Shown: in pieces, positions 1 through 64,000 of the stretch
Numbering within the stretch: the first letter of the stretch is position 1
How the letters are laid out: every line of letters begins with the position of its first letter
Assembly (NCBI RefSeq): GCF_000971195.1
Contig: NZ_BBLZ01000005.1
Span: 62,001-126,000, forward strand
Source: Demequina soli
GTDB taxonomy: Bacteria; Actinomycetota; Actinomycetes; Actinomycetales; Demequinaceae
Reading direction: 5' to 3'
DNA length: 64,000 nucleotides
Translations under genes and position numbers: made by a program
The notes under the pieces: model-generated
Told to the model about the DNA's origin: nothing
The model's input: only the letters and a program-made list of their open reading frames with translations
Databases searched by the model: none

Positions 1-525
1 GTCACCGAGGAGACCGGCCTCACCGCGGAGCAGTTCGAGGAGCTCTACGCGATCTACCGGGAGACCGCGGCGGGCGCCGGCTTCGGGATCTTCCCCGCCG
101 AGATGTACCTGCGCATGCTCGACACCCTCGCGCCGCACGCGCGCATCTGGGTGGCCCGCCGGCACGACACCGGGCCGGAGGGCGACCTCACCCCCGGCCG
201 CGCCGTCGCCTGGGTGATCGCCGTGGTCCACGAGGACGGCGGCACCGACTACTACGCGGGCAACAACCTCGAGGCGCGCGACACCAACGCGGCGCTGCGG
301 ATCAAGTGGGAGATCCTCATGACGCTCAAGCAGGAGGGCGTGCGCGAGTACGACCTCTTCGGCGTCGGCTCCGACCGCGCGCCGCAGCTCATGGGTGTGC
401 GCGAGTTCAAGCAGCAGCTCGGCGAGATCGTCGAGTGCGACGGCGCGTGGGACGTGCCGCTCAAGCCGCTGCGCTACCGCGCGCTCGTGGCCGCGCTCGG
501 CCTCAAGCACGCGCTGCGACGCTAG
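1..525 (+). CDS. FemAB-type peptidoglycan bridge aminoacyltransferase, 3' part
   Basis: The open frame enters from the left edge with no start codon and ends at TAG 523-525, so only the last 174 residues are present. The sequence has the C-terminal GNAT-like fold segments of Fem transferases: an exported-looking sugar-like acceptor region around 'YYAGNN', then 'WEILMTLKQEGVREYDLFG' and 'FKQQLGEIVE'. Fem proteins add amino acids from aminoacyl-tRNA to the stem peptide of lipid II, building the interpeptide bridge. It converges on the penicillin-binding protein gene that follows, so the neighbourhood is cell-wall synthesis. The exact amino acid transferred cannot be told from this fragment. Family assignment is fairly firm; the upstream half is outside the window. 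Confidence 0.75.
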   Translation, partial: VTEETGLTAEQFEELYAIYRETAAGAGFGIFPAEMYLRMLDTLAPHARIWVARRHDTGPEGDLTPGRAVAWVIAVVHEDGGTDYYAGNNLEARDTNAALRIKWEILMTLKQEGVREYDLFGVGSDRAPQLMGVREFKQQLGEIVECDGAWDVPLKPLRYRALVAALGLKHALRR

Positions 526-543
526 CCGCGCCCGGGCGACCGG

Positions 544-571
544 GGACGATGAGCCGCGCGGCGCATCGTCC
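544..571. terminator. Hairpin between convergent genes, built from the GGACGATG motif
   Basis: The nine-base arms GGGACGATG and CATCGTCCC flank a short GC-rich loop, between the stop of the Fem gene and the stop of the penicillin-binding protein gene. It is placed to act as a bidirectional terminator. The right arm is one of the 30 copies of the window-wide decamer. There is no T tract, as is common in high-GC actinobacteria. Confidence 0.5.
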
Positions 572-579
572 CGGCACGG

Positions 580-2973
580 CTACCCCGCGGCCGCGGCGTT
601 CCCGGTGGACGTCCCTGACTTCTTCCCGGTGCCCGGCGTGGCGGCCGGATCGGCCGCGGCACCCGCGGTCGCCGTGGGCTCGGGCGTGCTCGACGGCTCG
701 GGCGTGATGACCGGCTCGGGCGTCACCGACGGCTCGGGCGTGATGACCGGCTCGGGCGTCACCGACGGCTCCGGCGCCGCGGTCTGGGACGGCGTGGGCG
801 ACGGGGTCGACGACGGCGTGGGCGACGGGGTCGACGACGGCGTGGAGGTGGGCTTGGGGTTGACCGCCTCGCCGACGTTCGCGCGCGGCGGGAAGTCGAC
901 CACGTCCATGCGGTCGAGGATCGGGCCCATCATCGACACCCAGATGTCCGTCGGCACGGTGCCGCCGGTGATCTCCGAGTAGCCGCCGAACGGGGTGATC
1001 GACTGCACCGAGCCGTCCTCGCCGACCTGGTACAGCGACACCACACCGACGATCTGCGGGGTGAAGCCGCAGAACCAGGCCGACTTGTTGTCGTTCGACG
1101 TGCCGGTCTTGCCCGCGATGGGGCGGCCGAGCTCGCGTGCCTGCGTGGCGGAGCCGGCCTGCACCACCTGCTGCATCGCGTAGGTGGTGTCGGCGATGAC
1201 GTCCTTCGAGAACACCCGGGTGGAGTCCTCCTGGTGCTCGTAGGCGGTGCCGCCGTCGGGGCCGATCACCTTCTGCACCGTGTAGGTCGGCTTCCGGACG
1301 CCGCCGTCGGCGATGGTCGTGTAGGCGTGCGCCATCTGCATCGCGGTCGGCGAGGCGGTGCCGAGCACGTTCGCCGCGTTGTCGTCCAGGCCGACGGTGT
1401 CCTGCGGCAGGCCCGCGTCGATCGCCGCCTGCATGGTCTTGTCGGGGCCCACGGCCTCGTTGAGCTGCACGTAGTAGGTGTTGACCGAGTTCTGCGTCGC
1501 CTGGACCATGTCGATCCAGCCGTAGTTGATACCCGCGAAGTTGCGCACCGGGTTCTCGAAGCCGGGCAGCGTCATCGAGTCGTTGGCCTCGTACCGGGTG
1601 TCGAGCGAGAAGCCGTTGGACAGCGCGGCGATCATCGCGAACGGCTTGAACGTCGAGCCCGCCTGCGAGATGTCCTGGGTGACCGCGTTGCGCTGGACCT
1701 TGAGGTAGTCCGGCCCGCCGTACATCGCCGTCACGGCGCCCGTCTGGGCGTTCACCGTGGTCGCGGCCGCCTTGAGGTTGTCCGCGTGCCCCTCGGGCAT
1801 GTGCTGGACGGCGTTGACCACCGACCGCTGGTCGTGCTTCTTGAAGGTCGTGACGATCTTGTAGCCGCCCATCTCGATCTGCTCCTGCGTGAGGTCGAGC
1901 TTCGCGATGGCCTCGTCGAGCGCGGTGCGGATCAGGTAGCCGTTGGTGCCGCCGAACGTGTCGGAGGTGGAGAACTCGACCGGCTCGGGGAAGGCCTGCG
2001 CGTCGCGCTCGGCCTGCGTGATGAAGCCGGCCTCGACCATGCCGTCGAGCACGTAGTTCCAGCGCTGCTCCGCCTTCGCCGGGTTCACGGCGGGGTCCCA
2101 CGCGCTCGGCGCGGGCACGATCCCCCAGATCATCGCGGCCTCGGACAGCGTGAGCTCCTCGGCATGCTTGTCGAAGTACGCCTGGGCGGCGGCCTCGATG
2201 CCGTAGGCGCCGCGGCCCAGGTAGATGGTGTTCATGTAGTTGCAGAGGACCTCGTCCTTGGTCTGCTCCGAGTCCACCTTGAGCGCGAGCAGCGCCTCCT
2301 TGATCTTGCCCGGGATGTCGGTGGTGGTCTCGCCCACGTAGTAGCGCTCGACGTACTGCTGCGTGATGGTCGAGCCGCCCTGCTTGTCGCCCTGCACGAT
2401 GGTCTTGTACAGCGCGCGGGCGGTGCCCTTGAAGTCGATCCCCGGGTTCGTGTAGAAGGTGCGGTCCTCGGATGCGACGATCGCGTGCGGCACGTAGTCG
2501 GGCAGGTTCGAGCAGTCGATGATCTGGCGGTCGACCTCGCCGACCTTCGCCATCTCGGTCTTGCCGTCGGCCCAGTACACGGTCGAGGACTGCGCGAGCG
2601 CGACGTCCGCCGCCTGCGGCACCTCGAGCTTCGAGTAGACGCTCATCACCGCGATGGCGCCCGCCGCGATGGTCACGAGCAGCGCGATGAGCGCCGCGAT
2701 GCCCGTGATCCGGAGGATCCGCTTCCAGCGCGGGAGCCCGCCCTTGCCGTCCTTGCCGCGGGTGCCCTTGCCGCCGCCGCCTCCCTGGCCGCCGCCCTTC
2801 GCACCCGTGGACGATGCGGGGGTCGCCGCCACGCCGGTGCTCGCCCAGGCGCCTCCTCCCTGGTGGGAGCGGGTGCTGCGACGCACGGGCGACTGCCCCG
2901 ACCGGGGCGGCTGCGGGGACGTCGAGGAGGCGTGCATGGACACGCGCTGGGGGGCGAGGGGGCGTTCGGTCAC
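580..2973 (-). CDS. Class A penicillin-binding protein (glycosyltransferase-transpeptidase)
   Basis: Bifunctional cell-wall synthase of 797 residues that polymerises lipid II and cross-links stem peptides outside the membrane. A Gly/Ser-rich cytoplasmic N-terminus (1-80) leads to a transmembrane helix at about 86-112. The GT51 domain follows with the catalytic glutamate in 'ASEDRTFY' (E169) and 'GGSTITQQ' (199-206). The transpeptidase has STFK (S440), SVN (496-498) and KTGT (622-625), so all catalytic motifs are intact. From about residue 715 there is a Thr/Pro/Glu/Ser-rich extracellular tail encoded by tandem DNA repeats. Start GTG at 2973 was chosen for the AAGGTGG ribosome site just upstream. 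It resembles actinobacterial PonA proteins. Confidence 0.93.
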   Translation of the reverse strand: MTERPLAPQRVSMHASSTSPQPPRSGQSPVRRSTRSHQGGGAWASTGVAATPASSTGAKGGGQGGGGGKGTRGKDGKGGLPRWKRILRITGIAALIALLVTIAAGAIAVMSVYSKLEVPQAADVALAQSSTVYWADGKTEMAKVGEVDRQIIDCSNLPDYVPHAIVASEDRTFYTNPGIDFKGTARALYKTIVQGDKQGGSTITQQYVERYYVGETTTDIPGKIKEALLALKVDSEQTKDEVLCNYMNTIYLGRGAYGIEAAAQAYFDKHAEELTLSEAAMIWGIVPAPSAWDPAVNPAKAEQRWNYVLDGMVEAGFITQAERDAQAFPEPVEFSTSDTFGGTNGYLIRTALDEAIAKLDLTQEQIEMGGYKIVTTFKKHDQRSVVNAVQHMPEGHADNLKAAATTVNAQTGAVTAMYGGPDYLKVQRNAVTQDISQAGSTFKPFAMIAALSNGFSLDTRYEANDSMTLPGFENPVRNFAGINYGWIDMVQATQNSVNTYYVQLNEAVGPDKTMQAAIDAGLPQDTVGLDDNAANVLGTASPTAMQMAHAYTTIADGGVRKPTYTVQKVIGPDGGTAYEHQEDSTRVFSKDVIADTTYAMQQVVQAGSATQARELGRPIAGKTGTSNDNKSAWFCGFTPQIVGVVSLYQVGEDGSVQSITPFGGYSEITGGTVPTDIWVSMMGPILDRMDVVDFPPRANVGEAVNPKPTSTPSSTPSPTPSSTPSPTPSQTAAPEPSVTPEPVITPEPSVTPEPVITPEPSSTPEPTATAGAAADPAATPGTGKKSGTSTGNAAAAG
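695..766 (-). repeat. Two 36-base tandem repeats in the PBP C-terminal tail
   Basis: Two adjacent identical 36-base units (695-730 and 731-766) encode repeated 'EPSVTPEPVITP'-like peptide in the tail of the class A PBP. Exact DNA identity, including third codon positions, indicates recent duplication. Confidence 0.85.
791..838 (-). repeat. Two 24-base tandem repeats in the PBP C-terminal tail
   Basis: Two adjacent identical 24-base units (791-814 and 815-838) encode 'SSTPSPTP' repeats of the proline-rich tail. With the neighbouring 36-base pair they make a low-complexity region open to slippage in multiples of three. Confidence 0.85.
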
Positions 2974-3140
2974 GTGACCACCTTACGGAGTGCTCGGTTC
3001 CGGCCGCGCGGACCCGGGCCCGCGGACGGCCGTCGCCGCACGCCTGCGCGCCCGGCGCATCGTCCAACGCGCGGCGGGGGCGACTTGTCCCCCGGCGCGG
3101 CGGATTCGCGCGTCCGGACACGGTGCGCTACGGTCTCCGA

Positions 3141-3157
3141 TGTATCGGCGCGATACA
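3141..3157. promoter_or_regulatory. Probable PadR operator
   Basis: A perfect inverted repeat, TGTATCG-GCG-CGATACA, lies 53 bases upstream of the padR start. PadR-family sites are usually ATGT/ACAT dyads, and this one reads ATGTATC...GATACA. Autoregulation of the padR-ino1 unit is the simple inference. Confidence 0.6.
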
Positions 3158-3210
3158 ACTGGTCGTGATATCGGCCCGCGACAGCGGGCCCCGGGATGCG
3201 AGGAGGAGCG

Positions 3211-3798
3211 GTGGCCAAGACGGATGTCCTGACGCTGGCGATCCTCGGCATCCTCCGCGACCGGCCGCATCATGGCTACCAGATCCGCAAGCTTCTGGGC
3301 GTCGAGCTGGGCCCCTTCCGGGCCCTCAGCTACGGGTCGCTGTACCCGTGCCTGCGTCGCATGGTCGAGGCGGGGCTCATCGAGGCGTCGGGCGACGAGC
3401 CCGGCAACCCGACCCCCGCATCGTCCCGGCGCGCGCGCATCGCGTACAGCCTCACCGAGGCGGGGCGCGCCCGCCTGACCACGGAGCTGGCGAACGCCGG
3501 CGCGTCGTCGTGGGACGACGACGCGTTCGACGTGCGCTTCTCCCTGTTCGCACACACCGACGCCGCCACGCGGCTGCGGATCCTGGAGGGACGGCGCAGC
3601 CGTCTCGCCGAGCGGCTCGAGGAGGTGTCGGAGGGGCTCAAGCGCATGCACGAGCGTCACGATGCCTACACCGCCGAGCTCCAGCGCCACGGCCTCGAGC
3701 AGGTCGAGCGCGAGATCTCGTGGCTCGACCGCCTCATCGAGAATGAACGATCCGCCCCCGGCGGTGACCACCACGGCTCCGCCTCGGCGGACCACTAG
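3211..3798 (+). CDS. PadR-family transcriptional regulator
   Basis: A 195-residue winged-helix repressor. The PadR motif is clear near the N-terminus: '[21 protein letters not shown]', then '[19 protein letters not shown]'. The C-terminal half is Arg/Glu-rich and helical ('[15 protein letters not shown]', '[32 protein letters not shown]'), as expected for the PadR dimerisation region. The GTG at 3211 is taken as start because AGGAGGAG lies just before it; an ATG at 3196 would lack a ribosome site. The gene sits 17 bases upstream of inositol-phosphate synthase, the same pairing as in mycobacteria (padR-like Rv0047c beside ino1), so it probably controls inositol synthesis. A palindromic operator precedes it. 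Confidence 0.88.
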
Positions 3799-3815
3799 TC
3801 AAGGAGACACCAACC

Positions 3816-4907
3816 ATGGCTCAGCTTCGTGCCGCCATCGTCGGCGTGGGCAACTGCGCGACGTCGCTCATCCAGGGCGTGGAGTACTACAAGAACGCCA
3901 AGGCCGACGAGACGGTCCCCGGCCTCATGCACGTCCAGTTCGGCGACTACCACGTCTCCGACATCGAGTTCGTGGCGGCGTTCGACGTCGACTCGCTCAA
4001 GGTCGGCAAGGAGCTCGTCGAGGCGACCCAGTCGTCCGAGAACAACACCATCAAGATCTGCGACGTGCCGAAGACGGACGTCCAGGTCCAGCGTGGCCAC
4101 ACCCTCGACGGCCTCGGCAAGTACTACCGCCAGACCATCATCGAGTCCGACGAGGCCCCCGTCGACATCGTCTCCGTGCTCAAGGAGCGCGAGGTCGACG
4201 TCCTCGTGTGCTACCTCCCCGTGGGCTCCGAGGAGGCCGCCAAGTTCTACGCGCAGTGCGCGATCGACGCGGGCGTCGCCTTCGTCAACGCCCTCCCCGT
4301 CTTCATCGCGTCCGACCCGGAGTGGGCCGCGAAGTTCGAGGAGGCCGGCGTGCCGATCGTCGGCGACGACATCAAGTCGCAGGTCGGCGCGACCATCACG
4401 CACCGCGTGATCGCGAAGCTGTTCGAGGACCGTGGCGTGCGCCTCGACCGCACGTACCAGCTCAACGTCGGCGGCAACATGGACTTCAAGAACATGCTCG
4501 AGCGCGAGCGCCTCGAGTCCAAGAAGATCTCGAAGACCCAGGCCGTCACCTCGAACCTGTCGGGCCCGCTCGCCGGCCTCAAGGACTCGCGCGACGTGCA
4601 CATCGGCCCCTCGGACTACGTCGCCTGGCTCGACGACCGCAAGTGGGCGTACGTCCGCCTCGAGGGCTCGGCCTTCGGCGAGGTGCCCCTCAACCTCGAG
4701 TACAAGCTCGAGGTCTGGGACTCCCCGAACTCGGCCGGCATCATCATCGACGCCATGCGCGCCGCGAAGATCGCCAAGGACCGCGGCATCGGCGGCCCGA
4801 TCCTGTCCGCGTCGACCTACTTCATGAAGTCGCCGCCGGTCCAGATGGAGGACACGAAGGGCCGCGCCCAGCTCGAGTCGTTCATCGCCGGCGAGGTCGA
4901 GCGCTGA
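3816..4907 (+). CDS. ino1: Inositol-3-phosphate synthase
   Basis: Converts glucose 6-phosphate to inositol 3-phosphate with NAD as cofactor, the first step towards phosphatidylinositol and mycothiol in actinobacteria. The 363-residue protein starts with the NAD-binding stretch '[17 protein letters not shown]' and carries the family motifs '[13 protein letters not shown]', 'INVGGNMDF'-like '[12 protein letters not shown]' and '[14 protein letters not shown]'. Length matches the actinobacterial type. The ATG is preceded by AAGGAGA. Co-transcription with padR is likely from the 17-base gap, and a strong hairpin follows. Confidence 0.96.
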
Positions 4908-4939
4908 ACCGTCTCGTCTGAGACTGCCTGAACGGCAGG

Positions 4940-4976
4940 AAGGCCGGGTCCCGCTGAGGGTGGGACCCGGCCTTTC
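4940..4976. terminator. Terminator after ino1
   Basis: A hairpin with arms AGGCCGGGTCCC and GGGACCCGGCCT, followed by TTTCG, stands 33 bases after the ino1 stop and in front of the convergent oxidoreductase gene. It could serve both. Confidence 0.85.
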
Positions 4977-5087
4977 GCCGTCTCCGGCCCGGCGCGCTCC
5001 GACCGAGACCCACACGGCGCGCGCGGCACGGGAGCCCTCCGCTGCACATCGCGTCGCGAACCGCGAGTGGAGCAGCGTCTCGGGAGG

Positions 5088-5762
5088 CTACTCCGCGGTC
5101 AGCTCGTCCAGCACGGTCCCGATCGGGTGCGGGCCCGTGATGACCTCCCACTGGCGTCCGGCGGTCCTGGGCCTCGAGATGCAGGAGGCGATCGTCTGCG
5201 CCACGTCGATCCGCGGGATCGAGTACGGCTGCACCTTCTCCGCGATGGTGATGCAGCCCGTGCCGGGGCCGTCGGTGAGGAGACCCGGGCGCAGGATGGT
5301 CCACGCGAGCCCCGACCTGCGCAGCTCGATGTCGGCCTCGCGCTTCGCGTAGACGTACGCGGTCCACACGTCGCCGCGGTCCGGGTCCGGCTCGGCGTCG
5401 ACGCCCATCGCGGACACCTGCACGAACCTCTTGATGCCGCGGCGCTTGGCCGCCGCGATCGACTTGAGCGAGCCCTCGAGGTCGACGGACCGCTTGCGCG
5501 CCGCGTTGCCGTCGGGCCCTCCCCCGGCCGCGAACACCACGGCGTCGCAGCCGCCGAGCACGGCCGCGAAGTCGGGCTCGTCAGCGTTCTCGATGTCGAG
5601 GTGCCGCGCGATCGCACCCAGGTCCCGCAACGCGAGCAGCTGTTCCTCCCTGCGCGCGAGCGCGACCACCTCATGCCCCCGGTGGAGAAGGAGGGGGATG
5701 AGGCGTCGGGCCACCCTGCCCGCGCCCCCCACGACCGCCACGCGCTCGGGTATCCGGCTCAT
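5088..5762 (-). CDS. NAD(P)-binding atypical SDR-family protein
   Basis: A Rossmann-fold protein of 224 residues. The nucleotide-binding loop is 'VAVVGGAGRVARRLIPLLLHRGHEVVALAR', followed by 'DAVVFAAGGG', 'RFVQVSAMGVDAEPD' and 'YVYAKREADIELRRSGLAWTILRPGLL', which match the NAD(P)H-binding/NmrA-like branch of atypical short-chain dehydrogenases. The YxxxK pair is present in the 'YVYAKRE' stretch. The substrate cannot be told. The ATG at 5762 sits very close to a GGGAGG sequence, so the real start could be the GTG nine bases upstream (5771). It is convergent with ino1. Confidence 0.78.
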   Translation of the reverse strand: MSRIPERVAVVGGAGRVARRLIPLLLHRGHEVVALARREEQLLALRDLGAIARHLDIENADEPDFAAVLGGCDAVVFAAGGGPDGNAARKRSVDLEGSLKSIAAAKRRGIKRFVQVSAMGVDAEPDPDRGDVWTAYVYAKREADIELRRSGLAWTILRPGLLTDGPGTGCITIAEKVQPYSIPRIDVAQTIASCISRPRTAGRQWEVITGPHPIGTVLDELTAE

Positions 5763-5825
5763 ACCTCCCACCCTGGCCCGCGGCGTGCATGCCTGCAACC
5801 GCTGCGGACCAGGGAAAGGACGGCG

Positions 5826-6197
5826 TCAGGCCTTGGGGTCGGGGCCGTACTGGTTGGCCCCCGGGTTGCCCGGGATGAAGGCCACGATGAACGTGAGCAG
5901 CGGGATGAACCAGCCGACGATCGACACGGCGCCCGGCCATCCGATGTCCTGGTAGCGGCGCCACTGCACCGCCAGCGACGGCAGCAGCACGGCGAGCGCG
6001 TAGATGCCGGCGATCCACATGAACACCAGCCCGAGGCCGTGGAAGCCCGTGTCGGAGTCGAAGCCGGTCGTGAACGCGAGGATCTCGAGCACCGCGATGA
6101 TGAGGCCGTTGACGAGCACGAAGCTCCAGTACTCGAGCCGCCGCGAGCGCCCCGTGAACTGCGCGTACCTCGCCAGCGCGGTCATGTATCCGTTCAT
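5826..6197 (-). CDS. DUF805 small membrane protein
   Basis: A 123-residue protein with the DUF805 pattern: N-terminal 'FTGRSRRLEYWSFVLVN', four hydrophobic helices, 'RRYQDIGWPG' and the C-terminal 'GNPGANQYGPDP'. The function of the family is unknown. The ATG at 6197 is preceded by a GAGGGGTG ribosome site. A second DUF805 gene lies about 0.7 kb upstream on the same strand, on the other side of a LysE exporter. The two proteins are only moderately alike, so this is not a recent tandem copy. Confidence 0.85.
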   Translation of the reverse strand: MNGYMTALARYAQFTGRSRRLEYWSFVLVNGLIIAVLEILAFTTGFDSDTGFHGLGLVFMWIAGIYALAVLLPSLAVQWRRYQDIGWPGAVSIVGWFIPLLTFIVAFIPGNPGANQYGPDPKA

Positions 6198-6271
6198 CCC
6201 ACACCCCTCTCGCGTGCCGGCGAGCGCCGGCGTCCACACCCTAACCAGCCATGACGCCGTGATGGGCGCGC

Positions 6272-6910
6272 TCAGGCGGCGCGGCGCGACAGCAGCAGCA
6301 CCAGGCCGAGGACGGCCATCGCGACGCCGCCCCCGCCGCGGATGGTCGCGAGCCGGCCGGGCGACCGCGCGAACCAGTCCCGCGCCGCGCCCCCCGCGAG
6401 CGCGTACACGGAGTCCGACGCGATGCCGATCAGCGCGAACGTCACGCCGAGCGCCACGATCTGCGCGCCCACCGCGCCGCGGCCCGGATCGACGAACTGC
6501 GGCAGCACGGCCGCGATGAACACCAGCGTCTTGGGGTTCGACACGCCCACGACGAGCGACTCGCCCAGGAGGCGCCGCGCGGGCGGGACCGGCGCATCGT
6601 CCCCCGTCACGGCGAGGCGGGCGCCGCGATGGCGGAACGCCTGCACGCCGAGCCACACGAGGTAGAGGCCGCCCGCGACCTTGAGCACCACGAACGCGGC
6701 CTCGGACGCGGCGATCAGCGCGCCCACGCCGAGCGCGACGACCACGGCATGCAGCACCGGCCCGCCGGCCTGGCCGACGGCGGAGACCACGGCGGGACGC
6801 GTGCCGTGCTGGAGCGCGCGGCCGATGACGTAGAGGACGCCCGGGCCGGGGATGACGATGATGACGAGGGCGACCGCGGCGAACGCGAGCAGGGTGTCGG
6901 GCGCGATCAC
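6272..6910 (-). CDS. LysE-family amino-acid exporter
   Basis: A 212-residue membrane protein with about six helices. The LysE/RhtB hallmark 'VIIVIPGPGVLYVIGRAL' is near the N-terminus, and 'VVGVSNPKTLVFIAAVLPQFVDP' contains the conserved NPK. These carriers export amino acids or homoserine-like compounds; which one is unclear. The GTG start overlaps the stop of the upstream DUF805 gene by four bases (GTGA), so the two are translationally coupled. The downstream DUF805 gene is 74 bases away, so the three genes may form one transcript. Confidence 0.85.
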   Translation of the reverse strand: MIAPDTLLAFAAVALVIIVIPGPGVLYVIGRALQHGTRPAVVSAVGQAGGPVLHAVVVALGVGALIAASEAAFVVLKVAGGLYLVWLGVQAFRHRGARLAVTGDDAPVPPARRLLGESLVVGVSNPKTLVFIAAVLPQFVDPGRGAVGAQIVALGVTFALIGIASDSVYALAGGAARDWFARSPGRLATIRGGGGVAMAVLGLVLLLSRRAA

Positions 6911-7359
6911 GGGGCGGCGCGCACCGCGTGGACGATGCGCGGGTCCGGCCCGAACCGGTTGGCGCCCTCGTTGCCGCGCAGCAGGGCGAGCACGTGCAGC
7001 ACGATGCTCAGGCCGACCGGGGCGAGCAGCAGCCACCAGGCGCTCATGCCGAGGTCGTGCAGGCGGCGGGCCGTGACCGCGAGGACCGGCACGCCGACCG
7101 CGACCACGAAGGCCAGCACGATCCCCCACGCGAGGGTGAGGGGCGCGAGGTGCACGGAGCCCGGGTCGATCGCCGGGTCGTCCGCCGGGCTCGCTCCGTC
7201 GGGGAAGGCCGAGAACCACAGCGCGATCGCGCCGGCCGCCGCGACGATCCACACGAGGGACGCGAACAGCTGGAACCACCAGTACTCGGCGCGCGCGGCG
7301 CGCCCGCGGAAGGTCGCGAAGCCGCGGTAGCAGGTGCGGATCGCCTCACCGAAGCCCAT
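6907..7359 (-). CDS. DUF805 membrane protein
   Basis: A 150-residue second DUF805 protein: 'ATFRGRAARAEYWWFQLF', several helices, 'ARRLHDLGMSAWWLL' and the terminal 'GNEGANRFGPDPR'. The ATG at 7359 has GGGGAGG upstream, which decides against an earlier in-frame ATG at 7377. It ends in a GTGA overlap with the LysE gene, so the pair is probably made together. The biochemical role of DUF805 is unknown. Confidence 0.85.
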   Translation of the reverse strand: MGFGEAIRTCYRGFATFRGRAARAEYWWFQLFASLVWIVAAAGAIALWFSAFPDGASPADDPAIDPGSVHLAPLTLAWGIVLAFVVAVGVPVLAVTARRLHDLGMSAWWLLLAPVGLSIVLHVLALLRGNEGANRFGPDPRIVHAVRAAP

Positions 7360-7420
7360 GCCGGCCTCCCCTCTCACCCGGTCACTCTACTGACCCCCTG
7401 GCTGCCCCTACGCTGGGCAC

Positions 7421-8713
7421 GTGACCCTGGCCCGCGACCTCTCCCGGCTGTGGAGGGCGCGAGGCTTCCGCCGTCTCACGCATGCGCGCCTGCTGTCCCA
7501 GGGCGGCGACGGCATGTTCCAGGTCGGCATCGCCACGGCCTTCTTCTTCGACCCGACCCAGGCCGCGACCCCGGGAGCGATCGCGGTCGGCTTCGCCGTG
7601 CTGCTCCTGCCGTTCACGGTGGTCGGGCCGTTCGTCGGGCCGCTGATCGACCGCTGGTCGCGTCAGCGCATCCTGCTGGTGGGCAACCTCGTGCGCGTGG
7701 GGCTCGCCGCCGCGATCCTCGCCATCCTGCTCGCGGACGGTCCCGTGTGGACGCTCTACGCCCTCGCGCTGGTCACGCTGTCGGTCAACCGCTTCCTGCT
7801 GTCCGCCATGTCCGCGGGCCTCGCGAACGTGGTGCCGGATGAGGAGCTGCTGGCCGCCAACGCCATCATGCCGACGCTCGGCACCATCGCCGCGAGCGTC
7901 GGCGCGGCGATCGGCGGCGTCGTGACGTTCGTGTTCCCGTCCGCGTCGGAGTCGTCGCTCGCGTTCGCGGCGCTCACGTGCGCGGGAGCGTTCTTCGCGC
8001 TGTCGTCGTGGGCCGCGACGCTGCTCGGCGCCCACGAGCTCGGCCCCGAGGCGCCGCTCGCGTCGCTCGCCGTGGGCGCGCAGGTCCGCGCCCTGGGCCG
8101 CGAGCTCGCGTCGGGCGTGACCTACCTGCGGCGCCGCGTCACCCCGTTCCACGCGCTGGCCGTCATGGCGGCGCAGCGGCTGCTCTACGGGATCATGTTC
8201 ATCGCGTCGATCCTCATGTCGCGGCGGCTGCTCGGCGACCCCGCGCACCCCGAGCAGTCGCTCGGCGCGTTCACCGTGGTGCTGGGCTTCGCGGCCGCCG
8301 GCTTCGGGCTCGCGGCCGTCCTCACCCCGTGGCTCGGTCCCCGCGTGGGCCGCCACCGGTGGATCGTCGGCGCGCTGGTGCTGGGCGCGGCCGGCCAGCT
8401 GCTGCTCGCCGCCTCGTCGGCGCGGTGGGCGCTGCTCGCCGCGGCCGTGATCATCAGCCTCGCGGTCCAGGGCGGCAAGATCGCCGTCGACACGATCGTC
8501 CAGCACGACACCGCCGACGCCTACCGCGGGCGCGCCTTCACCCTCTACGACATGGCCTACAACGTCGCGTTCCTCGCCAGCGCCGCCGTCGCCGCGGCCG
8601 TGCTGCCGCCGTCGGGCTACTCCGCCGGCGTGATGGCAGGCGTCGCGGTCGCCTACCTCGCCGTCGCGCTCGTCTACGCGCGGGCGCCGCGCGTGCCCTC
8701 CCCGATCGCGTGA
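7421..8713 (+). CDS. MFS transporter
   Basis: A 430-residue major-facilitator protein with about 12 hydrophobic segments. After an N-terminal 'LWRARGFRRLTHARLLSQGGDGMFQVG' come the loop 'GPLIDRWSRQRILLVGNLVR', the motif-A-like DRWSRQR, and a C-terminal half beginning around 'LGPRVGRHRWIVGALVLG'. This resembles the actinobacterial MFS group of the macrolide-efflux type, but the substrate is not readable from the sequence. The GTG at 7421 follows a short GC-rich leader without a strong ribosome site. It is convergent with the Lrp-type gene and separated from it by the decamer hairpin. Confidence 0.82.
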   Translation: MTLARDLSRLWRARGFRRLTHARLLSQGGDGMFQVGIATAFFFDPTQAATPGAIAVGFAVLLLPFTVVGPFVGPLIDRWSRQRILLVGNLVRVGLAAAILAILLADGPVWTLYALALVTLSVNRFLLSAMSAGLANVVPDEELLAANAIMPTLGTIAASVGAAIGGVVTFVFPSASESSLAFAALTCAGAFFALSSWAATLLGAHELGPEAPLASLAVGAQVRALGRELASGVTYLRRRVTPFHALAVMAAQRLLYGIMFIASILMSRRLLGDPAHPEQSLGAFTVVLGFAAAGFGLAAVLTPWLGPRVGRHRWIVGALVLGAAGQLLLAASSARWALLAAAVIISLAVQGGKIAVDTIVQHDTADAYRGRAFTLYDMAYNVAFLASAAVAAAVLPPSGYSAGVMAGVAVAYLAVALVYARAPRVPSPIA

Positions 8714-8716
8714 GCC

Positions 8717-8751
8717 GGGACGATGCGCCCGGCCGGGTCGCGCATCGTCCC
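8717..8751. terminator. Hairpin of paired decamers between convergent genes
   Basis: GGGACGATGCG (8717-8727) and CGCATCGTCCC (8741-8751) form a perfect 11-base stem around a 13-base loop, followed by TCCTTTGT. It lies four bases after the MFS stop and ends the convergent Lrp gene too. Both arms are full copies of the dispersed decamer. Confidence 0.75.
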
Positions 8752-8779
8752 TCCTTTGTCGGGCCCTCCCGCCCGGGCC

Positions 8780-9310
8780 CTACCGGATCGGGCCGCGCAT
8801 CGCCGCGAGGCCGCCCGCGCCCAGGTGCTCCTGGCCGATGAGGTGGTCGAAGACGATGTTCGTCTCGGTCGACGCGACCGCGGGGTCCATGCTGAGCTCC
8901 GACGCGACGAAGTCGCGCAGCTGCGCGGTCGACGTGCACGCGACGTGGATGAGGAAGTCGATGGTGCCGCCCACGAAGAACACCGACAGGACGTTGGGCA
9001 GCTGGATCACCTTCGCGGCGTAGCTCTTGATCTGCGGGCGGGCCTGCGCGCGCAGGCGGACGGAGACGATGCCCTGGACGTCGAGGCCGAGCGCCTCGTA
9101 GTCGACCTCGACGTGCGCGCTCTTGATGACCCCGGCCTCCCGGAGGGCGCGCACGCGGGTGTGGGTGGTCGACGGGGCGACGTGGAGGCGGGCCGCGAGC
9201 GCCGCGTTGGGGATGCGGGCGTCGCGCATGAGCTCCCATAGGATCCGCTCGTCGAGCTCGTCGAGCCGAACACCCTTCGCCCGGAGGCCCTCCCGCAGGC
9301 TCTGCTCCAT
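8780..9310 (-). CDS. Lrp/AsnC-family regulator, probably of alanine dehydrogenase
   Basis: A 176-residue Lrp-type protein. The N-terminal helix-turn-helix is 'LDELDERILWELMRDARIPNAALAARLHVAPSTTHTRVRALREAGVI', and the RAM domain follows ('VQGIVSVRLRAQARP', 'NVLSVFFVGGTIDFLIHVA'). It is divergent from alanine dehydrogenase across a 152-base gap. In mycobacteria the Lrp protein AldR sits in the same divergent place and controls ald in response to amino acids, so the same job is likely here. The ATG at 9310 was chosen for the GGAGAAG site; in-frame codons further upstream lack one. Confidence 0.86.
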   Translation of the reverse strand: MEQSLREGLRAKGVRLDELDERILWELMRDARIPNAALAARLHVAPSTTHTRVRALREAGVIKSAHVEVDYEALGLDVQGIVSVRLRAQARPQIKSYAAKVIQLPNVLSVFFVGGTIDFLIHVACTSTAQLRDFVASELSMDPAVASTETNIVFDHLIGQEHLGAGGLAAMRGPIR

Positions 9311-9462
9311 CGAATCTTCTCCGTTTCCTTTTGAATCGGGCCTCGGCTTCATGATTGCTTGCCTGGCGCGAAGTTCCTTCAAGAATTGTAGAGGTCGGGC
9401 GAAGAACATGCGCCCGATGCGTCTTTCAACGTGCGGCGCTGGCGCGCCGGGGAGGAGGGGCG
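9311..9462. promoter_or_regulatory. Divergent aldR-like/ald control region
   Basis: This 152-base region is locally AT-richer than its surroundings. It holds degenerate dyads around 9369-9392 (GAAGTTCCTTCAAGAATTG), the kind of sequence Lrp-family octamers bind. No clear -10/-35 pairs were assigned. Confidence 0.45.
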
Positions 9463-10563
9463 ATGCGCATCGGCATCCCCGCAGAGATCAAGGACAACGA
9501 GCGCCGCGTGGGCGCGACCCCCGCGGGGGTGCGGGAGCTGGTCGCGGCCGGCCACGACATGCTCGTGCAGAGGGGTGCCGGCCTCGGCTCGGCCTTCTCC
9601 GACGAGGATTACGCGCTCGCCGGAGCCTCGCTCGGCAGCGTCGACGAGGCCTGGGCCGCCGAGATGGTGATCAAGGTCAAGGAGCCCATCGCCGCCGAGT
9701 ACGGCTACCTGCGCGACGGGCTGCTGCTGTTCACGTACCTCCACCTTGCCGCGGACGAGGCGCTCACCCGTGCGCTCGTGTCCTCCGGCACGACGGCGAT
9801 CGCGTACGAGACGGTCGCGCTCGACGACGGCTCCCTCCCCCTGCTCGCCCCGATGAGCGAGGTCGCCGGCCGTATGGCGACGATGGTCGGCGCGTTCGCG
9901 CTGCAGTCGAGCCAGGGCGGGCGCGGGGTGCTGCTCGGCGGCGTGCCGGGGGTGCTTCCGGCGAAGGTGACCGTGCTCGGCGCCGGCATGTCCGGCCAGA
10001 ACGCGATCGCGCAGGCGGTCGGCATGGGCGCGGAGGTCACCGTGCTGGACCTGTCGATCCCGCGGCTGCGCCAGCTCGACGCGCTCTACGCGGGCCGCGT
10101 GAAGACCGTGGTGTCCTCGGCCTACGAGATCGAGCGCGCGTGCCTCGAGGCAGACCTGGTCATCGGCGCGGTGCTGGTGGCGGGCGACCGCGCCCCGAAG
10201 CTCGTGTCGCACGACCTGGTGTCGCGGATGAGGCCCGGCTCGGTGCTGGTCGACATCGCGATCGACCAGGGCGGATGCTTCGAGGACTCCCGTGCCACCA
10301 CCCACGCCGAGCCGACCTACACGGTGGAGGGCTCGACGTTCTACTGCGTCGCCAACATGCCCGGCGCGGTGGGCAACACCTCGACGCTGGCCCTCACGAA
10401 CGCGACGCTGCCCTACGCGCTGCGCCTCGCGAACGACGGCTGGGAGGTCGCCACCGCCAAGGACCCCGCGCTCGCGCGCGGCCTCGCGACGGTGGACGGC
10501 AGCATCGTCCACGCCCCGGTGGCGGCGATCTTCCCGCACCTGGCACAGGCGATCCCGGCCTGA
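9463..10563 (+). CDS. ald: Alanine dehydrogenase
   Basis: NAD-dependent interconversion of L-alanine with pyruvate plus ammonia. The 366-residue protein has the usual length and the motifs 'RIGIPAEIKDNERRVGATP', 'KVKEPIAAEY', 'LLLFTYLHLAAD' and the NAD site 'VTVLGAGMSGQNAIAQAVGMG'. 'DIAIDQGGCFEDSRATTH' and 'YCVANMPGAVGNTSTLALTNATLPY' are signature stretches of alanine dehydrogenase. The ATG at 9463 is preceded by GGAGGAGGGG. It is divergent from an Lrp-family gene that probably regulates it. An 18-base repeat starts 11 bases after the stop. Confidence 0.96.
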   Translation: MRIGIPAEIKDNERRVGATPAGVRELVAAGHDMLVQRGAGLGSAFSDEDYALAGASLGSVDEAWAAEMVIKVKEPIAAEYGYLRDGLLLFTYLHLAADEALTRALVSSGTTAIAYETVALDDGSLPLLAPMSEVAGRMATMVGAFALQSSQGGRGVLLGGVPGVLPAKVTVLGAGMSGQNAIAQAVGMGAEVTVLDLSIPRLRQLDALYAGRVKTVVSSAYEIERACLEADLVIGAVLVAGDRAPKLVSHDLVSRMRPGSVLVDIAIDQGGCFEDSRATTHAEPTYTVEGSTFYCVANMPGAVGNTSTLALTNATLPYALRLANDGWEVATAKDPALARGLATVDGSIVHAPVAAIFPHLAQAIPA

Positions 10564-10573
10564 CCCCCCGGGG

Positions 10574-10632
10574 TTCGGGACACTCAGTCCTCCAAATCGG
10601 CGACTCGGAGCCGCTTCGGGACACTCAGTCCT
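10574..10632. repeat. Direct repeat pair TTCGGGACACTCAGTCCT
   Basis: Two identical 18-base copies lie at 10574-10591 and 10615-10632. Near-identical copies in the opposite orientation lie at 11606-11622 and 11647-11663, on the other side of the DUF559-like gene. The stop codon of that gene falls inside the first copy, so its last residues are encoded by repeat sequence. Confidence 0.9.
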
Positions 10633-11531
10633 TGTGATGCCGGAGCTCGGCGCGCCATCGTGGCCAGCGCCGTGCTCCGGCACCACTCCGGACGGTTCAT
10701 CACGGTGGTGTAGTCGAACCGCACCGTGAGGATGCCCAGCGCCGCGAGCCGCGCGTCGCGTTCGATGTCGCGTCGCCGGGCCTCGGGGCTGCTGTGCGAG
10801 CCGTCCCCGTCCGACTCGAATGCGGTCAGGGTCTCCGGGTCGAAGGCGTCGAGCCGGTAGAGCGCACCGTCCGCTCGGACGAGGTGCTGACGCACCAGCC
10901 GGTCGAACTCGGGCCCGCGCAGCACCATCGCATCCGAGCGTTCCTCCAGGTAGCTCTCGGAGCCCTGGGCAGCGGCCGCCAAGCGACGCGTGAGCTCGCC
11001 CCGACCCCTCACCCGGCCGATGCTCGCCAGCGCGGCGCCGACGGACTCGGAGGTGACCAGTCCCGCGCGCAAGGGCCGGTACACGGCCTCGGCACGTCGG
11101 CCCGGCGGAAGCTCTGCATGTGCCACCACGACCGCGACGTCCGCATCGACCACGCGGAAGCCGCGCACCACCGCCACCGCGGGCGGATGCGTGAACCGCT
11201 TGACGCGGAGCCAACCCGGTCCGCGCGGACGCTCCTGCCAGGGTGCCGCGATCGAGACGGTCGACGGTTGATCCGCGGCACCCCACAGGTACAGCGCCGA
11301 GGCGCCGCACAGCGCGGAGGCTGGTCCCGCCCACGCGAGTGCCGCATGAGCACGCACCACCCAGGACCGAGCATGGGCGCTCCACGCGTATTGGTCGGGC
11401 AGGACCCGGACGATCTCACCGGCGTCGAGACATGCCTTGACTCCCTGCTTGCTGCTCAGCGCGACCATCTCCGCGAAGCTCAGCGGGACGAGCCGCCGTG
11501 CCATCCGATCGAGGAGCTCGCGCCTGGTCAT
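10584..11531 (-). CDS. Orphan protein with AbiEi-like N-terminus and DUF559-like nuclease C-terminus
   Basis: A 315-residue protein. The N-terminal part ('LVPLSFAEMVALSSKQGVKACLDAGEIVRVLPDQYAW') looks like the winged-helix domain of AbiEi antitoxins. The middle is a variable 'SALYLWGAADQPSTVSIAAP' segment. The end ('YLEERSDAMVLRGPEFDRL', 'YRLDAFDPETLTAFESDGDGSH', 'DIERDARLAALGILTVRFDYTTVM') has the E/D pattern of DUF559, a Vsr-like nuclease fold. Such fusions are common orphan genes of actinobacteria with no established role. Start ATG 11531. It is bracketed by pairs of 18-base inverted repeats, and its C-terminus runs into one of them. Its codon use looks less GC-biased than the neighbours. 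Acquisition as a cassette is an inference. Confidence 0.65.
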   Translation of the reverse strand: MTRRELLDRMARRLVPLSFAEMVALSSKQGVKACLDAGEIVRVLPDQYAWSAHARSWVVRAHAALAWAGPASALCGASALYLWGAADQPSTVSIAAPWQERPRGPGWLRVKRFTHPPAVAVVRGFRVVDADVAVVVAHAELPPGRRAEAVYRPLRAGLVTSESVGAALASIGRVRGRGELTRRLAAAAQGSESYLEERSDAMVLRGPEFDRLVRQHLVRADGALYRLDAFDPETLTAFESDGDGSHSSPEARRRDIERDARLAALGILTVRFDYTTVMNRPEWCRSTALATMARRAPASQGLSVPKRLRVADLED

Positions 11532-11605
11532 GCGCCCAGGGTGCCCGGCGCGGTGTACGCGGACCAGGCGGGTGCGCACTTCTGTGGAGAGGGCGCCGTG
11601 GGATG

Positions 11606-11663
11606 AGGACTGAGCGTCCCGAGATGCGCGCAGATCGCGATTCCTGAGGACTGAGCGTCCCGA
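11606..11663. repeat. Direct repeat pair AGGACTGAGCGTCCCGA
   Basis: Copies at 11606-11622 and 11647-11663 are the reverse complement, with one mismatch, of the pair at 10574-10632. They lie upstream of the DUF559-like gene and before the end of the tRNA nucleotidyltransferase gene. A 12-base core (CTGAGCGTCCCG) recurs at 57840-57851. Confidence 0.9.
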
Positions 11664-11677
11664 CCCCCACGGCGGGA

Positions 11678-13138
11678 TCAGCCCTGGCGGGCCTTCCACC
11701 AGTCCTTGAGCTCCGCCTCGGCGCGCTCGGCGCCCAGCGGGCCGTGCTCCATGCGCAGCTCGAGCAGGTGCTTGTACGCCTGCCCCACCTCGCGGCCGGG
11801 CGCGATCCCCAGGATCTCCATGATCTGCGTGCCGTCGAGGTCGGGGCGGATCGCGTCGACCTCCTCCTGCTCGCGCAGCTCCGCGATGCGCGCCTCGAGG
11901 TCGTCGTAGGCGAACGACAGGCGGTCGGCCTTGCGGCGGTTGCGCGTGGTGACGTCGGCGCGCGTCAGACGATGCAGGCGCTCGAGATCCGCTCCGGCGT
12001 CCACCACGTAGCGGCGCACCGCGGAGTCGGACCAGCGCGCGTCGGCGTAGCCGTGGAAACGCAGGTGCAGGAACACGAGGTGCTCGACCGCCTTGATGGT
12101 GTCCTTGTCGAAGCGGAGCGCCTTGAGCCGGCGTGCGGCCTGCTTCGCTCCCACCACCTCGTGGTGGTGGAAGGAGACCCCGCCGCCGGGCTCGAGGCGC
12201 CGCGTCGCCGGCTTGCCGATGTCGTGCAGCAGCGCCGCGAGGCGCAGCACCTGGTCCGGCCCGGGCACCGCGCCGTCGGGGCCGGTCTCGAGCGCGATCG
12301 CCTGCTCGACCACGGTGAGCGTGTGGTCGTAGACGTCCTTGTGATGGTGGTGCTCGTCGACCTCGAGGCGCAGCGCGGGCAGCTCCGGCAGCACGTGCGC
12401 CGCGAGGCCCGAGTCCGTGAGCGCCGCGAGGCCCTCGCGCACCGAGGTGCCGAGCAGCAGCTTGACCAGCTCGTCGCGCACGCGCTCGGCCGACACGATG
12501 GAGATCCGCTCGGACATGGCCGCCATCGCGGAGAAGGTCGCGGGCTCGATCTCGAAGCCCAGCTGCGACGCGAAGCGGGCGGCGCGCATCATGCGCAGCG
12601 GGTCGTCCCCGAAGGACACCGCCGGGTCGATCGGCGTGCGCAGCAGGCCGCCGGCCAGGTCGGAGAGCCCGTCGAACGGGTCGACGAACTCCAAGGACGG
12701 CAGCCGCACCGCCATCGCGTTGACCGTGAAGTCGCGGCGCGCGAGGTCGCCCGTAAGAGAGGTGCCGAACGCCACCACCGGCTTGCGCGTCTCCCCGTCG
12801 TACTCGTCGGCGCGGTACGTGGTGATCTCCACCACCAGATCACCTCGGCGCCCGCCGATGGTGCCGAACTCGCGCCCCATGTCCCAGGTCGAACGCGTCC
12901 ACCGCTTGAGCAGCGCCTCGCTCTCGTCCGGCGACGCGGAGGTGGTGAAGTCGAGGTCCGCGCTGGAACGGCCCAGGAACGCGTCGCGCACGGGCCCGCC
13001 CACCAGCGCGAGCTCGTGGCCCGCCTCCGCGAACGCCTCCGCGAGGCGTCCGATCTCGGGCGGAAGGGCCGACCACAGGCCGGCCGCGCGGGTGCGCAGC
13101 ACGTCGAGGGTCGGCGGGGTGTCAGGGCGGGTCGTCAC
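11678..13138 (-). CDS. pcnA: CCA tRNA nucleotidyltransferase with HD domain
   Basis: Adds or repairs the 3' CCA end of tRNAs. The class II nucleotidyltransferase head is seen as 'LALVGGPVRDAFLGRSSADLDFTTSASP', with the DxD metal pair, then 'RRDFTVNAMAV' and 'DPLRMMRAARFASQLGF'. An HD domain follows ('LLHDIGKPATR', 'FHHHEVVGAKQAARRL'). The GTG start at 13138 gives 486 residues, typical of the actinobacterial enzyme. No clear ribosome site is seen, and the divergent NUDIX gene is 100 bases away, so the transcript may be nearly leaderless. This gene opens the conserved left arm of the oriC region. Confidence 0.92.
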   Translation of the reverse strand: MTTRPDTPPTLDVLRTRAAGLWSALPPEIGRLAEAFAEAGHELALVGGPVRDAFLGRSSADLDFTTSASPDESEALLKRWTRSTWDMGREFGTIGGRRGDLVVEITTYRADEYDGETRKPVVAFGTSLTGDLARRDFTVNAMAVRLPSLEFVDPFDGLSDLAGGLLRTPIDPAVSFGDDPLRMMRAARFASQLGFEIEPATFSAMAAMSERISIVSAERVRDELVKLLLGTSVREGLAALTDSGLAAHVLPELPALRLEVDEHHHHKDVYDHTLTVVEQAIALETGPDGAVPGPDQVLRLAALLHDIGKPATRRLEPGGGVSFHHHEVVGAKQAARRLKALRFDKDTIKAVEHLVFLHLRFHGYADARWSDSAVRRYVVDAGADLERLHRLTRADVTTRNRRKADRLSFAYDDLEARIAELREQEEVDAIRPDLDGTQIMEILGIAPGREVGQAYKHLLELRMEHGPLGAERAEAELKDWWKARQG

Positions 13139-13238
13139 CGCACAAGTGTCCCAGATGGAGGCGTGACGCCCCCGTCGGCGGCCTCCGCGCACGGGCCCGC
13201 CTCCCGGAGGGCACCCCACGGGTCGTTAGAGTTGGGCC

Positions 13239-13784
13239 ATGCCCACGCCGCCCGTCCCGCGCCCCGGCCCCGTGCCGATGCCTCCGCAGGGCGCGACGGT
13301 CCGACAGCGTCGCGAGGGCGTCGCGCACCGCGCGCCCCACCTGCCCGTGAGCAACGAGACCTCCGCGGGCGGCATCGCCGTGCGCGTCGAGGACGGCATC
13401 GCGTACGCGGCCTGCATCGGCCGCCGCAACCGCGCGGGCCGCCTGGAGTGGTGCCTGCCCAAGGGCCACATCGAGGAGGGCGAGACCCCCGAGATCGCCG
13501 CCGTGCGCGAGGTCGCCGAGGAGACCGGCATCGACGCGGAGATCATCCAGCCGCTCGGCATCATCGACTACTGGTTCACGGGCGACGACCGCCGCGTCCA
13601 CAAGGTGGTCCACCACTACCTGCTCGAGGCCAAGGGCGGCATCATCACCACGGAGAACGACCCCGACCACGAGGCCGAGGTCGCCCGCTGGATCGCCGTC
13701 GCCGAGCTGACCCGCGAGCTCGCCTACCCGAACGAGCGGAAGATGGCGCAGGCGGCGGCACGCCTGCTCGCCATCGCCCCGTGA
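13239..13784 (+). CDS. NUDIX hydrolase (MutT4-like)
   Basis: A 181-residue pyrophosphohydrolase with a complete Nudix box: 'GHIEEGETPEIAAVREVAEETGI', which keeps the GX5EX7REUXEEXGU spacing. The N-terminus is Pro-rich. In mycobacteria the orthologous position beside pcnA is mutT4. Its substrate may be an oxidised or diphosphorylated nucleotide, but that is not visible here. Start ATG 13239. The downstream membrane-protein gene begins within 40 bases, and the set NUDIX-DUF6049-MurJ-pseudokinase is probably one operon. Confidence 0.9.
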   Translation: MPTPPVPRPGPVPMPPQGATVRQRREGVAHRAPHLPVSNETSAGGIAVRVEDGIAYAACIGRRNRAGRLEWCLPKGHIEEGETPEIAAVREVAEETGIDAEIIQPLGIIDYWFTGDDRRVHKVVHHYLLEAKGGIITTENDPDHEAEVARWIAVAELTRELAYPNERKMAQAAARLLAIAP

Positions 13785-13822
13785 ACGGCGGGACGATGCG
13801 CGGGTCCAGGTGGGGAGCCACG

Positions 13823-15769
13823 GTGCGTCGCGCCCTCGTGGGCGCGGTGGCGCTGGCCGCGGCCGCGGCCGGTGCCGTGCCCGCCGTCGCGGCATCCGTG
13901 ACCGAGCCCATCGCGGAGCCCGTGCCGAACGCGGACATCGCCACCACGGTCCAGTCGGCACCCACACCGCTGGTCCAGGCGCGCGGCTCCATGACCGCCG
14001 TCGTGACGGTCGAGAACGACGGCATCACGCCGCTCGACGGTGCGACCGTGGTGCTGCGCGTCACCAAGCGGCCGCTCGAGAGCCGCACCGCCCTCGCCGC
14101 CTTCCTCGACGGCGGCGGCGCCACGATGGTCGACGCGGGCACGGCCAAGGTCGGCTCCACCGTGACGGTGCCCGCCACCGACGGCGGCGAGCCGTCGCAG
14201 GTGCGGCGCCTCGTCGCCGGCGCCTCGACCACGGTCTCGGTGACCGCGCCGCCCAAGAGCCTTCCGTTCGAGTCCGGCACGTGGGGCGTCCACGGCGTCC
14301 AGCTGGCGCTGCGCACCGCCGACGGCCGCAGCACGCTGATGACGGGAGCGGTGACCTGGGTCGACGCCTCGATGCCGACGCTGCGCCTGTCGGCGGTCGC
14401 GACCGCGTCGGGCCTGGGCGCGCGTGCGCGCGCCGTCGCCGCCGCCACGGACATCGCGGGCGTCACGCTCGCGGTCGACCCCACGACCGTGTCGGACATC
14501 GGCACGGGCACGCTCGACCTGTCCGACCGCTCCGTGGTGCGCCTGCCCGCGGGCGATCCCGACCTCGTGTCCCTCGCCCACTCGGGAGAGACGAGCCTCC
14601 TCGACTACGCGCTGGCACGCTCGTCGGGCGCCGCCGTGAGCGCGCTGCACGACGTCCCCTGGCTCGCGATCGCCGCGGATCCCGACCGGCCCACCGGCCG
14701 GCTCGCGGCGGCCGAGGCCGCGGGGGCCATGCTCGTCACGGGGGGCGTGGATGCCGCACCCAGCGACGACGTCACGCGTGCCGCCACCGTGGCGGGGACC
14801 CGCAAGGGCGACCTCGCGCTCCTCACCCCCGACGCCACGCTGTCGGGCATGGTGGGCAACACCGCGGTCTCGGACGGCGCGGTCGGCGCCGCGATCGCGA
14901 TGGGCGCCCTCACCGCGTCCGGCGCCACGTCCCCGGTGCTGGTGTGGACGGGCGACGACTGGTCGCCGTCGGACAGCTCCGACGCCACGGCGCTGTCCGC
15001 ACTCATGCAGGCCCCGTTCGTGGAGACCGTGGACCTCACCCGCCTGGCCGCCGACGCGGCCGGCACGCCCGTCTCCCTCCCGCACGAGCACGGCGTCGCG
15101 GAGGACCTCGACCCGTCGACCATCACGGGCCTGTCCGAGCGCCTCGCGCGCCTCCAGGAGCTCTCGACGGTCGCGCAGGAGCCCTCGTCGATCCTCACGC
15201 CCGGCGGCCGCTCCCTGCTGTCGCCGCTGGCGCGCTCGCTGCGCGGGCAGAGCACCGCCCGGGAGCTGCGCACCGTCGAGGCCACCGCGAGCGTCGACGC
15301 CACGCTGGGGGCGCTGCACGTCGCGGCCGGGTCGGACGTCAACTTCATCGCCGACAAGGGCAGCCTGCCCGTCGCGGTGGTCAACGACCTCGACGTCGAC
15401 GCGACGGTGCAGGTCGACATGACGTCCTTCTCCCCGAACCTGCAGGTCCGCGAGGCGCCCACGGTGACCGTCAAGGCGCACTCCACCAAGACCGTGCCGA
15501 TCGAGGTGTCGGCAGTCTCGTCCGCCAACGTGCAGGCCACGACGGTCCTGCGCAACCCCGACGGCATCGCCATCGCCTCGCCCGTGAGCATGAGCGTGCG
15601 CGTGCGCGCCGACTGGGGCACGGCGATCACCGCGGTCTTCACCGGCGGGCTCGTGCTGCTGCTCATCATGGGGGTGATCCGCACCATCCGGCGCGGCCGC
15701 AAGGAGACCCGCACGGGGCCCCGCACCCCCACGCCCACGCAGCCGCCCGCGGCCGAGAAGGACGAGTGA
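13823..15769 (+). CDS. DUF6049 secreted/membrane-anchored protein
   Basis: A 648-residue exported protein of unknown function, in the place of mycobacterial Rv3909 between the NUDIX gene and MurJ. The N-terminal signal 'RRALVGAVALAAAAAGAVPAVAA' precedes a long extracellular part with Ig-like strands ('GSMTAVVTVENDGITPLDGATVVLRV', 'TVQVDMTSFSPNLQVREAP'). A single C-terminal helix 'AVFTGGLVLLLIMGVIRTIRRGRK' anchors it, with a basic and Pro-rich cytoplasmic end. The GTG at 13823 was preferred for its GGGGAG site; an in-frame ATG at 13796 overlaps a decamer copy and lacks one. A link to lipid II export or cell-wall assembly is suggested only by gene order. Confidence 0.82.
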   Translation: MRRALVGAVALAAAAAGAVPAVAASVTEPIAEPVPNADIATTVQSAPTPLVQARGSMTAVVTVENDGITPLDGATVVLRVTKRPLESRTALAAFLDGGGATMVDAGTAKVGSTVTVPATDGGEPSQVRRLVAGASTTVSVTAPPKSLPFESGTWGVHGVQLALRTADGRSTLMTGAVTWVDASMPTLRLSAVATASGLGARARAVAAATDIAGVTLAVDPTTVSDIGTGTLDLSDRSVVRLPAGDPDLVSLAHSGETSLLDYALARSSGAAVSALHDVPWLAIAADPDRPTGRLAAAEAAGAMLVTGGVDAAPSDDVTRAATVAGTRKGDLALLTPDATLSGMVGNTAVSDGAVGAAIAMGALTASGATSPVLVWTGDDWSPSDSSDATALSALMQAPFVETVDLTRLAADAAGTPVSLPHEHGVAEDLDPSTITGLSERLARLQELSTVAQEPSSILTPGGRSLLSPLARSLRGQSTARELRTVEATASVDATLGALHVAAGSDVNFIADKGSLPVAVVNDLDVDATVQVDMTSFSPNLQVREAPTVTVKAHSTKTVPIEVSAVSSANVQATTVLRNPDGIAIASPVSMSVRVRADWGTAITAVFTGGLVLLLIMGVIRTIRRGRKETRTGPRTPTPTQPPAAEKDE

Positions 15770-15770
15770 C

Positions 15771-17477
15771 ATGACCGAGGACAACGCGATGCCTCCCGAG
15801 GTCGAGTCCCCGCCGCAGCCGCCGCGCCGCTCGGTGGGCCGCAACACCCTCGTGATGGCGTCGGGCACGCTCGTGTCGCGCGCGCTCGGGTTCATCCGCA
15901 ACGCGATGCTCGTCGCCGCGATCGGCGCGACCGGGATCGCGGCCAACTCGTACGACGTCGCCAACAAGATCCCCAACACGCTCTACGCGATCGTCGCCGG
16001 AGGCGTGCTCAACGCCGTCCTCGTGCCTCAGATCGTGCGCGCCTTCCACCGCCCGGACGGCAAGCGGACCGTCGACCGCATCGTCACCCTGGGCGTCGTC
16101 GGCTCGCTCGCGATCACGGTGGTCTTCACGCTCGCGGCGCCCGTCTTCGTGAGCATCTACACGCAGGGCTGGGATGCGCCGCAGCGCGACCTCGCGATCG
16201 CGTTCGCCTACTGGTGCATCCCGCAGCTGCTGTTCTACAGCGTCTACACGATCCTCGGGCAGGTGCTCAACGCGCGCGAGCAGTTCGGGCCGTACATGTG
16301 GGCGCCGGTGCTCAACAACGTCGTCTCGATCGTCGGCCTCGCGGCCTTCCTGGTCATGTATGGCGGCTACAACGGCAACGCCGCGTCGTTCGACGACCCG
16401 GGCTGGTGGTCCACGGGGCCCACCTGGCTCGTCGCGGGCACGGCCACGCTCGGCATCGCCGCGCAGGCGCTCATCCTCATCTGGCCGCTGCTGCGCGGCG
16501 GGTACCGCTGGCGTCCCGTCTGGGGCGGCCCGAAGGGCGAGCTCGCGGGCGTCACCTCGGTCGCCGGCTGGGCCCTGGGCGCCGTCCTGCTCGACCAGGT
16601 GGGCGTCATCGCCGTCACGCGCGTCGCGAGCGAGGCCGGCGCCGTCGGCAGCGACCTGGGTGTGAGGGACATCGCGGGCAATGCGGCGTACTTCAACGCG
16701 ATGATGCTCTACCTGCTGCCCCACTCGCTCATCATCGTGTCGCTGCTCACCGCGCTCGCCACCACGATGTCGCGGCACGCGGCCGCCCACGACATGGCGG
16801 CGCTGCGCTCCACGGTGGAACGCGGCATGCGCATGGTGACCGTGTTCGGGCTGTGGTCGACCGCGGTGCTGTTCGCCCTCGCCCCCGCCATCGTCCGCCT
16901 CGCCCTGCCGACGGAGAGCGCGGACGTGGTCCGCTCGATCGCGTACGTGCTCATGGCGCTGTCGCTCGGCGGCGTCCCGCTCGCGCTTCTCGGCGTGTTC
17001 AAGAACGTGTTCTTCGCCCTCGAGGACGCGCGCGCCGTCTTCTACATCCAGATCCCCGTCACCATCGCGTGGCTCGTCGGCATGGTGGCCTTCCAGCGCC
17101 TCCTCGACCCGTACTGGTGGACGGCCGGCGCGGCGCTGGCGCTGTCGCTGTCGAACGTGGTCGGCGTGCTCCTGCGCGGCAACGGCGTGCGGCGCCGCGT
17201 GGGCGGCCTGGGGGTGCGCGCGTACGCCTCCGTGACGATGCGCGCGCTCGCCGGCGCGGTCCTCAGCGGCCTGGTGGGGTGGTCGCTGCTGCGCTTCATC
17301 CCCGCGCCCGACCCGGCCGACAAGGTGCACTCCCTCGTCATCGCCGTCGTCGCCCTCGCGGTGCTCGTCCCGGTCATGGGAGGCCTCTACTGGGCGGTCC
17401 TGCGGGCCCTGCGCGTGCCCGAGGCGAGCGACCTCGTCGCCCCCTTGATGAAGCGTCTGCGGCGCAACGTACGATAG
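15771..17477 (+). CDS. murJ: Lipid II flippase MurJ
   Basis: A membrane protein of 568 residues with about 14 helices that moves lipid II across the membrane. Typical MurJ features are 'SGTLVSRALGFIRNAMLVAAIG', 'AYDVANKIPNTLY'-like 'NSYDVANKIPNTLYAIVAGGVLNAVLVPQIVRAF', and 'YFNAMMLYLLPHSLIIVSLLTALATTMSRHAA'. The ATG follows the DUF6049 stop by one base, so the genes are coupled. In mycobacteria MurJ is fused to a cytoplasmic pseudokinase domain; here the protein ends after the helices ('LMKRLRRNVR') and the kinase-like part is the next gene. Confidence 0.93.
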   Translation: MTEDNAMPPEVESPPQPPRRSVGRNTLVMASGTLVSRALGFIRNAMLVAAIGATGIAANSYDVANKIPNTLYAIVAGGVLNAVLVPQIVRAFHRPDGKRTVDRIVTLGVVGSLAITVVFTLAAPVFVSIYTQGWDAPQRDLAIAFAYWCIPQLLFYSVYTILGQVLNAREQFGPYMWAPVLNNVVSIVGLAAFLVMYGGYNGNAASFDDPGWWSTGPTWLVAGTATLGIAAQALILIWPLLRGGYRWRPVWGGPKGELAGVTSVAGWALGAVLLDQVGVIAVTRVASEAGAVGSDLGVRDIAGNAAYFNAMMLYLLPHSLIIVSLLTALATTMSRHAAAHDMAALRSTVERGMRMVTVFGLWSTAVLFALAPAIVRLALPTESADVVRSIAYVLMALSLGGVPLALLGVFKNVFFALEDARAVFYIQIPVTIAWLVGMVAFQRLLDPYWWTAGAALALSLSNVVGVLLRGNGVRRRVGGLGVRAYASVTMRALAGAVLSGLVGWSLLRFIPAPDPADKVHSLVIAVVALAVLVPVMGGLYWAVLRALRVPEASDLVAPLMKRLRRNVR

Positions 17478-17508
17478 GTCCCGAACGGGATCCGGAGGTG
17501 CGTATCAG

Positions 17509-18972
17509 GTGAAATCGGGCACGGTCCTGGGTGCGCGGTTCACCCTGCTCGACGAGGTCGACCACGACATCCCGGGCATCGCGAGGCATCTCGCCGACGA
17601 CCTCCGGCTCGGCCGGCGCACCGTCGTCGACGTCGTCGAGAGCGAGGCCTCCGGTGCCGTCCGCAAGGAGGCCACGCGCGCCTCGCGGCTGCGCGACCCC
17701 CGCCTGTCCCGCATCGTCGCGACGGGCCACGAGACCGTCGACGGCGTGCCGCTCACCTACGTCGCCATCGAGCACGTGCCCGGCGTGGCGCTCGACGCCA
17801 TCCTCGACCGCCACCGCATCGACGCCCGCCGCGCCGTCGCGATCGTGGGCGGTGCGGCCCGCGCACTCGCGGTCGCGCAGGCCGCGGGCCTGTCCCACGG
17901 CTTCGTGCGGCCCGCGTGCATCACCGTGACGTCCCGCGGGCGGGTCGTGGTCGGGGGCCTGGGCGTCGACGGCGAGGCCGCCGAGCGCGCCGGCCTCGTG
18001 CCGCATCGTTCCGAGCGTGGCGACGCCCACGCGCTCGCCGCCATCCTCGTGCGCGCCCTCACCGGCATCGACCCGGCCGAGGCGACGGCCGACGACCTCC
18101 CCGACGACCTCCCCGCTCCCGCGCGAGCCCTGGCCGTGGGGACGATGCGCGGCGCGGGTCCCGCGACGCTCGCCGAGCTCGTCGACGCGCTGTCCTCCGC
18201 GGACTCGCGCGCCCTGATCGGGCTGCCCGCGGCCGTGGACGGCCTGGCGCTCACGCCCGCGCTGGAGCGCGAGGCCGCCGACCGCGCCGCCCGGGAGGCG
18301 GCCGAGGAGGAGCGGCGCGCGGAGGCCGCACGCGCCGCCGCGCGGGCGCTCGTGGCCGCGGAGACCCTCGCCGCGGCGCAGCGGTCCGCGGAGGCGGCGC
18401 TCGCCGAGGAGATCGCCGAGCCGGACCTGTCCGCCTCCATCCACGACGCGGGCGCCGAGCTGGTCGCCGAGCAGGAGGCGGCCGAGCAGGCTCGGCGCGA
18501 GGCGGCCACGCGCGCCGCCGAGCAGGAGGCCGCCACCGAGGCCATCGAGGTGGCCGCGCTCGACGACATCCTCGGGCCCTCGGCGCCGCCCGCGTCCGTC
18601 CATCACGCGGTCGACCGCCACGAGGCGGCCTTCGACACGCTCGAGATCATGGTCGCCGAGCAGAACGTGGTGCGCGAGCAGGGCACGTGGGAGCTGGTGC
18701 TCGAGGCCCTTCACCGCCGCTGGCCGCGCTCCGAGGGCATCGCCCGGAGCCTGCGCCGCGCGCGGGAGCGCGCCAACCGGGGCGGACCCCTCAACGGGTC
18801 GCGCGTCGTCCTGTTCCTCGCGATCGTGGGCGTGGTCCTCGCGGTGATGGTCGCGCTCGCATGGCTCGCGGCCCCGCTGGGCTCGGGATTCGTCATCGAG
18901 CCCGAGCCGTCGATCGAGCCGAGCCCGTCGATCACCACGAGCATCCAGGCGCCCCCGGACCCCGGTTCCTGA
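17509..18972 (+). CDS. Stand-alone kinase-like (pseudokinase) membrane protein
   Basis: A 487-residue protein with an N-terminal kinase-like fold: '[17 protein letters not shown]', '[38 protein letters not shown]', '[16 protein letters not shown]', then '[27 protein letters not shown]'. The HRD and DFG catalytic motifs are not recognisable, so it is likely inactive. Residues about 245-350 are Ala/Glu/Arg-rich and probably coiled coil. One helix at about 440-460 is followed by a Pro/Ser-rich outer tail. A GGAGGTG site supports GTG 17509. It lies 31 bases after murJ and corresponds to the pseudokinase half of mycobacterial MviN, which is regulated through PknB and FhaA. Here it is split off and has its own membrane anchor. 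Confidence 0.78.
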
Positions 18973-19069
18973 CCCGCGTACCCCGCGGGAACATCGTCCC
19001 CCTACCATCTGTTCATACGACGCCGCCCCGCCATACCCGGTGGGGCCTCCCCTCGACCTAGGAAGCACC

Positions 19070-20395
19070 GTGAGCGACACGCGCAACGTCATCATCGTCG
19101 GATCCGGCCCCGCCGGGTACACCGCCGCCATCTATGCCGCCCGGGCGGGCTTCAACCCGCTGGTCGTGGCGGGCTCGATCACCGCCGGCGGCGCGCTGAT
19201 GAACACCACCGAGGTGGAGAACTTCCCCGGCTTCGTCGAGGGCGTCCAGGGCCCCGAGCTCATGGAGACCCTGCAGGCGCAGGCCGAGCGGTTCGGCGCC
19301 GAGGTGCTCTTCGACGACGTCACCGCGATGAGCCTCGAGGGTCCCGTCAAGACCGTCACGACCGGCATGGGCAAGGAGTTCTCGGCGCACGCGGTCATCC
19401 TCGCGACGGGCTCCGCGTACCGCGAGCTGGGCCTGGAGGACGAGAAGCGCCTGTCGGGCAAGGGCGTGTCCTGGTGCGCGACGTGCGACGGGTTCTTCTT
19501 CCGCGACCAGACCGTCGTGGTGGTCGGCGGCGGCGACTCCGCCGTCGAGGAGGCCACGTTCCTCACCCGCTTCGCTTCCAAGGTGTACCTGGTGCACCGC
19601 CGCGACGAGCTGCGCGCCTCCAAGATCATGGCCGACCGTGCCGCCGCGGACCCGAAGATCGAGTTCGTGTGGAACTCCGAGGTCCTCGGCCTCGAGGGCG
19701 ACGTCAAGCTCTCCGGTGTGAAGGTGCGCAACCGCGTCACGGGCGAGGAGTCGACGCTGGCCGCGACGGGCCTGTTCGTCGCGATCGGCCACGAGCCCCG
19801 CTCGGAGCTGGTCAAGGGCGTCATCGACACCGACGACGCCGGCTACGTCCAGGTCATCGGCCGCACCACCGCGACCAACGTCGACGGCGTGTTCGCGTGC
19901 GGCGACCTCGTCGACAACCGCTACCGCCAGGCCATCACCGCCGCCGGCTCGGGCTGCTCCGCCGCCCTCGACGCCCAGCACTACCTCGACGCCCTCCACG
20001 CCGCATCGGCCGCCGACGAGGCCGCGGAGGAGGCTCCGGCGCCCGCCGAGGCCCCCGCCGCGGAGCTGCCCGCCGCCCCCGTGCCGGCGACCGTCGACAC
20101 CTTCAAGGCCGAGGTGCTCGAGTCCGACGTCCCCGTGGTCGTCGACTTCTGGGCCACCTGGTGCGGCCCGTGCCGCGCGGTCGCGCCGCTCCTCGACGAG
20201 CTCGCCGAGGAGTACGCGGGCCGCCTCAAGGTGGTCAAGGTCGACACGGACGCCAACCCGCAGCTCGCGATGGCCTACGGCGTCACCTCCATCCCCACCA
20301 TGTCCTTCTTCAAGGGCGGCGAGGTCGTGAAGTCCGTCGTCGGGGCCCGCCCCAAGCCCGCGCTGTCGGCGCTGTTCGACGAGGTCATCGCCTAG
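19070..20395 (+). CDS. trxB: Thioredoxin reductase-thioredoxin fusion protein
   Basis: Residues 1-311 are an NADPH-dependent thioredoxin reductase: FAD site '[21 protein letters not shown]', redox pair CATC (C136/C139), NADPH site '[13 protein letters not shown]' and '[24 protein letters not shown]'. An Ala/Pro/Glu linker (about 312-341) leads to a complete thioredoxin with '[20 protein letters not shown]' (C365/C368) and the cis-proline stretch 'VTSIPTM'. The two are normally separate genes (trxB, trxA); a fusion is known in Mycobacterium leprae. It reduces protein disulfides in the cytoplasm, passing electrons intramolecularly or between molecules. The GTG at 19070 follows TAGGAAG. Mycobacteria have sigM just upstream; it is absent here. 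Confidence 0.94.
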
Positions 20396-20420
20396 GACGC
20401 GCACCGCATCGTCCGCCGCC

Positions 20421-20455
20421 ACGGGGGTCCAGCCGCATGCAGGCTGGACCCCCGT
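20421..20455. terminator. Terminator after trxB-trxA
   Basis: Perfect 12-base arms GGGGGTCCAGCC and GGCTGGACCCCC surround a 7-base loop, 25 bases after the stop. A decamer copy (20405-20414) lies just before it. Confidence 0.85.
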
Positions 20456-20475
20456 CGTCGTGCCAGACTTGCCGC

Positions 20476-21786
20476 ATGAGCGACGGCACTCCCACCCCTC
20501 GCGAGGGCACCCGGCTCGACCCCTGGTACGGGTCGTACGCGCAGCGCGCGCACGAGATGCGCGCCTCCGAGATCCGGGCCCTCTTCGCCGTCGCCAGCCG
20601 CCCCGAGGTCGTCTCGCTCGCGGGAGGCATGCCGTTCATCGGCGGCCTGCCGCTCGAGGAGCTCGGGGAGATGAGCCGCCGGCTCATCGTCGAGCACGGC
20701 GAGGTCGCCCTGCAGTACGGCTCGGGCCAGGGCGACGTGCACCTGCGCGAGAGGATCCTCGACGTCATGGCGCTCGAGGGCATCTCCGCGCATCCGGACG
20801 ATGTGGTGGTCACCACGGGCTCCCAGCAGGCGCTCGACCTGGTGACCAAGATCTTCATCGACCCGGGCGACGTCATCGTGGCCGAGGCGCCCTCCTACGT
20901 GGGCGCGCTGGGCGTGTTCCGCGCGCACGAGGCCGACGTGGTGCACGTGCCCATGGACGCGCACGGGCTCATCCCCGCGGCCCTCGAGCAGACGCTCGCG
21001 CGCCTCAAGGCCGCCGGCAAGCGCGTGAAGTTCCTCTACACGGTGCCCAACTTCCACAACCCGGGCGGCGTCACGCTGTCGCTCGAGCGCCGTCCCCAGG
21101 TCCTCGAGATCTGCCAGCGGTACGGCGTGCTGGTGCTCGAGGACAACCCGTACGGCCTGCTCGGCTTCGACCAGGAGCCGCTTCCCGCGATGCGCTCGAT
21201 GAGCCCCGAAGGCGTCATCTACCTGGGCTCATTCTCCAAGACCTTCGCCCCCGGCTATCGCGTCGGGTGGGCCGTCGCCCCCCACGCCGTGCGCGAGAAG
21301 CTCGTGCTCGCGTCCGAGTCGGCGATCCTGTCGCCCTCGAACGCGTCGCAGATGGCGATCGCGACGTACCTCGACCACTTCGACTGGCAGGGCCAGATCA
21401 AGAAGTTCCAGGTGCAGTACCGCGAGCGGCGCGACGCGATGGTGTCCGCGCTCGCCGAGCACATCCCCGAGGCGTCGTGGAACGTGCCCGACGGCGGCTT
21501 CTACGTGTGGGTCAAGCTGCCCGACGGGCTCGACGCGAAGTCGATGCTCCCGCGCGCGATCACGGCCCGCGTGGCGTATGTGTCCGGCAGCGCGTTCTAC
21601 ATCGACGGCTCCGGCACGGACCACCTGCGACTGTCCTACTGCTTCCCCACCCCCGAGCGGATCCGCGAGGGCGTGCGCCGCCTCGCGACGGTGGTGGACG
21701 CCGAGCTGGAGACGGTGCGCATCTTCGGCACCGCGGGAGGGGCCGCCGGCGACGCCGTCGACTTCCCGTCCCCCGACCTGTACTGA
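20476..21786 (+). CDS. PLP-dependent aminotransferase, MocR/2-aminoadipate type
   Basis: A 436-residue fold-type I aminotransferase. It has 'EVVSLAGGMPFIGGLP', 'YGSGQGDVHLRERI', 'VTTGSQQALDLVTKIFIDPGDVIVAE', 'LYTVPNFHNPGGVTLSLERR', 'LEDNPYGLLGF' and the cofactor lysine in 'YLGSFSKTFAPGYRVGW', all in the usual order. This pattern fits the LysN-like/2-aminoadipate group and lacks the GntR domain of true MocR regulators. The substrate is uncertain. It stands after a terminator, with its own ATG at 20476, and is 13 bases before the D-Ala-D-Ala ligase, so the two are co-transcribed. Confidence 0.88.
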   Translation: MSDGTPTPREGTRLDPWYGSYAQRAHEMRASEIRALFAVASRPEVVSLAGGMPFIGGLPLEELGEMSRRLIVEHGEVALQYGSGQGDVHLRERILDVMALEGISAHPDDVVVTTGSQQALDLVTKIFIDPGDVIVAEAPSYVGALGVFRAHEADVVHVPMDAHGLIPAALEQTLARLKAAGKRVKFLYTVPNFHNPGGVTLSLERRPQVLEICQRYGVLVLEDNPYGLLGFDQEPLPAMRSMSPEGVIYLGSFSKTFAPGYRVGWAVAPHAVREKLVLASESAILSPSNASQMAIATYLDHFDWQGQIKKFQVQYRERRDAMVSALAEHIPEASWNVPDGGFYVWVKLPDGLDAKSMLPRAITARVAYVSGSAFYIDGSGTDHLRLSYCFPTPERIREGVRRLATVVDAELETVRIFGTAGGAAGDAVDFPSPDLY

Positions 21787-21799
21787 CGAAGGGAACGTC

Positions 21800-22744
21800 A
21801 TGCACGCACTCATCCTCGCCGGCGGCCTATCGCACGAGCGGGACGTGTCCATCCGTTCCGGACGCCGCGTCCAGGACGCGCTCCGGGGCACCGTCGAGAA
21901 GGTTTCTTTGCTCGACGTTGACACGGAGTTGATCCCTACCTTGCGTGCGGGCGACGTGGACGTCGTCTGGCCCCTGCTTCATGGCGCCACCGGCGAGGAC
22001 GGCTCGCTGCAGGCGCTCCTCGAGCTCGTCGGGGTGCCGTTCGTCGGCACGGGCTCACGCGAGGCGCGCGTCGCCTGGAACAAGGCGATCGCGAAGGCCG
22101 TGATGGCCCGGGCCGGCATCGACACCCCCGACCATGTCACGCTGCCGCAGTCGCTGTTCCGCGAGGTCGGTGCCGAGCAGGTGCTCGACGCCGTCGTCCA
22201 CCGCTTCGGGCTGCCCGTGGTGGTCAAGCCGGCGCGCGGAGGCTCGGCGCTCGGCGTGTCCATCGTGCGCAACCGCGAGGACCTCGCCCGTGCGATGGTC
22301 CACTGCTTCGCCTACGGCGACGTCGCGCTCGTCGAGCGCTTCGTCGAGGGCACCGAGCTCGCCATGAGCGTCCTGGGCACGGGGGACGATGCGTGGGTGC
22401 TGCCCGCGGTCGAGACCGTCTCGGACGGGGCGTACGACTACGACGCGCGCTACAACCCGGGACGGGTCGAGTACTTCGCCCCCGCGCGCCTCTCGTCCGG
22501 TCAGGCCGAGCTCGCGTCCGAGACGGCGCTGCGCCTCCATCGCGTCATGGGCCTGCGCGACCTGTCGCGCATCGACCTGATCCTCGCGCCCGACGGCACC
22601 GCTCAGGTGCTCGACATCAACATCACCCCTGGTATGACCGAGACCTCGTTGTTCCCACAGGCCGCGGAGGCGGCGGGTCTCGACCTCGGCAAGGTGTACG
22701 CGGACCTCGTCGTCGGTGCCGCGCAGCGCGGCGTCACAGCCTGA
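21800..22744 (+). CDS. D-alanine--D-alanine ligase family protein
   Basis: An ATP-grasp enzyme of 314 residues expected to make the D-Ala-D-Ala dipeptide of peptidoglycan precursors. 'ALILAGGLSHERDVSIRSGRRV', 'PLLHGATGEDGSLQALLELVGVPFVGTGSREARVAWNKAIAKAVMARAGI', 'LPVVVKPARGGSALGVSIV' and 'VLDINITPGMTETSLFPQAAEAAGL' are all Ddl motifs. It is of the shorter, DdlB-like length. GAAGGGA precedes the ATG at 21800. The genome may carry another ddl in a cell-wall cluster, so whether this is the main enzyme is unknown. Confidence 0.87.
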   Translation: MHALILAGGLSHERDVSIRSGRRVQDALRGTVEKVSLLDVDTELIPTLRAGDVDVVWPLLHGATGEDGSLQALLELVGVPFVGTGSREARVAWNKAIAKAVMARAGIDTPDHVTLPQSLFREVGAEQVLDAVVHRFGLPVVVKPARGGSALGVSIVRNREDLARAMVHCFAYGDVALVERFVEGTELAMSVLGTGDDAWVLPAVETVSDGAYDYDARYNPGRVEYFAPARLSSGQAELASETALRLHRVMGLRDLSRIDLILAPDGTAQVLDINITPGMTETSLFPQAAEAAGLDLGKVYADLVVGAAQRGVTA

Positions 22745-22760
22745 CGCGACGGACACACGG

Positions 22761-22791
22761 AAGGGCCTCGGCGCGATGCGCCGAGGCCCTT
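22761..22791. terminator. Bidirectional terminator between ddl-like gene and parB
   Basis: The perfect 13-base arms AAGGGCCTCGGCG and CGCCGAGGCCCTT with a 5-base loop sit between convergent genes. Confidence 0.9.
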
Positions 22792-22815
22792 CCTCCGTCC
22801 CCGCGGGACGCCCGT

Positions 22816-23811
22816 TCAGGACGCCTGGCCGTGGATCCCCGGGTCCGCCGGGTCGATGAGCTGCACGATGCGGTTAAGATCGTCGACCGTCGCGAAGTCG
22901 ATGGTGATGGATCCCTTGGTGCGTCCGAGCTTGATCTTCACGCGCGTGTCGAAGCGGTCCCCCAGGCGGCCACCCAGATCGTCGAGCGCCTCGGTGCGGC
23001 CGCCGGCCCGGGACGCGCCGCGGCGGGGCTTCGGGGCATCCACGCCGAGCGCGACCGCCTCCTCCGTCGCGCGCACCGAGAGACCCTCGGCGACGATGCG
23101 GTTGGCGAGGTGCTCCATCGCCTCCGGGCTGTCGAGCCCGAGCAGCGCGCGCGCGTGGCCCGCGCTCAGGACGCCCGCCGCGACGCGACGCTGGACCGGA
23201 GCCGGCAGGCGCAGCAGCCGCAGCGTGTTCGAGATCTGCGGACGGGAGCGCGAGATGCGGGTCGCGAGCTCCTCGTGGGTGATGCCGAAGTCCTCGAGGA
23301 GCTGCTGGTAGGCGGCCGCCTCCTCGAGCGGGTTGAGCTGGCTGCGGTGCAGGTTCTCGACGAGCGCGTCGCGCAGCAGGTCGGTGTCATCGGTGTCGCG
23401 GATGATCGCGGGGATCTCGGTGAGGCCCGCCTCGCGGGTGGCGCGCAGGCGCCGCTCGCCCATGATGAGCTCGTAGCCCTCCCCCGCGGGGTTGGGCCGC
23501 ACCACGATGGGCTGGAGGACGCCGATCTCCTTGATGGAGCCCACGAGCTCGGCGAGCTCGTCCTCGTCGAACACCGTGCGGGGCTGCCGCGGGTTCGGCA
23601 CCACCGAGGCCGGGTCGATGTGCGCGAAGCGCGCCCCGGGCACGGGGACCAGCTCGCCGTCCTCCGACACCTCCGTGACGGTGGGGATCGTCGACGTCGA
23701 CGTGTCGGAGAAGAAGACGTCGTGCGGCCGCTCGGCCCCCGAGAGGTCCGGCTCGGTGGGGATGAGCGCGCCGAGTCCCCGTCCGAGGCCCCGCTTGGTC
23801 TTGCTGCTCAC
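22816..23811 (-). CDS. parB: Chromosome partitioning protein ParB
   Basis: A 331-residue CTP-dependent DNA clamp that loads at parS and spreads. It begins with '[15 protein letters not shown]', followed by the ParB/Srx domain ('[40 protein letters not shown]', '[17 protein letters not shown]') and the helix-turn-helix ('[24 protein letters not shown]'). The C-terminal dimer segment ends '[22 protein letters not shown]'. The GTG start overlaps the parA stop by four bases (GTGA). Three parS sites lie within 2 kb upstream. Confidence 0.97.
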
Positions 23812-24797
23812 TTGCTCTCCGCTCCCGCGGCGCCGCGCACCGCGATGTCACGTGCGATCGCCATGTAGGCGACCGCTCCCGAGGAATGGGGGTCGTGCGT
23901 GATGACCGTCTGCCCGAAGCCCGGCGCCTCCGACACGCGGACCGACCGTGGCACCGTCTGCTCGAGCGTCTGCGTCGGGAAGTGCGAACGCACCTCCGTC
24001 GCGACCTCGCGGGCGAGGTTGGTGCGGCTGTCGTACATCGTGAGCACGATCGTCGACACGTGGATGTCCTGATTGAGGTGCTTGCGCACCATCTCCACGG
24101 TCTTCATGAGCTGGGTGAGGCCCTCGAGCGCGTAGTACTCGCACTGGATGGGGATCAGCACCTCGGTGGCCACCACCATCGCGTTGAGCGTCAGCAGCCC
24201 AAGGCTCGGCGGGCAGTCGATGAAGACGTAGTCGAGGTCCTTGCCCGGACCCTCGAGCAGCGCCTGAAGCGCCATGTGGAGGCGGAACTCGCGTCGCACC
24301 ACCGAGACCAGCTCGATGTCGGCGCCGGCGAGGTCGATCGTCGCCGGCACGCACCACAGGGTGTCGATGTCGGGGCATCGCTGTGCGACCTTGTGCATGG
24401 GAACGTCGTCCAGCAGCACCTCGTAGATCGACGGCGTCCCCGAGCGGTGCTCCACACCGAGCGCCGTCGACGCGTTGCCCTGCGGGTCCGCGTCGATGAC
24501 GAGGACGTTCGCTCCCCGCTTGGCGAGGGCGGCCGCAACGTTGACCGAGGTGGTGGTCTTCCCCACCCCGCCCTTCTGGTTGGAGACCGCGATGATGCGG
24601 GTGCGGGGCGGGCGCGGGAACGTGGCGGACTCGAGCGCGCGGCGGTGGCGTTCGGTCGCCATCATCTCCGCGGCGAGGGGGCTGTCGTTGTCCTCCACGA
24701 GCCGGTCGAACGGATCCGATGTTTCACGTGAAACGCCGGTCGCTCCAGGCGCCGCGCCTTCGGACGCCATCGGATGGTGCGTCTGCTCGTTGGACAC
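23808..24797 (-). CDS. parA: Chromosome partitioning ATPase ParA
   Basis: A 329-residue deviant Walker ATPase that moves ParB-parS complexes. '[26 protein letters not shown]' holds the signature K and the Walker A loop, and '[17 protein letters not shown]' and '[18 protein letters not shown]' are the switch and Walker B regions. About 65 residues precede the ATPase fold, and one parS site falls inside that coding stretch (24720-24735). Start ATG 24797. parA-parB form one transcript with a four-base overlap. Confidence 0.97.
24720..24735. promoter_or_regulatory. parS site within parA
   Basis: TGTTTCACGTGAAACG is the parS palindrome with one end mismatch. It is embedded in the 5' coding part of parA, where it reads in-frame as 'GVSRETS'. 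Confidence 0.9.
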
Positions 24798-24847
24798 GCA
24801 GTTCCCTTCTCCTCCGCGGCTGAGGATCGCTCCCCTCCCGCCGGTCG

Positions 24848-24863
24848 TGTTTCACGTGAAACA
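24848..24863. promoter_or_regulatory. parS site upstream of parA
   Basis: TGTTTCACGTGAAACA is a perfect 16-base parS consensus, 50 bases upstream of the parA start. Binding of ParB here could also affect parAB transcription. Confidence 0.95.
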
Positions 24864-25006
24864 TGACCTCTGACACACAACAACCCGCCGCGGACATCGG
24901 GGCGGGAGGGCTTCCCAGAGGTCCCGACTCTACCCCAGGGGATGCTCGCCGTCACCGCTTCGCACGGCGGTTCCGGCGCATCGTCCTCCCCTGATAGGGG
25001 TGCATG

Positions 25007-25089
25007 AACCCTGTGGACAAAGGGCCCTCGAGGGGCGCCTCCCCGCACGGAAGGGTGTGGAGAAGCCTGTGGACATCAGCTGTGGGAAA
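25007..25089. promoter_or_regulatory. Small cluster of DnaA-box-like sequences near rsmG end
   Basis: One perfect box, TGTGGACAA (25012-25020), is followed by TGTGGAGAA (25056-25064), TGTGGACAT (25069-25077) and TGTGGGAAA (25081-25089), all in the same orientation. They cover the end of the parA-rsmG gap and the 3' end of rsmG. The rest of the 278-base gap holds the perfect parS and a decamer copy at 24977. Confidence 0.5.
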
Positions 25090-25714
25090 GCACGACGACG
25101 GTGGTGGGCTCCACGCCGTCGACGGTGCCCGCGATGTGGATCTGGCCCGTGAGGCGGTGCTTGCGCAGCGTGTACTTCGCGCGCTCGAGCTCGTCCGATG
25201 CACTGCGGCCCTTGAGCAGCACCAGCCGCCCGTCGGCGCTCAACAGCGGGGCGCACCACTTCACCAGCTTGTCGATCGCGGCGACCGCGCGCGCGGTGAC
25301 GATGTCGGCCTCGACCGACTCCGCGACCTCCTCGGCGCGTCCCCTGACGACCCTCACGTTGTCGATCCCGCACTCCCGCGCAGCCTCGAACAGCCACTGC
25401 ACGCGACGCTCCATCGGCTCGATGAGGACGTAGTCGCGCGCCGGGTCCATGGCCGCGAGCACCATCCCCGGGAGGCCCGCGCCCGAGCCCACGTCGGCGA
25501 CGCGGCCCTCCCCCAGGAACGGGGAGAGCGCAGCCGAGTTGAGGATGTGCCTCTCCCAGAGGCGTTCGACCTCACGCGGGCCGATCAGGCCGCGCTCGAC
25601 GCCCTGCGCGGCAAGCAGCTCGGCGAAGGCGAGCACTCGGGGGTAGGTGTCCCCGAAGTACTCGCGCACCGCCGCGCTGTCGCGCAGGGGATCCGTCGGC
25701 GTCTCGTCGGTCAT
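25076..25714 (-). CDS. rsmG: 16S rRNA (guanine527-N7)-methyltransferase
   Basis: A 212-residue class I SAM methyltransferase that modifies G527 of 16S rRNA. It shows 'YFGDTYPRVLAFAELLAAQGVERGLIGPREVERLWERHILNSAAL' followed by 'VADVGSGAGLPGMVLAAM' for the SAM site, as in GidB/RsmG proteins. Loss of this gene gives low-level streptomycin resistance in other bacteria. Start ATG 25714. It lies between parA and jag in the conserved order. Its stop codon overlaps a DnaA-box-like sequence. Confidence 0.95.
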   Translation of the reverse strand: MTDETPTDPLRDSAAVREYFGDTYPRVLAFAELLAAQGVERGLIGPREVERLWERHILNSAALSPFLGEGRVADVGSGAGLPGMVLAAMDPARDYVLIEPMERRVQWLFEAARECGIDNVRVVRGRAEEVAESVEADIVTARAVAAIDKLVKWCAPLLSADGRLVLLKGRSASDELERAKYTLRKHRLTGQIHIAGTVDGVEPTTVVVLSHS

Positions 25715-25717
25715 CGT

Positions 25718-25733
25718 TGTTTCACGTGAAACG
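25718..25733. promoter_or_regulatory. parS site between jag and rsmG
   Basis: TGTTTCACGTGAAACG, one mismatch from the palindromic consensus, fills almost the whole 19-base gap between the jag stop and the rsmG start. Confidence 0.92.
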
Positions 25734-26213
25734 TCAGGCGGGCAGGACGACCACGTAGCGGTGCGGGTCCTCGCCCTCCGACTCCGACGCGAGGCCGGCC
25801 TCGAGCACGACGTCGTGGACGACCTTGCGCTCGAACGCGTTCATCGGCTGGAGCGCGACGCGGTCGCCCGATGCGCGCACCTTGGCCACGGCCTCGCGCG
25901 CGACCTCGGCGAGACGCTCGCGGCGGCCCGCGCGGAAGTCGGCGATGTCGAGCATGAGGCGGCTCACCTCACCGGTGTCGGCCTGGACCGCGAGGCGGGT
26001 GAGGTCCTGAAGCGCCTCGAGCACCTCGCCGTCGGCGCCGACCAGACGCTTGAGGTCCTGGCTCGGACCCTCGGCGACGATCGCCACCTTCGCGCGGCCC
26101 GCCTCGACGGAGATGTCGATGTCGCCGTCCATGTCGAGGATGTCGAGCAGCTCCTCGAGGAAGTCCGCCGCGACGTCGCCCTCGGCGTCGAGCTTCTTGA
26201 TGCTGTCACTCAT
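25734..26213 (-). CDS. jag: Jag/KhpB-type RNA-binding protein
   Basis: A 159-residue protein with a KH domain ('DIDISVEAGRAKVAIVAEGPSQDLKRLVGADGEVLEALQDLTRLAV') and an R3H domain ('LAEVAREAVAKVRASGDRVALQPMNAFERKVVHDVVLEAGLASESEGEDPHRYVVV'). Jag/KhpB proteins bind RNA and are linked to division and membrane-protein insertion. The N-terminal Jag-N domain seen in Firmicutes is absent, as usual in actinobacteria. Its ATG overlaps the yidC stop by four bases. Confidence 0.92.
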   Translation of the reverse strand: MSDSIKKLDAEGDVAADFLEELLDILDMDGDIDISVEAGRAKVAIVAEGPSQDLKRLVGADGEVLEALQDLTRLAVQADTGEVSRLMLDIADFRAGRRERLAEVAREAVAKVRASGDRVALQPMNAFERKVVHDVVLEAGLASESEGEDPHRYVVVLPA

Positions 26214-27229
26214 GACACGTCCTTGTTGTCGTCGTCTTCGGTCACCGGGACCGGCTTGGCCTTGCTCCCGCCACGGCTCTTGCGCTTGGGCTGCTGGCGC
26301 TGCCCGGAGACCTTCGGCGCCTCCACCTGGGGCTGCTCGATCACCACGGTGTCCTTCGACTCCGAGGCGCGGATGCCGTGCTTGGCCTCCTTGGCCGCCT
26401 GGCGCGCGAGGTAGGCGCGCTCCGCCTCGGAGCCCGGTGCCGGGTTGTTGCGGATGACGTACCACTGCTGGCCGAGCGTCCACAGGTTGGTCGTGGTCCA
26501 GTAGATGAGGACGCCGACGGGGAAGTTCGGGCCGGACAGCACGAAGATGAACGGCAGCACGTACATGAGGATCTTCTGCTGCTGCGCCATCGGGCCCTCG
26601 AGGGCCGCGGCAGGCAGGTTCTTCCGCGTGAGCTGGTGCTGCGTGGTGAACGTCGTCGCGACCATCATGACGATGAGCACGGCGGACAGGATCTTCGCGG
26701 CCGAGCCCTCACTGTTGAAGAACGAGTCCGACAGCGAGGCGCCGAACAGCGTCGCATGCTGTGCCTGATACTGCACCTGATCGGTGAGCATGCCGATGCC
26801 GGCGGTCGAGGTGCCGCTCGCGGCGTTGCCCTCGAGGCGCCCGTTGAGCACGCGGAACAGCGCGAAGAAGATCGGCGCCTGGATGAGCATCGGCAGGCAC
26901 GACGAGAACGGGTTCGTCTTGTGCTTAGCGTACAGCTCCATCGTCTCGCGGCTCATGGCCTCGCGCGACGCCTGGTCCTTCTTGCCCTTGTACTTGTCCT
27001 GGATCTTCTTGAGATCCGGCGAGATCAGCTGCATCGCCCTCGATGCCTTGATCTGCTTGACGAACAGCGGGATGAGCGCGGCACGGATGGTGATCACGAG
27101 GCCGACGATGGCGAGGGCCCAGGTGATGCCGGCGGCGGGATCGAGGCCGACCCACGTCCAGATCTGGTGCCAGATCACCATGATGTTGGCGACCACCCAC
27201 TCGAGCGGGTAGAGAAGCGTGTCGAGCAT
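26210..27229 (-). CDS. yidC: Membrane protein insertase YidC
   Basis: A 339-residue Oxa1/YidC insertase. The first helix 'LYPLEWVVANIMVIWHQIW' is followed by the conserved core 'AIVGLVITIRAALIPLFVKQIKASRAMQLISPDLKKIQDKY' with the cytoplasmic helical hairpin. Further helices occur at 'CLPMLIQAPIFFALFRVLNG', 'LIVMMVATTFTTQHQL' and 'YVLPFIFVLSGPNFPVGVLIYWTTTNLWTLGQQW'. The C-terminal tail is basic ('QQPKRKSRGGSKAKPVPV'), which in other bacteria contacts the ribosome. It is 14 bases after yidD. Confidence 0.96.
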   Translation of the reverse strand: MLDTLLYPLEWVVANIMVIWHQIWTWVGLDPAAGITWALAIVGLVITIRAALIPLFVKQIKASRAMQLISPDLKKIQDKYKGKKDQASREAMSRETMELYAKHKTNPFSSCLPMLIQAPIFFALFRVLNGRLEGNAASGTSTAGIGMLTDQVQYQAQHATLFGASLSDSFFNSEGSAAKILSAVLIVMMVATTFTTQHQLTRKNLPAAALEGPMAQQQKILMYVLPFIFVLSGPNFPVGVLIYWTTTNLWTLGQQWYVIRNNPAPGSEAERAYLARQAAKEAKHGIRASESKDTVVIEQPQVEAPKVSGQRQQPKRKSRGGSKAKPVPVTEDDDNKDVS

Positions 27230-27243
27230 CGAGACGTCAGTCC

Positions 27244-27540
27244 TTAGATCAGGTGGGCAGGGGTCGGGTCGGACGGCATCGCGGCATTATTCCTCGTAAG
27301 CCGAAATAGCCGCTCCCCCTTCGCCGGGACGTCGTCGACGCCGCCGTTGCTCCAGGGGTTGCAGCGCAGGAGACGCCAGGAGGCGAGCCCCGCACCCACG
27401 AACGCGCCGTGCACCCGGATCGCCTCGACGGCGTAGTGCGAGCACGAGGGGTGGTACTTGCAGCGCGGACCCGACAGCGGGGAGATCGTCAGCTGGTAGC
27501 CGCGGATCGCCCCGGTCAGCGCGCGCGCCGCGATGCTCAT
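27244..27540 (-). CDS. yidD: Membrane protein insertion efficiency factor YidD
   Basis: A 98-residue YidD (haemolysin-like) protein with the three conserved cysteines: '[31 protein letters not shown]' and '[18 protein letters not shown]'. It helps YidC-dependent insertion. The ATG overlaps the rnpA stop by four bases (ATGA). Confidence 0.95.
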
Positions 27541-27881
27541 CGGGCCGCCTTCGCGAGGGCGTGACGCAGGGCGCCGTCCACGTCGGCCTCCAGATCGGAG
27601 AACGATGCGTCGGCCGCCGGCGGCAGGGCGCGCAGCACCACGAGGCTGCCCGCGGGCACGTCCTCGAGGCGCGTCGACATGATCGCGCGCAGGCGTCGCT
27701 TGACGCGGTTGCGGACCACGGCTCCTCCTACCGCCTTAGAAACGGCGAAACCGGCCATGCGGTCAGCATTGCCGGTGAGCGCTACGTGCACGACGATGGT
27801 GCGCCGGCCGCTGCGGACCCCCGATCGCATCGCGGAACGGAAGTCCGCGGAGGATCGCAGGCGCGCGTGGGCCGGCAGCAA
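27537..27881 (-). CDS. rnpA: Ribonuclease P protein component
   Basis: A 114-residue basic protein that helps the RNase P RNA cut tRNA precursors. '[32 protein letters not shown]' and the RNA-binding '[25 protein letters not shown]' are standard RnpA. It starts with TTG at 27881, two bases after the rpmH stop, with the ribosome site CCTGAGG overlapping the rpmH stop codon. Confidence 0.94.
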
Positions 27882-27883
27882 CC

Positions 27884-28021
27884 TCAGGCCGAGAGCTTGC
27901 CGCGGCCCTTGCGGCGACGCGACGCCAGGATGGAACGTCCGGCACGCGTACGCATACGCAGACGGAAGCCGTGCGTCTTGGCACGCTTGCGGTTGTTCGG
28001 CTGGAAAGTCCGCTTGCTCAC
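27884..28021 (-). CDS. rpmH: Ribosomal protein bL34
   Basis: A 45-residue very basic protein read on the minus strand from GTG 28021: it begins [19 protein letters not shown] and ends RKGRGKLSA. This is the universal bL34 sequence of the large ribosomal subunit. The ribosome site is the GGAG in the leader. It heads the rpmH-rnpA-yidD-yidC-jag-rsmG series and is divergent from dnaA. Confidence 0.97.
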
Positions 28022-28256
28022 GGTAACTCCACGGTGTTGTCAGGGCATGGTCAAATCAGCGCACTAACGTTACGCGTTCCCCGCATGAGGGGTCAAATCG
28101 CGCCCTCGGTCTTGGGTGGGGCACCCGAACAGGATAGGCTCCACCATCACGGCAGGCCACCACGAGATCGACACGCGGAGACGCGGTAACGAGCAGGTGA
28201 CGGGCCATGCACCGACTGTGAGAAACGCTGTGGAGAAAGCTTGGGGGTGACGGCCA
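28022..28256. promoter_or_regulatory. Divergent rpmH/dnaA promoter region
   Basis: This 235-base region is AT-richer around 28060-28140. On the plus strand TAGGCT (28134-28139) could be a dnaA -10. A DnaA-box-like TGTGGAGAA (28229-28237) lies just before the dnaA start and could allow autoregulation. Start sites are not established. Confidence 0.5.
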
Positions 28257-29651
28257 GTGGCGGCAGAGCCTGCCTCGGAATCGATCGACGCAGTGTGGCG
28301 TGGGGCGCTCGACTTCCTCGCGGATGACGGATCGCTCAGCACCCAGAACCGGTCGTTCCTCCGGCTCGTCAAGCCGCTCGCGGTGGTCGAGGACAACGTG
28401 TTCCTCGCGGTGGCGGAGGACTTCACGAAGAACTACGTGGAGACCACGCTGCGGGGTCCCGTGACCGAGGCGCTGAGCGATGTGCTCGGCCGCGACGTCC
28501 GCATCGCCGTGACCGTCGACGCCTCGATCACCCCGCCGGCACCGTCCGAGGACGGCGCGGAGGAGTCCGTGCCGCGCCCGCAGGTGCGCCGGCCCGAGCC
28601 TGCACCGGCCCCGGTCGTCGAGGACCCGCACCTCAACCCGCGGTACACGTTCGACACGTTCGTCATCGGTCCCTCCAACCGCTTCGCGCACGCCGCGGCC
28701 CTCGCGGTCGCCGAATCACCTGGTAAGACGTACAACCCGCTGTTCATCTACGGCGGCTCCGGGCTGGGCAAGACGCACCTGCTGCACGCGATCGGCCACT
28801 ACACGCGCCACCTCAAGCCTCAGACGCGTGTGCGCTACGTGAACTCCGAGGAGTTCACCAACGACTTCATCAACTCGATCCGTGACGACCGGTCGCTCAG
28901 CTTCAAGCGCACCTATCGCGAGGTCGACGTCCTCCTCATCGACGACATCCAGTTCCTGCAGGGCAAGGAGCAGACGCTCGAGGAGTTCTTCCACACGTTC
29001 AACGCGCTCCACAACGCCGGCAAGCACGTGGTCATCACCTCCGACGTGAGCCCCCGCTATCTCGACGGCATCGAGGAGCGCATGCGCACCCGCTTCGAGT
29101 GGGGGCTCATGACGGACGTGCAGCCGCCGGACCTCGAGACCCGTGTGGCGATCCTTCGCAAGAAGGCGGCCGCGGACGCCGTCCAGGCGCCGTCCGACGT
29201 GCTCGAGTACATCGCCTCGAACATCACGAGCAACATCCGCGAGCTCGAGGGCGCGCTGATCCGCGTCACCGCGTTCGCGGCGCTCAACCGTCAGCCGGTC
29301 GACCTCTCCCTCGCACAGGTGGTCCTCAAGGACCTCATCTCCGACGACGACTCCGAGATCACCGCGGCGTCGATCATCGGCAAGACCGCCGAGTACTTCG
29401 GCATCTCGCTCGAGGAGCTCACGGGCACCAGCCGCTCGCGCGTGTTCGTGACCGCCCGCCAGATCGCGATGTACCTCTGCCGGCAGCTCACGGACCTCTC
29501 CCTGCCCAAGATCGGCGAGCACTTCGGCGGCAAGGACCACACGACGGTCATGTACGCGGTCAAGAAGGTCGAGGACCAGATCGCGCAGCGCCGCCAGATG
29601 TACAACCAGGTCAACGAGATCCACGCGCGCATCAAGCAGTCGCGCGCCTGA
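28257..29651 (+). CDS. dnaA: Chromosomal replication initiator DnaA
   Basis: A 464-residue AAA+ initiator that binds DnaA boxes and opens oriC. Domain I is residues 1-90, with a Pro-rich linker to about 125. The AAA+ core has Walker A 'GGSGLGKT' (166-173) and '[27 protein letters not shown]', and the C-terminal DNA-binding domain contains '[16 protein letters not shown]'. The domain II linker is short compared with Streptomyces. Start GTG 28257 has GGGGGTGA upstream. The gap to dnaN is unusually rich in repeats. Confidence 0.98.
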
Positions 29652-30526
29652 TACCCGCGCCCCCTCCCAGGGCGTCCTGACGAACGTTTCCGGCCCCTTC
29701 CGCGCCTCACGGCCCGGGAGGGGCCGATTCGTTGTCCCAGCGGCCTCGTCCTGCGGGCGGACGATGCGTGCCGCGGCCGATCCGTCGGGTCACCTGCGGT
29801 GCGAGGAGCCTGAGGATCGCTGCTGGCGACGGTGTCGGGCCCTCGGCGGGCTTGTAGCGCCGCGAGGCCGTCCGTGGGCCCGGATCCGCGCTTCCCGGCG
29901 CCCATGCCGGGGCCGCGGCGTCCTGACACGTCCTGACGCGTCCTGGCGAACGATTCGGCCCCGTCGCCGGCCTGGAGCACCGCCCGCGGCCGGAAGGGCC
30001 GGAATCGTTGCCCAGGAGCCTCCCTGACGGCCTCGGCGCGAGGCCGCGCCCGGGACGCGTCCCACGGACCGCTGCGCACGTGGCGGTCGCCCGGCTCTCG
30101 AGCCGCCCAGGCCAACGATTCCGGGGCCTCCGGCTGCACGACGCTTCCCGCACCACCCAGCGCCACGAATCGTTGTCCAGGAACGGACGGGACGCCGCCG
30201 CCGATGACGGTGCGCCGGGCAGGGATCGTCCCGGCATCGCGAGGAGCCGCCCAGGGAAGCTCGGCCTCCCGCGCTCACCCGTGCACGGACGCCGTCTCGA
30301 CGCGCCCTGGCGAACGATTCGGGCACCCGGACGCGGATCCGGACCTTCGACACGCCGTAGCAGTCGTCGGGATCGCGTGGAGACGCCGAAATCGTTCGTC
30401 AGGAGCGATCCTCCTCGCCACGCCCACGGTGGACAGCTGCGATCAGGCCGAAATGCCTGATCGCCACGGCTTTTCCTACGCCCAGAGGCCTTGTCGGCGA
30501 CACGCGCGACGCGATTCCCTCACAAA
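29652..30526. other. Non-coding left part of the dnaA-dnaN gap
   Basis: This 875-base stretch carries eight imperfect repeats in four inverted pairs, a decamer copy at 29759-29768, and short direct repeats TCCTGACACG/TCCTGACGCG/TCCTGGCG at 29931-29948. Open frames run through it on several strands, but none resembles a protein family and their peptides simply repeat with the DNA repeats. I see no supported gene. Confidence 0.6.
29675..30406. repeat. Array of eight ~21-base repeats, four inverted pairs
   Basis: Consensus CCTGGCGAACGATTCGGCCC. Forward copies start at 29675, 29941, 30105 and 30303; the matching reverse copies start at 29720, 29996, 30162 and 30385. Each pair could fold into an imperfect hairpin with a 20-60 base loop. 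The reverse copies contain TTGTCCCAG, TTGCCCAGG, TTGTCCAGG or TTCGTCAGG, close to the first seven bases of the DnaA box TTGTCCACA. The first pair could also terminate dnaA. Confidence 0.75.
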
Positions 30527-30769
30527 TGTGGAAAAGTCTGTGGACGCCCGTGGATGACGTGCTCCGTCCACAGGGGACGCCCTGTGAAGAAAAACAGGGA
30601 TCCTGGGGGCGAATTCGACGCCGTCCCCGACCCGATCGTGCTGTCCACGGCTCCCACCCCCAGGATCCACACATCCGGATGTCCACCATTTCCAGCGACG
30701 ATGCGCGTGTTCCACAGATTCCACGGCCCCTAATACGACTACGAGCCCTCTCTGAGAATGTTGTCCACA
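30527..30769. other. oriC: oriC DnaA-box cluster
   Basis: About ten DnaA boxes lie in 245 bases before dnaN: TGTGGAAAA (30527), TGTGGACG (30539), CGTCCACAG (30565), CTGTCCACG (30641), GATCCACAC (30664), ATGTCCACC (30679), TGTTCCACA (30709), ATTCCACGG (30718) and the perfect TTGTCCACA (30761-30769). Short A-rich stretches such as GAAGAAAAACA (30587-30597) could ease melting. Place and content match actinobacterial origins. One decamer-like GACGATGCG lies at 30697. Confidence 0.85.
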
Positions 30770-30876
30770 CGACCTTCATCTCGGCTCGCGCCCCGACCGC
30801 CCGACGCCGCCCCCGACGGCCTACCGGCAACGTCGGACCCGTGGCATAGTCTGTGCTCGACACCTGAGGAGCAAGC

Positions 30877-32004
30877 ATGAAGTTCACCGTCGAGCGCGAC
30901 GTCCTGGCAGACGCCGTCGCATGGACGTCGCGCGCCGTCCCGGCGCGTCCCCCGGTCCCCGTTCTCGCCGGCGTGCGCATCACCGCGGACGCCGAGGGGC
31001 TCGTGCGCCTGGCCAGCTTCGACTACGAGGTGTCGGCCCGCGGCGAGTTCCCCGCGGAGGTCGAGGAGCCGGGCGAGGTCCTGGTGAGCGGACGCCTGCT
31101 GCGCGAGATCGCGAACGCGCTCCCCCACAAGCCCGTCCAGCTCTCGCTCGAGGGCACCAAGGTCTCCGTCACGTGCGGCGCCTCGCGCTTCACGCTGGCC
31201 ACCATGCCGGTCGACCAGTACCCGTCGCTGCCCGAGCTTCCGGAGCTCTCGGGGACCATCGACGGCACCACGCTTCAGCAGGCGGTCGCCCAGGTGACCT
31301 CCGCCGCGTCCCGCGACGAGACCCTCCCCATCCTCACCGGCGTCCGCGTCGAGATCGACGGCTCGCACATCTCGCTGCTCGCCACCGACCGCTACCGCCT
31401 CGCGCTCCGCGAGCTCGAGTGGAAGCCGGCCGACGAGTCGATCAGCGCGGTCGCCCTCGTGCGTGCCAAGACGCTCTCGGACACCGCGAAGGCCCTGGGT
31501 TCGGGCGACGTCACCGTCGCGCTGAGCTCCGGCCAGGGCATGGACCTCGTCGGCTTCGAGGCGGGCGGCCTCGTCACGACGTCGCTGCTCATGGACGGCG
31601 ACTACCCGCAGGTGCGTCGCCTGTTCCCGGAGTCGAGCCCCATCACGGCCACCGTCCGCACCCAGGACCTCATCGACGCGACGCGTCGCGTCGCGCTCGT
31701 GACCGAGCGCAACTCGTCGGTGCGCCTCGCGTTCGCCGAGGGCGAGGTCACGCTCGACGCCGGCCAGTCCGACGACGCGCAGGCGTCGGAGGCGCTCACC
31801 GCGCACCTCCACGGCGACCCGATCACCGTCGCGTTCAACCCCCAGTACCTGCTGGACGGCCTGACCGCGCTCGGCACCGACTTCGTGCAGTTCGGATTCA
31901 CGCAGGAGACCAAGCCGGTCGAGTTCGTGGGCCTCTCGGAGCCGGGCGGCGACGTCGCGGCCGAGTTCCGCTACCTGCTGGTGCCCATCCGCATCGCCTC
32001 CTAG
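30877..32004 (+). CDS. dnaN: DNA polymerase III beta sliding clamp
   Basis: A 375-residue ring-forming clamp with three repeated domains. It begins 'MKFTVERDVLADAVAWTSRAVPARPPVPVLAGVRI', with later 'LPILTGVRVEIDGSHISLLATDRYRLALREL' and the C-terminal 'EFVGLSEPGGDVAAEFRYLLVPIRIAS', the last part (YLLVPIR) forming the cleft for clamp-binding motifs. CTGAGGAGC precedes the ATG. It overlaps recF by one base (TAGTG). Confidence 0.97.
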   Translation: MKFTVERDVLADAVAWTSRAVPARPPVPVLAGVRITADAEGLVRLASFDYEVSARGEFPAEVEEPGEVLVSGRLLREIANALPHKPVQLSLEGTKVSVTCGASRFTLATMPVDQYPSLPELPELSGTIDGTTLQQAVAQVTSAASRDETLPILTGVRVEIDGSHISLLATDRYRLALRELEWKPADESISAVALVRAKTLSDTAKALGSGDVTVALSSGQGMDLVGFEAGGLVTTSLLMDGDYPQVRRLFPESSPITATVRTQDLIDATRRVALVTERNSSVRLAFAEGEVTLDAGQSDDAQASEALTAHLHGDPITVAFNPQYLLDGLTALGTDFVQFGFTQETKPVEFVGLSEPGGDVAAEFRYLLVPIRIAS

Positions 32005-33128
32005 TGCGCGTCACCCACGTCCAGCTCGCCGACTTCCGCTCGTACACGCAGGCAGACGTCGAGCTCGGACCGGGCGTCACCACGTTCGTCGGCCGCAACG
32101 GCCAGGGCAAGACCAACCTCGTCGAGGCGATCCGGTACCTCTCGGTGCTCGGCTCGCACCGCGTGGCCAGCGATGCCCCGCTGATCCGCTTCGGCGCCGA
32201 GCGTGCCGTGGTGCGCGCGAAGGTCGAGAAGGCGGGCCGCTCGCTGGGCCTCGAGGTGACGCTCAACTCCGGGCGCGCGAACACCGCGCGGCTCAACCGC
32301 GGGGCCGCGCGGCCCCGCGACCTCATCGGCGTCCTGCGCACGGTGCTCTTCGCGCCGGAGGACCTCGCGCTGGTCAAGGGCGATCCGTCGGGACGCCGCG
32401 GATTCCTCGACGAGCTGTGCGTCGCGCTCCAGCCCGCGCTGGCGGGCGACCTCGGCGACTACGAGCGCGTGCTGCGTCAGCGCACCTCGATGCTCAAGAC
32501 CTCCCGCAACGCGCGCGGCGACCTGACGATGCTCGACATCTGGGACGAGAAGCTCGCGGACCTGGGCGGACGCATCGTCGCCGCTCGGCTGCGGGCCGTC
32601 GCGGGCCTGGCTCCGTACGTGGCCACGGCGTATCAGGACGTCGCGCCGGACGGCGGCGACTGCGCGATCCAGTACACGTCGTCCCTGGCAGAGATGCTGC
32701 CCCAGGCGCCGGGTGACATTGCGACGCTGCTGCTCGAGCGGCTGCGGGAGCTGCGCCCCAAGGAGCTCGACCGCGGCGTCACGCTCGCGGGACCCCACCG
32801 CGACGACCTGGAGATCCGGCTCGGCGGCATGCCTGCGAAGGGCTACGCGAGCCACGGCGAGTCGTGGTCGTGCGCGCTCGCGCTCCGCATCGGCACCTAC
32901 GACCTGCTCACGTCCGACACGGGTCCCGACTCGGGTGACGACGGCGAGCCGGTGCTCATCCTCGACGACGTGTTCGCGGAGCTCGACGCGGGCCGTCGCG
33001 CCGCCCTCGCCGCGCGCCTCGAGCGCGCGAGTCAGGTGCTCATCACCGCGGCGGTCGCCGAGGACGTCCCCGCGACGCTCGCCGGCCGCGCGATCCCGGT
33101 GACCAAGGGGCGCGTCGGCGATGAGTGA
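32004..33128 (+). CDS. recF: DNA replication and repair protein RecF
   Basis: A 374-residue SMC-like ATPase that helps load RecA at gaps. It has 'VTHVQLADFRSYTQADVELGPGVTTFVGRNGQGKTNLVEAIRYLSVLGSHR' with Walker A, 'FAPEDLALVKGDPSGRRGFLDE', 'SHGESWSCALALRIG' (signature) and 'PVLILDDVFAELDAGRRAALA' (Walker B). The GTG start shares a base with the dnaN stop. The last eight bases overlap the next gene. Confidence 0.95.
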   Translation: MRVTHVQLADFRSYTQADVELGPGVTTFVGRNGQGKTNLVEAIRYLSVLGSHRVASDAPLIRFGAERAVVRAKVEKAGRSLGLEVTLNSGRANTARLNRGAARPRDLIGVLRTVLFAPEDLALVKGDPSGRRGFLDELCVALQPALAGDLGDYERVLRQRTSMLKTSRNARGDLTMLDIWDEKLADLGGRIVAARLRAVAGLAPYVATAYQDVAPDGGDCAIQYTSSLAEMLPQAPGDIATLLLERLRELRPKELDRGVTLAGPHRDDLEIRLGGMPAKGYASHGESWSCALALRIGTYDLLTSDTGPDSGDDGEPVLILDDVFAELDAGRRAALAARLERASQVLITAAVAEDVPATLAGRAIPVTKGRVGDE

Positions 33129-33723
33129 CGAGCGCCGGGACGATGCGCCGGAGACTCCTGAGGGCGTCTCCCCTGGTCAGGGCGGGCCCGAGTCGGATCC
33201 GCTGGTCCCCGTCGACGCCGCGCGGCTGGCACGCGAGGCGATGGAGCGGGCTCGCCTCGCGGCACGCCAGCGCGGTGCCAAGCGCACGAGCGCGAAGCGC
33301 GGTCGCGCGCAGCGGGAGGACGCGCGCCGGTCGAGCGACTCGGCGAGCCCGCAGCCCTACGGGCGGGGTCGCGACCCGAAGCCGATGGGCGACGCGGTGA
33401 CGTCGCTGCTGCGCCGCATGGGCTGGACCGAGCAGATCGAGGTCTCGTCCGTGACCGGACGCTGGCGCGAGGTGATCGGGGACCGCATCGCCGACCACTG
33501 CGAGCCGCTCGGCTTCGAGGACGGCGTGCTCACGGTCAAGGCGACGTCGACCGCGTGGGCGACGCAGCTGCAGATGATGAACGGCCAGATCCGTCACCGG
33601 ATCAACGAGGAGTTCGGCCGCGAGATCGTCACGGAGCTCAAGGTGCTCGGACCGACGGCGCGGTCGTGGACCAAGGGTCCGCGCACGGTGAAGGGTCGCG
33701 GCCCCCGCGACACGTACGGGTGA
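33121..33723 (+). CDS. DciA-like DUF721 protein
   Basis: A 200-residue protein. The first 90 residues are charged and disordered ('RLAREAMERARLAARQRGAKRTSAKRGRAQRED'), followed by the DUF721 fold ('AVTSLLRRMGWTEQIEVSSVTGRWREVIGDRIADHCEPLGFEDGVLTVKATSTAWATQLQMMNGQIRHRINEEFG'). DUF721 proteins next to recF are counterparts of DciA, which loads the replicative helicase in bacteria lacking DnaC/DnaI. The start overlaps the recF end by eight bases, so translation is coupled. Confidence 0.88.
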   Translation: MSDERRDDAPETPEGVSPGQGGPESDPLVPVDAARLAREAMERARLAARQRGAKRTSAKRGRAQREDARRSSDSASPQPYGRGRDPKPMGDAVTSLLRRMGWTEQIEVSSVTGRWREVIGDRIADHCEPLGFEDGVLTVKATSTAWATQLQMMNGQIRHRINEEFGREIVTELKVLGPTARSWTKGPRTVKGRGPRDTYG

Positions 33724-34080
33724 ACCGCGCGCCGGGGTGCCACGCGCATCGTCTCCGGGTCGTCCACTAAAAAAGACATTGTGTGACATAACCCACATCC
33801 CGAACGGCCGTCGGCACCGCGCGGCGCGCCCTACCCTTGTACGGACGCAAGGGCCGGAGGCGTGCTGGGGGCGCCTCCGGAACCTGCGCGAGGACCCGGC
33901 GCGAGGGGGCGTCGTGGCCCTCTCCGCGGGTGGCCGGGGCCGTGACGCCTTTTCGGTGCGGTGTCGACATCGCCTGAAAGGCCTGTGAGTCGCGCCATTC
34001 CGCCCCTCAGAGCCACTAGAATGGGCCGAGATAGGACGGGACTCGTGCGCGGTCCCGTCATCGGCTTGAAAGGCGAATCT
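33724..34080. promoter_or_regulatory. dciA-like/gyrB gap with hairpin and probable gyrB promoter
   Basis: This 357-base gap holds an AT-rich patch (33769-33800), then a hairpin with arms CCGGAGGCG (33854-33862) and CGCCTCCGG (33872-33880), likely the end of the dnaN transcript. TAGAAT at 34017-34022 is a good -10 candidate for gyrB, although the matching -35 is weak. Nothing resembling a gene is seen. Confidence 0.5.
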
Positions 34081-38719
<4,639 letters not shown>

Positions 38720-38730
38720 CGCACGCCTGA

Positions 38731-38767
38731 CACGAGGGGCCGGCCGCGCACGCGGTCGGCCCCTCGT
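38731..38767. terminator. Terminator after gyrA
   Basis: CACGAGGGGCCG and CGGCCCCTCGTG arms with a GC-rich loop, 12 bases after the gyrA stop. Confidence 0.88.
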
Positions 38768-38838
38768 GCGTCCCGGCCGTGCCGCCCGACCGTCGCGTTT
38801 CGACGACCGCGCTGCTAGCGTGCGGATCGGGGGCGACG

Positions 38839-39327
38839 ATGGGTGCAGGCTTCACGCTGACCGGGATGCTGCTCGCCGTCACCTTGGGTGCGGCGGCCGT
38901 CCTGCGCTGGCGTGCGAGCGGCGCCCACGCGGTCGCGCTGACGGCGGCGGCCGTGGGCGTCATCCTCCTCGTCGCCGTGACGGGGGCGGTCGGGCGCCCC
39001 GCCGGCGCCGATCCGGCGGCCGTGCCCTCGTCGGCGACGCTCTCGCGCAACGATGCCGTCGCGGCGGGCGATATCCACTGGCTCACGGTCGCGGGCGACC
39101 GCCTGTGGGGTGCCATCCCCTGGCCCGACGATGTGGGCGACACCGTCATCCGGGAGGGGGTGCCGGTGGGAGTGTCGGTCACGCGCGGCGAGCTCGCCGA
39201 CTACTACGCGAGCCTCGGGGCGTCCGTGTGGGACGGCGACTCCGTGCTGGTGCCCACCCGGGCCGGCGGGGTCGCGCGGGTGGCGCTGACCGACGGCGCG
39301 CTCACCGTCACGCTCGGCGGCTGGTGA
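38839..39327 (+). CDS. Hypothetical membrane protein
   Basis: I do not recognise this 162-residue protein. It has two hydrophobic helices ('FTLTGMLLAVTLGAAAVLRW' and 'AVALTAAAVGVILLVAVTGAVG') and then about 100 residues, probably outside, with no cysteines ('DIHWLTVAGDRLWGAIPWPDDVGDTVIREG'). GGGGGCG precedes the ATG at 38839. It stands alone between the gyrA terminator and another small membrane-protein gene 94 bases downstream. The codon use agrees with a real gene. Confidence 0.6.
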   Translation: MGAGFTLTGMLLAVTLGAAAVLRWRASGAHAVALTAAAVGVILLVAVTGAVGRPAGADPAAVPSSATLSRNDAVAAGDIHWLTVAGDRLWGAIPWPDDVGDTVIREGVPVGVSVTRGELADYYASLGASVWDGDSVLVPTRAGGVARVALTDGALTVTLGGW

Positions 39328-39421
39328 TCCGGTCATCCCGGGCCGCAGTCCTTTCGTCCCCTTCTGCGGCATTCGTGGACTAGCCTGCCAAGGACCGGCG
39401 GCATCGCGAACGGAGGCTCAC

Positions 39422-39688
39422 GTGGACGGCTGGAAGTTCTGGCTCAACGTGATCGCCGTCGTGTGCGGGATCGCAGCGCTGCTGATGTTCTGGGCCCCCG
39501 TCTGGGGCATCGTGGTCGGGGCGGTGGCCCTCGGGACCGCGATCGCCGCGCTCGTGCTCGGGGTGCGGCAGCGCAGCGTCGCGGGGATGGTGCTCGGCGG
39601 GATCGTCACCGTGCTGAGCGCCGGCGTCGTGCTGATCGCCGTCTCCTACCTGGACATCTTCGGCCCCGGCGTGACGCCGACCGCCTGA
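39422..39688 (+). CDS. Small hypothetical membrane protein
   Basis: An 88-residue protein with three closely packed hydrophobic segments ('WLNVIAVVCGIAALLMFW', 'WGIVVGAVALGTAIAALVLGV', 'GMVLGGIVTVLSAGVVLIAVSYL'). The pattern is like DUF4190/DUF4870-type small membrane proteins, but I cannot assign it firmly. The GTG at 39422 has CGGAGGC upstream. A strong decamer hairpin follows the stop. Confidence 0.6.
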   Translation: MDGWKFWLNVIAVVCGIAALLMFWAPVWGIVVGAVALGTAIAALVLGVRQRSVAGMVLGGIVTVLSAGVVLIAVSYLDIFGPGVTPTA

Positions 39689-39693
39689 GCCGG

Positions 39694-39728
39694 GCGCCGC
39701 ATCGTCCCTGGTGAGAACGATGCGGCGC
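39694..39728. terminator. Hairpin of paired decamers between convergent genes
   Basis: GCGCCGCATCGT (39694-39705) and ACGATGCGGCGC (39717-39728) form a perfect 12-base stem around an 11-base loop. It lies six bases after the small membrane gene and 12 bases from the end of the convergent oxidoreductase gene. Confidence 0.85.
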
Positions 39729-39739
39729 GCCGGCGTGGC

Positions 39740-42238
39740 TCAGATGAACAGCGTGGTGCCCGACTCCTGAGCCTCGCCCAGGAAGGTCGCGACGCCCGCG
39801 AGCTCGACGCCGTCGAGCAGGTCGGACGGCGCCATGCCGAGCAGGTCCATCGTCATCGTGCAGCCGAGCAGGCGGGCGCCGTTGTCCTGGGCGGAGCGGA
39901 TGAGCTCGGGCAGCGACTGGACGTCGTGCTGCTTCATGACGTTCTTGATCATCGCGGTGCCGGCGCCGGCCATGTGCATCTGGGACAGGGTGAGCTTCTC
40001 GGCGCCCCTGGGCATCATCATCCCGAACATGGTGTCCATCACGCTCTTGTCGCGCTTGGGCGGGTCCGTCCGGCGCAGCGCGTTGAGGCCCCAGAAGGTG
40101 AAGAACAGGGACACCTCCTGGCCCATGGCCAGCGCGCCGTTGGCGATGATGAACGCCGCGAGCTGCTTGTCGAGATCGCCCGAGAAGACGACCATCGACA
40201 GCTTGTTGCCGCCGGCGCCGCCCGACGGCGCGACGGGCGCGACGCCGCCCTTGCGGAACGTGGCGACGAAGCCCGCGCCCTTGGGGTCCATCGACACGAG
40301 GGTGTGGCCGTTCTTCGACGCCCAGGCGGGGCCGTCGAGCGCGAAGCCCGGGTCGGACACGGTGACGCGGATCTCGTCGCCGACGCCCGCCTCCTTCATC
40401 GCGCCCGACAGGCGCATGATCGGGCCGGGGCACGCGAGGCCGGTGCAGTCGAGGTCGGTCAGCTGGCCCGTGGCGGCGGCGACGGCCGAGGCGACCGACA
40501 CCTTCTCCGCGTAGCTCTCCATGGGCGGCTGGGCCGTGTACTGGTCGGCGGGGTCGTCATGGACGTGGCCGAACGTGGTCGAGCCGCCGGACAGCGTCGC
40601 GACGTCCGTGAAGCCGTTCTGGACGAGGATGCGGTGAGCCAGGTAGGACCGGAAGCCGACCGCGCAGTAGAGGCGGATCGGCTGGTCCTTGTCGGTCCAG
40701 CCCTTGACGGCGTCGCGGAAGGTCGCCAGCGGCACGGACTCGGCGCCGGGCAGGTGGTGGATGCCGTACTCCTCGGGCGTGCGCACGTCGACGAGGCGGG
40801 CGCCGTCGGGAAGCGGCCACTCCTCGGCGTACCAGAGGGTGAAGTCGCCGCGGATGGTGTTCGCGGCGACGAAGCCCGCCATGTTGACGGGGTCCTTCGC
40901 CGAGCCGAACGGCGGCGCGTACGCGAGCTCCTGCTCCTCGAGGTCGAAGACCGTGAGGCCTGCCCGGATCGCCATGGCGAAGACGTCGAGGCGCTTGTCG
41001 ACGCCGTCGAAGCCGCACGCCTGCGCGCCGAGCACGCGGCCGTCGGTCGGGGAGAACAGCAGCTTGATGTGCATCATCGCGGTACCGGGGTAGTAGCCGG
41101 CGTGGCCCGACGGGTGCACGTGGACCACGCGGTAGTCGACGCCCGCCGCGTCGAGCTGGCGCGACGTCGCGCCCGTGCCTCCGGCGACCATGTCGAAGAC
41201 CTTGACGATGCTGGTGCCCTGGGTCGAGCGGTACTCGGTGTCGCGGCCGCACATGTTCTCGGCGGCCACGCGGGCCTGGCGGTTGGCGGGGCCCGCGAGG
41301 GGCGCGAGGTAGCTGCCGGGCAGCACGGGGTGCGGCGTCTCGACGGCGTCGCCCGCGGCGTAGATGAACGGGTCCGAGGTCCGCATGTGGGCGTCGACCT
41401 TGATGCCGCCGCGCTGCCCGAGCTCGATGCCGGCCGCCTTGACGAGCTCCACGGCGGGCTTCACGCCCGCGGCGAGGATCACCAGGTCCGCCTGGAGGAC
41501 GGTTCCGGAGTTGAGCTCGACGCTCACGCGGTCGTCGCCGTCCTGGTCCGACAGCGGCTGGAAGGCCGCGGCCGCGGTGGACAGGTGAAGTCCGATGCCC
41601 CGCATGCGCAGGTGCTGCTCCACCGGGGTGGCGATCTCGTGGTCGACGGGCGGCAGGATCTGGTCGGAGAGCTCGACGACCTCGACGCGCACGCCGCGGT
41701 GGTGGAGGTTCTCCGCCATCTCGAGGCCGATGTACCCCGCGCCGACGACGACCGCGGTGACGACGCCTCGCTTGCCGGCCTTCTGGGCGGCCAGCGCCGC
41801 GTCGAGGCGCGCCTTGATGCGGTCCATGTCGCCGATGCGGCGCAGCACCTCGACGGCCGGGTGGTCGATGCCGGGCAGCGGCGGGCGCACGGCCTCGGCG
41901 CCCATGCACAGCGCGAGCCTGTCGTAGGTCTCGGTGTACTCGCGGCCCGTGTCGACCTCGCGCGCCGTCACGGTCTTGGCGGCGCGGTCGATCGCGACGA
42001 TCTCCGTCGCGATGCGGACGTCGATGTCGAGAGACTCGCGCAGGCTCTCCGGGGTCTGGAGCAGCAGGCGGGAGCGCTCGGAGATGACCTCGCCCACGTG
42101 GTACGGCAGCCCGCAGTTCGCGAAGGACACGTGGTGGCCGCGCTCGAAGACGACGATCTCGGCCGACTCGTCGAGGCGCCGCGCCCTCGCGGCGGTGGAT
42201 GCTCCGGCGGCGACGCCGCCGACGACGATGAGCTTCAT
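39740..42238 (-). CDS. CoA-disulfide reductase-rhodanese-TusA-DsrE four-domain fusion
   Basis: An 832-residue multidomain sulfur enzyme. Residues 1-455 are an FAD/NAD(P) reductase of the CoA-disulfide reductase/NADH oxidase group with the redox cysteine in 'SFANCGLPYH' (C42). Residues about 468-560 are a rhodanese with active C525 in 'LYCAVGFRSY'. Residues about 593-662 are TusA-like with the sulfur-carrying CPGP (603-606). Residues about 676-832 are DsrE-like, including 'LLGCTMTMDLLGM' (C793). The parts resemble those encoded separately or as smaller fusions in cst-type persulfide-detoxifying loci, suggesting sulfane sulfur handling. TGGAGGC supports ATG 42238. A CsoR/CstR-like site lies upstream. 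Confidence 0.9.
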   Translation of the reverse strand: MKLIVVGGVAAGASTAARARRLDESAEIVVFERGHHVSFANCGLPYHVGEVISERSRLLLQTPESLRESLDIDVRIATEIVAIDRAAKTVTAREVDTGREYTETYDRLALCMGAEAVRPPLPGIDHPAVEVLRRIGDMDRIKARLDAALAAQKAGKRGVVTAVVVGAGYIGLEMAENLHHRGVRVEVVELSDQILPPVDHEIATPVEQHLRMRGIGLHLSTAAAAFQPLSDQDGDDRVSVELNSGTVLQADLVILAAGVKPAVELVKAAGIELGQRGGIKVDAHMRTSDPFIYAAGDAVETPHPVLPGSYLAPLAGPANRQARVAAENMCGRDTEYRSTQGTSIVKVFDMVAGGTGATSRQLDAAGVDYRVVHVHPSGHAGYYPGTAMMHIKLLFSPTDGRVLGAQACGFDGVDKRLDVFAMAIRAGLTVFDLEEQELAYAPPFGSAKDPVNMAGFVAANTIRGDFTLWYAEEWPLPDGARLVDVRTPEEYGIHHLPGAESVPLATFRDAVKGWTDKDQPIRLYCAVGFRSYLAHRILVQNGFTDVATLSGGSTTFGHVHDDPADQYTAQPPMESYAEKVSVASAVAAATGQLTDLDCTGLACPGPIMRLSGAMKEAGVGDEIRVTVSDPGFALDGPAWASKNGHTLVSMDPKGAGFVATFRKGGVAPVAPSGGAGGNKLSMVVFSGDLDKQLAAFIIANGALAMGQEVSLFFTFWGLNALRRTDPPKRDKSVMDTMFGMMMPRGAEKLTLSQMHMAGAGTAMIKNVMKQHDVQSLPELIRSAQDNGARLLGCTMTMDLLGMAPSDLLDGVELAGVATFLGEAQESGTTLFI

Positions 42239-42276
42239 GGTGATGCCTCCAGGGGTATGTGGGCTCTGCATCAAAA

Positions 42277-42308
42277 ATATCCCCCGGGGTATCCACACCT
42301 GGGGGTAT
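42277..42308. promoter_or_regulatory. CsoR/CstR-like operator upstream of the persulfide enzyme
   Basis: ATATCCCCCGGGGTAT (42277-42292) is a near-perfect dyad, followed by another GGGGGTAT (42301-42308). A third AGGGGTAT lies at 42251-42258. G-tract/TAT dyads of this kind are bound by CsoR-family repressors, including the persulfide sensor CstR. No csoR-family gene is within the window. Confidence 0.6.
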
Positions 42309-42344
42309 CTGGTCCCGGTTGGCGGGGCGCGGACGCGGCGATCC

Positions 42345-42367
42345 TTTGTTTGAACTGCTCAAAACAA
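42345..42367. promoter_or_regulatory. Fur-type operator upstream of the Fur-family gene
   Basis: TTGTTTGA (42346-42353), ACTGC, then TCAAAACAA form an almost perfect inverted repeat 19 bases before the start of the Fur-family gene. Its place and AT-rich dyad suit autoregulation, as known for mycobacterial FurA-catalase loci. Confidence 0.6.
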
Positions 42368-42385
42368 CCGGGTAGAGTGGCCGGC

Positions 42386-42838
42386 ATGACACACCTCGAC
42401 GCGACGACCCTGCTCCGCGGGGCGGGCCTGCGCGTCACCGAGCCCCGCCGCGCGGTGCTCACCGCGCTCGACGGCATGCCGCACGCATCCGCGGACGGCA
42501 TCCACGCGAGGGTCGTCGAGACGCTGCCTGACGTGTCCCTCCAGACGGTCTACAACGTCCTGCGAGACCTCACCGGCCGCGGCCTCACGCGCTGCATCGA
42601 GCCGGGAGACCACCCCGCCCGCTACGAGCTGCGGGTGGGCGACAACCACCACCACGTCGTCTGCACGCACTGCGGTGCGATCGCCGACGTCGACTGCGTG
42701 GTGGGCCAGGCCCCGTGCCTGACCCCGGGCGAGGACCACGGCTTCGTCGTGGCCGAGGCCGAGGTCACGTTCTGGGGTCTCTGCCGCGACTGCCAGACGG
42801 CCGATGCGCCGCTCGCCGCCGTCGCGGCCCAAGACTGA
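42386..42838 (+). CDS. furA: Fur-family regulator (FurA/PerR-like) next to catalase
   Basis: A 150-residue metalloregulator. The winged helix is 'LRVTEPRRAVLTALDGMPHASADGIHARVVETLPDVSLQTVYNVLRDLTGRGLTRCIEPG', followed by the dimer domain with 'DNHHHVVCTHCGAIADVDC' and 'GLCRDC', i.e. the two CxxC pairs of the structural zinc. It is 30 bases upstream of catalase, an arrangement typical of peroxide-sensing FurA. Peroxide sensing is therefore inferred from context. Start ATG 42386; an inverted repeat operator lies just before. Confidence 0.88.
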   Translation: MTHLDATTLLRGAGLRVTEPRRAVLTALDGMPHASADGIHARVVETLPDVSLQTVYNVLRDLTGRGLTRCIEPGDHPARYELRVGDNHHHVVCTHCGAIADVDCVVGQAPCLTPGEDHGFVVAEAEVTFWGLCRDCQTADAPLAAVAAQD

Positions 42839-42868
42839 CCGCCCCCTAACGAGAAGAGGAGCGCCTCC

Positions 42869-44347
42869 ATGTCGGAGAAGTTCACCACCAACAACGCCGG
42901 TGCCCCCGTGGCGTCGGACCAGCACTCGCTCACCGTCGGCAACGACGGCGTCACCGCGCTGACCGACCACTACCTGGTCGAGAAGCTCGCGCAGTTCAAC
43001 CGTGAGCGCGTGCCCGAGCGCGTGGTGCACGCCAAGGGCGGCGGCGCCTTCGGCACGCTCACCATCACGCACGACGTCTCCGCGTACACGCGCGCCGCGC
43101 TGTTCCAGCCCGGCGTCGAGACCGAGATGCTCGCGCGCTTCTCGTCGGTCGCCGGCGAGGCCGGCTCGCCCGACACGTGGCGCGACCCGCGCGGCTTCGC
43201 GCTGAAGTTCTACACGACCGAGGGCAACTACGACCTCGTCGGCAACAACACCCCCGTGTTCTTCATCCGCGACGGCATCAAGTTCCCCGACTTCATCCGC
43301 TCGCAGAAGCGCCTGCCCGGCTCGCACCTGCGCGACAACGACATGCAGTGGGACTTCTGGTCGCTGCAGCCCGAGTCGGCGCACCAGGTCACGTGGCTCA
43401 TGGGCGACCGCGGCCTGCCCCGTTCGTGGCGTGAGATGAACGGCTACGGCTCGCACACCTACCAGTGGATCAACGCCGCGGGCGAGCGCTTCTGGGTGAA
43501 GTACCACTTCATCTCCCAGCAGGGCGTGCACGGCCTGACCGGCGACGAGGCGGCGCAGCTCGCCGGCTCGGACGGCGACCACCACATCCGTGACCTGTAC
43601 GAGCACATCGACGCCGGCGACTTCCCGCGCTGGGACCTGAGCGTGCAGATCATGCCCTACGAGGACGCCAGGGACTACCGCTTCAACCCGTTCGACCTCA
43701 CCAAGGTGTGGCCGCACGGCGACTACCCGCTCATCCCGGTCGGCGTCATGGAGCTCAACAAGAACCCGCAGAACTACTTCGCGCAGATCGAGCAGGCCAC
43801 GTTCGCGCCGTCGAACTTCGTGCCCGGCATCGGCCCGTCGCCCGACAAGATGCTGATGGCGCGCATCTTCTCCTACGCGGACGCGCACCGCTACCGCGTC
43901 GGCACCAACCACGCCGACCTCCCGGTCAACGCGCCCAGGAACGCGGACGCGAACGGCCACTCGTACGCGAAGGACGGCTCGATGCGCTACTCCTTCGCCT
44001 CGCCCGAGACCCCGGTCTACGCGCCCAACTCGCTCGGCGGCGCGCACGCCGACGCCGAGCGCGCGGGTGACGCGGGCAACTGGCAGTCGGACGGCTCGAT
44101 GGTCCGCGCGGCCGCGACGCTGCACGCCGAGGACGACGACTTCGGCCAGGCCGGCACCATGTACCGCGACGTCTTCGATGCGGACGCGAAGGCCCGCTTC
44201 CTCGACACCATCACCGGTCACGTGGGCGCGGTGAAGTCGGACGACATCCGCGAGCGTGCGATCCAGTACTGGACCAGCGTGGACGCCGACCTCGGCGCCG
44301 CGCTGCGCGCGAACCTGTCGCCCGCCGCTGAGCCCGCGACGGTCTGA
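42869..44347 (+). CDS. katA: Haem catalase, small-subunit clade
   Basis: Breaks down hydrogen peroxide. The 492-residue length is that of small-subunit monofunctional catalases. '[19 protein letters not shown]' holds the distal histidine, '[18 protein letters not shown]' follows, and the haem-tyrosine region is '[24 protein letters not shown]'. GAAGAGGAG precedes the ATG. It is directly downstream of the Fur-family gene and presumably under its control. A hairpin and then a nested palindrome follow. Confidence 0.97.
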
Positions 44348-44361
44348 CGTACCCCTCGAGA

Positions 44362-44394
44362 GGCCCGGTCCCCGCAAGCCGCGGGGCCCGGGCC
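44362..44394. terminator. Terminator after katA
   Basis: The 14-base arms GGCCCGGTCCCCGC and GCGGGGCCCGGGCC pair with one mismatch, 14 bases after the catalase stop. Confidence 0.8.
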
Positions 44395-44403
44395 CTCGAT
44401 TTG

Positions 44404-44482
44404 CAATGACAGATGTGACGGGTGGGATGGGGGCCGCTGCGCGTCGCCGTCCCACCCGTCGCACGGTTCACATCTGTCATTG
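44404..44482. repeat. Nested palindromic element, copy 1
   Basis: The outer arms CAATGACAGATGTGA (44404-44418) and TCACATCTGTCATTG (44468-44482) are perfectly complementary. Inside them ACGGGTGGGA (44418-44427) and TCCCACCCGT (44450-44459) form a second perfect stem. A related element occurs at 60121-60195. Confidence 0.9.
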
Positions 44483-44538
44483 GGAATCGCCGCGGGTACG
44501 ATGACGGGCCCCCACCCCCCGCCCGTACGGAGTCCCCC

Positions 44539-46050
44539 ATGCCCACCGCCGCCCGCACCGCCACCGGTGTGCCCGAGGCCACCCGCGCATCGTCCTGGCG
44601 CGCCGCGCTCACGCCGCGCGTGCTGCGCATCGAGCTCGTCTCGGGCCTCATGGTCGCGCTCGCGCTCATCCCCGAGGCGATCTCGTTCTCGATCATCGCG
44701 GGCGTCGACCCGCGCGTGGGCCTGTTCGCCTCCTTCACGATGGCCGTCACCATCGCCTTCACGGGCGGCCGCCCCGCGATGATCTCCGCCGCGACGGCGG
44801 CGGTCGCGCTCGTGGTCGGCCCGCTCGCGAGGGAGCACGGCCTCGACTACCTGGTGGTCGCGGTGATGCTCGGCGGCGTGATCCAGGTGATCCTCGCGCT
44901 GCTCGGCGTCGCGAAGCTGATGCGCTTCATCCCCCGCTCCGTGATGGTCGGCTTCGTCAACGCGCTCGCGATCCTCATCGCGATGGCGCAGCTGCCCCAC
45001 CTCACGGGCAAGCCGTGGGCGGTCTTCGCCCTCGCGGCCGCGGGGCTCGTGGTGATCGCGCTGTGGCCGCGGCTGACCACGGCGGTGCCCGCGCCGCTCG
45101 TCGCGATCGTCCTGGTCACCGCGGTCGTCGCCGTCGCGGGCATCGACGTGCCCACCGTCGGCGACGAGGGCGCGCTGCCCGACGGCCTGCCCGGCCTGTT
45201 CGTCCCGGACGTGCCGCTGACGCTCGAGACGCTGCGCATCGTGCTGCCGTACGCGCTCGGCATGGCGCTCGTGGGCCTGCTCGAGTCGCTCATGACGGCG
45301 AAGCTCGTGGACGACATCACCGACACCCACTCGGACAAGACGCGCGAGGCGTGGGGCCAGGGCGTGGCGAACATCGTCACGGGCCTGTTCGGCGGCATGG
45401 GCGGCTGCGCGATGATCGGCCAGACGACCATCAACGTCCGCGCGGGCGGGGCCCGCACGCGCGTGTCCACCCTCGCGGCCGGCGTCTTCCTGCTGATCCT
45501 CATCGTCGCGCTCGGCGATGTGGTCGCCGCGATCCCCATGGCAGCCCTCGTCGCGGTCATGCTCTTCGTCGCGTGGGCGACGTTCGACTGGCACTCGATC
45601 CGTCCGTCCACGCTGCGCCGCATGCCGCGCTCCGAGACCGCGGTCATGCTCGTCACGGTCGCCGTCGTGGTGCCCACGGGCAACCTCGCCTACGGGGTGG
45701 TCGCGGGCGTCCTGCTCGCGTCGGTGCTGTTCGCGCGCCGCGTCGCCCACCTCGCGGAGGTCTCCGGCGGCGAGGTCGCCGACGGCGCGCGCCGCTACAC
45801 CGTCGCCGGCGAGCTGTTCTTCGCGAGCTCCAACGACCTCTACAGCCAGTTCGACTACGCGGGCGACCCCGCGCGCGTCGTCATCGACATGACGGACTCG
45901 CACGTGTGGGACGCCTCGACCGTCGCGGCGCTCGACGCGGTCGAGACCAAGTACGCGAGCCTGGGCAAGACGGTCGAGATCGTCGGCCTCAACGACGCGT
46001 CGCGCGCCATGCACGGCCGCATGAGCGGCCACCTCGGCGCCGGGCACTAG
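44539..46050 (+). CDS. SulP-family anion transporter with STAS domain
   Basis: A 503-residue transporter with about 12 helices, beginning 'LVSGLMVALALIPEAISFSIIAGVDPRVGLFASFTMAVTIAFTGGRPAMISAATAAVALVVGPL', which is the typical SulP start. A cytoplasmic STAS domain follows from about residue 420 ('YTVAGELFFASSNDLYSQFDYAGDPARVVIDMTDSHVWDASTVAALDAVETKY'). The group transports sulfate, bicarbonate or other anions; the ion cannot be read here. Start ATG 44539 with CGGAG upstream. It stands alone. Confidence 0.9.
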   Translation: MPTAARTATGVPEATRASSWRAALTPRVLRIELVSGLMVALALIPEAISFSIIAGVDPRVGLFASFTMAVTIAFTGGRPAMISAATAAVALVVGPLAREHGLDYLVVAVMLGGVIQVILALLGVAKLMRFIPRSVMVGFVNALAILIAMAQLPHLTGKPWAVFALAAAGLVVIALWPRLTTAVPAPLVAIVLVTAVVAVAGIDVPTVGDEGALPDGLPGLFVPDVPLTLETLRIVLPYALGMALVGLLESLMTAKLVDDITDTHSDKTREAWGQGVANIVTGLFGGMGGCAMIGQTTINVRAGGARTRVSTLAAGVFLLILIVALGDVVAAIPMAALVAVMLFVAWATFDWHSIRPSTLRRMPRSETAVMLVTVAVVVPTGNLAYGVVAGVLLASVLFARRVAHLAEVSGGEVADGARRYTVAGELFFASSNDLYSQFDYAGDPARVVIDMTDSHVWDASTVAALDAVETKYASLGKTVEIVGLNDASRAMHGRMSGHLGAGH

Positions 46051-46190
46051 CGCCGCCGGGGACCGATGCGGGGCGCGCCACCAGGGGGAATGACCTCTCG
46101 GTGGTGCTCGGTTACGCTTGGGTGGATGCGCGCACACCGGGGCGCGCTCGAACGGACCGCCTCGCGCGTGTCAGATGACAGGGAGCCTTG

Positions 46191-47054
46191 ATGAACGCGG
46201 ACGACCGCACCACCCAGTCGCCCCGCGGCCTGTACGCGCCGCGTGCCGCCGAGCCGACGACCGGTCAGGTCCCCGCACGGCGCGCGTTCATGCCCGTCGG
46301 CGACTCCCCCGCGCCGCAGGCGCCCACGAGCGGATCCATCCCGACCCGCACGCCCGTGAGCGGCCAGGCGCCCGCCGCATCGTCCGCCCCGACCACGGGC
46401 ACGGCCCCGCAGCGCACGGCGCTGCGCCCCCAGACCAACCCGGGCGGCATCCCGACCACCCAGGCCGCGCCCGCGCAGCCGCAGACCGCCCCCACGCAGA
46501 CGGTCCCGCAGGGCTTCGCCCCCACCGGCGCCCCCGCGACCCCGGCGGCGTTCAGCCCGCCCGCGGAGGAGGAGGCGGCACGCACCGAGTCCGCGCTCGG
46601 CGCCGGCACCGCGAGGATCAAGGGCCTGGCCGGTCGCGCCGCCGAGAGCTTCAAGGCGGGCGACGACCTCGCGACCCCGTCGAGCAAGGGCGGCCCCCGC
46701 AAGGCCCGCGTGCTGCTGTCGCGCATCGACCCGTGGTCCGTGCTCAAGCTGTCGTTCCTGCTGTCGATCGCGCTCGGCATCATGATGGTCGTCGCCGTCT
46801 TCGTGCTGTGGAACGTGCTCAACGGCATGGGCATCTTCGCGCTCGTCAACGAGTGGGTCGTCAAGCTGTTCACCACCGACCAGGAGGTGAACATCATGCA
46901 GTTCTTCGACCGGAACAAGATCATGAGCGCCACCATCCTGCTGTCGGTGGTCAACGTGGTCCTGCTGACGGCCCTCGCGACCATCGGCGCGTTCCTCTAC
47001 AACGTGGTGTCGTCGGTCGTCGGCGGCGTCTACGTGACCCTCACGGACGACTGA
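46191..47054 (+). CDS. DUF3566 transmembrane protein
   Basis: A 287-residue protein. The first about 180 residues are low-complexity, rich in Pro, Ala and Thr ('TTGTAPQRTALRPQTNPGGIPTTQAAPAQ'). The DUF3566 domain follows ('KARVLLSRIDPWSVLKLSFLLSIALGIMMVVAVFVLWNVLNGMG' ... 'ATIGAFLYNVVSSVVGGVYVTLTDD') with two helices. In actinobacteria this family nearly always lies between gyrA and tRNA-Ile/Ala, as here, though a 7 kb block of other genes has been inserted after gyrA. Its function is unknown. AGGGAGCC precedes the start; a TTG three bases earlier is possible. Confidence 0.88.
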   Translation: MNADDRTTQSPRGLYAPRAAEPTTGQVPARRAFMPVGDSPAPQAPTSGSIPTRTPVSGQAPAASSAPTTGTAPQRTALRPQTNPGGIPTTQAAPAQPQTAPTQTVPQGFAPTGAPATPAAFSPPAEEEAARTESALGAGTARIKGLAGRAAESFKAGDDLATPSSKGGPRKARVLLSRIDPWSVLKLSFLLSIALGIMMVVAVFVLWNVLNGMGIFALVNEWVVKLFTTDQEVNIMQFFDRNKIMSATILLSVVNVVLLTALATIGAFLYNVVSSVVGGVYVTLTDD

Positions 47055-47134
47055 CGGAGGCGGCCGTCGGGGCGATTTTGTCTCACGGCGGCATTCCGGT
47101 ATCGTTGAGGGCCGCGGCGCTGAAGCTGCGGAAG

Positions 47135-47211
47135 GGGCCCATAGCTCAGGCGGTTAGAGCGCTTCGCTGATAACGAAGAGGTCGGAGGTTCAAGTCCTCC
47201 TGGGCCCACCA
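47135..47211 (+). tRNA. tRNA-Ile(GAT)
   Basis: Acceptor arms GGGCCCA and TGGGCCC pair fully, and the anticodon stem CTTCG/CGAAG encloses the loop CTGATAA with anticodon GAT (47169-47171). The T arm contains GTTCAAG. The 3' CCA is encoded. Confidence 0.97.
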
Positions 47212-47292
47212 CGGTGATTCGATGGCTGCACGATGCGCTCGTCACCTTCAGAACCACTCCCGACTGTGGGACGATGACTGTCTCCCACGCAC

Positions 47293-47368
47293 GGGGCCTT
47301 GGCGCAATTGGTAGCGCACCTGCTTTGCAAGCAGGGGGTTAGGGGTTCGAGTCCCCTAGGCTCCACCA
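47293..47368 (+). tRNA. tRNA-Ala(TGC)
   Basis: Acceptor GGGGCCT pairs with AGGCTCC (one G-T), and the anticodon stem CCTGC/GCAGG holds the loop TTTGCAA with TGC at 47336-47338. The T loop has GTTCGAG and CCA is encoded. It lies 81 bases after tRNA-Ile, the usual actinobacterial pair downstream of gyrA. Confidence 0.97.
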
Positions 47369-47375
47369 GATCGAG

Positions 47376-47401
47376 AAGGCCCCCGCCGCGGCGGGGGCCT
47401 T
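47376..47401. terminator. Terminator after tRNA-Ala
   Basis: AAGGCCCCCGCC and GGCGGGGGCCTT form a perfect 12-base stem with a 2-base loop. A single decamer follows at 47415-47424. Confidence 0.92.
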
Positions 47402-47490
47402 CGTGGTTCCCGCGGGACGATGCGCGGGTCGGGTCGGCGGGTGGGGTTCTGAGGGTGCGCCTCCCGTCAGTGCCCCACCCGCCCCGCCGC

Positions 47491-48297
47491 CTACCGTGAC
47501 ACGGCCGCCGCGTCCTTGGCCGTGAGCCGCTGCGCGATCGCGAGCGGCACCACCGACAGCACCGCGAGGATCACCGCGATGACGGCGACGACGGGCGCCT
47601 GCGACGGACGGAACATGTTCTGCAGGATCCACAGCGGCAGCGTCGTGACGCCGGGACCGGCGGTGAACGTGGTGACGATGATCTCGTCGAAGCTCAGCGC
47701 GAACGCGAGCAGCCCGCCGGCCAGGAGCGCCGACTTGAGATGCGGGAACGTCACCAGGCGGAACGTGGTGAACAGGCCCGCGCCGAGGTCCTGCGACGCC
47801 TCCTCGAGGCGCGTGCCGGAGGCGTTGAGGCGCGCGAACGCGTTGTTGTAGACGGTCACGATGCAGAAGGTCGCGTGGGCGACGATGAGCGTCCACACCC
47901 CCAGCTGCACGCCGACGATGGTGCGGAATGCGTTGTTCAGCGCGATGCCGGTGACGATGCCGGGCAGCGCGATCGGCAGCACGATCAACAGGTTGACCGT
48001 CTCCTTGCCGTAGAACCGGTAGCGCGACAGCGCCATCGCGGCCAGCGTGCCGAGCACCAGCGCGATCGCCGACGCCGCGATCGCGACCAGGACCGACGTG
48101 CCGAGCGCCTGCAGCGCGCCCTCGGAGTGGAGCGCACGGCCCCACCACTCGAGCGTGAAGCCCGGCGGCGGCCACGACATGCTCTCCGAGGCGCTGATCG
48201 AGTTGAGGAACACCACGCCCAGCGGCAGGTAGATCATCGCGATGACCACGGCGGTCACCGCGCCGAGCACGTAGCGTGCGACGCGTCCGAGCTGCAT
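47491..48297 (-). CDS. potC: Polyamine-type ABC transporter permease, PotC-like
   Basis: A 268-residue inner-membrane permease. It has six helices and the EAA loop 'RLEEASQDLGAGLFTTFRLVTFPHLKSALLAGGLLAFALSFDEIIVTTFTAG', where the S-F-D-E-I-I-V-T-T-F stretch is typical of PotC. It starts at an ATG that shares one base with the PotB stop (TGATG). It completes the set PotA-PotD-PotB-PotC. Spermidine/putrescine is the usual substrate, although related systems take other amines. Confidence 0.9.
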   Translation of the reverse strand: MQLGRVARYVLGAVTAVVIAMIYLPLGVVFLNSISASESMSWPPPGFTLEWWGRALHSEGALQALGTSVLVAIAASAIALVLGTLAAMALSRYRFYGKETVNLLIVLPIALPGIVTGIALNNAFRTIVGVQLGVWTLIVAHATFCIVTVYNNAFARLNASGTRLEEASQDLGAGLFTTFRLVTFPHLKSALLAGGLLAFALSFDEIIVTTFTAGPGVTTLPLWILQNMFRPSQAPVVAVIAVILAVLSVVPLAIAQRLTAKDAAAVSR

Positions 48298-49163
48298 CAG
48301 AGGCTCCTGAGGGCACCGGTCCGGCGGACCGCGGCGAGGTAGACGAGGATGATCGCGATCGGGATGAGGGAGATCGCGGCGGCGAGCGGCAGGTTGTTCG
48401 CCGCGCCGACGTTCGTGTAGACGAGGTTGCCGAGCATCTGGGTGGTGCCGCCCACGATGCCGGCGGTGATGTAGTCGCCCAGGCTCAGCGAGAACGCGAA
48501 GATCGAGCCCGCGATCACGGCCGGCCAGATCATCGGCAGCACCACGGAGCGCAGCGTGCTCCAGCCGCGCGCGCCCAGGTCGGCGGACGCCTCGAGCAGG
48601 CGGTCGGGGACGCGGTCGAAGCCCGCGTAGATCGGCATGATGACGTACGGCAGCCACAGGTACGACAGCGTGAGGACGATGCCGACGATGCCGTAGCCGG
48701 GGGTGTCGAGACCGAACGGCGCGAGCACCCAGTGGATGACGCCGTCCGCGCTCAGCAGCGCGCGCCACGAGTAGACCTTGACCAGGTAGGACGCCCACAG
48801 CGGCGCGAGGATCGCGATGACCAGCAGGTGGCGCAGGCGCGGGCCGGCGATCTTGGCCATGAAGAAGGCGACCGGGACCGCCACGAGCACGTCGAGCACG
48901 GTCACCAGGACGGCGATGCCCAGCGTGCGCAGCGTGACGGTCCGGTAGAGCGCCTCGGTGAGCACCTCGACCACGTTCTCGGTGGTCCACTCGATCTGCA
49001 CCTGGCCGGTGAGCTCGTTCACGGTCCAGAACGCGGTGACGAGCAGCGCGGCCAGCGCGACCACGTAGACGAGCCCGAGCCACAGCACGGGCGCCGTGAG
49101 CAGGCCGGCGAGCTGGAGCCGCCGGCGGGGGGCGAGGTAGGCGGAGACGCGAGGCGAGGTCAT
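48297..49163 (-). CDS. potB: Polyamine-type ABC transporter permease, PotB-like
   Basis: A 288-residue permease with six helices. 'LLVIAILAPLWASYLVKVYSWRALL', 'LTLSYLWLPYVIMPIYAGFDRVPDRLLEASADLGARGWSTLRSVVLPMIWPAVIAGSIFAFSLSLGDYITAGIVGG' contains the EAA loop and the PotB-type G-D-Y-I motif. GAAGGA precedes the ATG at 49163. Two decamers in inverted order lie in the gap before it. Confidence 0.9.
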   Translation of the reverse strand: MTSPRVSAYLAPRRRLQLAGLLTAPVLWLGLVYVVALAALLVTAFWTVNELTGQVQIEWTTENVVEVLTEALYRTVTLRTLGIAVLVTVLDVLVAVPVAFFMAKIAGPRLRHLLVIAILAPLWASYLVKVYSWRALLSADGVIHWVLAPFGLDTPGYGIVGIVLTLSYLWLPYVIMPIYAGFDRVPDRLLEASADLGARGWSTLRSVVLPMIWPAVIAGSIFAFSLSLGDYITAGIVGGTTQMLGNLVYTNVGAANNLPLAAAISLIPIAIILVYLAAVRRTGALRSL

Positions 49164-49175
49164 GGTTCCTTCGGG

Positions 49176-49242
49176 GGACGATGCGGGGGCCCGGCCGGGC
49201 GGCCGGGGCGAGGGCCGTGCGGGGGGACGACGCGCATCGTCC
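49176..49242. terminator. Long inverted pair of decamers in the potD-potB gap
   Basis: GGGGGACGATGCG (49173-49185) and CGCATCGTCCCCC (49233-49245) are perfect complements separated by 47 GC-rich bases. Lying inside an operon, it may be an attenuator or processing hairpin setting the PotD to permease ratio, rather than a full terminator. Confidence 0.5.
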
Positions 49243-49257
49243 CCCCGCACGCGGGCG

Positions 49258-50421
49258 TCAGCCCTTGATCTCCTGCCAGGCCTTGGTCCACTCGGAGTAG
49301 TCGACGCACTCGACGTCCGTGCGGCCGTCGAGGCACTCGCTCACGGGGGTGGTCCAGTACCAGATCTTCGACGCGTAGTCGGCGTCGCCGGCGTGGTACG
49401 CCTCGCAGTCGTCGCGGAAGTCGCACGCGGCCTGCGACGAGGGGGCCTCGCCGAAGTACGCGGTCGCCGCGGCGTTGACCTCGGGGCTCGCGATGTAGTC
49501 GAGCCACTTGTACGCGCAGTTGGGGCTGGTGGCGTCGGACGCGATCATCCAGGTGTCGGACCAGCCGGTCGCGCCCTCCTCGGGCAGCACCACGTCGGTG
49601 TTGCCGGTGGTGATGGAGTTCTGGATGACCTGCCAGGTGGTGCCGACCACCGAGTCGCCGGACTCGAAGGCCTGGATCTCCTTGAGGTAGTCGGACCAGT
49701 ACTCGCCGACGTTGGCCTTCTGGTCCTTGAGCAGCGCGACGGCGGCGTCGAACTGGTCCTGGTCCAGCGCGTAGGGGTTCGTGATCCCGAGGTCGGGCTG
49801 GTGGGCCATGAGGTAGACCGCGGCGTCCGCGATGTAGATCGGGGAGTCGTACGCGGTGACCTTGCCGGCGTAGTCGGAGGCCTTGTCGAACACGACGTCC
49901 CAGCTGGTGGGCGCTGGGGTGACCGCGTCCGTGCTGTACATGAGCAGGTTGGCGCCGTAGCCGTGCGGGACGCCGTAGCTCACGCCGTCGACCGAGTTCC
50001 AGTCCTTGTTCTTGAGGAAGTCGAAGATGCCCGCGTAGTTGTCGAGGAGGTCGGTGTTGACCGGGGCGACGAGGTCGGCGGCGATGAGGCGCAGCGTGAG
50101 GTCGCCCGACGCGGCCACCACGTCGTAGCCGCCGCTCTGCATGAGCTGGTACGCCTCGTCGGAGGTGCCGTAGGTCTTCGCGGTGACCGAGCAGCCGGTC
50201 GCGTCCTCGAAGCCGGACACCCAGTCGACGGACGGGTCGTTGGAGCCGTCCTCGACGTAGCCGGGCCATGCGAGGATCGAGACGGAGCCCTCGGTGGCGC
50301 CGAGCGAGGACGCGGCCTCGGAGCCACCGGAGGAGGAGCTGGTGCCGCAGGCGGCGAGGGAGGCGATCGCGGCGGCCGCGAGGCCCGCCTTGAGCGCCGC
50401 GTAGGACGGGGACTTCGACAC
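49258..50421 (-). CDS. potD: Polyamine-type substrate-binding lipoprotein, PotD-like
   Basis: A 387-residue extracellular solute-binding lipoprotein. The signal 'LKAGLAAAAIASLAAC' ends in a lipobox with the acylated cysteine at residue 25, then a Ser/Gly-rich spacer. The family 1 binding fold follows: 'VSILAWPGYVEDGS', 'TYGTSDEAYQLMQSGGYDVVAASGDLTLRLIAADLVAPVNTDLLDNYAGIF', which is typical of PotD proteins. The GTG at 50421 has GAAAGGAA upstream. It is second in the potA-D-B-C order. Confidence 0.9.
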   Translation of the reverse strand: MSKSPSYAALKAGLAAAAIASLAACGTSSSSGGSEAASSLGATEGSVSILAWPGYVEDGSNDPSVDWVSGFEDATGCSVTAKTYGTSDEAYQLMQSGGYDVVAASGDLTLRLIAADLVAPVNTDLLDNYAGIFDFLKNKDWNSVDGVSYGVPHGYGANLLMYSTDAVTPAPTSWDVVFDKASDYAGKVTAYDSPIYIADAAVYLMAHQPDLGITNPYALDQDQFDAAVALLKDQKANVGEYWSDYLKEIQAFESGDSVVGTTWQVIQNSITTGNTDVVLPEEGATGWSDTWMIASDATSPNCAYKWLDYIASPEVNAAATAYFGEAPSSQAACDFRDDCEAYHAGDADYASKIWYWTTPVSECLDGRTDVECVDYSEWTKAWQEIKG

Positions 50422-50466
50422 GGGTGTTCCTTTCGTGGGTGGATCCTGCTGGGTGCTGCGGTGGGG

Positions 50467-51480
50467 TCAGGCGGGGGCCGGCTCGGTCTCGAGGGGCGCG
50501 GCCGCGCCCCGCTCCACGGACACGGTCACGCGGTCGCCGCGGGCGCGGGGGCGCGCGGCACCGGTGTTGGGCTCGAGCGCGGTGATGCGCGCGCCCAGCC
50601 CGTCGAGGTCGACGACGAGGCGGTGCTCGGGCCCCGTGTAGATGACCTCGGCGATGGTGCCGGGCACGCCGCCCGCCGGGCCGTCGAGGGTGACGCGCTC
50701 GGGCCGCACCGCCATGGGCGCGCGGTCGAGGCCGAGCGCGGCCGCGACGTCCGGGTCGAGCAGCGTCGACGAGCCCACGAAGGAGGCGATGAAGCTGTTG
50801 CGCGGGTGGTCGTAGACCTCGCGCGGGGTGCCGAGCTGCACCACCCGGCCCGCGTCGAACACCGCGACCCGGTCGCTCAGCGTGAGCGCCTCGTCCTGGT
50901 CGTGGGTGACGAACACGAACGTGATGCCCAGCGAGCGCTGCAGCTCCTTGAGCTCGACCTGCATCTGCTCGCGCAGCTTGAGGTCGAGCGCGCCGAGCGG
51001 CTCGTCGAGCAGCAGCGCCTGCGGCCGCAGCACGATCGCGCGGGCGAGCGCGACGCGCTGACGCTGGCCGCCCGACAGCTCGTGCGGGCGACGCTCCTCG
51101 TAGCCCGCGAGGCGGACCTGGCCGAGCGCCTCCTCGGCGCGGGCGCGGCGCTCCTTGCGCGCGACGCCGGCGACCCGCAGGCCGTACTCGACGTTCGCGA
51201 GGACGCTGAGGTGCGGGAACAGGGCGTAGTCCTGGAAGACCGTGTTGACGGGACGCTGGAACGGGGCGAGCGCGGTCACGTCGGCGCCGAACAGGGCGAC
51301 GCTGCCGCTGGTGGGGCGCTCGAAGCCCGCGATCATGCGCAGGACGGTGGTCTTGCCGGAACCCGACGGGCCGAGCATGGAGAAGAACTCCCCCGGCTCG
51401 ATGTCGAGGTCGAGGTCGTCGACCGCGACGGTCTCCCCGAAGCGCTTGTGCAGGCCGCGCAGGCGGATGGCTGAATCCAT
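50467..51480 (-). CDS. potA: Polyamine-type ABC transporter ATPase, PotA-like
   Basis: A 337-residue ATPase of the importer. Walker A 'GPSGSGKT', the signature 'LSGGQRQRVALARAI', Walker B 'ALLLDEPLGALD' and the switch histidine in 'FVTHDQDEA' are all intact. A C-terminal TOBE-like domain begins near residue 235. Start ATG 51480. It heads the pot operon and is divergent from a GntR-type regulator, with two short palindromes in the gap. Confidence 0.93.
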   Translation of the reverse strand: MDSAIRLRGLHKRFGETVAVDDLDLDIEPGEFFSMLGPSGSGKTTVLRMIAGFERPTSGSVALFGADVTALAPFQRPVNTVFQDYALFPHLSVLANVEYGLRVAGVARKERRARAEEALGQVRLAGYEERRPHELSGGQRQRVALARAIVLRPQALLLDEPLGALDLKLREQMQVELKELQRSLGITFVFVTHDQDEALTLSDRVAVFDAGRVVQLGTPREVYDHPRNSFIASFVGSSTLLDPDVAAALGLDRAPMAVRPERVTLDGPAGGVPGTIAEVIYTGPEHRLVVDLDGLGARITALEPNTGAARPRARGDRVTVSVERGAAAPLETEPAPA

Positions 51481-51490
51481 GCGGGCTATT

Positions 51491-51557
51491 CATCTAGTTC
51501 CAGATGTCTTTGACAAGGCCTCGCGTGTAACAACTCGATTAAATCTCTGGATCCAGA
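51491..51557. promoter_or_regulatory. Probable GntR operators between potA and gntR
   Basis: CATCTAGTTCCAGATG (51491-51506) is an imperfect palindrome and TCTGGATCCAGA (51546-51557) a perfect one. They share CTGGA cores and lie in the 106-base divergent gap. TTGTCA with a downstream TGAATA on the minus strand is a possible potA promoter that the first site would cover. Confidence 0.55.
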
Positions 51558-51586
51558 CCTTTCCGAGGGGCCGGCGCGCGGCGACA

Positions 51587-52357
51587 ATGGCCCGCATGGC
51601 GATGAGATGGGGTCCCGGGGCGTCCGCGGCGCGGTCCGCGACGCATGCGGCGATCTTCGCGCCCCTCGCGCCCGCCGGACGTGCCGAGGCGGTCACGCAG
51701 CGCCTCGCCGACGCGATCCAGCTGGGCCTGCTCGAGCAGGGCGAGCGCCTGCCCACCGAGCAGGAGCTCGGGCGGCAGTTCGGCGTCGCGACCGTGACGG
51801 CGCGCGAGGCGCTCGAGTCGCTGCGCGTCGCGGGCCTCATCGAGACGCGTCGCGGGCGCGCGGGCGGCAGCTTCGTATGCGGCAGCGGGGACGATGCGCG
51901 CGTCGCCCTCGTCGGCCGCCTCGCCGCCACCTCGCGCGTCGAGCTGCGCGACACGGGCCTGCTCTACGGGCTCGTCGCCGCGGGCGCGGCCGAGCGAGCC
52001 GCCCTCTTCGCGACCCCGGACGAGGTCGGCGCGCTCGCGCTGCTCGTCGAGGGCGGCGCGACGGCGAGCGGCGCGGCGGCGCGCCGCGCCGAGAACGGCA
52101 TCCGCCTCGAGGTCGCCGCGCTGTCGCGCTCCGCGCGGCTCGTGAGCGAGCAGGTGCGCCTGCAGTCCGAGTTCGGCCCCCTCCTGTGGCTCGCGCTGCG
52201 CGACGGCGCGGTGGTGCGCGGCAACGCGGAGCGCCACCGCCGGCTCGTCGCCGCGATCGGCGAGGAGAGCCCCGAGGGTGCCCGGGGCATCGTCCTGGAG
52301 CAGGTCGGCTGGCTCGTCGACCGCCTGCTGGCCGTGCGCGAGGAGGCGGTCGCATGA
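51587..52357 (+). CDS. GntR-family regulator of the pot operon (probable)
   Basis: A 256-residue FadR-type regulator. The winged helix is 'AEAVTQRLADAIQLGLLEQGERLPTEQELGRQFGVATVTAREALESLRVAGLIETRRGRAGGSFV', followed by a helical FCD-like effector domain (about 95-250). It is divergent from potA and overlaps the next gene by four bases (ATGA). Three nearby in-frame ATGs (51587, 51596, 51602) are possible starts, and none has a strong ribosome site. Control of the importer by a polyamine-like effector is an inference. Confidence 0.78.
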   Translation: MARMAMRWGPGASAARSATHAAIFAPLAPAGRAEAVTQRLADAIQLGLLEQGERLPTEQELGRQFGVATVTAREALESLRVAGLIETRRGRAGGSFVCGSGDDARVALVGRLAATSRVELRDTGLLYGLVAAGAAERAALFATPDEVGALALLVEGGATASGAAARRAENGIRLEVAALSRSARLVSEQVRLQSEFGPLLWLALRDGAVVRGNAERHRRLVAAIGEESPEGARGIVLEQVGWLVDRLLAVREEAVA

Positions 52358-53070
52358 TCGCCGAGGCCCTGCTGGAGATCGCGGACGTGCTCGGCGCGGC
52401 CCTGGGACCCGTGTTCGCCGAGGTCGCCGACTGGCGCGACCGCCTCGAGCACGCGCTCGCGGCGGGGACGGGTCGCGCCGCCGAGGTCGACGAGACGGTC
52501 GAGTGGCTCGTGGCGCCCGCGCTCGCGGGCGCGGGTCCCACGCTGGGCGCCGGCTTCGTCGCGGCGCCGGGATTCCTCGAGGACGCGCCGTGGCACCTCG
52601 CGTGGTGGGTCAGCGCCGCCAACGGCGTCGGGCTCGCCGGGCGCGACGGCGCGCTGCGGCGGCTCGCCTCGATCGAGGACCCGCTCGACGAGTCCTTCCA
52701 TGACTACACGCGCCTCGAGTGGTGGCGCGGCGCCGTCGGGGGCGGCGACGCCTACCTCACGGGCCCGTACATCGACTACCTGTGCACGGACGAGCTCACG
52801 CTCACCCTCACCATGCCGGTCCGCGCCGAGGGGCGAGTCGTCGGCGTGGTGGGCGCGGACCTGTCCGTCGCGGGCCTCGAGCGGCTCACCGACGGCGTGC
52901 TCGGGCACGCCGCCGTGCCCGCGGTGCTCGGCACGGCCGCGGGCCGCGTGATCGCCGCCACGGATGCGGGGGTGGAGCCGGGCATGCCCGCGCGCCGGCT
53001 CGGCTGGGCGGGCGAGTGGCATCCCGTGCCCGGCTGCGGCGGCACGCTGGCCGTCGCACGCGCGGACTGA
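52354..53070 (+). CDS. Stand-alone Cache-type sensor domain protein
   Basis: A 238-residue protein with no signal peptide or membrane helix. 'LGAALGPVFAEVADWRDRLEHAL' is a helical start, and the middle and end look like a Cache/PDC sensing fold: 'WHLAWWVSAANGVGLAGRDG', 'ESFHDYTRLEWWRGAVGGGDAYLTGPYIDYLCTDELTLTLTMPVRAEGRVVGVVGADLSVAGLE'. Such domains usually sit outside the membrane in receptors; here the whole protein is a cytoplasmic Cache. Its ATG overlaps the GntR stop, so the two are co-translated. A ligand-binding partner of the regulator is an inference. Confidence 0.75.
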   Translation: MIAEALLEIADVLGAALGPVFAEVADWRDRLEHALAAGTGRAAEVDETVEWLVAPALAGAGPTLGAGFVAAPGFLEDAPWHLAWWVSAANGVGLAGRDGALRRLASIEDPLDESFHDYTRLEWWRGAVGGGDAYLTGPYIDYLCTDELTLTLTMPVRAEGRVVGVVGADLSVAGLERLTDGVLGHAAVPAVLGTAAGRVIAATDAGVEPGMPARRLGWAGEWHPVPGCGGTLAVARAD

Positions 53071-53083
53071 ACGGGTGGGCGGC

Positions 53084-53473
53084 TCAGCAGCAGGCGCCGC
53101 CCTCGCCGCCGCAGCAGTCGGAACCCTCGGTCGCCACGGGCTCGGGTGCCGAGGCCTCGCCGCCGCCGCAGCCGCACGCGCCGCCCCCGCCGCAGCCGCC
53201 CGACTTGGGGGCGCGCTCGACGCGCGCCTGCGCGCCCTCGAGGGTGTAGCCCGCGTCGTGGACGGCGGCGTCGGCCTCGAATGCGAAGTCCTCCGCCGAG
53301 GCGCCGGCCTCGAGCAGCACGACGGCGCTGCCGGTCGCGTGGTCGACCGAGGCCGACCGGACCCCGGCGAGGCCGGTGAGCGCCTTCTCGACTGACGACG
53401 AGCAGCCGTCACAGGTCATCCCGGACACCGCGAGCTCGACGACGGTCCCGGGCACATGCGTCATGATCTCCAT
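53084..53473 (-). CDS. Heavy-metal chaperone with cysteine-rich tail
   Basis: A 129-residue protein. Residues 10-75 are an HMA fold with MTCDGC (C21/C24), as in CopZ-type copper chaperones. The last about 35 residues are metallothionein-like, with CGGGGACGC and then DCC and ACC pairs. The fold would carry Cu(I) in the cytoplasm, and the tail could store or buffer metal. The first 13 bases overlap the end of the BenE gene, so the genes are probably co-transcribed. A CueR/MerR-like promoter is possible inside the BenE 3' end (TTGACA at 53507-53512, a G/C-tract dyad, then an AATAC-type -10). Confidence 0.82.
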   Translation of the reverse strand: MEIMTHVPGTVVELAVSGMTCDGCSSSVEKALTGLAGVRSASVDHATGSAVVLLEAGASAEDFAFEADAAVHDAGYTLEGAQARVERAPKSGGCGGGGACGCGGGEASAPEPVATEGSDCCGGEGGACC

Positions 53474-54672
53474 GTCTTGACCGTATTCCTTCCCCCCGGG
53501 GGCAATGTCAAGGCGAAGGTCCCGATCGACGTCGCTCGCATCACCGCGCGGACGCCCAGGCCGGCCAGCAGCGCCCAGAACGCGGCACCGATTCCGCCCA
53601 GCGTGGTGCCGCTTGCCGCGAGCACGAACGCGGCGGCGGCGGGGAGCCGTTCCTCCGCGTGCGCGAACGCCCCCGCCAGCGCCGCGCCGAGCGTGGGCAG
53701 CAGGGCGAGGCCGGCCACGACCCCCAGGATCTCGGACGTGCCGGCCCGGGAGAGGCCCACGAGGGTCGCGCCGGTGCCCGCGAGGACGATGTACGACGCA
53801 CCGGCCGCGAAAGCCGCGATCCAGCGCCGGCGCGGGTCCGGTGCCGCATCCGGCGAGGCGGGCAGGGCCGCGGTGATCGCCGCGAGGTTGATCGCGTGAC
53901 CGCCGGCGGCCGCGCCGAGCACCGTTCCCGCTCCCGTCGTGAGCATCGCGGCGCGCCACGGCACGCGGTAGCCGGCGCTCGCGAGCACCGCCACGCCGGG
54001 GACGTTCTGCGACGCCATCGTCACCACCGTGAGCGGCACCGCGATGCCGGCCGCGGCCGCCCACGTCAGGTGGGGCGCGACGACGACCAGGCTCGGCGCC
54101 GTCGCGGCGTCGACGGCCGCGGGCCCGGCCTCGAGCACGATGACCACGAGGCCCGCCGCGAACGCGGCCGGCGTCGCCCAGCGCGGCGCCGCGCGCTGGA
54201 GGACGATCCACAGCGCCACGACGGGGGCCACGTGCCACGGCGCGGCCGCGAGCCCCGTCACCGGCACGAGGCACAGCGGGACGAGCACGCCGGCGAGCAT
54301 GCCCTGCGCGAGGGCCGCGGGGATCGCCGCCACGACCCGCCCGAGCCACGGCCACAGCCCGACCGCGCAGATGAGCACGCCGGTGAGCATGAACGCGCCG
54401 ACGGCCGCCGGCCAGCCGAGCGAGGCCTGCGTCGCGAGCAGCGCCGCGCCCGGGGTCGACCACGCGAGGGTGACGGGGATCCGCAGCCGCCACGCCAGCA
54501 GCATCGTGCCCACGCCCACCGTGAGGCACAGGGACAGCAGCCCGGACGATGCCTCGGCCGGGGTCGCTCCGACGGCCGACAGGCCCGCGATGAGCACGGC
54601 CACCGAGCTGGTGAAGCCCACGAGCGCGGTGGTGACGCCCACGGAGGCGGGTCGCATCCACGAGTGTTCCAT
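53461..54672 (-). CDS. BenE-family benzoate/H+ symporter-like transporter
   Basis: A 403-residue membrane protein with about 12 helices and the BenE pattern: 'ASVGVTTALVGFTSSVAVLIAGLSAVGATPAEASSGLLSLCLTVGVGTMLLAWRLRIPVTLAWSTPGAALLA', 'QNVPGVAVLASAGYRVPWRAAMLTTGAGTVLGAAAGGHAINLAAITAAL'. The family is named for benzoate uptake, but members beside XRE regulators often have unknown substrates. The ATG at 54672 has no strong ribosome site. It is divergent from the XRE-cupin regulator and overlaps the metal-chaperone gene. Confidence 0.87.
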   Translation of the reverse strand: MEHSWMRPASVGVTTALVGFTSSVAVLIAGLSAVGATPAEASSGLLSLCLTVGVGTMLLAWRLRIPVTLAWSTPGAALLATQASLGWPAAVGAFMLTGVLICAVGLWPWLGRVVAAIPAALAQGMLAGVLVPLCLVPVTGLAAAPWHVAPVVALWIVLQRAAPRWATPAAFAAGLVVIVLEAGPAAVDAATAPSLVVVAPHLTWAAAAGIAVPLTVVTMASQNVPGVAVLASAGYRVPWRAAMLTTGAGTVLGAAAGGHAINLAAITAALPASPDAAPDPRRRWIAAFAAGASYIVLAGTGATLVGLSRAGTSEILGVVAGLALLPTLGAALAGAFAHAEERLPAAAAFVLAASGTTLGGIGAAFWALLAGLGVRAVMRATSIGTFALTLPPGGRNTVKTWRS

Positions 54673-54709
54673 GAACGGAACGGTAGCACCGGTGTTCTGT
54701 TGATGGAAC
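54666..54709. promoter_or_regulatory. Probable XRE operators in the benE/xre gap
   Basis: GTTCCATGAAC (54666-54676) and GTTCTGTTGATGGAAC (54694-54709) share GTTC/GGAAC half-sites as dyads, near both divergent starts. Confidence 0.5.
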
Positions 54710-54729
54710 GGGCTGGCTATGCTCGTGCC

Positions 54730-55257
54730 ATGGACACGGCCGAGCTCGCGCGCGCGATCGGCGAGCGCGTGCGCGCCGCGCGAGCGGAGCGCGGTCTCAC
54801 GCTCGGGGCGCTCGCGCGTTCCTCGGGGATCGGCAAGGGATCGCTGTCCGAGATCGAGCACGGGTCCCGCAATCCCAACCTGTCGACGCTCTACGCGCTC
54901 GCGGGCGCGCTCGCGATCCCGCTCGCCGCGCTCCTGGCGGAGACCGCGGGTGCCGAGATCGCCGCCGACGGCATCCGCGCCCGCCTCCTCGACGTCGAGG
55001 AGGGGCCGGACGCGGTCGTCGAGGTCTACCGCCTCGACCTCGAGGGCGGTGTCGAGCACCGGTCGGGCGCGCACGGGCCCGGGGTCGTCGAACGCGTCCT
55101 GGTGCTGCGCGGGCGGGTCACCGCTGGCCGCGACGGCGCGCGCCGCACCGCCGGCGAGGGCGAGCTGCTCACCTGGGTGAGCGACGTCCCCCACGGCTAC
55201 CGCGCGGACGACGCGGGGGCGGTCGCGGTGCTCACGGTCACGACGCCGCGCGCCTGA
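54730..55257 (+). CDS. XRE-family regulator with cupin domain
   Basis: A 175-residue regulator with an N-terminal helix-turn-helix ('AIGERVRAARAERGLTLGALARSSGIGKGSLSEIEHGSRNPNLSTLYALAGALAIPLAALL') and a C-terminal cupin ('VYRLDLEGGVEHRSGAHGPGVVERVLVLRGRVTAGRDGARRTAGEGELLTWVSDVPHGYRADDAG'). Such proteins bind a small ligand in the cupin and control an adjacent transporter, here the divergent BenE gene. The ATG at 54730 was chosen to begin just before the helix-turn-helix; one at 54703 is possible. Confidence 0.85.
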   Translation: MDTAELARAIGERVRAARAERGLTLGALARSSGIGKGSLSEIEHGSRNPNLSTLYALAGALAIPLAALLAETAGAEIAADGIRARLLDVEEGPDAVVEVYRLDLEGGVEHRSGAHGPGVVERVLVLRGRVTAGRDGARRTAGEGELLTWVSDVPHGYRADDAGAVAVLTVTTPRA

Positions 55258-55294
55258 GCCCTCCCCGCGCCCGCGGTCCGCGCCGGGACGACGA

Positions 55295-55337
55295 AGGGGC
55301 GCCCGGCGGGATCCGAGGATCCGGGCCGGGCGCCCCT
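55295..55337. terminator. Bidirectional terminator between xre and LEA-like gene
   Basis: AGGGGCGCCCGGC and GCCGGGCGCCCCT form a perfect 13-base stem around a 16-base loop that can itself pair (GGATCC). Confidence 0.9.
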
Positions 55338-55353
55338 CCGCGCGCGGGTCGCG

Positions 55354-56265
55354 CTACTTGTCGTCGCCCTTGACCTCGTCGGCGACGTCCTCCGCCACGT
55401 CCTCCCACACGTCCTCGGCGCCGTCGATGGTCGAGACGACCTCCTCCGTCGCGCGGGCGCGGGCCTCGTCGGCGGCGTCCTTGACCTTCTTGGCCTCCGA
55501 GATCGCCGTGTCCTTCACCTTGGTGAACGCGGGACCCGCGACGTCGGCGACCTTCTTGGCCTCCGTCACGGCGGTGTCCCGGACGTGCTCGGCGGCGGGG
55601 CCGGCGGCCTCGCGCACCTTCTCATAGGTGGGGCCGGCCTTGTCGGTGATGACCTCGGCGGCGGCGTTCGCGGCGGCGGTCGCCGCGTCGGCGGCCTTGC
55701 GCGCGGCGTCGGCGGCGGCGTCGACGGCCTTGTTGACGTTGCGGCGCAGGTTGTCCTTGAAGTCGGATTCGGACGCGAACTCCCACTCCTCGTCCTCGCC
55801 GGCCCACGGGTCGCGGCCGCGGTCCCGGCGCGCCCACACCACCACGGCGGCAGCGGCGGCCGCTCCCAGCGCGAGCGGGATGAGGACCTTGCCGAAGCCG
55901 CCGCCGCCCTTCTCCTCGTCCTCCTCCTGGCGAGCCGCGTCCTCGACCGCGGCGATCACCGCGGGGATGGCGGCGCCGACGATCGCGGCGTGCGCGACGT
56001 CCACCCAGTGCTCGGTGCTCTCGCCGGCCTTCTTGACGTACGGCGACGCCTTCTTGGCGCCCTCGTGATACGCCTTCTGCACGCGGGGGGAGGCCCACTC
56101 CACGGCGCTCTCGACCTGCGGCTCCGCCCACTCCTTCGCGTGCTTGGCGGCCTTCCGGGCGGCGACCGACGCCTCGCGTGCCGCCTCCCGCGCCGTCTTC
56201 GCCGCATCGGCCGCCTGCTCGCGCGCCTTCTCGGCGTCGAAGCCCTGGAAAGAAACCTTGCTCAT
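55354..56265 (-). CDS. Ala/Lys-rich LEA- or apolipophorin-like membrane-anchored protein
   Basis: A 303-residue protein of long amphipathic helices. Residues about 10-90 repeat Ala-Lys-Glu patterns ('AADAAKTAREAAREASVAARKAAKHAKEWAEP'). A single helix at about 130-147 ('VLIPLALGAAAAAAVVVWARR') is followed by 11-residue-like repeats ('AGPAAEHVRDTAVTEAKKVADVAGPAFTKVKDTAISEAKKVKDAADEAR') like group 3 LEA or apolipophorin. Such sequences protect membranes or proteins in stress, but a role is not proven here. AGGAGGAG supports ATG 56265. It is convergent with the XRE gene and divergent from ppiA. Confidence 0.72.
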   Translation of the reverse strand: MSKVSFQGFDAEKAREQAADAAKTAREAAREASVAARKAAKHAKEWAEPQVESAVEWASPRVQKAYHEGAKKASPYVKKAGESTEHWVDVAHAAIVGAAIPAVIAAVEDAARQEEDEEKGGGGFGKVLIPLALGAAAAAAVVVWARRDRGRDPWAGEDEEWEFASESDFKDNLRRNVNKAVDAAADAARKAADAATAAANAAAEVITDKAGPTYEKVREAAGPAAEHVRDTAVTEAKKVADVAGPAFTKVKDTAISEAKKVKDAADEARARATEEVVSTIDGAEDVWEDVAEDVADEVKGDDK

Positions 56266-56383
56266 GCCGCACTCCTCCTGGTCCGTGGGGACTTGGCACC
56301 CTACCGGGGACGATGCGCCCTCGAAGGAGACCCTTCGGTCCATCGTGCCACTTGCGGCGCGTGGTTGCGAGGGCCATGGAACA

Positions 56384-56932
56384 ATGGCGAGCATGATCGC
56401 AACCCTGCAGACCACCGAGGGCGACATCCGGATCGAGCTGTACCCGGACCACGCGCCCGTCACCGTCCAGAACTTCGTGGGCCTCGCCACTGGGACCAAG
56501 GAGTGGCGCAACCCCGAGACGGGTGAGACGTCGAACGACCCGTTCTACGACGGCCTCGTGTTCCACCGCGTCATCTCGGGCTTCATGATCCAGGGCGGCT
56601 GCCCGCTCGGCACCGGCACCGGCGGCCCGGGCTACAACTTCGACGACGAGATCCACCCGGAGCTCCGCTTCGACGAGCCCTACCTGCTCGCGATGGCCAA
56701 CGCCGGCCAGCGTCTCAACCCCATCACGGGCCGCCCGGGCGGCACCAACGGCTCGCAGTTCTTCATCACCGTGGACCGCCCGAGCTGGCTCAACGGCAAG
56801 CACACCATCTTCGGCAAGGTCGCGGACGACGAGTCGCGCGCCATCGTCGACAAGATCGCCGCGACGCCCACCGACGGTCGTGACCGTCCCCTCGAGGACG
56901 TGCTCATCACCGGCGTCACGATCTCCGAGTAA
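56384..56932 (+). CDS. ppiA: Cyclophilin-type peptidyl-prolyl isomerase
   Basis: A 182-residue cyclophilin. 'ATLQTTEGDIRIELYPDHAPVTVQNFVGLATG', 'YDGLVFHRVISGFMIQGGCP' (catalytic Arg), 'LAMANAGQRLNPITGRPGGTNGSQFFITV' and 'LNGKHTIFGKV' are all there. No signal peptide, so it is cytoplasmic. In actinobacteria ppiA is a standard member of the region near crgA and trpG, as here. ATG 56384 has GAGGG ten bases upstream; ATG 56393 is possible. Confidence 0.94.
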   Translation: MASMIATLQTTEGDIRIELYPDHAPVTVQNFVGLATGTKEWRNPETGETSNDPFYDGLVFHRVISGFMIQGGCPLGTGTGGPGYNFDDEIHPELRFDEPYLLAMANAGQRLNPITGRPGGTNGSQFFITVDRPSWLNGKHTIFGKVADDESRAIVDKIAATPTDGRDRPLEDVLITGVTISE

Positions 56933-56939
56933 GACCCGC

Positions 56940-57707
56940 ATGACCCAGGATCCGGGTGCCGCTGCGCCCACGTGCCCGCGGCACCCGGACCGGGTGTCGT
57001 ACGTCCGCTGCCAGCGGTGCGGACGCCCCACCTGCCCCGAATGCCAGCGCCCGGCCGCGGTGGGCATCCTGTGCGTCGACTGCGTGCGCGAGGCGAAGGC
57101 GAACGCGAGGCCGACCGTCAACAGGCTCGGCTTCACGATGGCCCACGGCACGCCGTATGTGACGCTCGGCCTCATCATCGCGAACGTCGCGGCGTTCGCC
57201 TACGGCTACCTGCTGCTCGGCCAGCAGCGCTGGTGGGCGTACTGGGCCCTCCTGCCGGCCGCCGGCGACTCGACGATGGGCGTCGGCGACGAGTGGTACC
57301 GGTGGATCACCGCAGGATTCGTCCACTTCTCGATCTGGCACATCGGCATGAACATGCTGGTGCTGTGGCAGTTCGGCTCGCAGCTGGAGCCCATCCTGGG
57401 GCGCTGGCGCTTCGGCCTGCTCTACGGCGCGTCGCTGATCGGCAGCTCCGCCGGCGTCGAGCTCCTCGCGCAGGGCGGCATCCACGGCGGCGCCTCGGGC
57501 GCGATCTTCGGCCTCATCGCCGGCTACGCGGTGGTGCTGCTCAAGCTGAGGCTCGACTACCGCTCGCTCGTCACCACCGCGGGACTGTGGCTCGTGCTGG
57601 GCTTCGTCATCCCCGGCATCTCGTGGCAGGGCCACCTGGGCGGCGCCGTCGTCGGCGCGCTCACGATGCTGGCCATGCTCAAGTGGGTCGACCGCCGCAA
57701 GGCGTAG
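56940..57707 (+). CDS. Rhomboid-family intramembrane serine protease with N-terminal zinc-binding domain
   Basis: A 255-residue rhomboid. Catalytic Ser186 in 'GGASGAIFG' and His232 in 'WQGHLGGAVVG' are intact, with 'WYRWITAGFVHFSIWHIGMNMLVLWQFGSQLE' as the L1/TM2 signature. The first 50 residues have CxxH, CxxC, CxxC and CxxC pairs (C12, H15, C24, C27, C32, C35, C45, C48), a B-box-like zinc fold common in actinobacterial rhomboids. The substrate is unknown. It is seven bases after ppiA, so co-transcribed. Confidence 0.92.
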   Translation: MTQDPGAAAPTCPRHPDRVSYVRCQRCGRPTCPECQRPAAVGILCVDCVREAKANARPTVNRLGFTMAHGTPYVTLGLIIANVAAFAYGYLLLGQQRWWAYWALLPAAGDSTMGVGDEWYRWITAGFVHFSIWHIGMNMLVLWQFGSQLEPILGRWRFGLLYGASLIGSSAGVELLAQGGIHGGASGAIFGLIAGYAVVLLKLRLDYRSLVTTAGLWLVLGFVIPGISWQGHLGGAVVGALTMLAMLKWVDRRKA

Positions 57708-57719
57708 CCGCCCCGACGT

Positions 57720-57748
57720 CGAGGCCCCGTCCGTGAGGACGGGGCCTT
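57720..57748. terminator. Terminator after rhomboid gene
   Basis: AGGCCCCGTCC and GGACGGGGCCT enclose a GTGA loop, followed by TCGTCG. Confidence 0.92.
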
Positions 57749-57839
57749 CGTCGTTCCCGGCGACGATGCGCGGGTCGCGGCCGGAGGCGGCGCGGAGGTG
57801 GGTGTCCCGGGAGGTGGTGTCCTCGCGGATCCGGGAGTG

Positions 57840-57851
57840 CTGAGCGTCCCG
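57840..57851. repeat. Partial copy of the repeat flanking the DUF559-like gene
   Basis: CTGAGCGTCCCG is a 12-base match to the 17-18-base repeats at 10.6 and 11.6 kb. Confidence 0.5.
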
Positions 57852-57899
57852 GAACCCGGCCGGACGAGGGCTGTCCGCAGGTTCGTCCACCGGGAGGCC

Positions 57900-58113
57900 C
57901 GCATCGTCCACACGCCTGTGGTTCACAGGGCTTCTCCGCCGTTGTCCACAACGGGGGGCTGTGGACAACCGGGCCCCGAATCCCCGGAATCCCCACCCGT
58001 ATCCACAGATGTGAATGACATCTGTGTAGTTATCCCCACGGTTCTTCACAGAAGGGGATAACTACACCCGTGTCGTTTCTCCACCGATGTGGACGAGATT
58101 GGGGATAACTACA
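57900..58113. other. Second DnaA-box cluster with a perfect hairpin
   Basis: In the 416-base gap between the rhomboid and crgA ends. Boxes: TCGTCCACA (57904), TTGTCCACA (57942-57950, perfect), TGTGGACAA (57960-57968, perfect, opposite), TATCCACAG (58000), TTATCCCCA (58030), TGTGGACGA (58088). GTGTAGTTATCCCC (58024-58037) pairs perfectly with GGGGATAACTACAC (58054-58067), and a third GGGGATAACTACA is at 58101-58113. CAGATGT/ACATCTG (58006-58024) is a smaller dyad. This AT-richer block contains no open frame that looks real. Confidence 0.75.
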
Positions 58114-58123
58114 GGGGTGTGAT

Positions 58124-58372
58124 TCAGCGCCAGCGGGTGAGCAGCATCATGCTCGCGGCCATGAAGACGAAGCCGATGCCGAGGTTCCAGTCGCCGATGC
58201 CCGGGATCGGGTAGTTCGCCTTGGTGACGTAGTAGACGACGATCCACGCGGGGCCGAGGACGAGCAGCGTGAGCGCCGTCGGCAGCAGCCACTTCGGGTT
58301 CTCGGTCGGGGCCTTGCCCAGGTTCCGGGGCGCCTTGTAGACCTTCTGGTCGCGCTTCTTCGAGACTGCCAC
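58124..58372 (-). CDS. crgA: Cell division protein CrgA
   Basis: An 82-residue membrane protein that links FtsZ-associated proteins and PBPs to the septum in actinobacteria. After a basic N-terminus ('AVSKKRDQKVYKAPR') come two helices, 'WLLPTALTLLVLGPAWIVVYYVT' and 'DWNLGIGFVFMAASMMLLTRWR', the usual CrgA layout. GTG 58372 follows ATGGAGTG. Its 3' end lies against the DnaA-box cluster. Confidence 0.93.
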   Translation of the reverse strand: MAVSKKRDQKVYKAPRNLGKAPTENPKWLLPTALTLLVLGPAWIVVYYVTKANYPIPGIGDWNLGIGFVFMAASMMLLTRWR

Positions 58373-58492
58373 TGTCCACACTCCATGCTCAGGTGCCCGC
58401 GCGCCCGCGCGGGGGATGCGTCCCAGGGTACTTGGCGCATGCCCGCGACCGTGATACCCGCGCGTGCACGCCTCCCGTAGGCTGAACGCATC

Positions 58493-59326
58493 ATGCCCGC
58501 TTCCGTGGACGTCCCCACCCAGCCCGACCGGTCCCGGCCGGGCGCACCCGAGCCGAGCCGCGCGCCCGCCCGCGCGGGGATCGGCACGCGGCTGGTGTCG
58601 CTCGTCGGCGAGCTGCTCATCCTCGCCGGTGCGCTGCTCGGCCTCTACGTCGTGTGGGAGCTGTTCTACACCGACGTGATCGCGGGCAAGGAGCAGGACC
58701 AGGTCCTCGAGAGCCTCGACTGGGCCTACGACGCGACCGCCCCGATCACCGCCGACGCGGCGCAGGACACCGGCCCCGCGACCATCCCGACCGAGGCGCG
58801 GATGTCGCCCGACACCGCGCCGGTGATGGACGAGCCGGCGTTCCTCACCACCTTCGCGACGCTGTACGTGCCGCGTTGGGGCACGGACTACGTCAAGCCG
58901 GTCTCCGAGGGCGTCGATCGTCAGCAGGTGCTCGACGTGCTGGGCATCGGCCACTACCCCGGCACCGGCATGCCCGGCGCGCTGGGCAACTTCGCGATCT
59001 CCGCGCACCGCACCACGTACGCCAAGCCCTTCAACCGCATCGCGGAGCTGCAGCAGGGCGACGCGCTCGTGGTCCAGACCAAGGACGCCTGGTACGTCTA
59101 CCGCGTCACCGACCACCTCATCGTCGATCCGCACCAGGTCGAGGTCATCGCCCCGCAGCCCGGCGAGATCGGCGCCGAGCCCACGGGGCACTACATCACC
59201 CTCACCTCGTGCCACCCGATGTTCTCCGCCGCGCAGCGGTACATCGTGCACGGCGAGCTGGAGTACTGGGCGCCCACCGGCGACGGCGTGCCCCCCGAGA
59301 TCCTCGAGGAGATCCCGCAGCCATGA
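58493..59326 (+). CDS. Class E sortase
   Basis: A 277-residue membrane transpeptidase. After a Pro-rich cytoplasmic start there is a helix at about 35-58 ('VSLVGELLILAGALLGLYVVWELFY'), then the sortase barrel with H172 in 'ISAHRTTY', C240 in 'TLTSCHPMFSAAQR' and R249. TLTSC is the class E signature. Class E sortases attach LAxTG proteins to the cell wall. The stop overlaps the next small gene by four bases. Confidence 0.93.
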   Translation: MPASVDVPTQPDRSRPGAPEPSRAPARAGIGTRLVSLVGELLILAGALLGLYVVWELFYTDVIAGKEQDQVLESLDWAYDATAPITADAAQDTGPATIPTEARMSPDTAPVMDEPAFLTTFATLYVPRWGTDYVKPVSEGVDRQQVLDVLGIGHYPGTGMPGALGNFAISAHRTTYAKPFNRIAELQQGDALVVQTKDAWYVYRVTDHLIVDPHQVEVIAPQPGEIGAEPTGHYITLTSCHPMFSAAQRYIVHGELEYWAPTGDGVPPEILEEIPQP

Positions 59327-59490
59327 TCTTCCCGTTCGTGTGGCGTCTCATGCCCGGCCCCGTGTGGCTGCGCGTGCTGCTGCTGCTGATGCTGATCGCC
59401 GCCATCGTCGCGGTGCTGTTCCAGTGGGTCTTCCCCTGGGTCACCACCACCTTCAACATCCAGGACCAGAGCGTGGAGGCCGTGCCGTGA
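59323..59490 (+). CDS. Small single-span membrane protein between sortase and trpG
   Basis: A 55-residue protein with one hydrophobic helix ('VWLRVLLLLMLIAAIVAVLFQWVFPWV') followed by 'NIQDQSVEAVP'. Its ATG overlaps the sortase stop (ATGA) and its stop overlaps the start of the glutamine amidotransferase gene (GTGA), so all three are translationally coupled. Similar small proteins occur at this place in other Micrococcales as far as I recall, but no function is known. Confidence 0.78.
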   Translation: MIFPFVWRLMPGPVWLRVLLLLMLIAAIVAVLFQWVFPWVTTTFNIQDQSVEAVP

Positions 59491-60113
59491 CCCGCATCCT
59501 CGTCGTCGACAACTACGACTCCTTCGTCTACACGATCGTCGGCTACCTGCGTCAGATGGGCGCCGAGACGGTGGTCGTGAGGAACGATGCGGTGCCCGCC
59601 GCGGGGGACGTCACCGACTACGACGGCGTCCTCATCTCCCCCGGTCCCGGGACCCCCGCCGAGGCGGGCGCGTCGATGGACGTCATCCGCCGCTGCGCGG
59701 AGACCGGCACGCCGATGCTCGGCATCTGCCTCGGGCATCAGGCGCTCGCCGAGGTCTTCGGCGGCGTCGTGTCGCACGCGCCCGAGCTCATGCACGGCAA
59801 GACGTCGCAGGTGGACCACTCCGGCGCGTCCGTGCTGGCGGGCCTGCCGTCGCCGTTCACCGCGACGCGCTACCACTCGCTCGCGGTGGAGAACCCGACG
59901 GTGCCCGACGAGCTCGAGGTCACCGCGTCGACCGCGAACGGCATCATCATGGGCCTGCGCCACCGCGAGCTGCCCCTCCACGGCGTGCAGTTCCACCCCG
60001 AGTCCGTGCTGACGGAGGGCGGCCACCGGCTTCTCGCCAACTGGCTCGAGGTGTGCGGCATGCCGGACCCCGAGGGCCGGTCCGCAGGCCTGAGCCCCCT
60101 CGTGCGCCGCTAG
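59487..60113 (+). CDS. Glutamine amidotransferase, TrpG/PabA type
   Basis: A 208-residue class I amidotransferase that releases ammonia for anthranilate or aminodeoxychorismate synthase. 'ILVVDNYDSFVYTIVGYL', 'ISPGPGTP', nucleophile Cys in 'GICLGHQALAEVFGG', and 'LHGVQFHPESVLTEGG' with the His-Glu pair are all intact. In actinobacteria a copy lies between crgA/sortase and pknB. Whether it serves tryptophan or folate synthesis cannot be told. The pbpA/pknAB genes usually found next are replaced by the carotenoid operon here. Confidence 0.9.
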   Translation: MTRILVVDNYDSFVYTIVGYLRQMGAETVVVRNDAVPAAGDVTDYDGVLISPGPGTPAEAGASMDVIRRCAETGTPMLGICLGHQALAEVFGGVVSHAPELMHGKTSQVDHSGASVLAGLPSPFTATRYHSLAVENPTVPDELEVTASTANGIIMGLRHRELPLHGVQFHPESVLTEGGHRLLANWLEVCGMPDPEGRSAGLSPLVRR

Positions 60114-60120
60114 CGATTCG

Positions 60121-60195
60121 CAATGACAGATGTGGACGGTGGGGCTGGTGGGACGCGCAGCGTCCCACCAGCCCCACCCGTCCCATCCGTCATTG
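60121..60195. repeat. Nested palindromic element, copy 2
   Basis: The outer arms CAATGACAGATG (60121-60132) and CATCCGTCATTG (60184-60195) pair with one mismatch. The inner stem GGTGGGGCTGGTGGGACGC (60138-60156) is complementary over all 19 bases to 60160-60178 with a 3-base loop. It lies between the convergent trpG and crtEb ends and probably also terminates transcription. Confidence 0.9.
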
Positions 60196-60207
60196 GAAAC
60201 CGCACCC

Positions 60208-61080
60208 TCACCAGCTTGCGATGACGAGGATCGTCACCGCGAAGCCCACGGGCTGGTTGAGCCACAGGAACGTGTGCCAGCCGCGGTTGGCCTCCTCGCA
60301 CGTCTCGTCGGTGACGCCACGGAAGCGGGCGACCGACGCGACGTAGGCGAGCGGCAGCAGGGCGGCGAGCGTCGCCGGCCACGGCAGGGCGAGCAGCACC
60401 AGGGACGATGCGCCGTACAGGGCGAGCGACAGCCACACCGTCGCGCGCGCCCCGATCACCGTGGCGACCGACGCGATGCCGCCCTCGCGGTCCGCGCGCA
60501 CGTCCTGGACCGCGCCGAACGCGTGGCTCGCCATGCCCCACAGGATGAACGCGACCCACACCGGCCACGCGCCGCGGTCCAGCAGCGACGCGCCGCCGAG
60601 GACCAGCGCGTAGAGCAGCGGTCCGCAGAAGTGCAGCGCGGACGTGAGGGAGTCGAGGAAGGGCCGCTCCTTGAAGCGCAGCCCCGGCGCCGAGTACGCG
60701 ACCACCCCGAACAGCACGAGCCCGAGCGTGATCCCCGCCGCCGCCGTGCCCTGGAGCAGCAGCCATGCGAACGGCGGCAGCACGGTGATCGCGCACGCCC
60801 ACAGGATCGTGCGGTGCACGCGCCGGGCGTGCGCGCGGTCGCGCACCACGTCACCCTCGATGCCGCCCTTGCGGGGGTTCGCGAGGTCGGACTCGTAGTC
60901 GAACACGTCGTTGATGCCGTACATCAGCAGGTTGTACGGGATCAGGAAGAACAGCGTGCCGACCACCAGCACCGCGTCGACCTCGTGCGTCACCAGCAGG
61001 TACGCCGCCGCGAACGGGAAGGCGGTGTTGATCCACGAGACGGGCCGCGACGCCCGCACCACCGAGGCGAGCAGGCTCAT
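60208..61080 (-). CDS. crtEb: Lycopene elongase (UbiA-family prenyltransferase)
   Basis: A 290-residue UbiA-type enzyme that adds C5 units to lycopene on the way to C50 carotenoids such as decaprenoxanthin or sarcinaxanthin. The two Asp-rich motifs are 'NDVFDYESD' and 'DVRADREGG', with about eight helices. It is last in the crt operon and overlaps the cyclase gene upstream by four bases (ATGA). The context crtB-crtI-crtYe-crtYf supports a C50 product. Confidence 0.9.
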   Translation of the reverse strand: MSLLASVVRASRPVSWINTAFPFAAAYLLVTHEVDAVLVVGTLFFLIPYNLLMYGINDVFDYESDLANPRKGGIEGDVVRDRAHARRVHRTILWACAITVLPPFAWLLLQGTAAAGITLGLVLFGVVAYSAPGLRFKERPFLDSLTSALHFCGPLLYALVLGGASLLDRGAWPVWVAFILWGMASHAFGAVQDVRADREGGIASVATVIGARATVWLSLALYGASSLVLLALPWPATLAALLPLAYVASVARFRGVTDETCEEANRGWHTFLWLNQPVGFAVTILVIASW

Positions 61081-61373
61081 GGGTCCTCGCCGTCGCGCGC
61101 GAGCCGCGTCCACAGCGCGGGCACGAGCATCACGGCACCCAGCGTGTACGAGAAGTCCTCGAGCGGCGCGGATCCCACGCGGATCCCCGAGACGAGCGAC
61201 TCGTCGTACGCGACGATCCCGAGCCCCACGATGACGTTGTCGAACACCGCGGTGAGCGCCACCAGTGTGAGGCCGGTGAGCAGCAGGGGACGATGCGGCA
61301 GGCGCCTCAGCGTCGGCACGGTCACCGCCGCGATGAGCGCGAGCACGGCGACGGACAGCAGCACGTAGGTCAT
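61077..61373 (-). CDS. crtYf: C50 carotenoid cyclase subunit (CrtYf/CrtYd type)
   Basis: A 98-residue membrane protein with three helices ('TYVLLSVAVLALIAAVTVPTL', 'LLLTGLTLVALTAVFDNVIVGLGIVAYD', 'PLEDFSYTLGAVMLVPALW'). The P-(L/I)-E-(D/E) motif marks the lycopene cyclase domain. It acts as a heterodimer with the next protein. The choice between f- and d-type names depends on the product and is not certain. Four-base overlaps on both sides. Confidence 0.85.
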   Translation of the reverse strand: MTYVLLSVAVLALIAAVTVPTLRRLPHRPLLLTGLTLVALTAVFDNVIVGLGIVAYDESLVSGIRVGSAPLEDFSYTLGAVMLVPALWTRLARDGEDP

Positions 61374-61696
61374 GCGGCCGTCCTCGCACGGTGGCGCCGG
61401 TCGAGCCACCGCCACAGGAGCAGGGTCTGGTAGACGAGCAGGACGAGGAAGAACAGCTCCTCGAGCGGCACCTCGGGGGCCAGCAGCGCGCCGGTGAGGT
61501 AGGGCGCGCCGCCGATGAAGAAGATCCCGAGACCCACCCCGGCCAGGTCCCAGACCAGGAAGGACGCGACCGCGATCGCGACGGTGAGCAGCGCGGGGCG
61601 CGGCCGGTCGAACACCGCGATCCGGTAGCGGTGGTCCAGCAGGCCCAGGCCCGCGATGGAGACGAGCAGCGCCCCCAGATAGGCGAGGTGGGTCAT
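61370..61696 (-). CDS. crtYe: C50 carotenoid cyclase subunit (CrtYe/CrtYc type)
   Basis: A 108-residue three-helix partner of the previous cyclase subunit. 'LAYLGALLVSIAGLGLLDHRYRIAVF' and 'APEVPLEELFFLVLLVYQTLLLW', with the PLEE motif, are typical. Its ATG overlaps the crtI stop (ATGA) and its stop overlaps the next start, so the subunits are made in equal amounts. Confidence 0.87.
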   Translation of the reverse strand: MTHLAYLGALLVSIAGLGLLDHRYRIAVFDRPRPALLTVAIAVASFLVWDLAGVGLGIFFIGGAPYLTGALLAPEVPLEELFFLVLLVYQTLLLWRWLDRRHRARTAA

Positions 61697-63309
61697 GCGC
61701 CGGCCCGCCGGGCCAGGTCGCCCAGGATCCCGCGGTCGCGCGAGCGGTCGAGGAAGCCGCGCGGCGCGGGCGTGGGGAGCGGGCCCACGTCGACCGCGCC
61801 GAGCAGGCGCTTCGCGACGAGCTCAGCGGAGATGAGGCACAGCGGCACGCCGATCCCGGGCACGGTGGAGGCGCCGGCGTACAGCAGGTTGGGGATCCGC
61901 GAGGAGACGTTCGCGGGCCGGAACAGCGCGGACTGCGCGAGGGTGTGCTCGAGCCCGAGCGCGCCGCCCTCCCACGCGCTCATCTGCTCGGCGAAGTCCG
62001 CCGGCGTCGTGAGGCGCAGGACGGTGGAGCGCTCGGCGAGGTCGGGCACGCCCGCCCACGCGCCCACCTGCGCGAGGTACCGCCGCGCGAGGGGCAGCAG
62101 CTCCGCGCGTGAGCCCGGCGTCGCGCCGAGCGTCGGGTCCGAGGGGAACGGCACAAGCACGAACAGCGAGTCCTTGCCCGCGGGCGACACCGACGGGTCG
62201 GTCGCGCCCACGCGCGACACGTACAACGACGACGGCACCGGAGGGAGCCGACGGTCGACGAGCGCCGCGAAGTTCGCGTCCCAGTCCCGCGTGAACAGGA
62301 GGGTGTGGTGCGCGAGCTCGGGCACCTTCCCGTCCACCTCGGCGAAGATCAGCAGCGCGCTGACGCCGGGCGAGCGACGCCGCCATGCCCTCGCCGGATG
62401 CGCGCGCCGCCCCTCCGGAACCAGGTCGGTCTCGATGTGGTGGAGGTCCGCGGCGCCCACCACCGCATCGGCCCGCACCACCTCCCCGTCCTCGAGCTCG
62501 ACGCCGGTGGCGAGCCCCGCATCGTCCACCAGGACCCGGGCGACGGGCGCGGAGGTGCGCAGCTCGGCGCCCTCCTCGCGCGCGGCGCGCGCGATCGCCT
62601 CGATGACGGCGTACATGCCGCCGCGCGGATAGCGGACGCCGTCGGTGAGGTCGAGATGGCTCATGAGGGAGAACAGGCCCGGCGCGCGGTCGGGTGACGA
62701 GCCGAGGAACACCGCGTGGAAGCCCAGGATCTGACGAAGGCGCGGGTCGCGCACGCGGGAGCCGATGCGCGCGCCCAGCGAGCGCGCGAGCAGGCCGGTG
62801 AGCAGCGGCAGGCGGCGCAGCACGTCGGCGTTGATGGTCGCCTGGGGGCGCGCGTAGGTCGTGTAGAGGAAGCGGTCGAGCGCGAAGCGGTACAGCGTGC
62901 CGGCCTCCTCGGCGTAGGCGCGCATGGCCTCCCCCTCGCCGGGGCTGAGCGCGTCGAAGCGCCGCCAGTTCTCCTCGGCGTCCGCGCTGACGTCGAGCGC
63001 GTCCGCGGGCCCCCAGGGGTCGTCGCCCTCGAAGAGCACCCGGTAGCGAGGGTCCAGGTCGACGAGGTCCAGCTCGGCCTCCACGTCGCGGCCCATGAGC
63101 GCGAACCACTGCGTGAACGCCTCGCGCATGAGGTACCAGGACGGACCCGAGTCGAAGGTGTGGCCCGCGACCTCGACGCGGCCCATGCGGCCGCCGAGCG
63201 AGCCGTGCCGCTCGAGCAGCACCACCTCGGCGCCGCCGCGCGCGAGCAGCCCGGCCGTCGCGAGCCCCGCGACGCCGCCGCCGACGACGACGATGCGCGG
63301 CCCGGTCAT
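61693..63309 (-). CDS. crtI: Phytoene desaturase
   Basis: A 538-residue FAD-dependent desaturase converting phytoene to lycopene. 'RIVVVGGGVAGLATAGLLARGGAEVVLLERHGSLGGRMGRVEVAGHTFDSGPSWYLM' is the FAD-binding start, with 'YPRGGMYAVIEAIARAAREEGAELRTSAPV', and 'NLLYAGASTVPGIGVPLCLISAELVAKRLLG' is the C-terminal CrtI signature. The length is slightly above the usual 490-520. ATGA overlaps connect it to crtB upstream and crtYe downstream. Confidence 0.95.
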   Translation of the reverse strand: MTGPRIVVVGGGVAGLATAGLLARGGAEVVLLERHGSLGGRMGRVEVAGHTFDSGPSWYLMREAFTQWFALMGRDVEAELDLVDLDPRYRVLFEGDDPWGPADALDVSADAEENWRRFDALSPGEGEAMRAYAEEAGTLYRFALDRFLYTTYARPQATINADVLRRLPLLTGLLARSLGARIGSRVRDPRLRQILGFHAVFLGSSPDRAPGLFSLMSHLDLTDGVRYPRGGMYAVIEAIARAAREEGAELRTSAPVARVLVDDAGLATGVELEDGEVVRADAVVGAADLHHIETDLVPEGRRAHPARAWRRRSPGVSALLIFAEVDGKVPELAHHTLLFTRDWDANFAALVDRRLPPVPSSLYVSRVGATDPSVSPAGKDSLFVLVPFPSDPTLGATPGSRAELLPLARRYLAQVGAWAGVPDLAERSTVLRLTTPADFAEQMSAWEGGALGLEHTLAQSALFRPANVSSRIPNLLYAGASTVPGIGVPLCLISAELVAKRLLGAVDVGPLPTPAPRGFLDRSRDRGILGDLARRAGA

Positions 63310-64000
63310 GACGGCGCCCCCGGCCGGGCGCCCGCGAGATTGCGCGCCGCGAGCACGGCCTTGACGCGGTTGGGCACCCGCACGCGTCGCGAGACGAGCT
63401 CGCGCGCCGGCGTCCGCGCGATCTGGTCGAGCAGCCGCGTGTAGATGTCGATCGTGGTGCCGACCGCGGCGCGCGCGCGGCGCGGCAGCTCGGGAAGGGT
63501 CCGCTCGGCCGCGGCGAGGTCCGCCCGGCAGTCCGCGACCAGGGAGGCGAGCCGCGCATCGTCCAGCGTGGCGGCGGTGACGCCGGGGAAGTAGGAGCGG
63601 CCGAGCGTCGCGTCGTCGGCCTGGAGATCCCGCAGGAAGTTGACCTTCTGATAGGCCGCGCCGAGCCGGCGTGCGCCGGCGCGCAGGTCGGGGTCGAGCG
63701 GGCGCGGGCCCGAGCGGGTGTTCACGAACACCGCGAGGCACATCTCCCCCACCACCTCGGCCGAGCCGAGGATGTACAGCGCGAGCGACTCCTCCGTGTG
63801 AGCGGTCCGCGTGAGGTCCATACGCATCGAGGCGAAGAACGGCTCGGTCTGCTCGCGCGTGATGCCGACCGCGCGGGACGTCAGCGCGAACGCGTGCGCC
63901 ACCAGGTCCGTGGAGAAGCCGCGGTCCATGGCGGCGTGGACCTCGTCCGCGAAGCCGTCGAGCAGGTCGCCGGCGTCGGGCCCGCGGTACGTGTCCACGA
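63306..64000 (-). CDS. crtB: Phytoene synthase, 3' part
   Basis: The frame runs off the right edge: the first about 60-70 residues, including the first Asp-rich motif, lie outside the window. The visible 231 residues contain 'SLALYILGSAEVVGEMCLAVFV' and the second motif region 'GAAYQKVNFLRDLQADDATLGRSYFPG', typical of head-to-head squalene/phytoene synthases. It joins two geranylgeranyl diphosphates to phytoene. It overlaps crtI by four bases. A crtE gene upstream is expected but not visible. Confidence 0.93.
   Translation of the reverse strand, partial: VDTYRGPDAGDLLDGFADEVHAAMDRGFSTDLVAHAFALTSRAVGITREQTEPFFASMRMDLTRTAHTEESLALYILGSAEVVGEMCLAVFVNTRSGPRPLDPDLRAGARRLGAAYQKVNFLRDLQADDATLGRSYFPGVTAATLDDARLASLVADCRADLAAAERTLPELPRRARAAVGTTIDIYTRLLDQIARTPARELVSRRVRVPNRVKAVLAARNLAGARPGAPS

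Follow-up and report, generated by a model that had tools for sequence, protein, structure and literature searches.

Introduction

To our knowledge, words that mark DNA for uptake have to date been described from no more than two bacterial families, both Gram-negative. The receptor of the Neisseriaceae DUS is ComP, an electropositive minor pilin that coevolves with the DUS dialect, and the Pasteurellaceae USS, whose short core serves self-recognition across the genome, features degenerate boxes beside this core. Chi and KOPS are further short, over-represented words, with a strand bias along the replichores. The parts of PMC3630211 used here describe the DUS as an exact 10-mer, with 2,245–4,549 copies in the genomes named, that lies on both strands, is placed permissively between genes and forms inverted pairs at terminators; its dialects keep an invariant inner core and follow the core-genome tree. 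For the USS, the inner core is GCGG according to the excerpt of PMC12616744, which also describes AlphaFold3-type modelling of surface proteins with uptake words in Pasteurellaceae. Micrococcus luteus, a member of the Actinomycetota, has comEA and comEC (excerpt of PMC6370729), and its transformation depends on a Tad/Flp pilus (excerpt of PMC4322843).

Here we analyzed a 10-base word, GGACGATGCG, in a 64-kb stretch of Demequina soli DNA (the window, to which all positions refer) and in the genomes of its genus. Like the DUS, as far as the cited parts go, the Demequina word is an exact 10-mer on both strands with intergenic preference, inverted pairs and dialects that follow the species tree. 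Unlike the DUS with its CTG core, it has a CGAYGC core, a GG box three bases after this core and a Gram-positive, actinobacterial host. Because the core of the variants found is CGATGC or CGACGC and not CTG, descent from a neisserial DUS does not apply. The Demequina dialect, again unlike that of the DUS, is independent of the type IV pilus (T4P) operon type, and a ComP orthologue was not among the features seen. With the USS the word shares a short genome-wide core and a degenerate box beside it; however, GGACGATGCG lacks GCGG, and USS hosts are Gram-negative. It is short and over-represented like Chi and KOPS but strand-balanced. Demequina also resembles M. luteus, as an actinobacterium with comEA, comEC and Tad-like clusters, although for M. 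luteus the excerpts of PMC6370729 and PMC4322843 mention no uptake word. Taken together, the features described below have the same make-up as the Neisseria DUS dialects, and we conclude, with a probability of roughly 0.84, that GGACGATGCG serves this Demequina species as its DNA-uptake sequence.

Abundance of the word in the window and the genome

A sequence-only reading of the window had reported 30 exact copies of GGACGATGCG, 16 on the plus and 14 on the minus strand, between 562 and 63564, and our recount gave the same result. No 10-mer in the window has a higher count. The reported excess is thus real, but its size of about 100-fold, derived from an expectation of 0.3 copies, shrinks to about 33-fold, as 100 dinucleotide-preserving shuffles gave 0.90 copies on average and 4 at most, and none approached 30. 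Smaller shifts concern the core GACGATGC, with 50 occurrences in the window instead of about 47, and the placement of the 30 copies, which our simple gene calls, made for this analysis, divide into 15 intergenic and 15 genic, compared with 14 and 16 before.

All copies are exact matches. Besides the inverted pairs described below, intergenic copies lie on the plus strand at 13791..13800, 29759..29768, 33138..33147, 47415..47424 and 56308..56317, and on the minus strand at 562..571, 3056..3065, 20405..20414, 24977..24986, 39698..39707 and 57900..57909. Genic copies are found at 2809..2818, 6930..6939, 18140..18149, 22384..22393, 34749..34758, 35970..35979, 51889..51898, 60403..60412 and 61288..61297 (plus strand) and at 3417..3426, 6593..6602, 44586..44595, 46376..46385, 62518..62527 and 63555..63564 (minus strand).

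The whole genome of 3.0 Mb contains 1,475 copies, about 490 per Mb, whereas the reversed word, used as a control, occurs three times. Copies are split 754/721 between the strands genome-wide; for 360 kb from a single contig the figures are 95/86. This balance speaks against polar signals of the Chi or KOPS type, which the sequence-only reading had also discounted for the window.

Base composition and codon usage

The sequence-only reading had made its claim depend on a count well away from the Markov or codon expectation. We checked this on the window together with 520 kb of the same genome (584 kb sample), and the excess persisted. Under Markov models of maximal order the 10-mer does not stand out, since its excess is already contained in its sub-words, and lower-order models and codon controls were used in their place. 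A fourth-order Markov model predicted 15.3 copies in the 584 kb, compared with 294 observed. In coding DNA, 210 copies faced 20.9 after codon shuffling (sd 3.9, maximum 33, n = 100), and between genes 81 copies faced 0.6–1.4 expected, a 57- to 129-fold excess.

The word might in principle simply reflect the base composition or the choice of codons, given that codon shuffling alone yields about 21 of the 210 coding copies and that the reading frames are used unevenly by the word. However, neither the tenfold excess over codon shuffling nor the 57- to 129-fold excess between genes agrees with such an origin, and some genomes of the same genus go down to 10 copies. The codon-shuffle control already refutes this explanation, to which we assign practically no weight.

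Placement, pairing and flanks

In line with the intergenic enrichment and the inverted pairing noted in the window, GGACGATGCG is 3.2-fold denser between genes, and all nine pairs that lie within 60 bp have inverted orientation. Only the orientation of such close pairs is one-sided; their number does not exceed chance (9 vs 8.2), and the spacing of sites is near-random. The majority of copies is genic and occupies several frames, as the sequence-only reading had also described.

Two inverted pairs in the window, all four arms intergenic, fold into hairpins. The first pair, with its left arm at 8718..8727 (plus) and its right arm at 8741..8750 (minus), forms a terminator-like, unstranded hairpin at 8710..8760 between the convergent genes 7421–8713 (plus) and 8780–9310 (minus), with a fold of −27.8 kcal/mol and a z of −3.07. 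The second pair (49176..49185, plus, left arm; 49233..49242, minus, right arm) gives a likewise unstranded hairpin at 49170..49250, with −57.9 kcal/mol and a z of −3.74.

Inverted pairs, which comprise part of the copies, could be read as a hint of a small repeat, mobile or REP-like, with the word as its core. Yet the flanks of GGACGATGCG show weak, degenerate preferences only (241 copies; 280 in the four groups shown), and from flanks that are not common to the copies it follows that this is no mobile repeat. As the copies are, moreover, mostly single and genic, we regard such a repeat as very improbable.

The degenerate GG three bases after the core forms a second box. Counting the first base of the word as 0, GG at +12/+13 was present at 38–61% of the sites in five genomes that represent three dialects and at 24% in a sixth, compared with a background of 8–10%. 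For copies in three minor frames of genes, GG[TC]C after the word was rare or absent (3%, 0 and 0). The core CGATGC itself is strict, and its single-base variants are about as frequent as expected or rarer (at most 5 observed vs 3.2 expected).

Dialects across the genus

Both variants were counted in 34 Demequina genomes, of which 14 contain 1,261–1,864 copies of GGACGATGC and another 14 contain 659–2,018 copies of GGCCGATGC. One further genome has 1,201 copies of G[GC]CCGACGCT, and the remaining five show weak variants only or none, despite having competence genes. The 10-mer GGACGATGCG itself reaches 711–1,564 copies in 12 of 37 genomes of the genus; it is the word of Demequina maris NBRC 109392, while D. 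flava NBRC 105854 has GGCCGATGCT. Common to the dialects are the strict CGAYGC core and, usually, the GG that follows. No abundant word was seen in G001 (180 kb scanned) or G027 (105 kb scanned), where the word was perhaps lost.

Among 30 species, the species tree shows a single change of the main variant (A/C dialect). Trees were built with FastTree, with midpoint roots and without support values; the species tree omits 5 and the pilus tree 3 of 44 genomes. For dialect changes, genomes labelled other were pruned, which kept 30 of 39 leaves of the species tree, 31 of 41 of the pilus tree, 24 of 30 of the pilin tree and 22 of 30 each of the ComEA and ComEC trees. The A/C labels of G028, G018, G020, G029 and G060 come from one count each, those of the other 28 from two counts. 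Sites were also kept between related species, in 54 of 96 comparisons vs 24.9 expected, about twice as often as control words. This test comprised ten species pairs in both directions, one direction having no site, and the 96 comparisons are not independent because each pair is counted both ways.

Clade-wise variants might also be expected if the word were the site of an abundant chromosomal protein, such as a nucleoid, segregation or repair protein or a global regulator, whose specificity shifts between species groups. This would agree with a density of hundreds of sites per Mb at near-random spacing and with paired sites that form hairpins between genes. However, the absence of strand polarity (754/721) argues against Chi- or KOPS-like signals, the copies are mostly genic and in several frames, and the core shows no enrichment of single-base variants, although some tolerance of these would be expected of a regulator or nucleoid protein. 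No protein of this kind is known to us to raise one exact 10-mer to a density of 500 per Mb, and we hold this explanation to be unlikely. A DNA methyltransferase site, whether it belongs to a restriction system or labels self DNA epigenetically for uptake, appears less likely still: the word is long and non-palindromic with a degenerate second box, and it differs between species groups at hundreds to thousands of sites. Methyltransferase sites are not known to us to be driven to such an excess.

Uptake machinery and receptor candidates

The sequence-only reading had suggested a search for com-type uptake genes, and matches to ComEC, ComEA and PilC indeed occur across the genus. ComEC matched in 44 of 44 genomes, PilC in 43 of 44, and ComEA was present at all 30 comEC loci looked at. 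The genome of the window contains Tad-like clusters as well as T4P genes.

By parsimony, the T4P operon type changes 11 times on the species tree. Genomes of operon type T1 comprise 8 A, 9 C and 4 other, those of type T0 comprise 7 A, 7 C and 6 other. Because both operon types thus occur with both dialects, we rejected the operon pilins as the sole determinant of the dialect.

An orphan pilin is retained only as a candidate for the receptor. It is acidic, with a pI of 4.05–5.87 in 30 orthologues, and related over its length to one operon-pilin type; its tree shows 2 A/C changes in 24 leaves. The orphan pilin is not universal, as no intact copy was found in several word-rich genomes: in G011, G019, G061, G036, G062, G018 and G031 all rich in a word, the best match is the operon pilin. 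G014 gave a fragment only.

A proposed role in DNA uptake

The DNA-uptake function proposed by the sequence-only reading gains support from genome abundance, strand parity, intergenic preference, inverted-pair hairpins and the codon-shuffle control, and further from species dialects with a shared core, site conservation and competence genes throughout the genus. Our literature searches found no uptake or transformation data for Demequina and, as far as they show, these would be the first DNA-uptake sequences in Gram-positives. Most likely, the word marks free DNA as own kind during uptake and changes by one or two letters between species groups.

We propose that the word, when present on free double-stranded DNA, is bound by a putative receptor at the cell surface, which would probably be part of a type IV or Tad pilus or else ComEA. 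The pilus would pull the bound DNA in, ComEA and ComEC would pass one strand into the cell, and recombination would place this strand in the chromosome. Because DNA that bears the word would enter more often, recombination might spread and keep it, a form of molecular drive, and each variant would bias exchange toward its own kind. A wider interpretation, which we favor with some reserve, is that Demequina represents a third, independently evolved case of sequence-coded self-recognition in bacterial transformation and the first in Gram-positive bacteria. Besides at least three Demequina dialects, it would take in related CGATGC-core words from two genomes that belong to another family in this order. 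A receptor whose gene lies outside the often-exchanged T4P operon would determine the dialect, and the dialect would act as a mating barrier between species.

A third, Gram-positive case would bear on whether uptake words arise by molecular drive whenever a receptor has some sequence bias or, alternatively, are selected as a species barrier. Demequina offers an unusually clean natural experiment in which the dialect tracks the species while the pilus operon types are mixed, and the receptor can thus be sought by elimination. In practical terms, these actinobacteria may become transformable once donor DNA carries the right word.

Words with a related core outside Demequina

In the T4P loci of Cellulomonas, Sanguibacter, Actinotalea and other non-Demequina genomes, no CGAYGC-type word stood out as in Demequina; the scan covered the 76 of 80 named loci that have at least 10 kb and, at 20 kb each, is a weak test. 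The strongest such word was CCCGACGC, with 13 copies vs 5.3 in L151. G349, an outlier genome of another family, contains 1,929 copies of GGMCGATGC. These seem to be clustered elsewhere in the genome, because nine of its stretches (180 kb) contain just 47.

Results and discussion

A recount confirmed that the 10-mer GGACGATGCG occurs 30 times in the window, 16 times on the plus and 14 times on the minus strand. By count it ranks first among the window's 10-mers, and its chance level in 100 dinucleotide-keeping shuffles was 0.90 copies on average and 4 at most. The whole genome, 3,002,692 bases in 16 contigs, holds 754 forward and 721 reverse copies, and the same letters read backwards, as a control, only 3. 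A comparison with a Markov model, which the sequence-only reading had proposed, bore out the excess: 294 copies stand against 15.3 expected from a fourth-order model in a 584-kb sample of this genome that includes the window. With a simple purpose-made gene finder, 10.7% of the sample was non-coding, and of the copies 210 were genic, 81 intergenic and 3 at borders. The intergenic density of the word is thus 3.2 times that in genes, as the claimed intergenic enrichment had it. Frame use is uneven, with 107 copies in the commonest same-strand and 62 in the commonest opposite-strand frame and 41 in three others. Codon bias, the explanation that might have undone the earlier reading, fails: shuffling of synonymous codons among genes left 20.9 copies in coding DNA (sd 3.9; none of 100 shuffles exceeded 33) versus the 210 real ones, and between genes only 0.6 to 1.4 copies were expected. 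Base composition and codon usage hence do not account for the excess.

Inside CGATGC (positions 4-9 of the word), one-base variants were near or below expectation in the 584 kb, with 5 versus 3.2 expected as the highest ratio, whereas some variants at positions 1-3 and 10 were two to four times enriched. The core is therefore strict and the edges are soft. The word is followed by a second, degenerate box, GG[TC]C, which begins 12 bases past the first base of the word, i.e., three bases past the core. It accompanies 21% of the intergenic copies, 28-29% of those in the two commonest gene frames and 3%, 0 and 0 in the three minor frames, at a background of 2%. Outside this box the flanks show weak preferences, in part codon rhythm, and so the copies are not pieces of a longer repeat. 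Counting the first base of the word as 0, GG at +12/+13 is found in genomes G000 (42%), G063 (48%), G015 (38%), D. flava (G010, 48%) and G009 (61%), with a background of 8-10%; in G003 it marks 24% of sites. The inverted pairing claimed from the sequence held for orientation: copies at most 60 bases apart form nine pairs in 544 kb, all nine inverted and none direct, yet 8.2 pairs would arise by chance. One inverted pair of the window lies between convergent genes at 8718/8741, with a predicted hairpin of -27.8 kcal/mol (z -3.07), and another at 49176/49233, with a predicted hairpin of -57.9 kcal/mol (z -3.74).

The 10-mer occurs 711-1,564 times in 12 of 37 Demequina genomes and 10-235 times in the other 25. 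According to k-mer analysis of stretches, many of the 10-mer-poor genomes contain variants of the same word; some samples of 20-25 kb from such genomes gave no clear variant. We counted GGCCGATGC in 44 whole genomes and GGMCGATGC in 34 of those, within a 396-genome sample of the order. Fourteen of the 34 have 1,261-1,864 copies of GGACGATGC (dialect A), another 14 (dialect C) contain GGCCGATGC 659-2,018 times and GGACGATGC less than 300 times, and the remaining six have few of either. In C-dialect genomes the base following GGCCGATGC varies (G, T or C). G009, one of the six, carries G[GC]CCGACGCT 1,201 times (strands 599/602; reversed control 24), and 120 kb of it contain GCCCGACGCT 31 times versus 0.9 expected, with 0-2 copies of each core variant. 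The G[GC]CCGACGCT pattern occurs 308 times in G012, 255 times in G003 and 141 times in G032. A constant core and a constant second box with varying outer bases would be the trace expected from a family of related receptors. No abundant word was found in 180 kb of G001 and 105 kb of G027, despite their competence genes. G001 adjoins A-dialect species on the species tree and keeps 123 copies of the 10-mer, as if the word had decayed there.

On a midpoint-rooted species tree from AroC, MltG and Efp, covering 39 of the 44 genomes, the A/C dialect requires one change among 30 labelled species, and at least 5 in each of 1,000 shuffles. GGACGATGC marks one nested group, which also includes the copy-poor G001, G012 and G026, and GGCCGATGC is scattered over the deeper branches. 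In aligned DNA of ten related species pairs, the own word was unchanged in 54 of 96 comparisons, counted in both directions; control k-mers matched in G+C and taken from these alignments predict 24.9.

Excerpts of PMC3630211 describe Neisseriaceae dialects as exact 10-mers in thousands of copies with an invariant inner core, in agreement with the core-genome tree, which are placed permissively between genes and form inverted pairs at terminators. As judged from sequence, the anatomy of the Demequina word matches uptake sequences in every such feature open to this kind of test, and every rival open to testing fails at least one. Sequence-specific uptake is known from Neisseriaceae and Pasteurellaceae only, as a section of PMC12616744 (2025) puts it. 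Our literature search, with most subscription papers and all of bioRxiv outside its scope, listed no title or abstract start with an uptake word for actinobacteria, and among the matches listed for the letters of the word no title indicated a paper on bacterial uptake.

As for com-type uptake genes, whose presence had been raised as a check, ComEC has a match in 44/44 genomes, some in pieces, and is adjoined by ComEA in 30/30 loci. PilC matches 43/44 genomes; that of the window's genome is 87% identical to PilC of D. maris (G030). The genome of the window has a type IV pilus operon at C13:130245-142106, comprising pilB, a second ATPase, pilC, a pilin, minor pilins, a prepilin peptidase, pilM and two further genes. 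T2SSE matches and protein reading also revealed another T2SSE-type ATPase, PilT-like by sequence, on contig C15, and two Tad-like clusters on C9 and C16. Because transformation of the actinobacterium Micrococcus luteus requires Tad/Flp genes, as stated in part of PMC4322843, either pilus, type IV or Tad, may serve uptake in Demequina.

A PilC/PilB/PilM tree of 41 genomes divides the type IV pilus operon into two deep types (L078-L117) that are mixed among Demequina species, with 11 parsimony changes on the species tree from flanking housekeeping genes (15.5% of shuffles as good or better). Each type is found with each dialect in near equal numbers, so operon pilins do not set the dialect, and we reject them as its sole cause, unless one word is recognised by more than one kind of pilin. 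Pilin sets also vary between these operons, and some sets include a prepilin frame roughly 600 residues long.

A search for the N-methylation family yielded four pilin-type genes, and an orphan pilin of this family stands alone at C9:219586-219999. In 30 orthologues two cysteines are invariant and the C-terminal part is conserved; a methionine-synthase-like text motif adjoins the gene in 26 of 30 orthologue loci. We regard the orphan pilin as a candidate dialect receptor, albeit a rather improbable one. Against it speak its pI of 4.05-5.87, its relatedness to one type of operon pilin and the failure to find an intact copy in several genomes rich in the word. The A/C dialect changes 2 times on the 24-leaf tree of this pilin; on the ComEA and ComEC trees it changes 2 times and once in 22 leaves, which fits the species tree and does not discriminate. 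A proline precedes a conserved glutamate (T[LI]PELL) in 8 of 12 orphan pilins from GGCCGATGC-dialect genomes (L236, L241-L243, L256-L259) and in 0 of 12 from GGACGATGC-dialect genomes. G027 sits beside G063 in both the pilus and the orphan-pilin tree.

In the 396-genome sample of the order, GGMCGATGC reaches 915-2,220 copies in 28 of the 34 Demequina. The outlier of the 362 others is G349 (family f11) with 1,929 copies, only 47 of them in 180 kb of sampled stretches (L198-L200, L224-L229); as far as sampled, its copies are not spread genome-wide and seem to cluster elsewhere, possibly in a repetitive gene. The next highest counts come from f15 genomes, 8-9 Mb in size and with at most 828 copies, and from genomes of f20 (maximum 626) and f11 (maximum 579). 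Two f20 genomes carry words of their own with the core CGATGC, each in 80 kb: GGACGATGCCG in G095 (L270-L272, L289), 12 copies versus 0.087 expected, and CCGATGCCGTC in G148 (L276-L278, L292), 9 versus 0.166. Uptake-type words may thus exist in f20 as a second actinobacterial family, and the system could predate Demequina. No such word was seen in two f20 contigs of 14 and 6 kb, too short to be informative, or in 60 kb of G192, from another genus of Demequina's family. The palindrome ATCGCGAT abounds in the Cellulomonas type IV pilus loci L135, L141, L148 and L151, with 14 copies versus 0.57 expected in L135.

Other repeats were also seen. The 12-mer GTTTCACGTGAA, with 6 copies over both strands of the window, resembles parS, the site of ParB. 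A longer repeat around CCAATGACAGATGT, with about a dozen copies in 480 kb of G000 (L002-L021, L058-L061) and an expectation of almost nil, appears to be dispersed and richer in A+T. The longest stretch of the sample that lacks the word (G000 C14:276610-293997; 17.4 kb, G+C 0.69) was perhaps acquired; its genes, named by eye, resemble a peptide/sugar transporter and glycosidase cluster.
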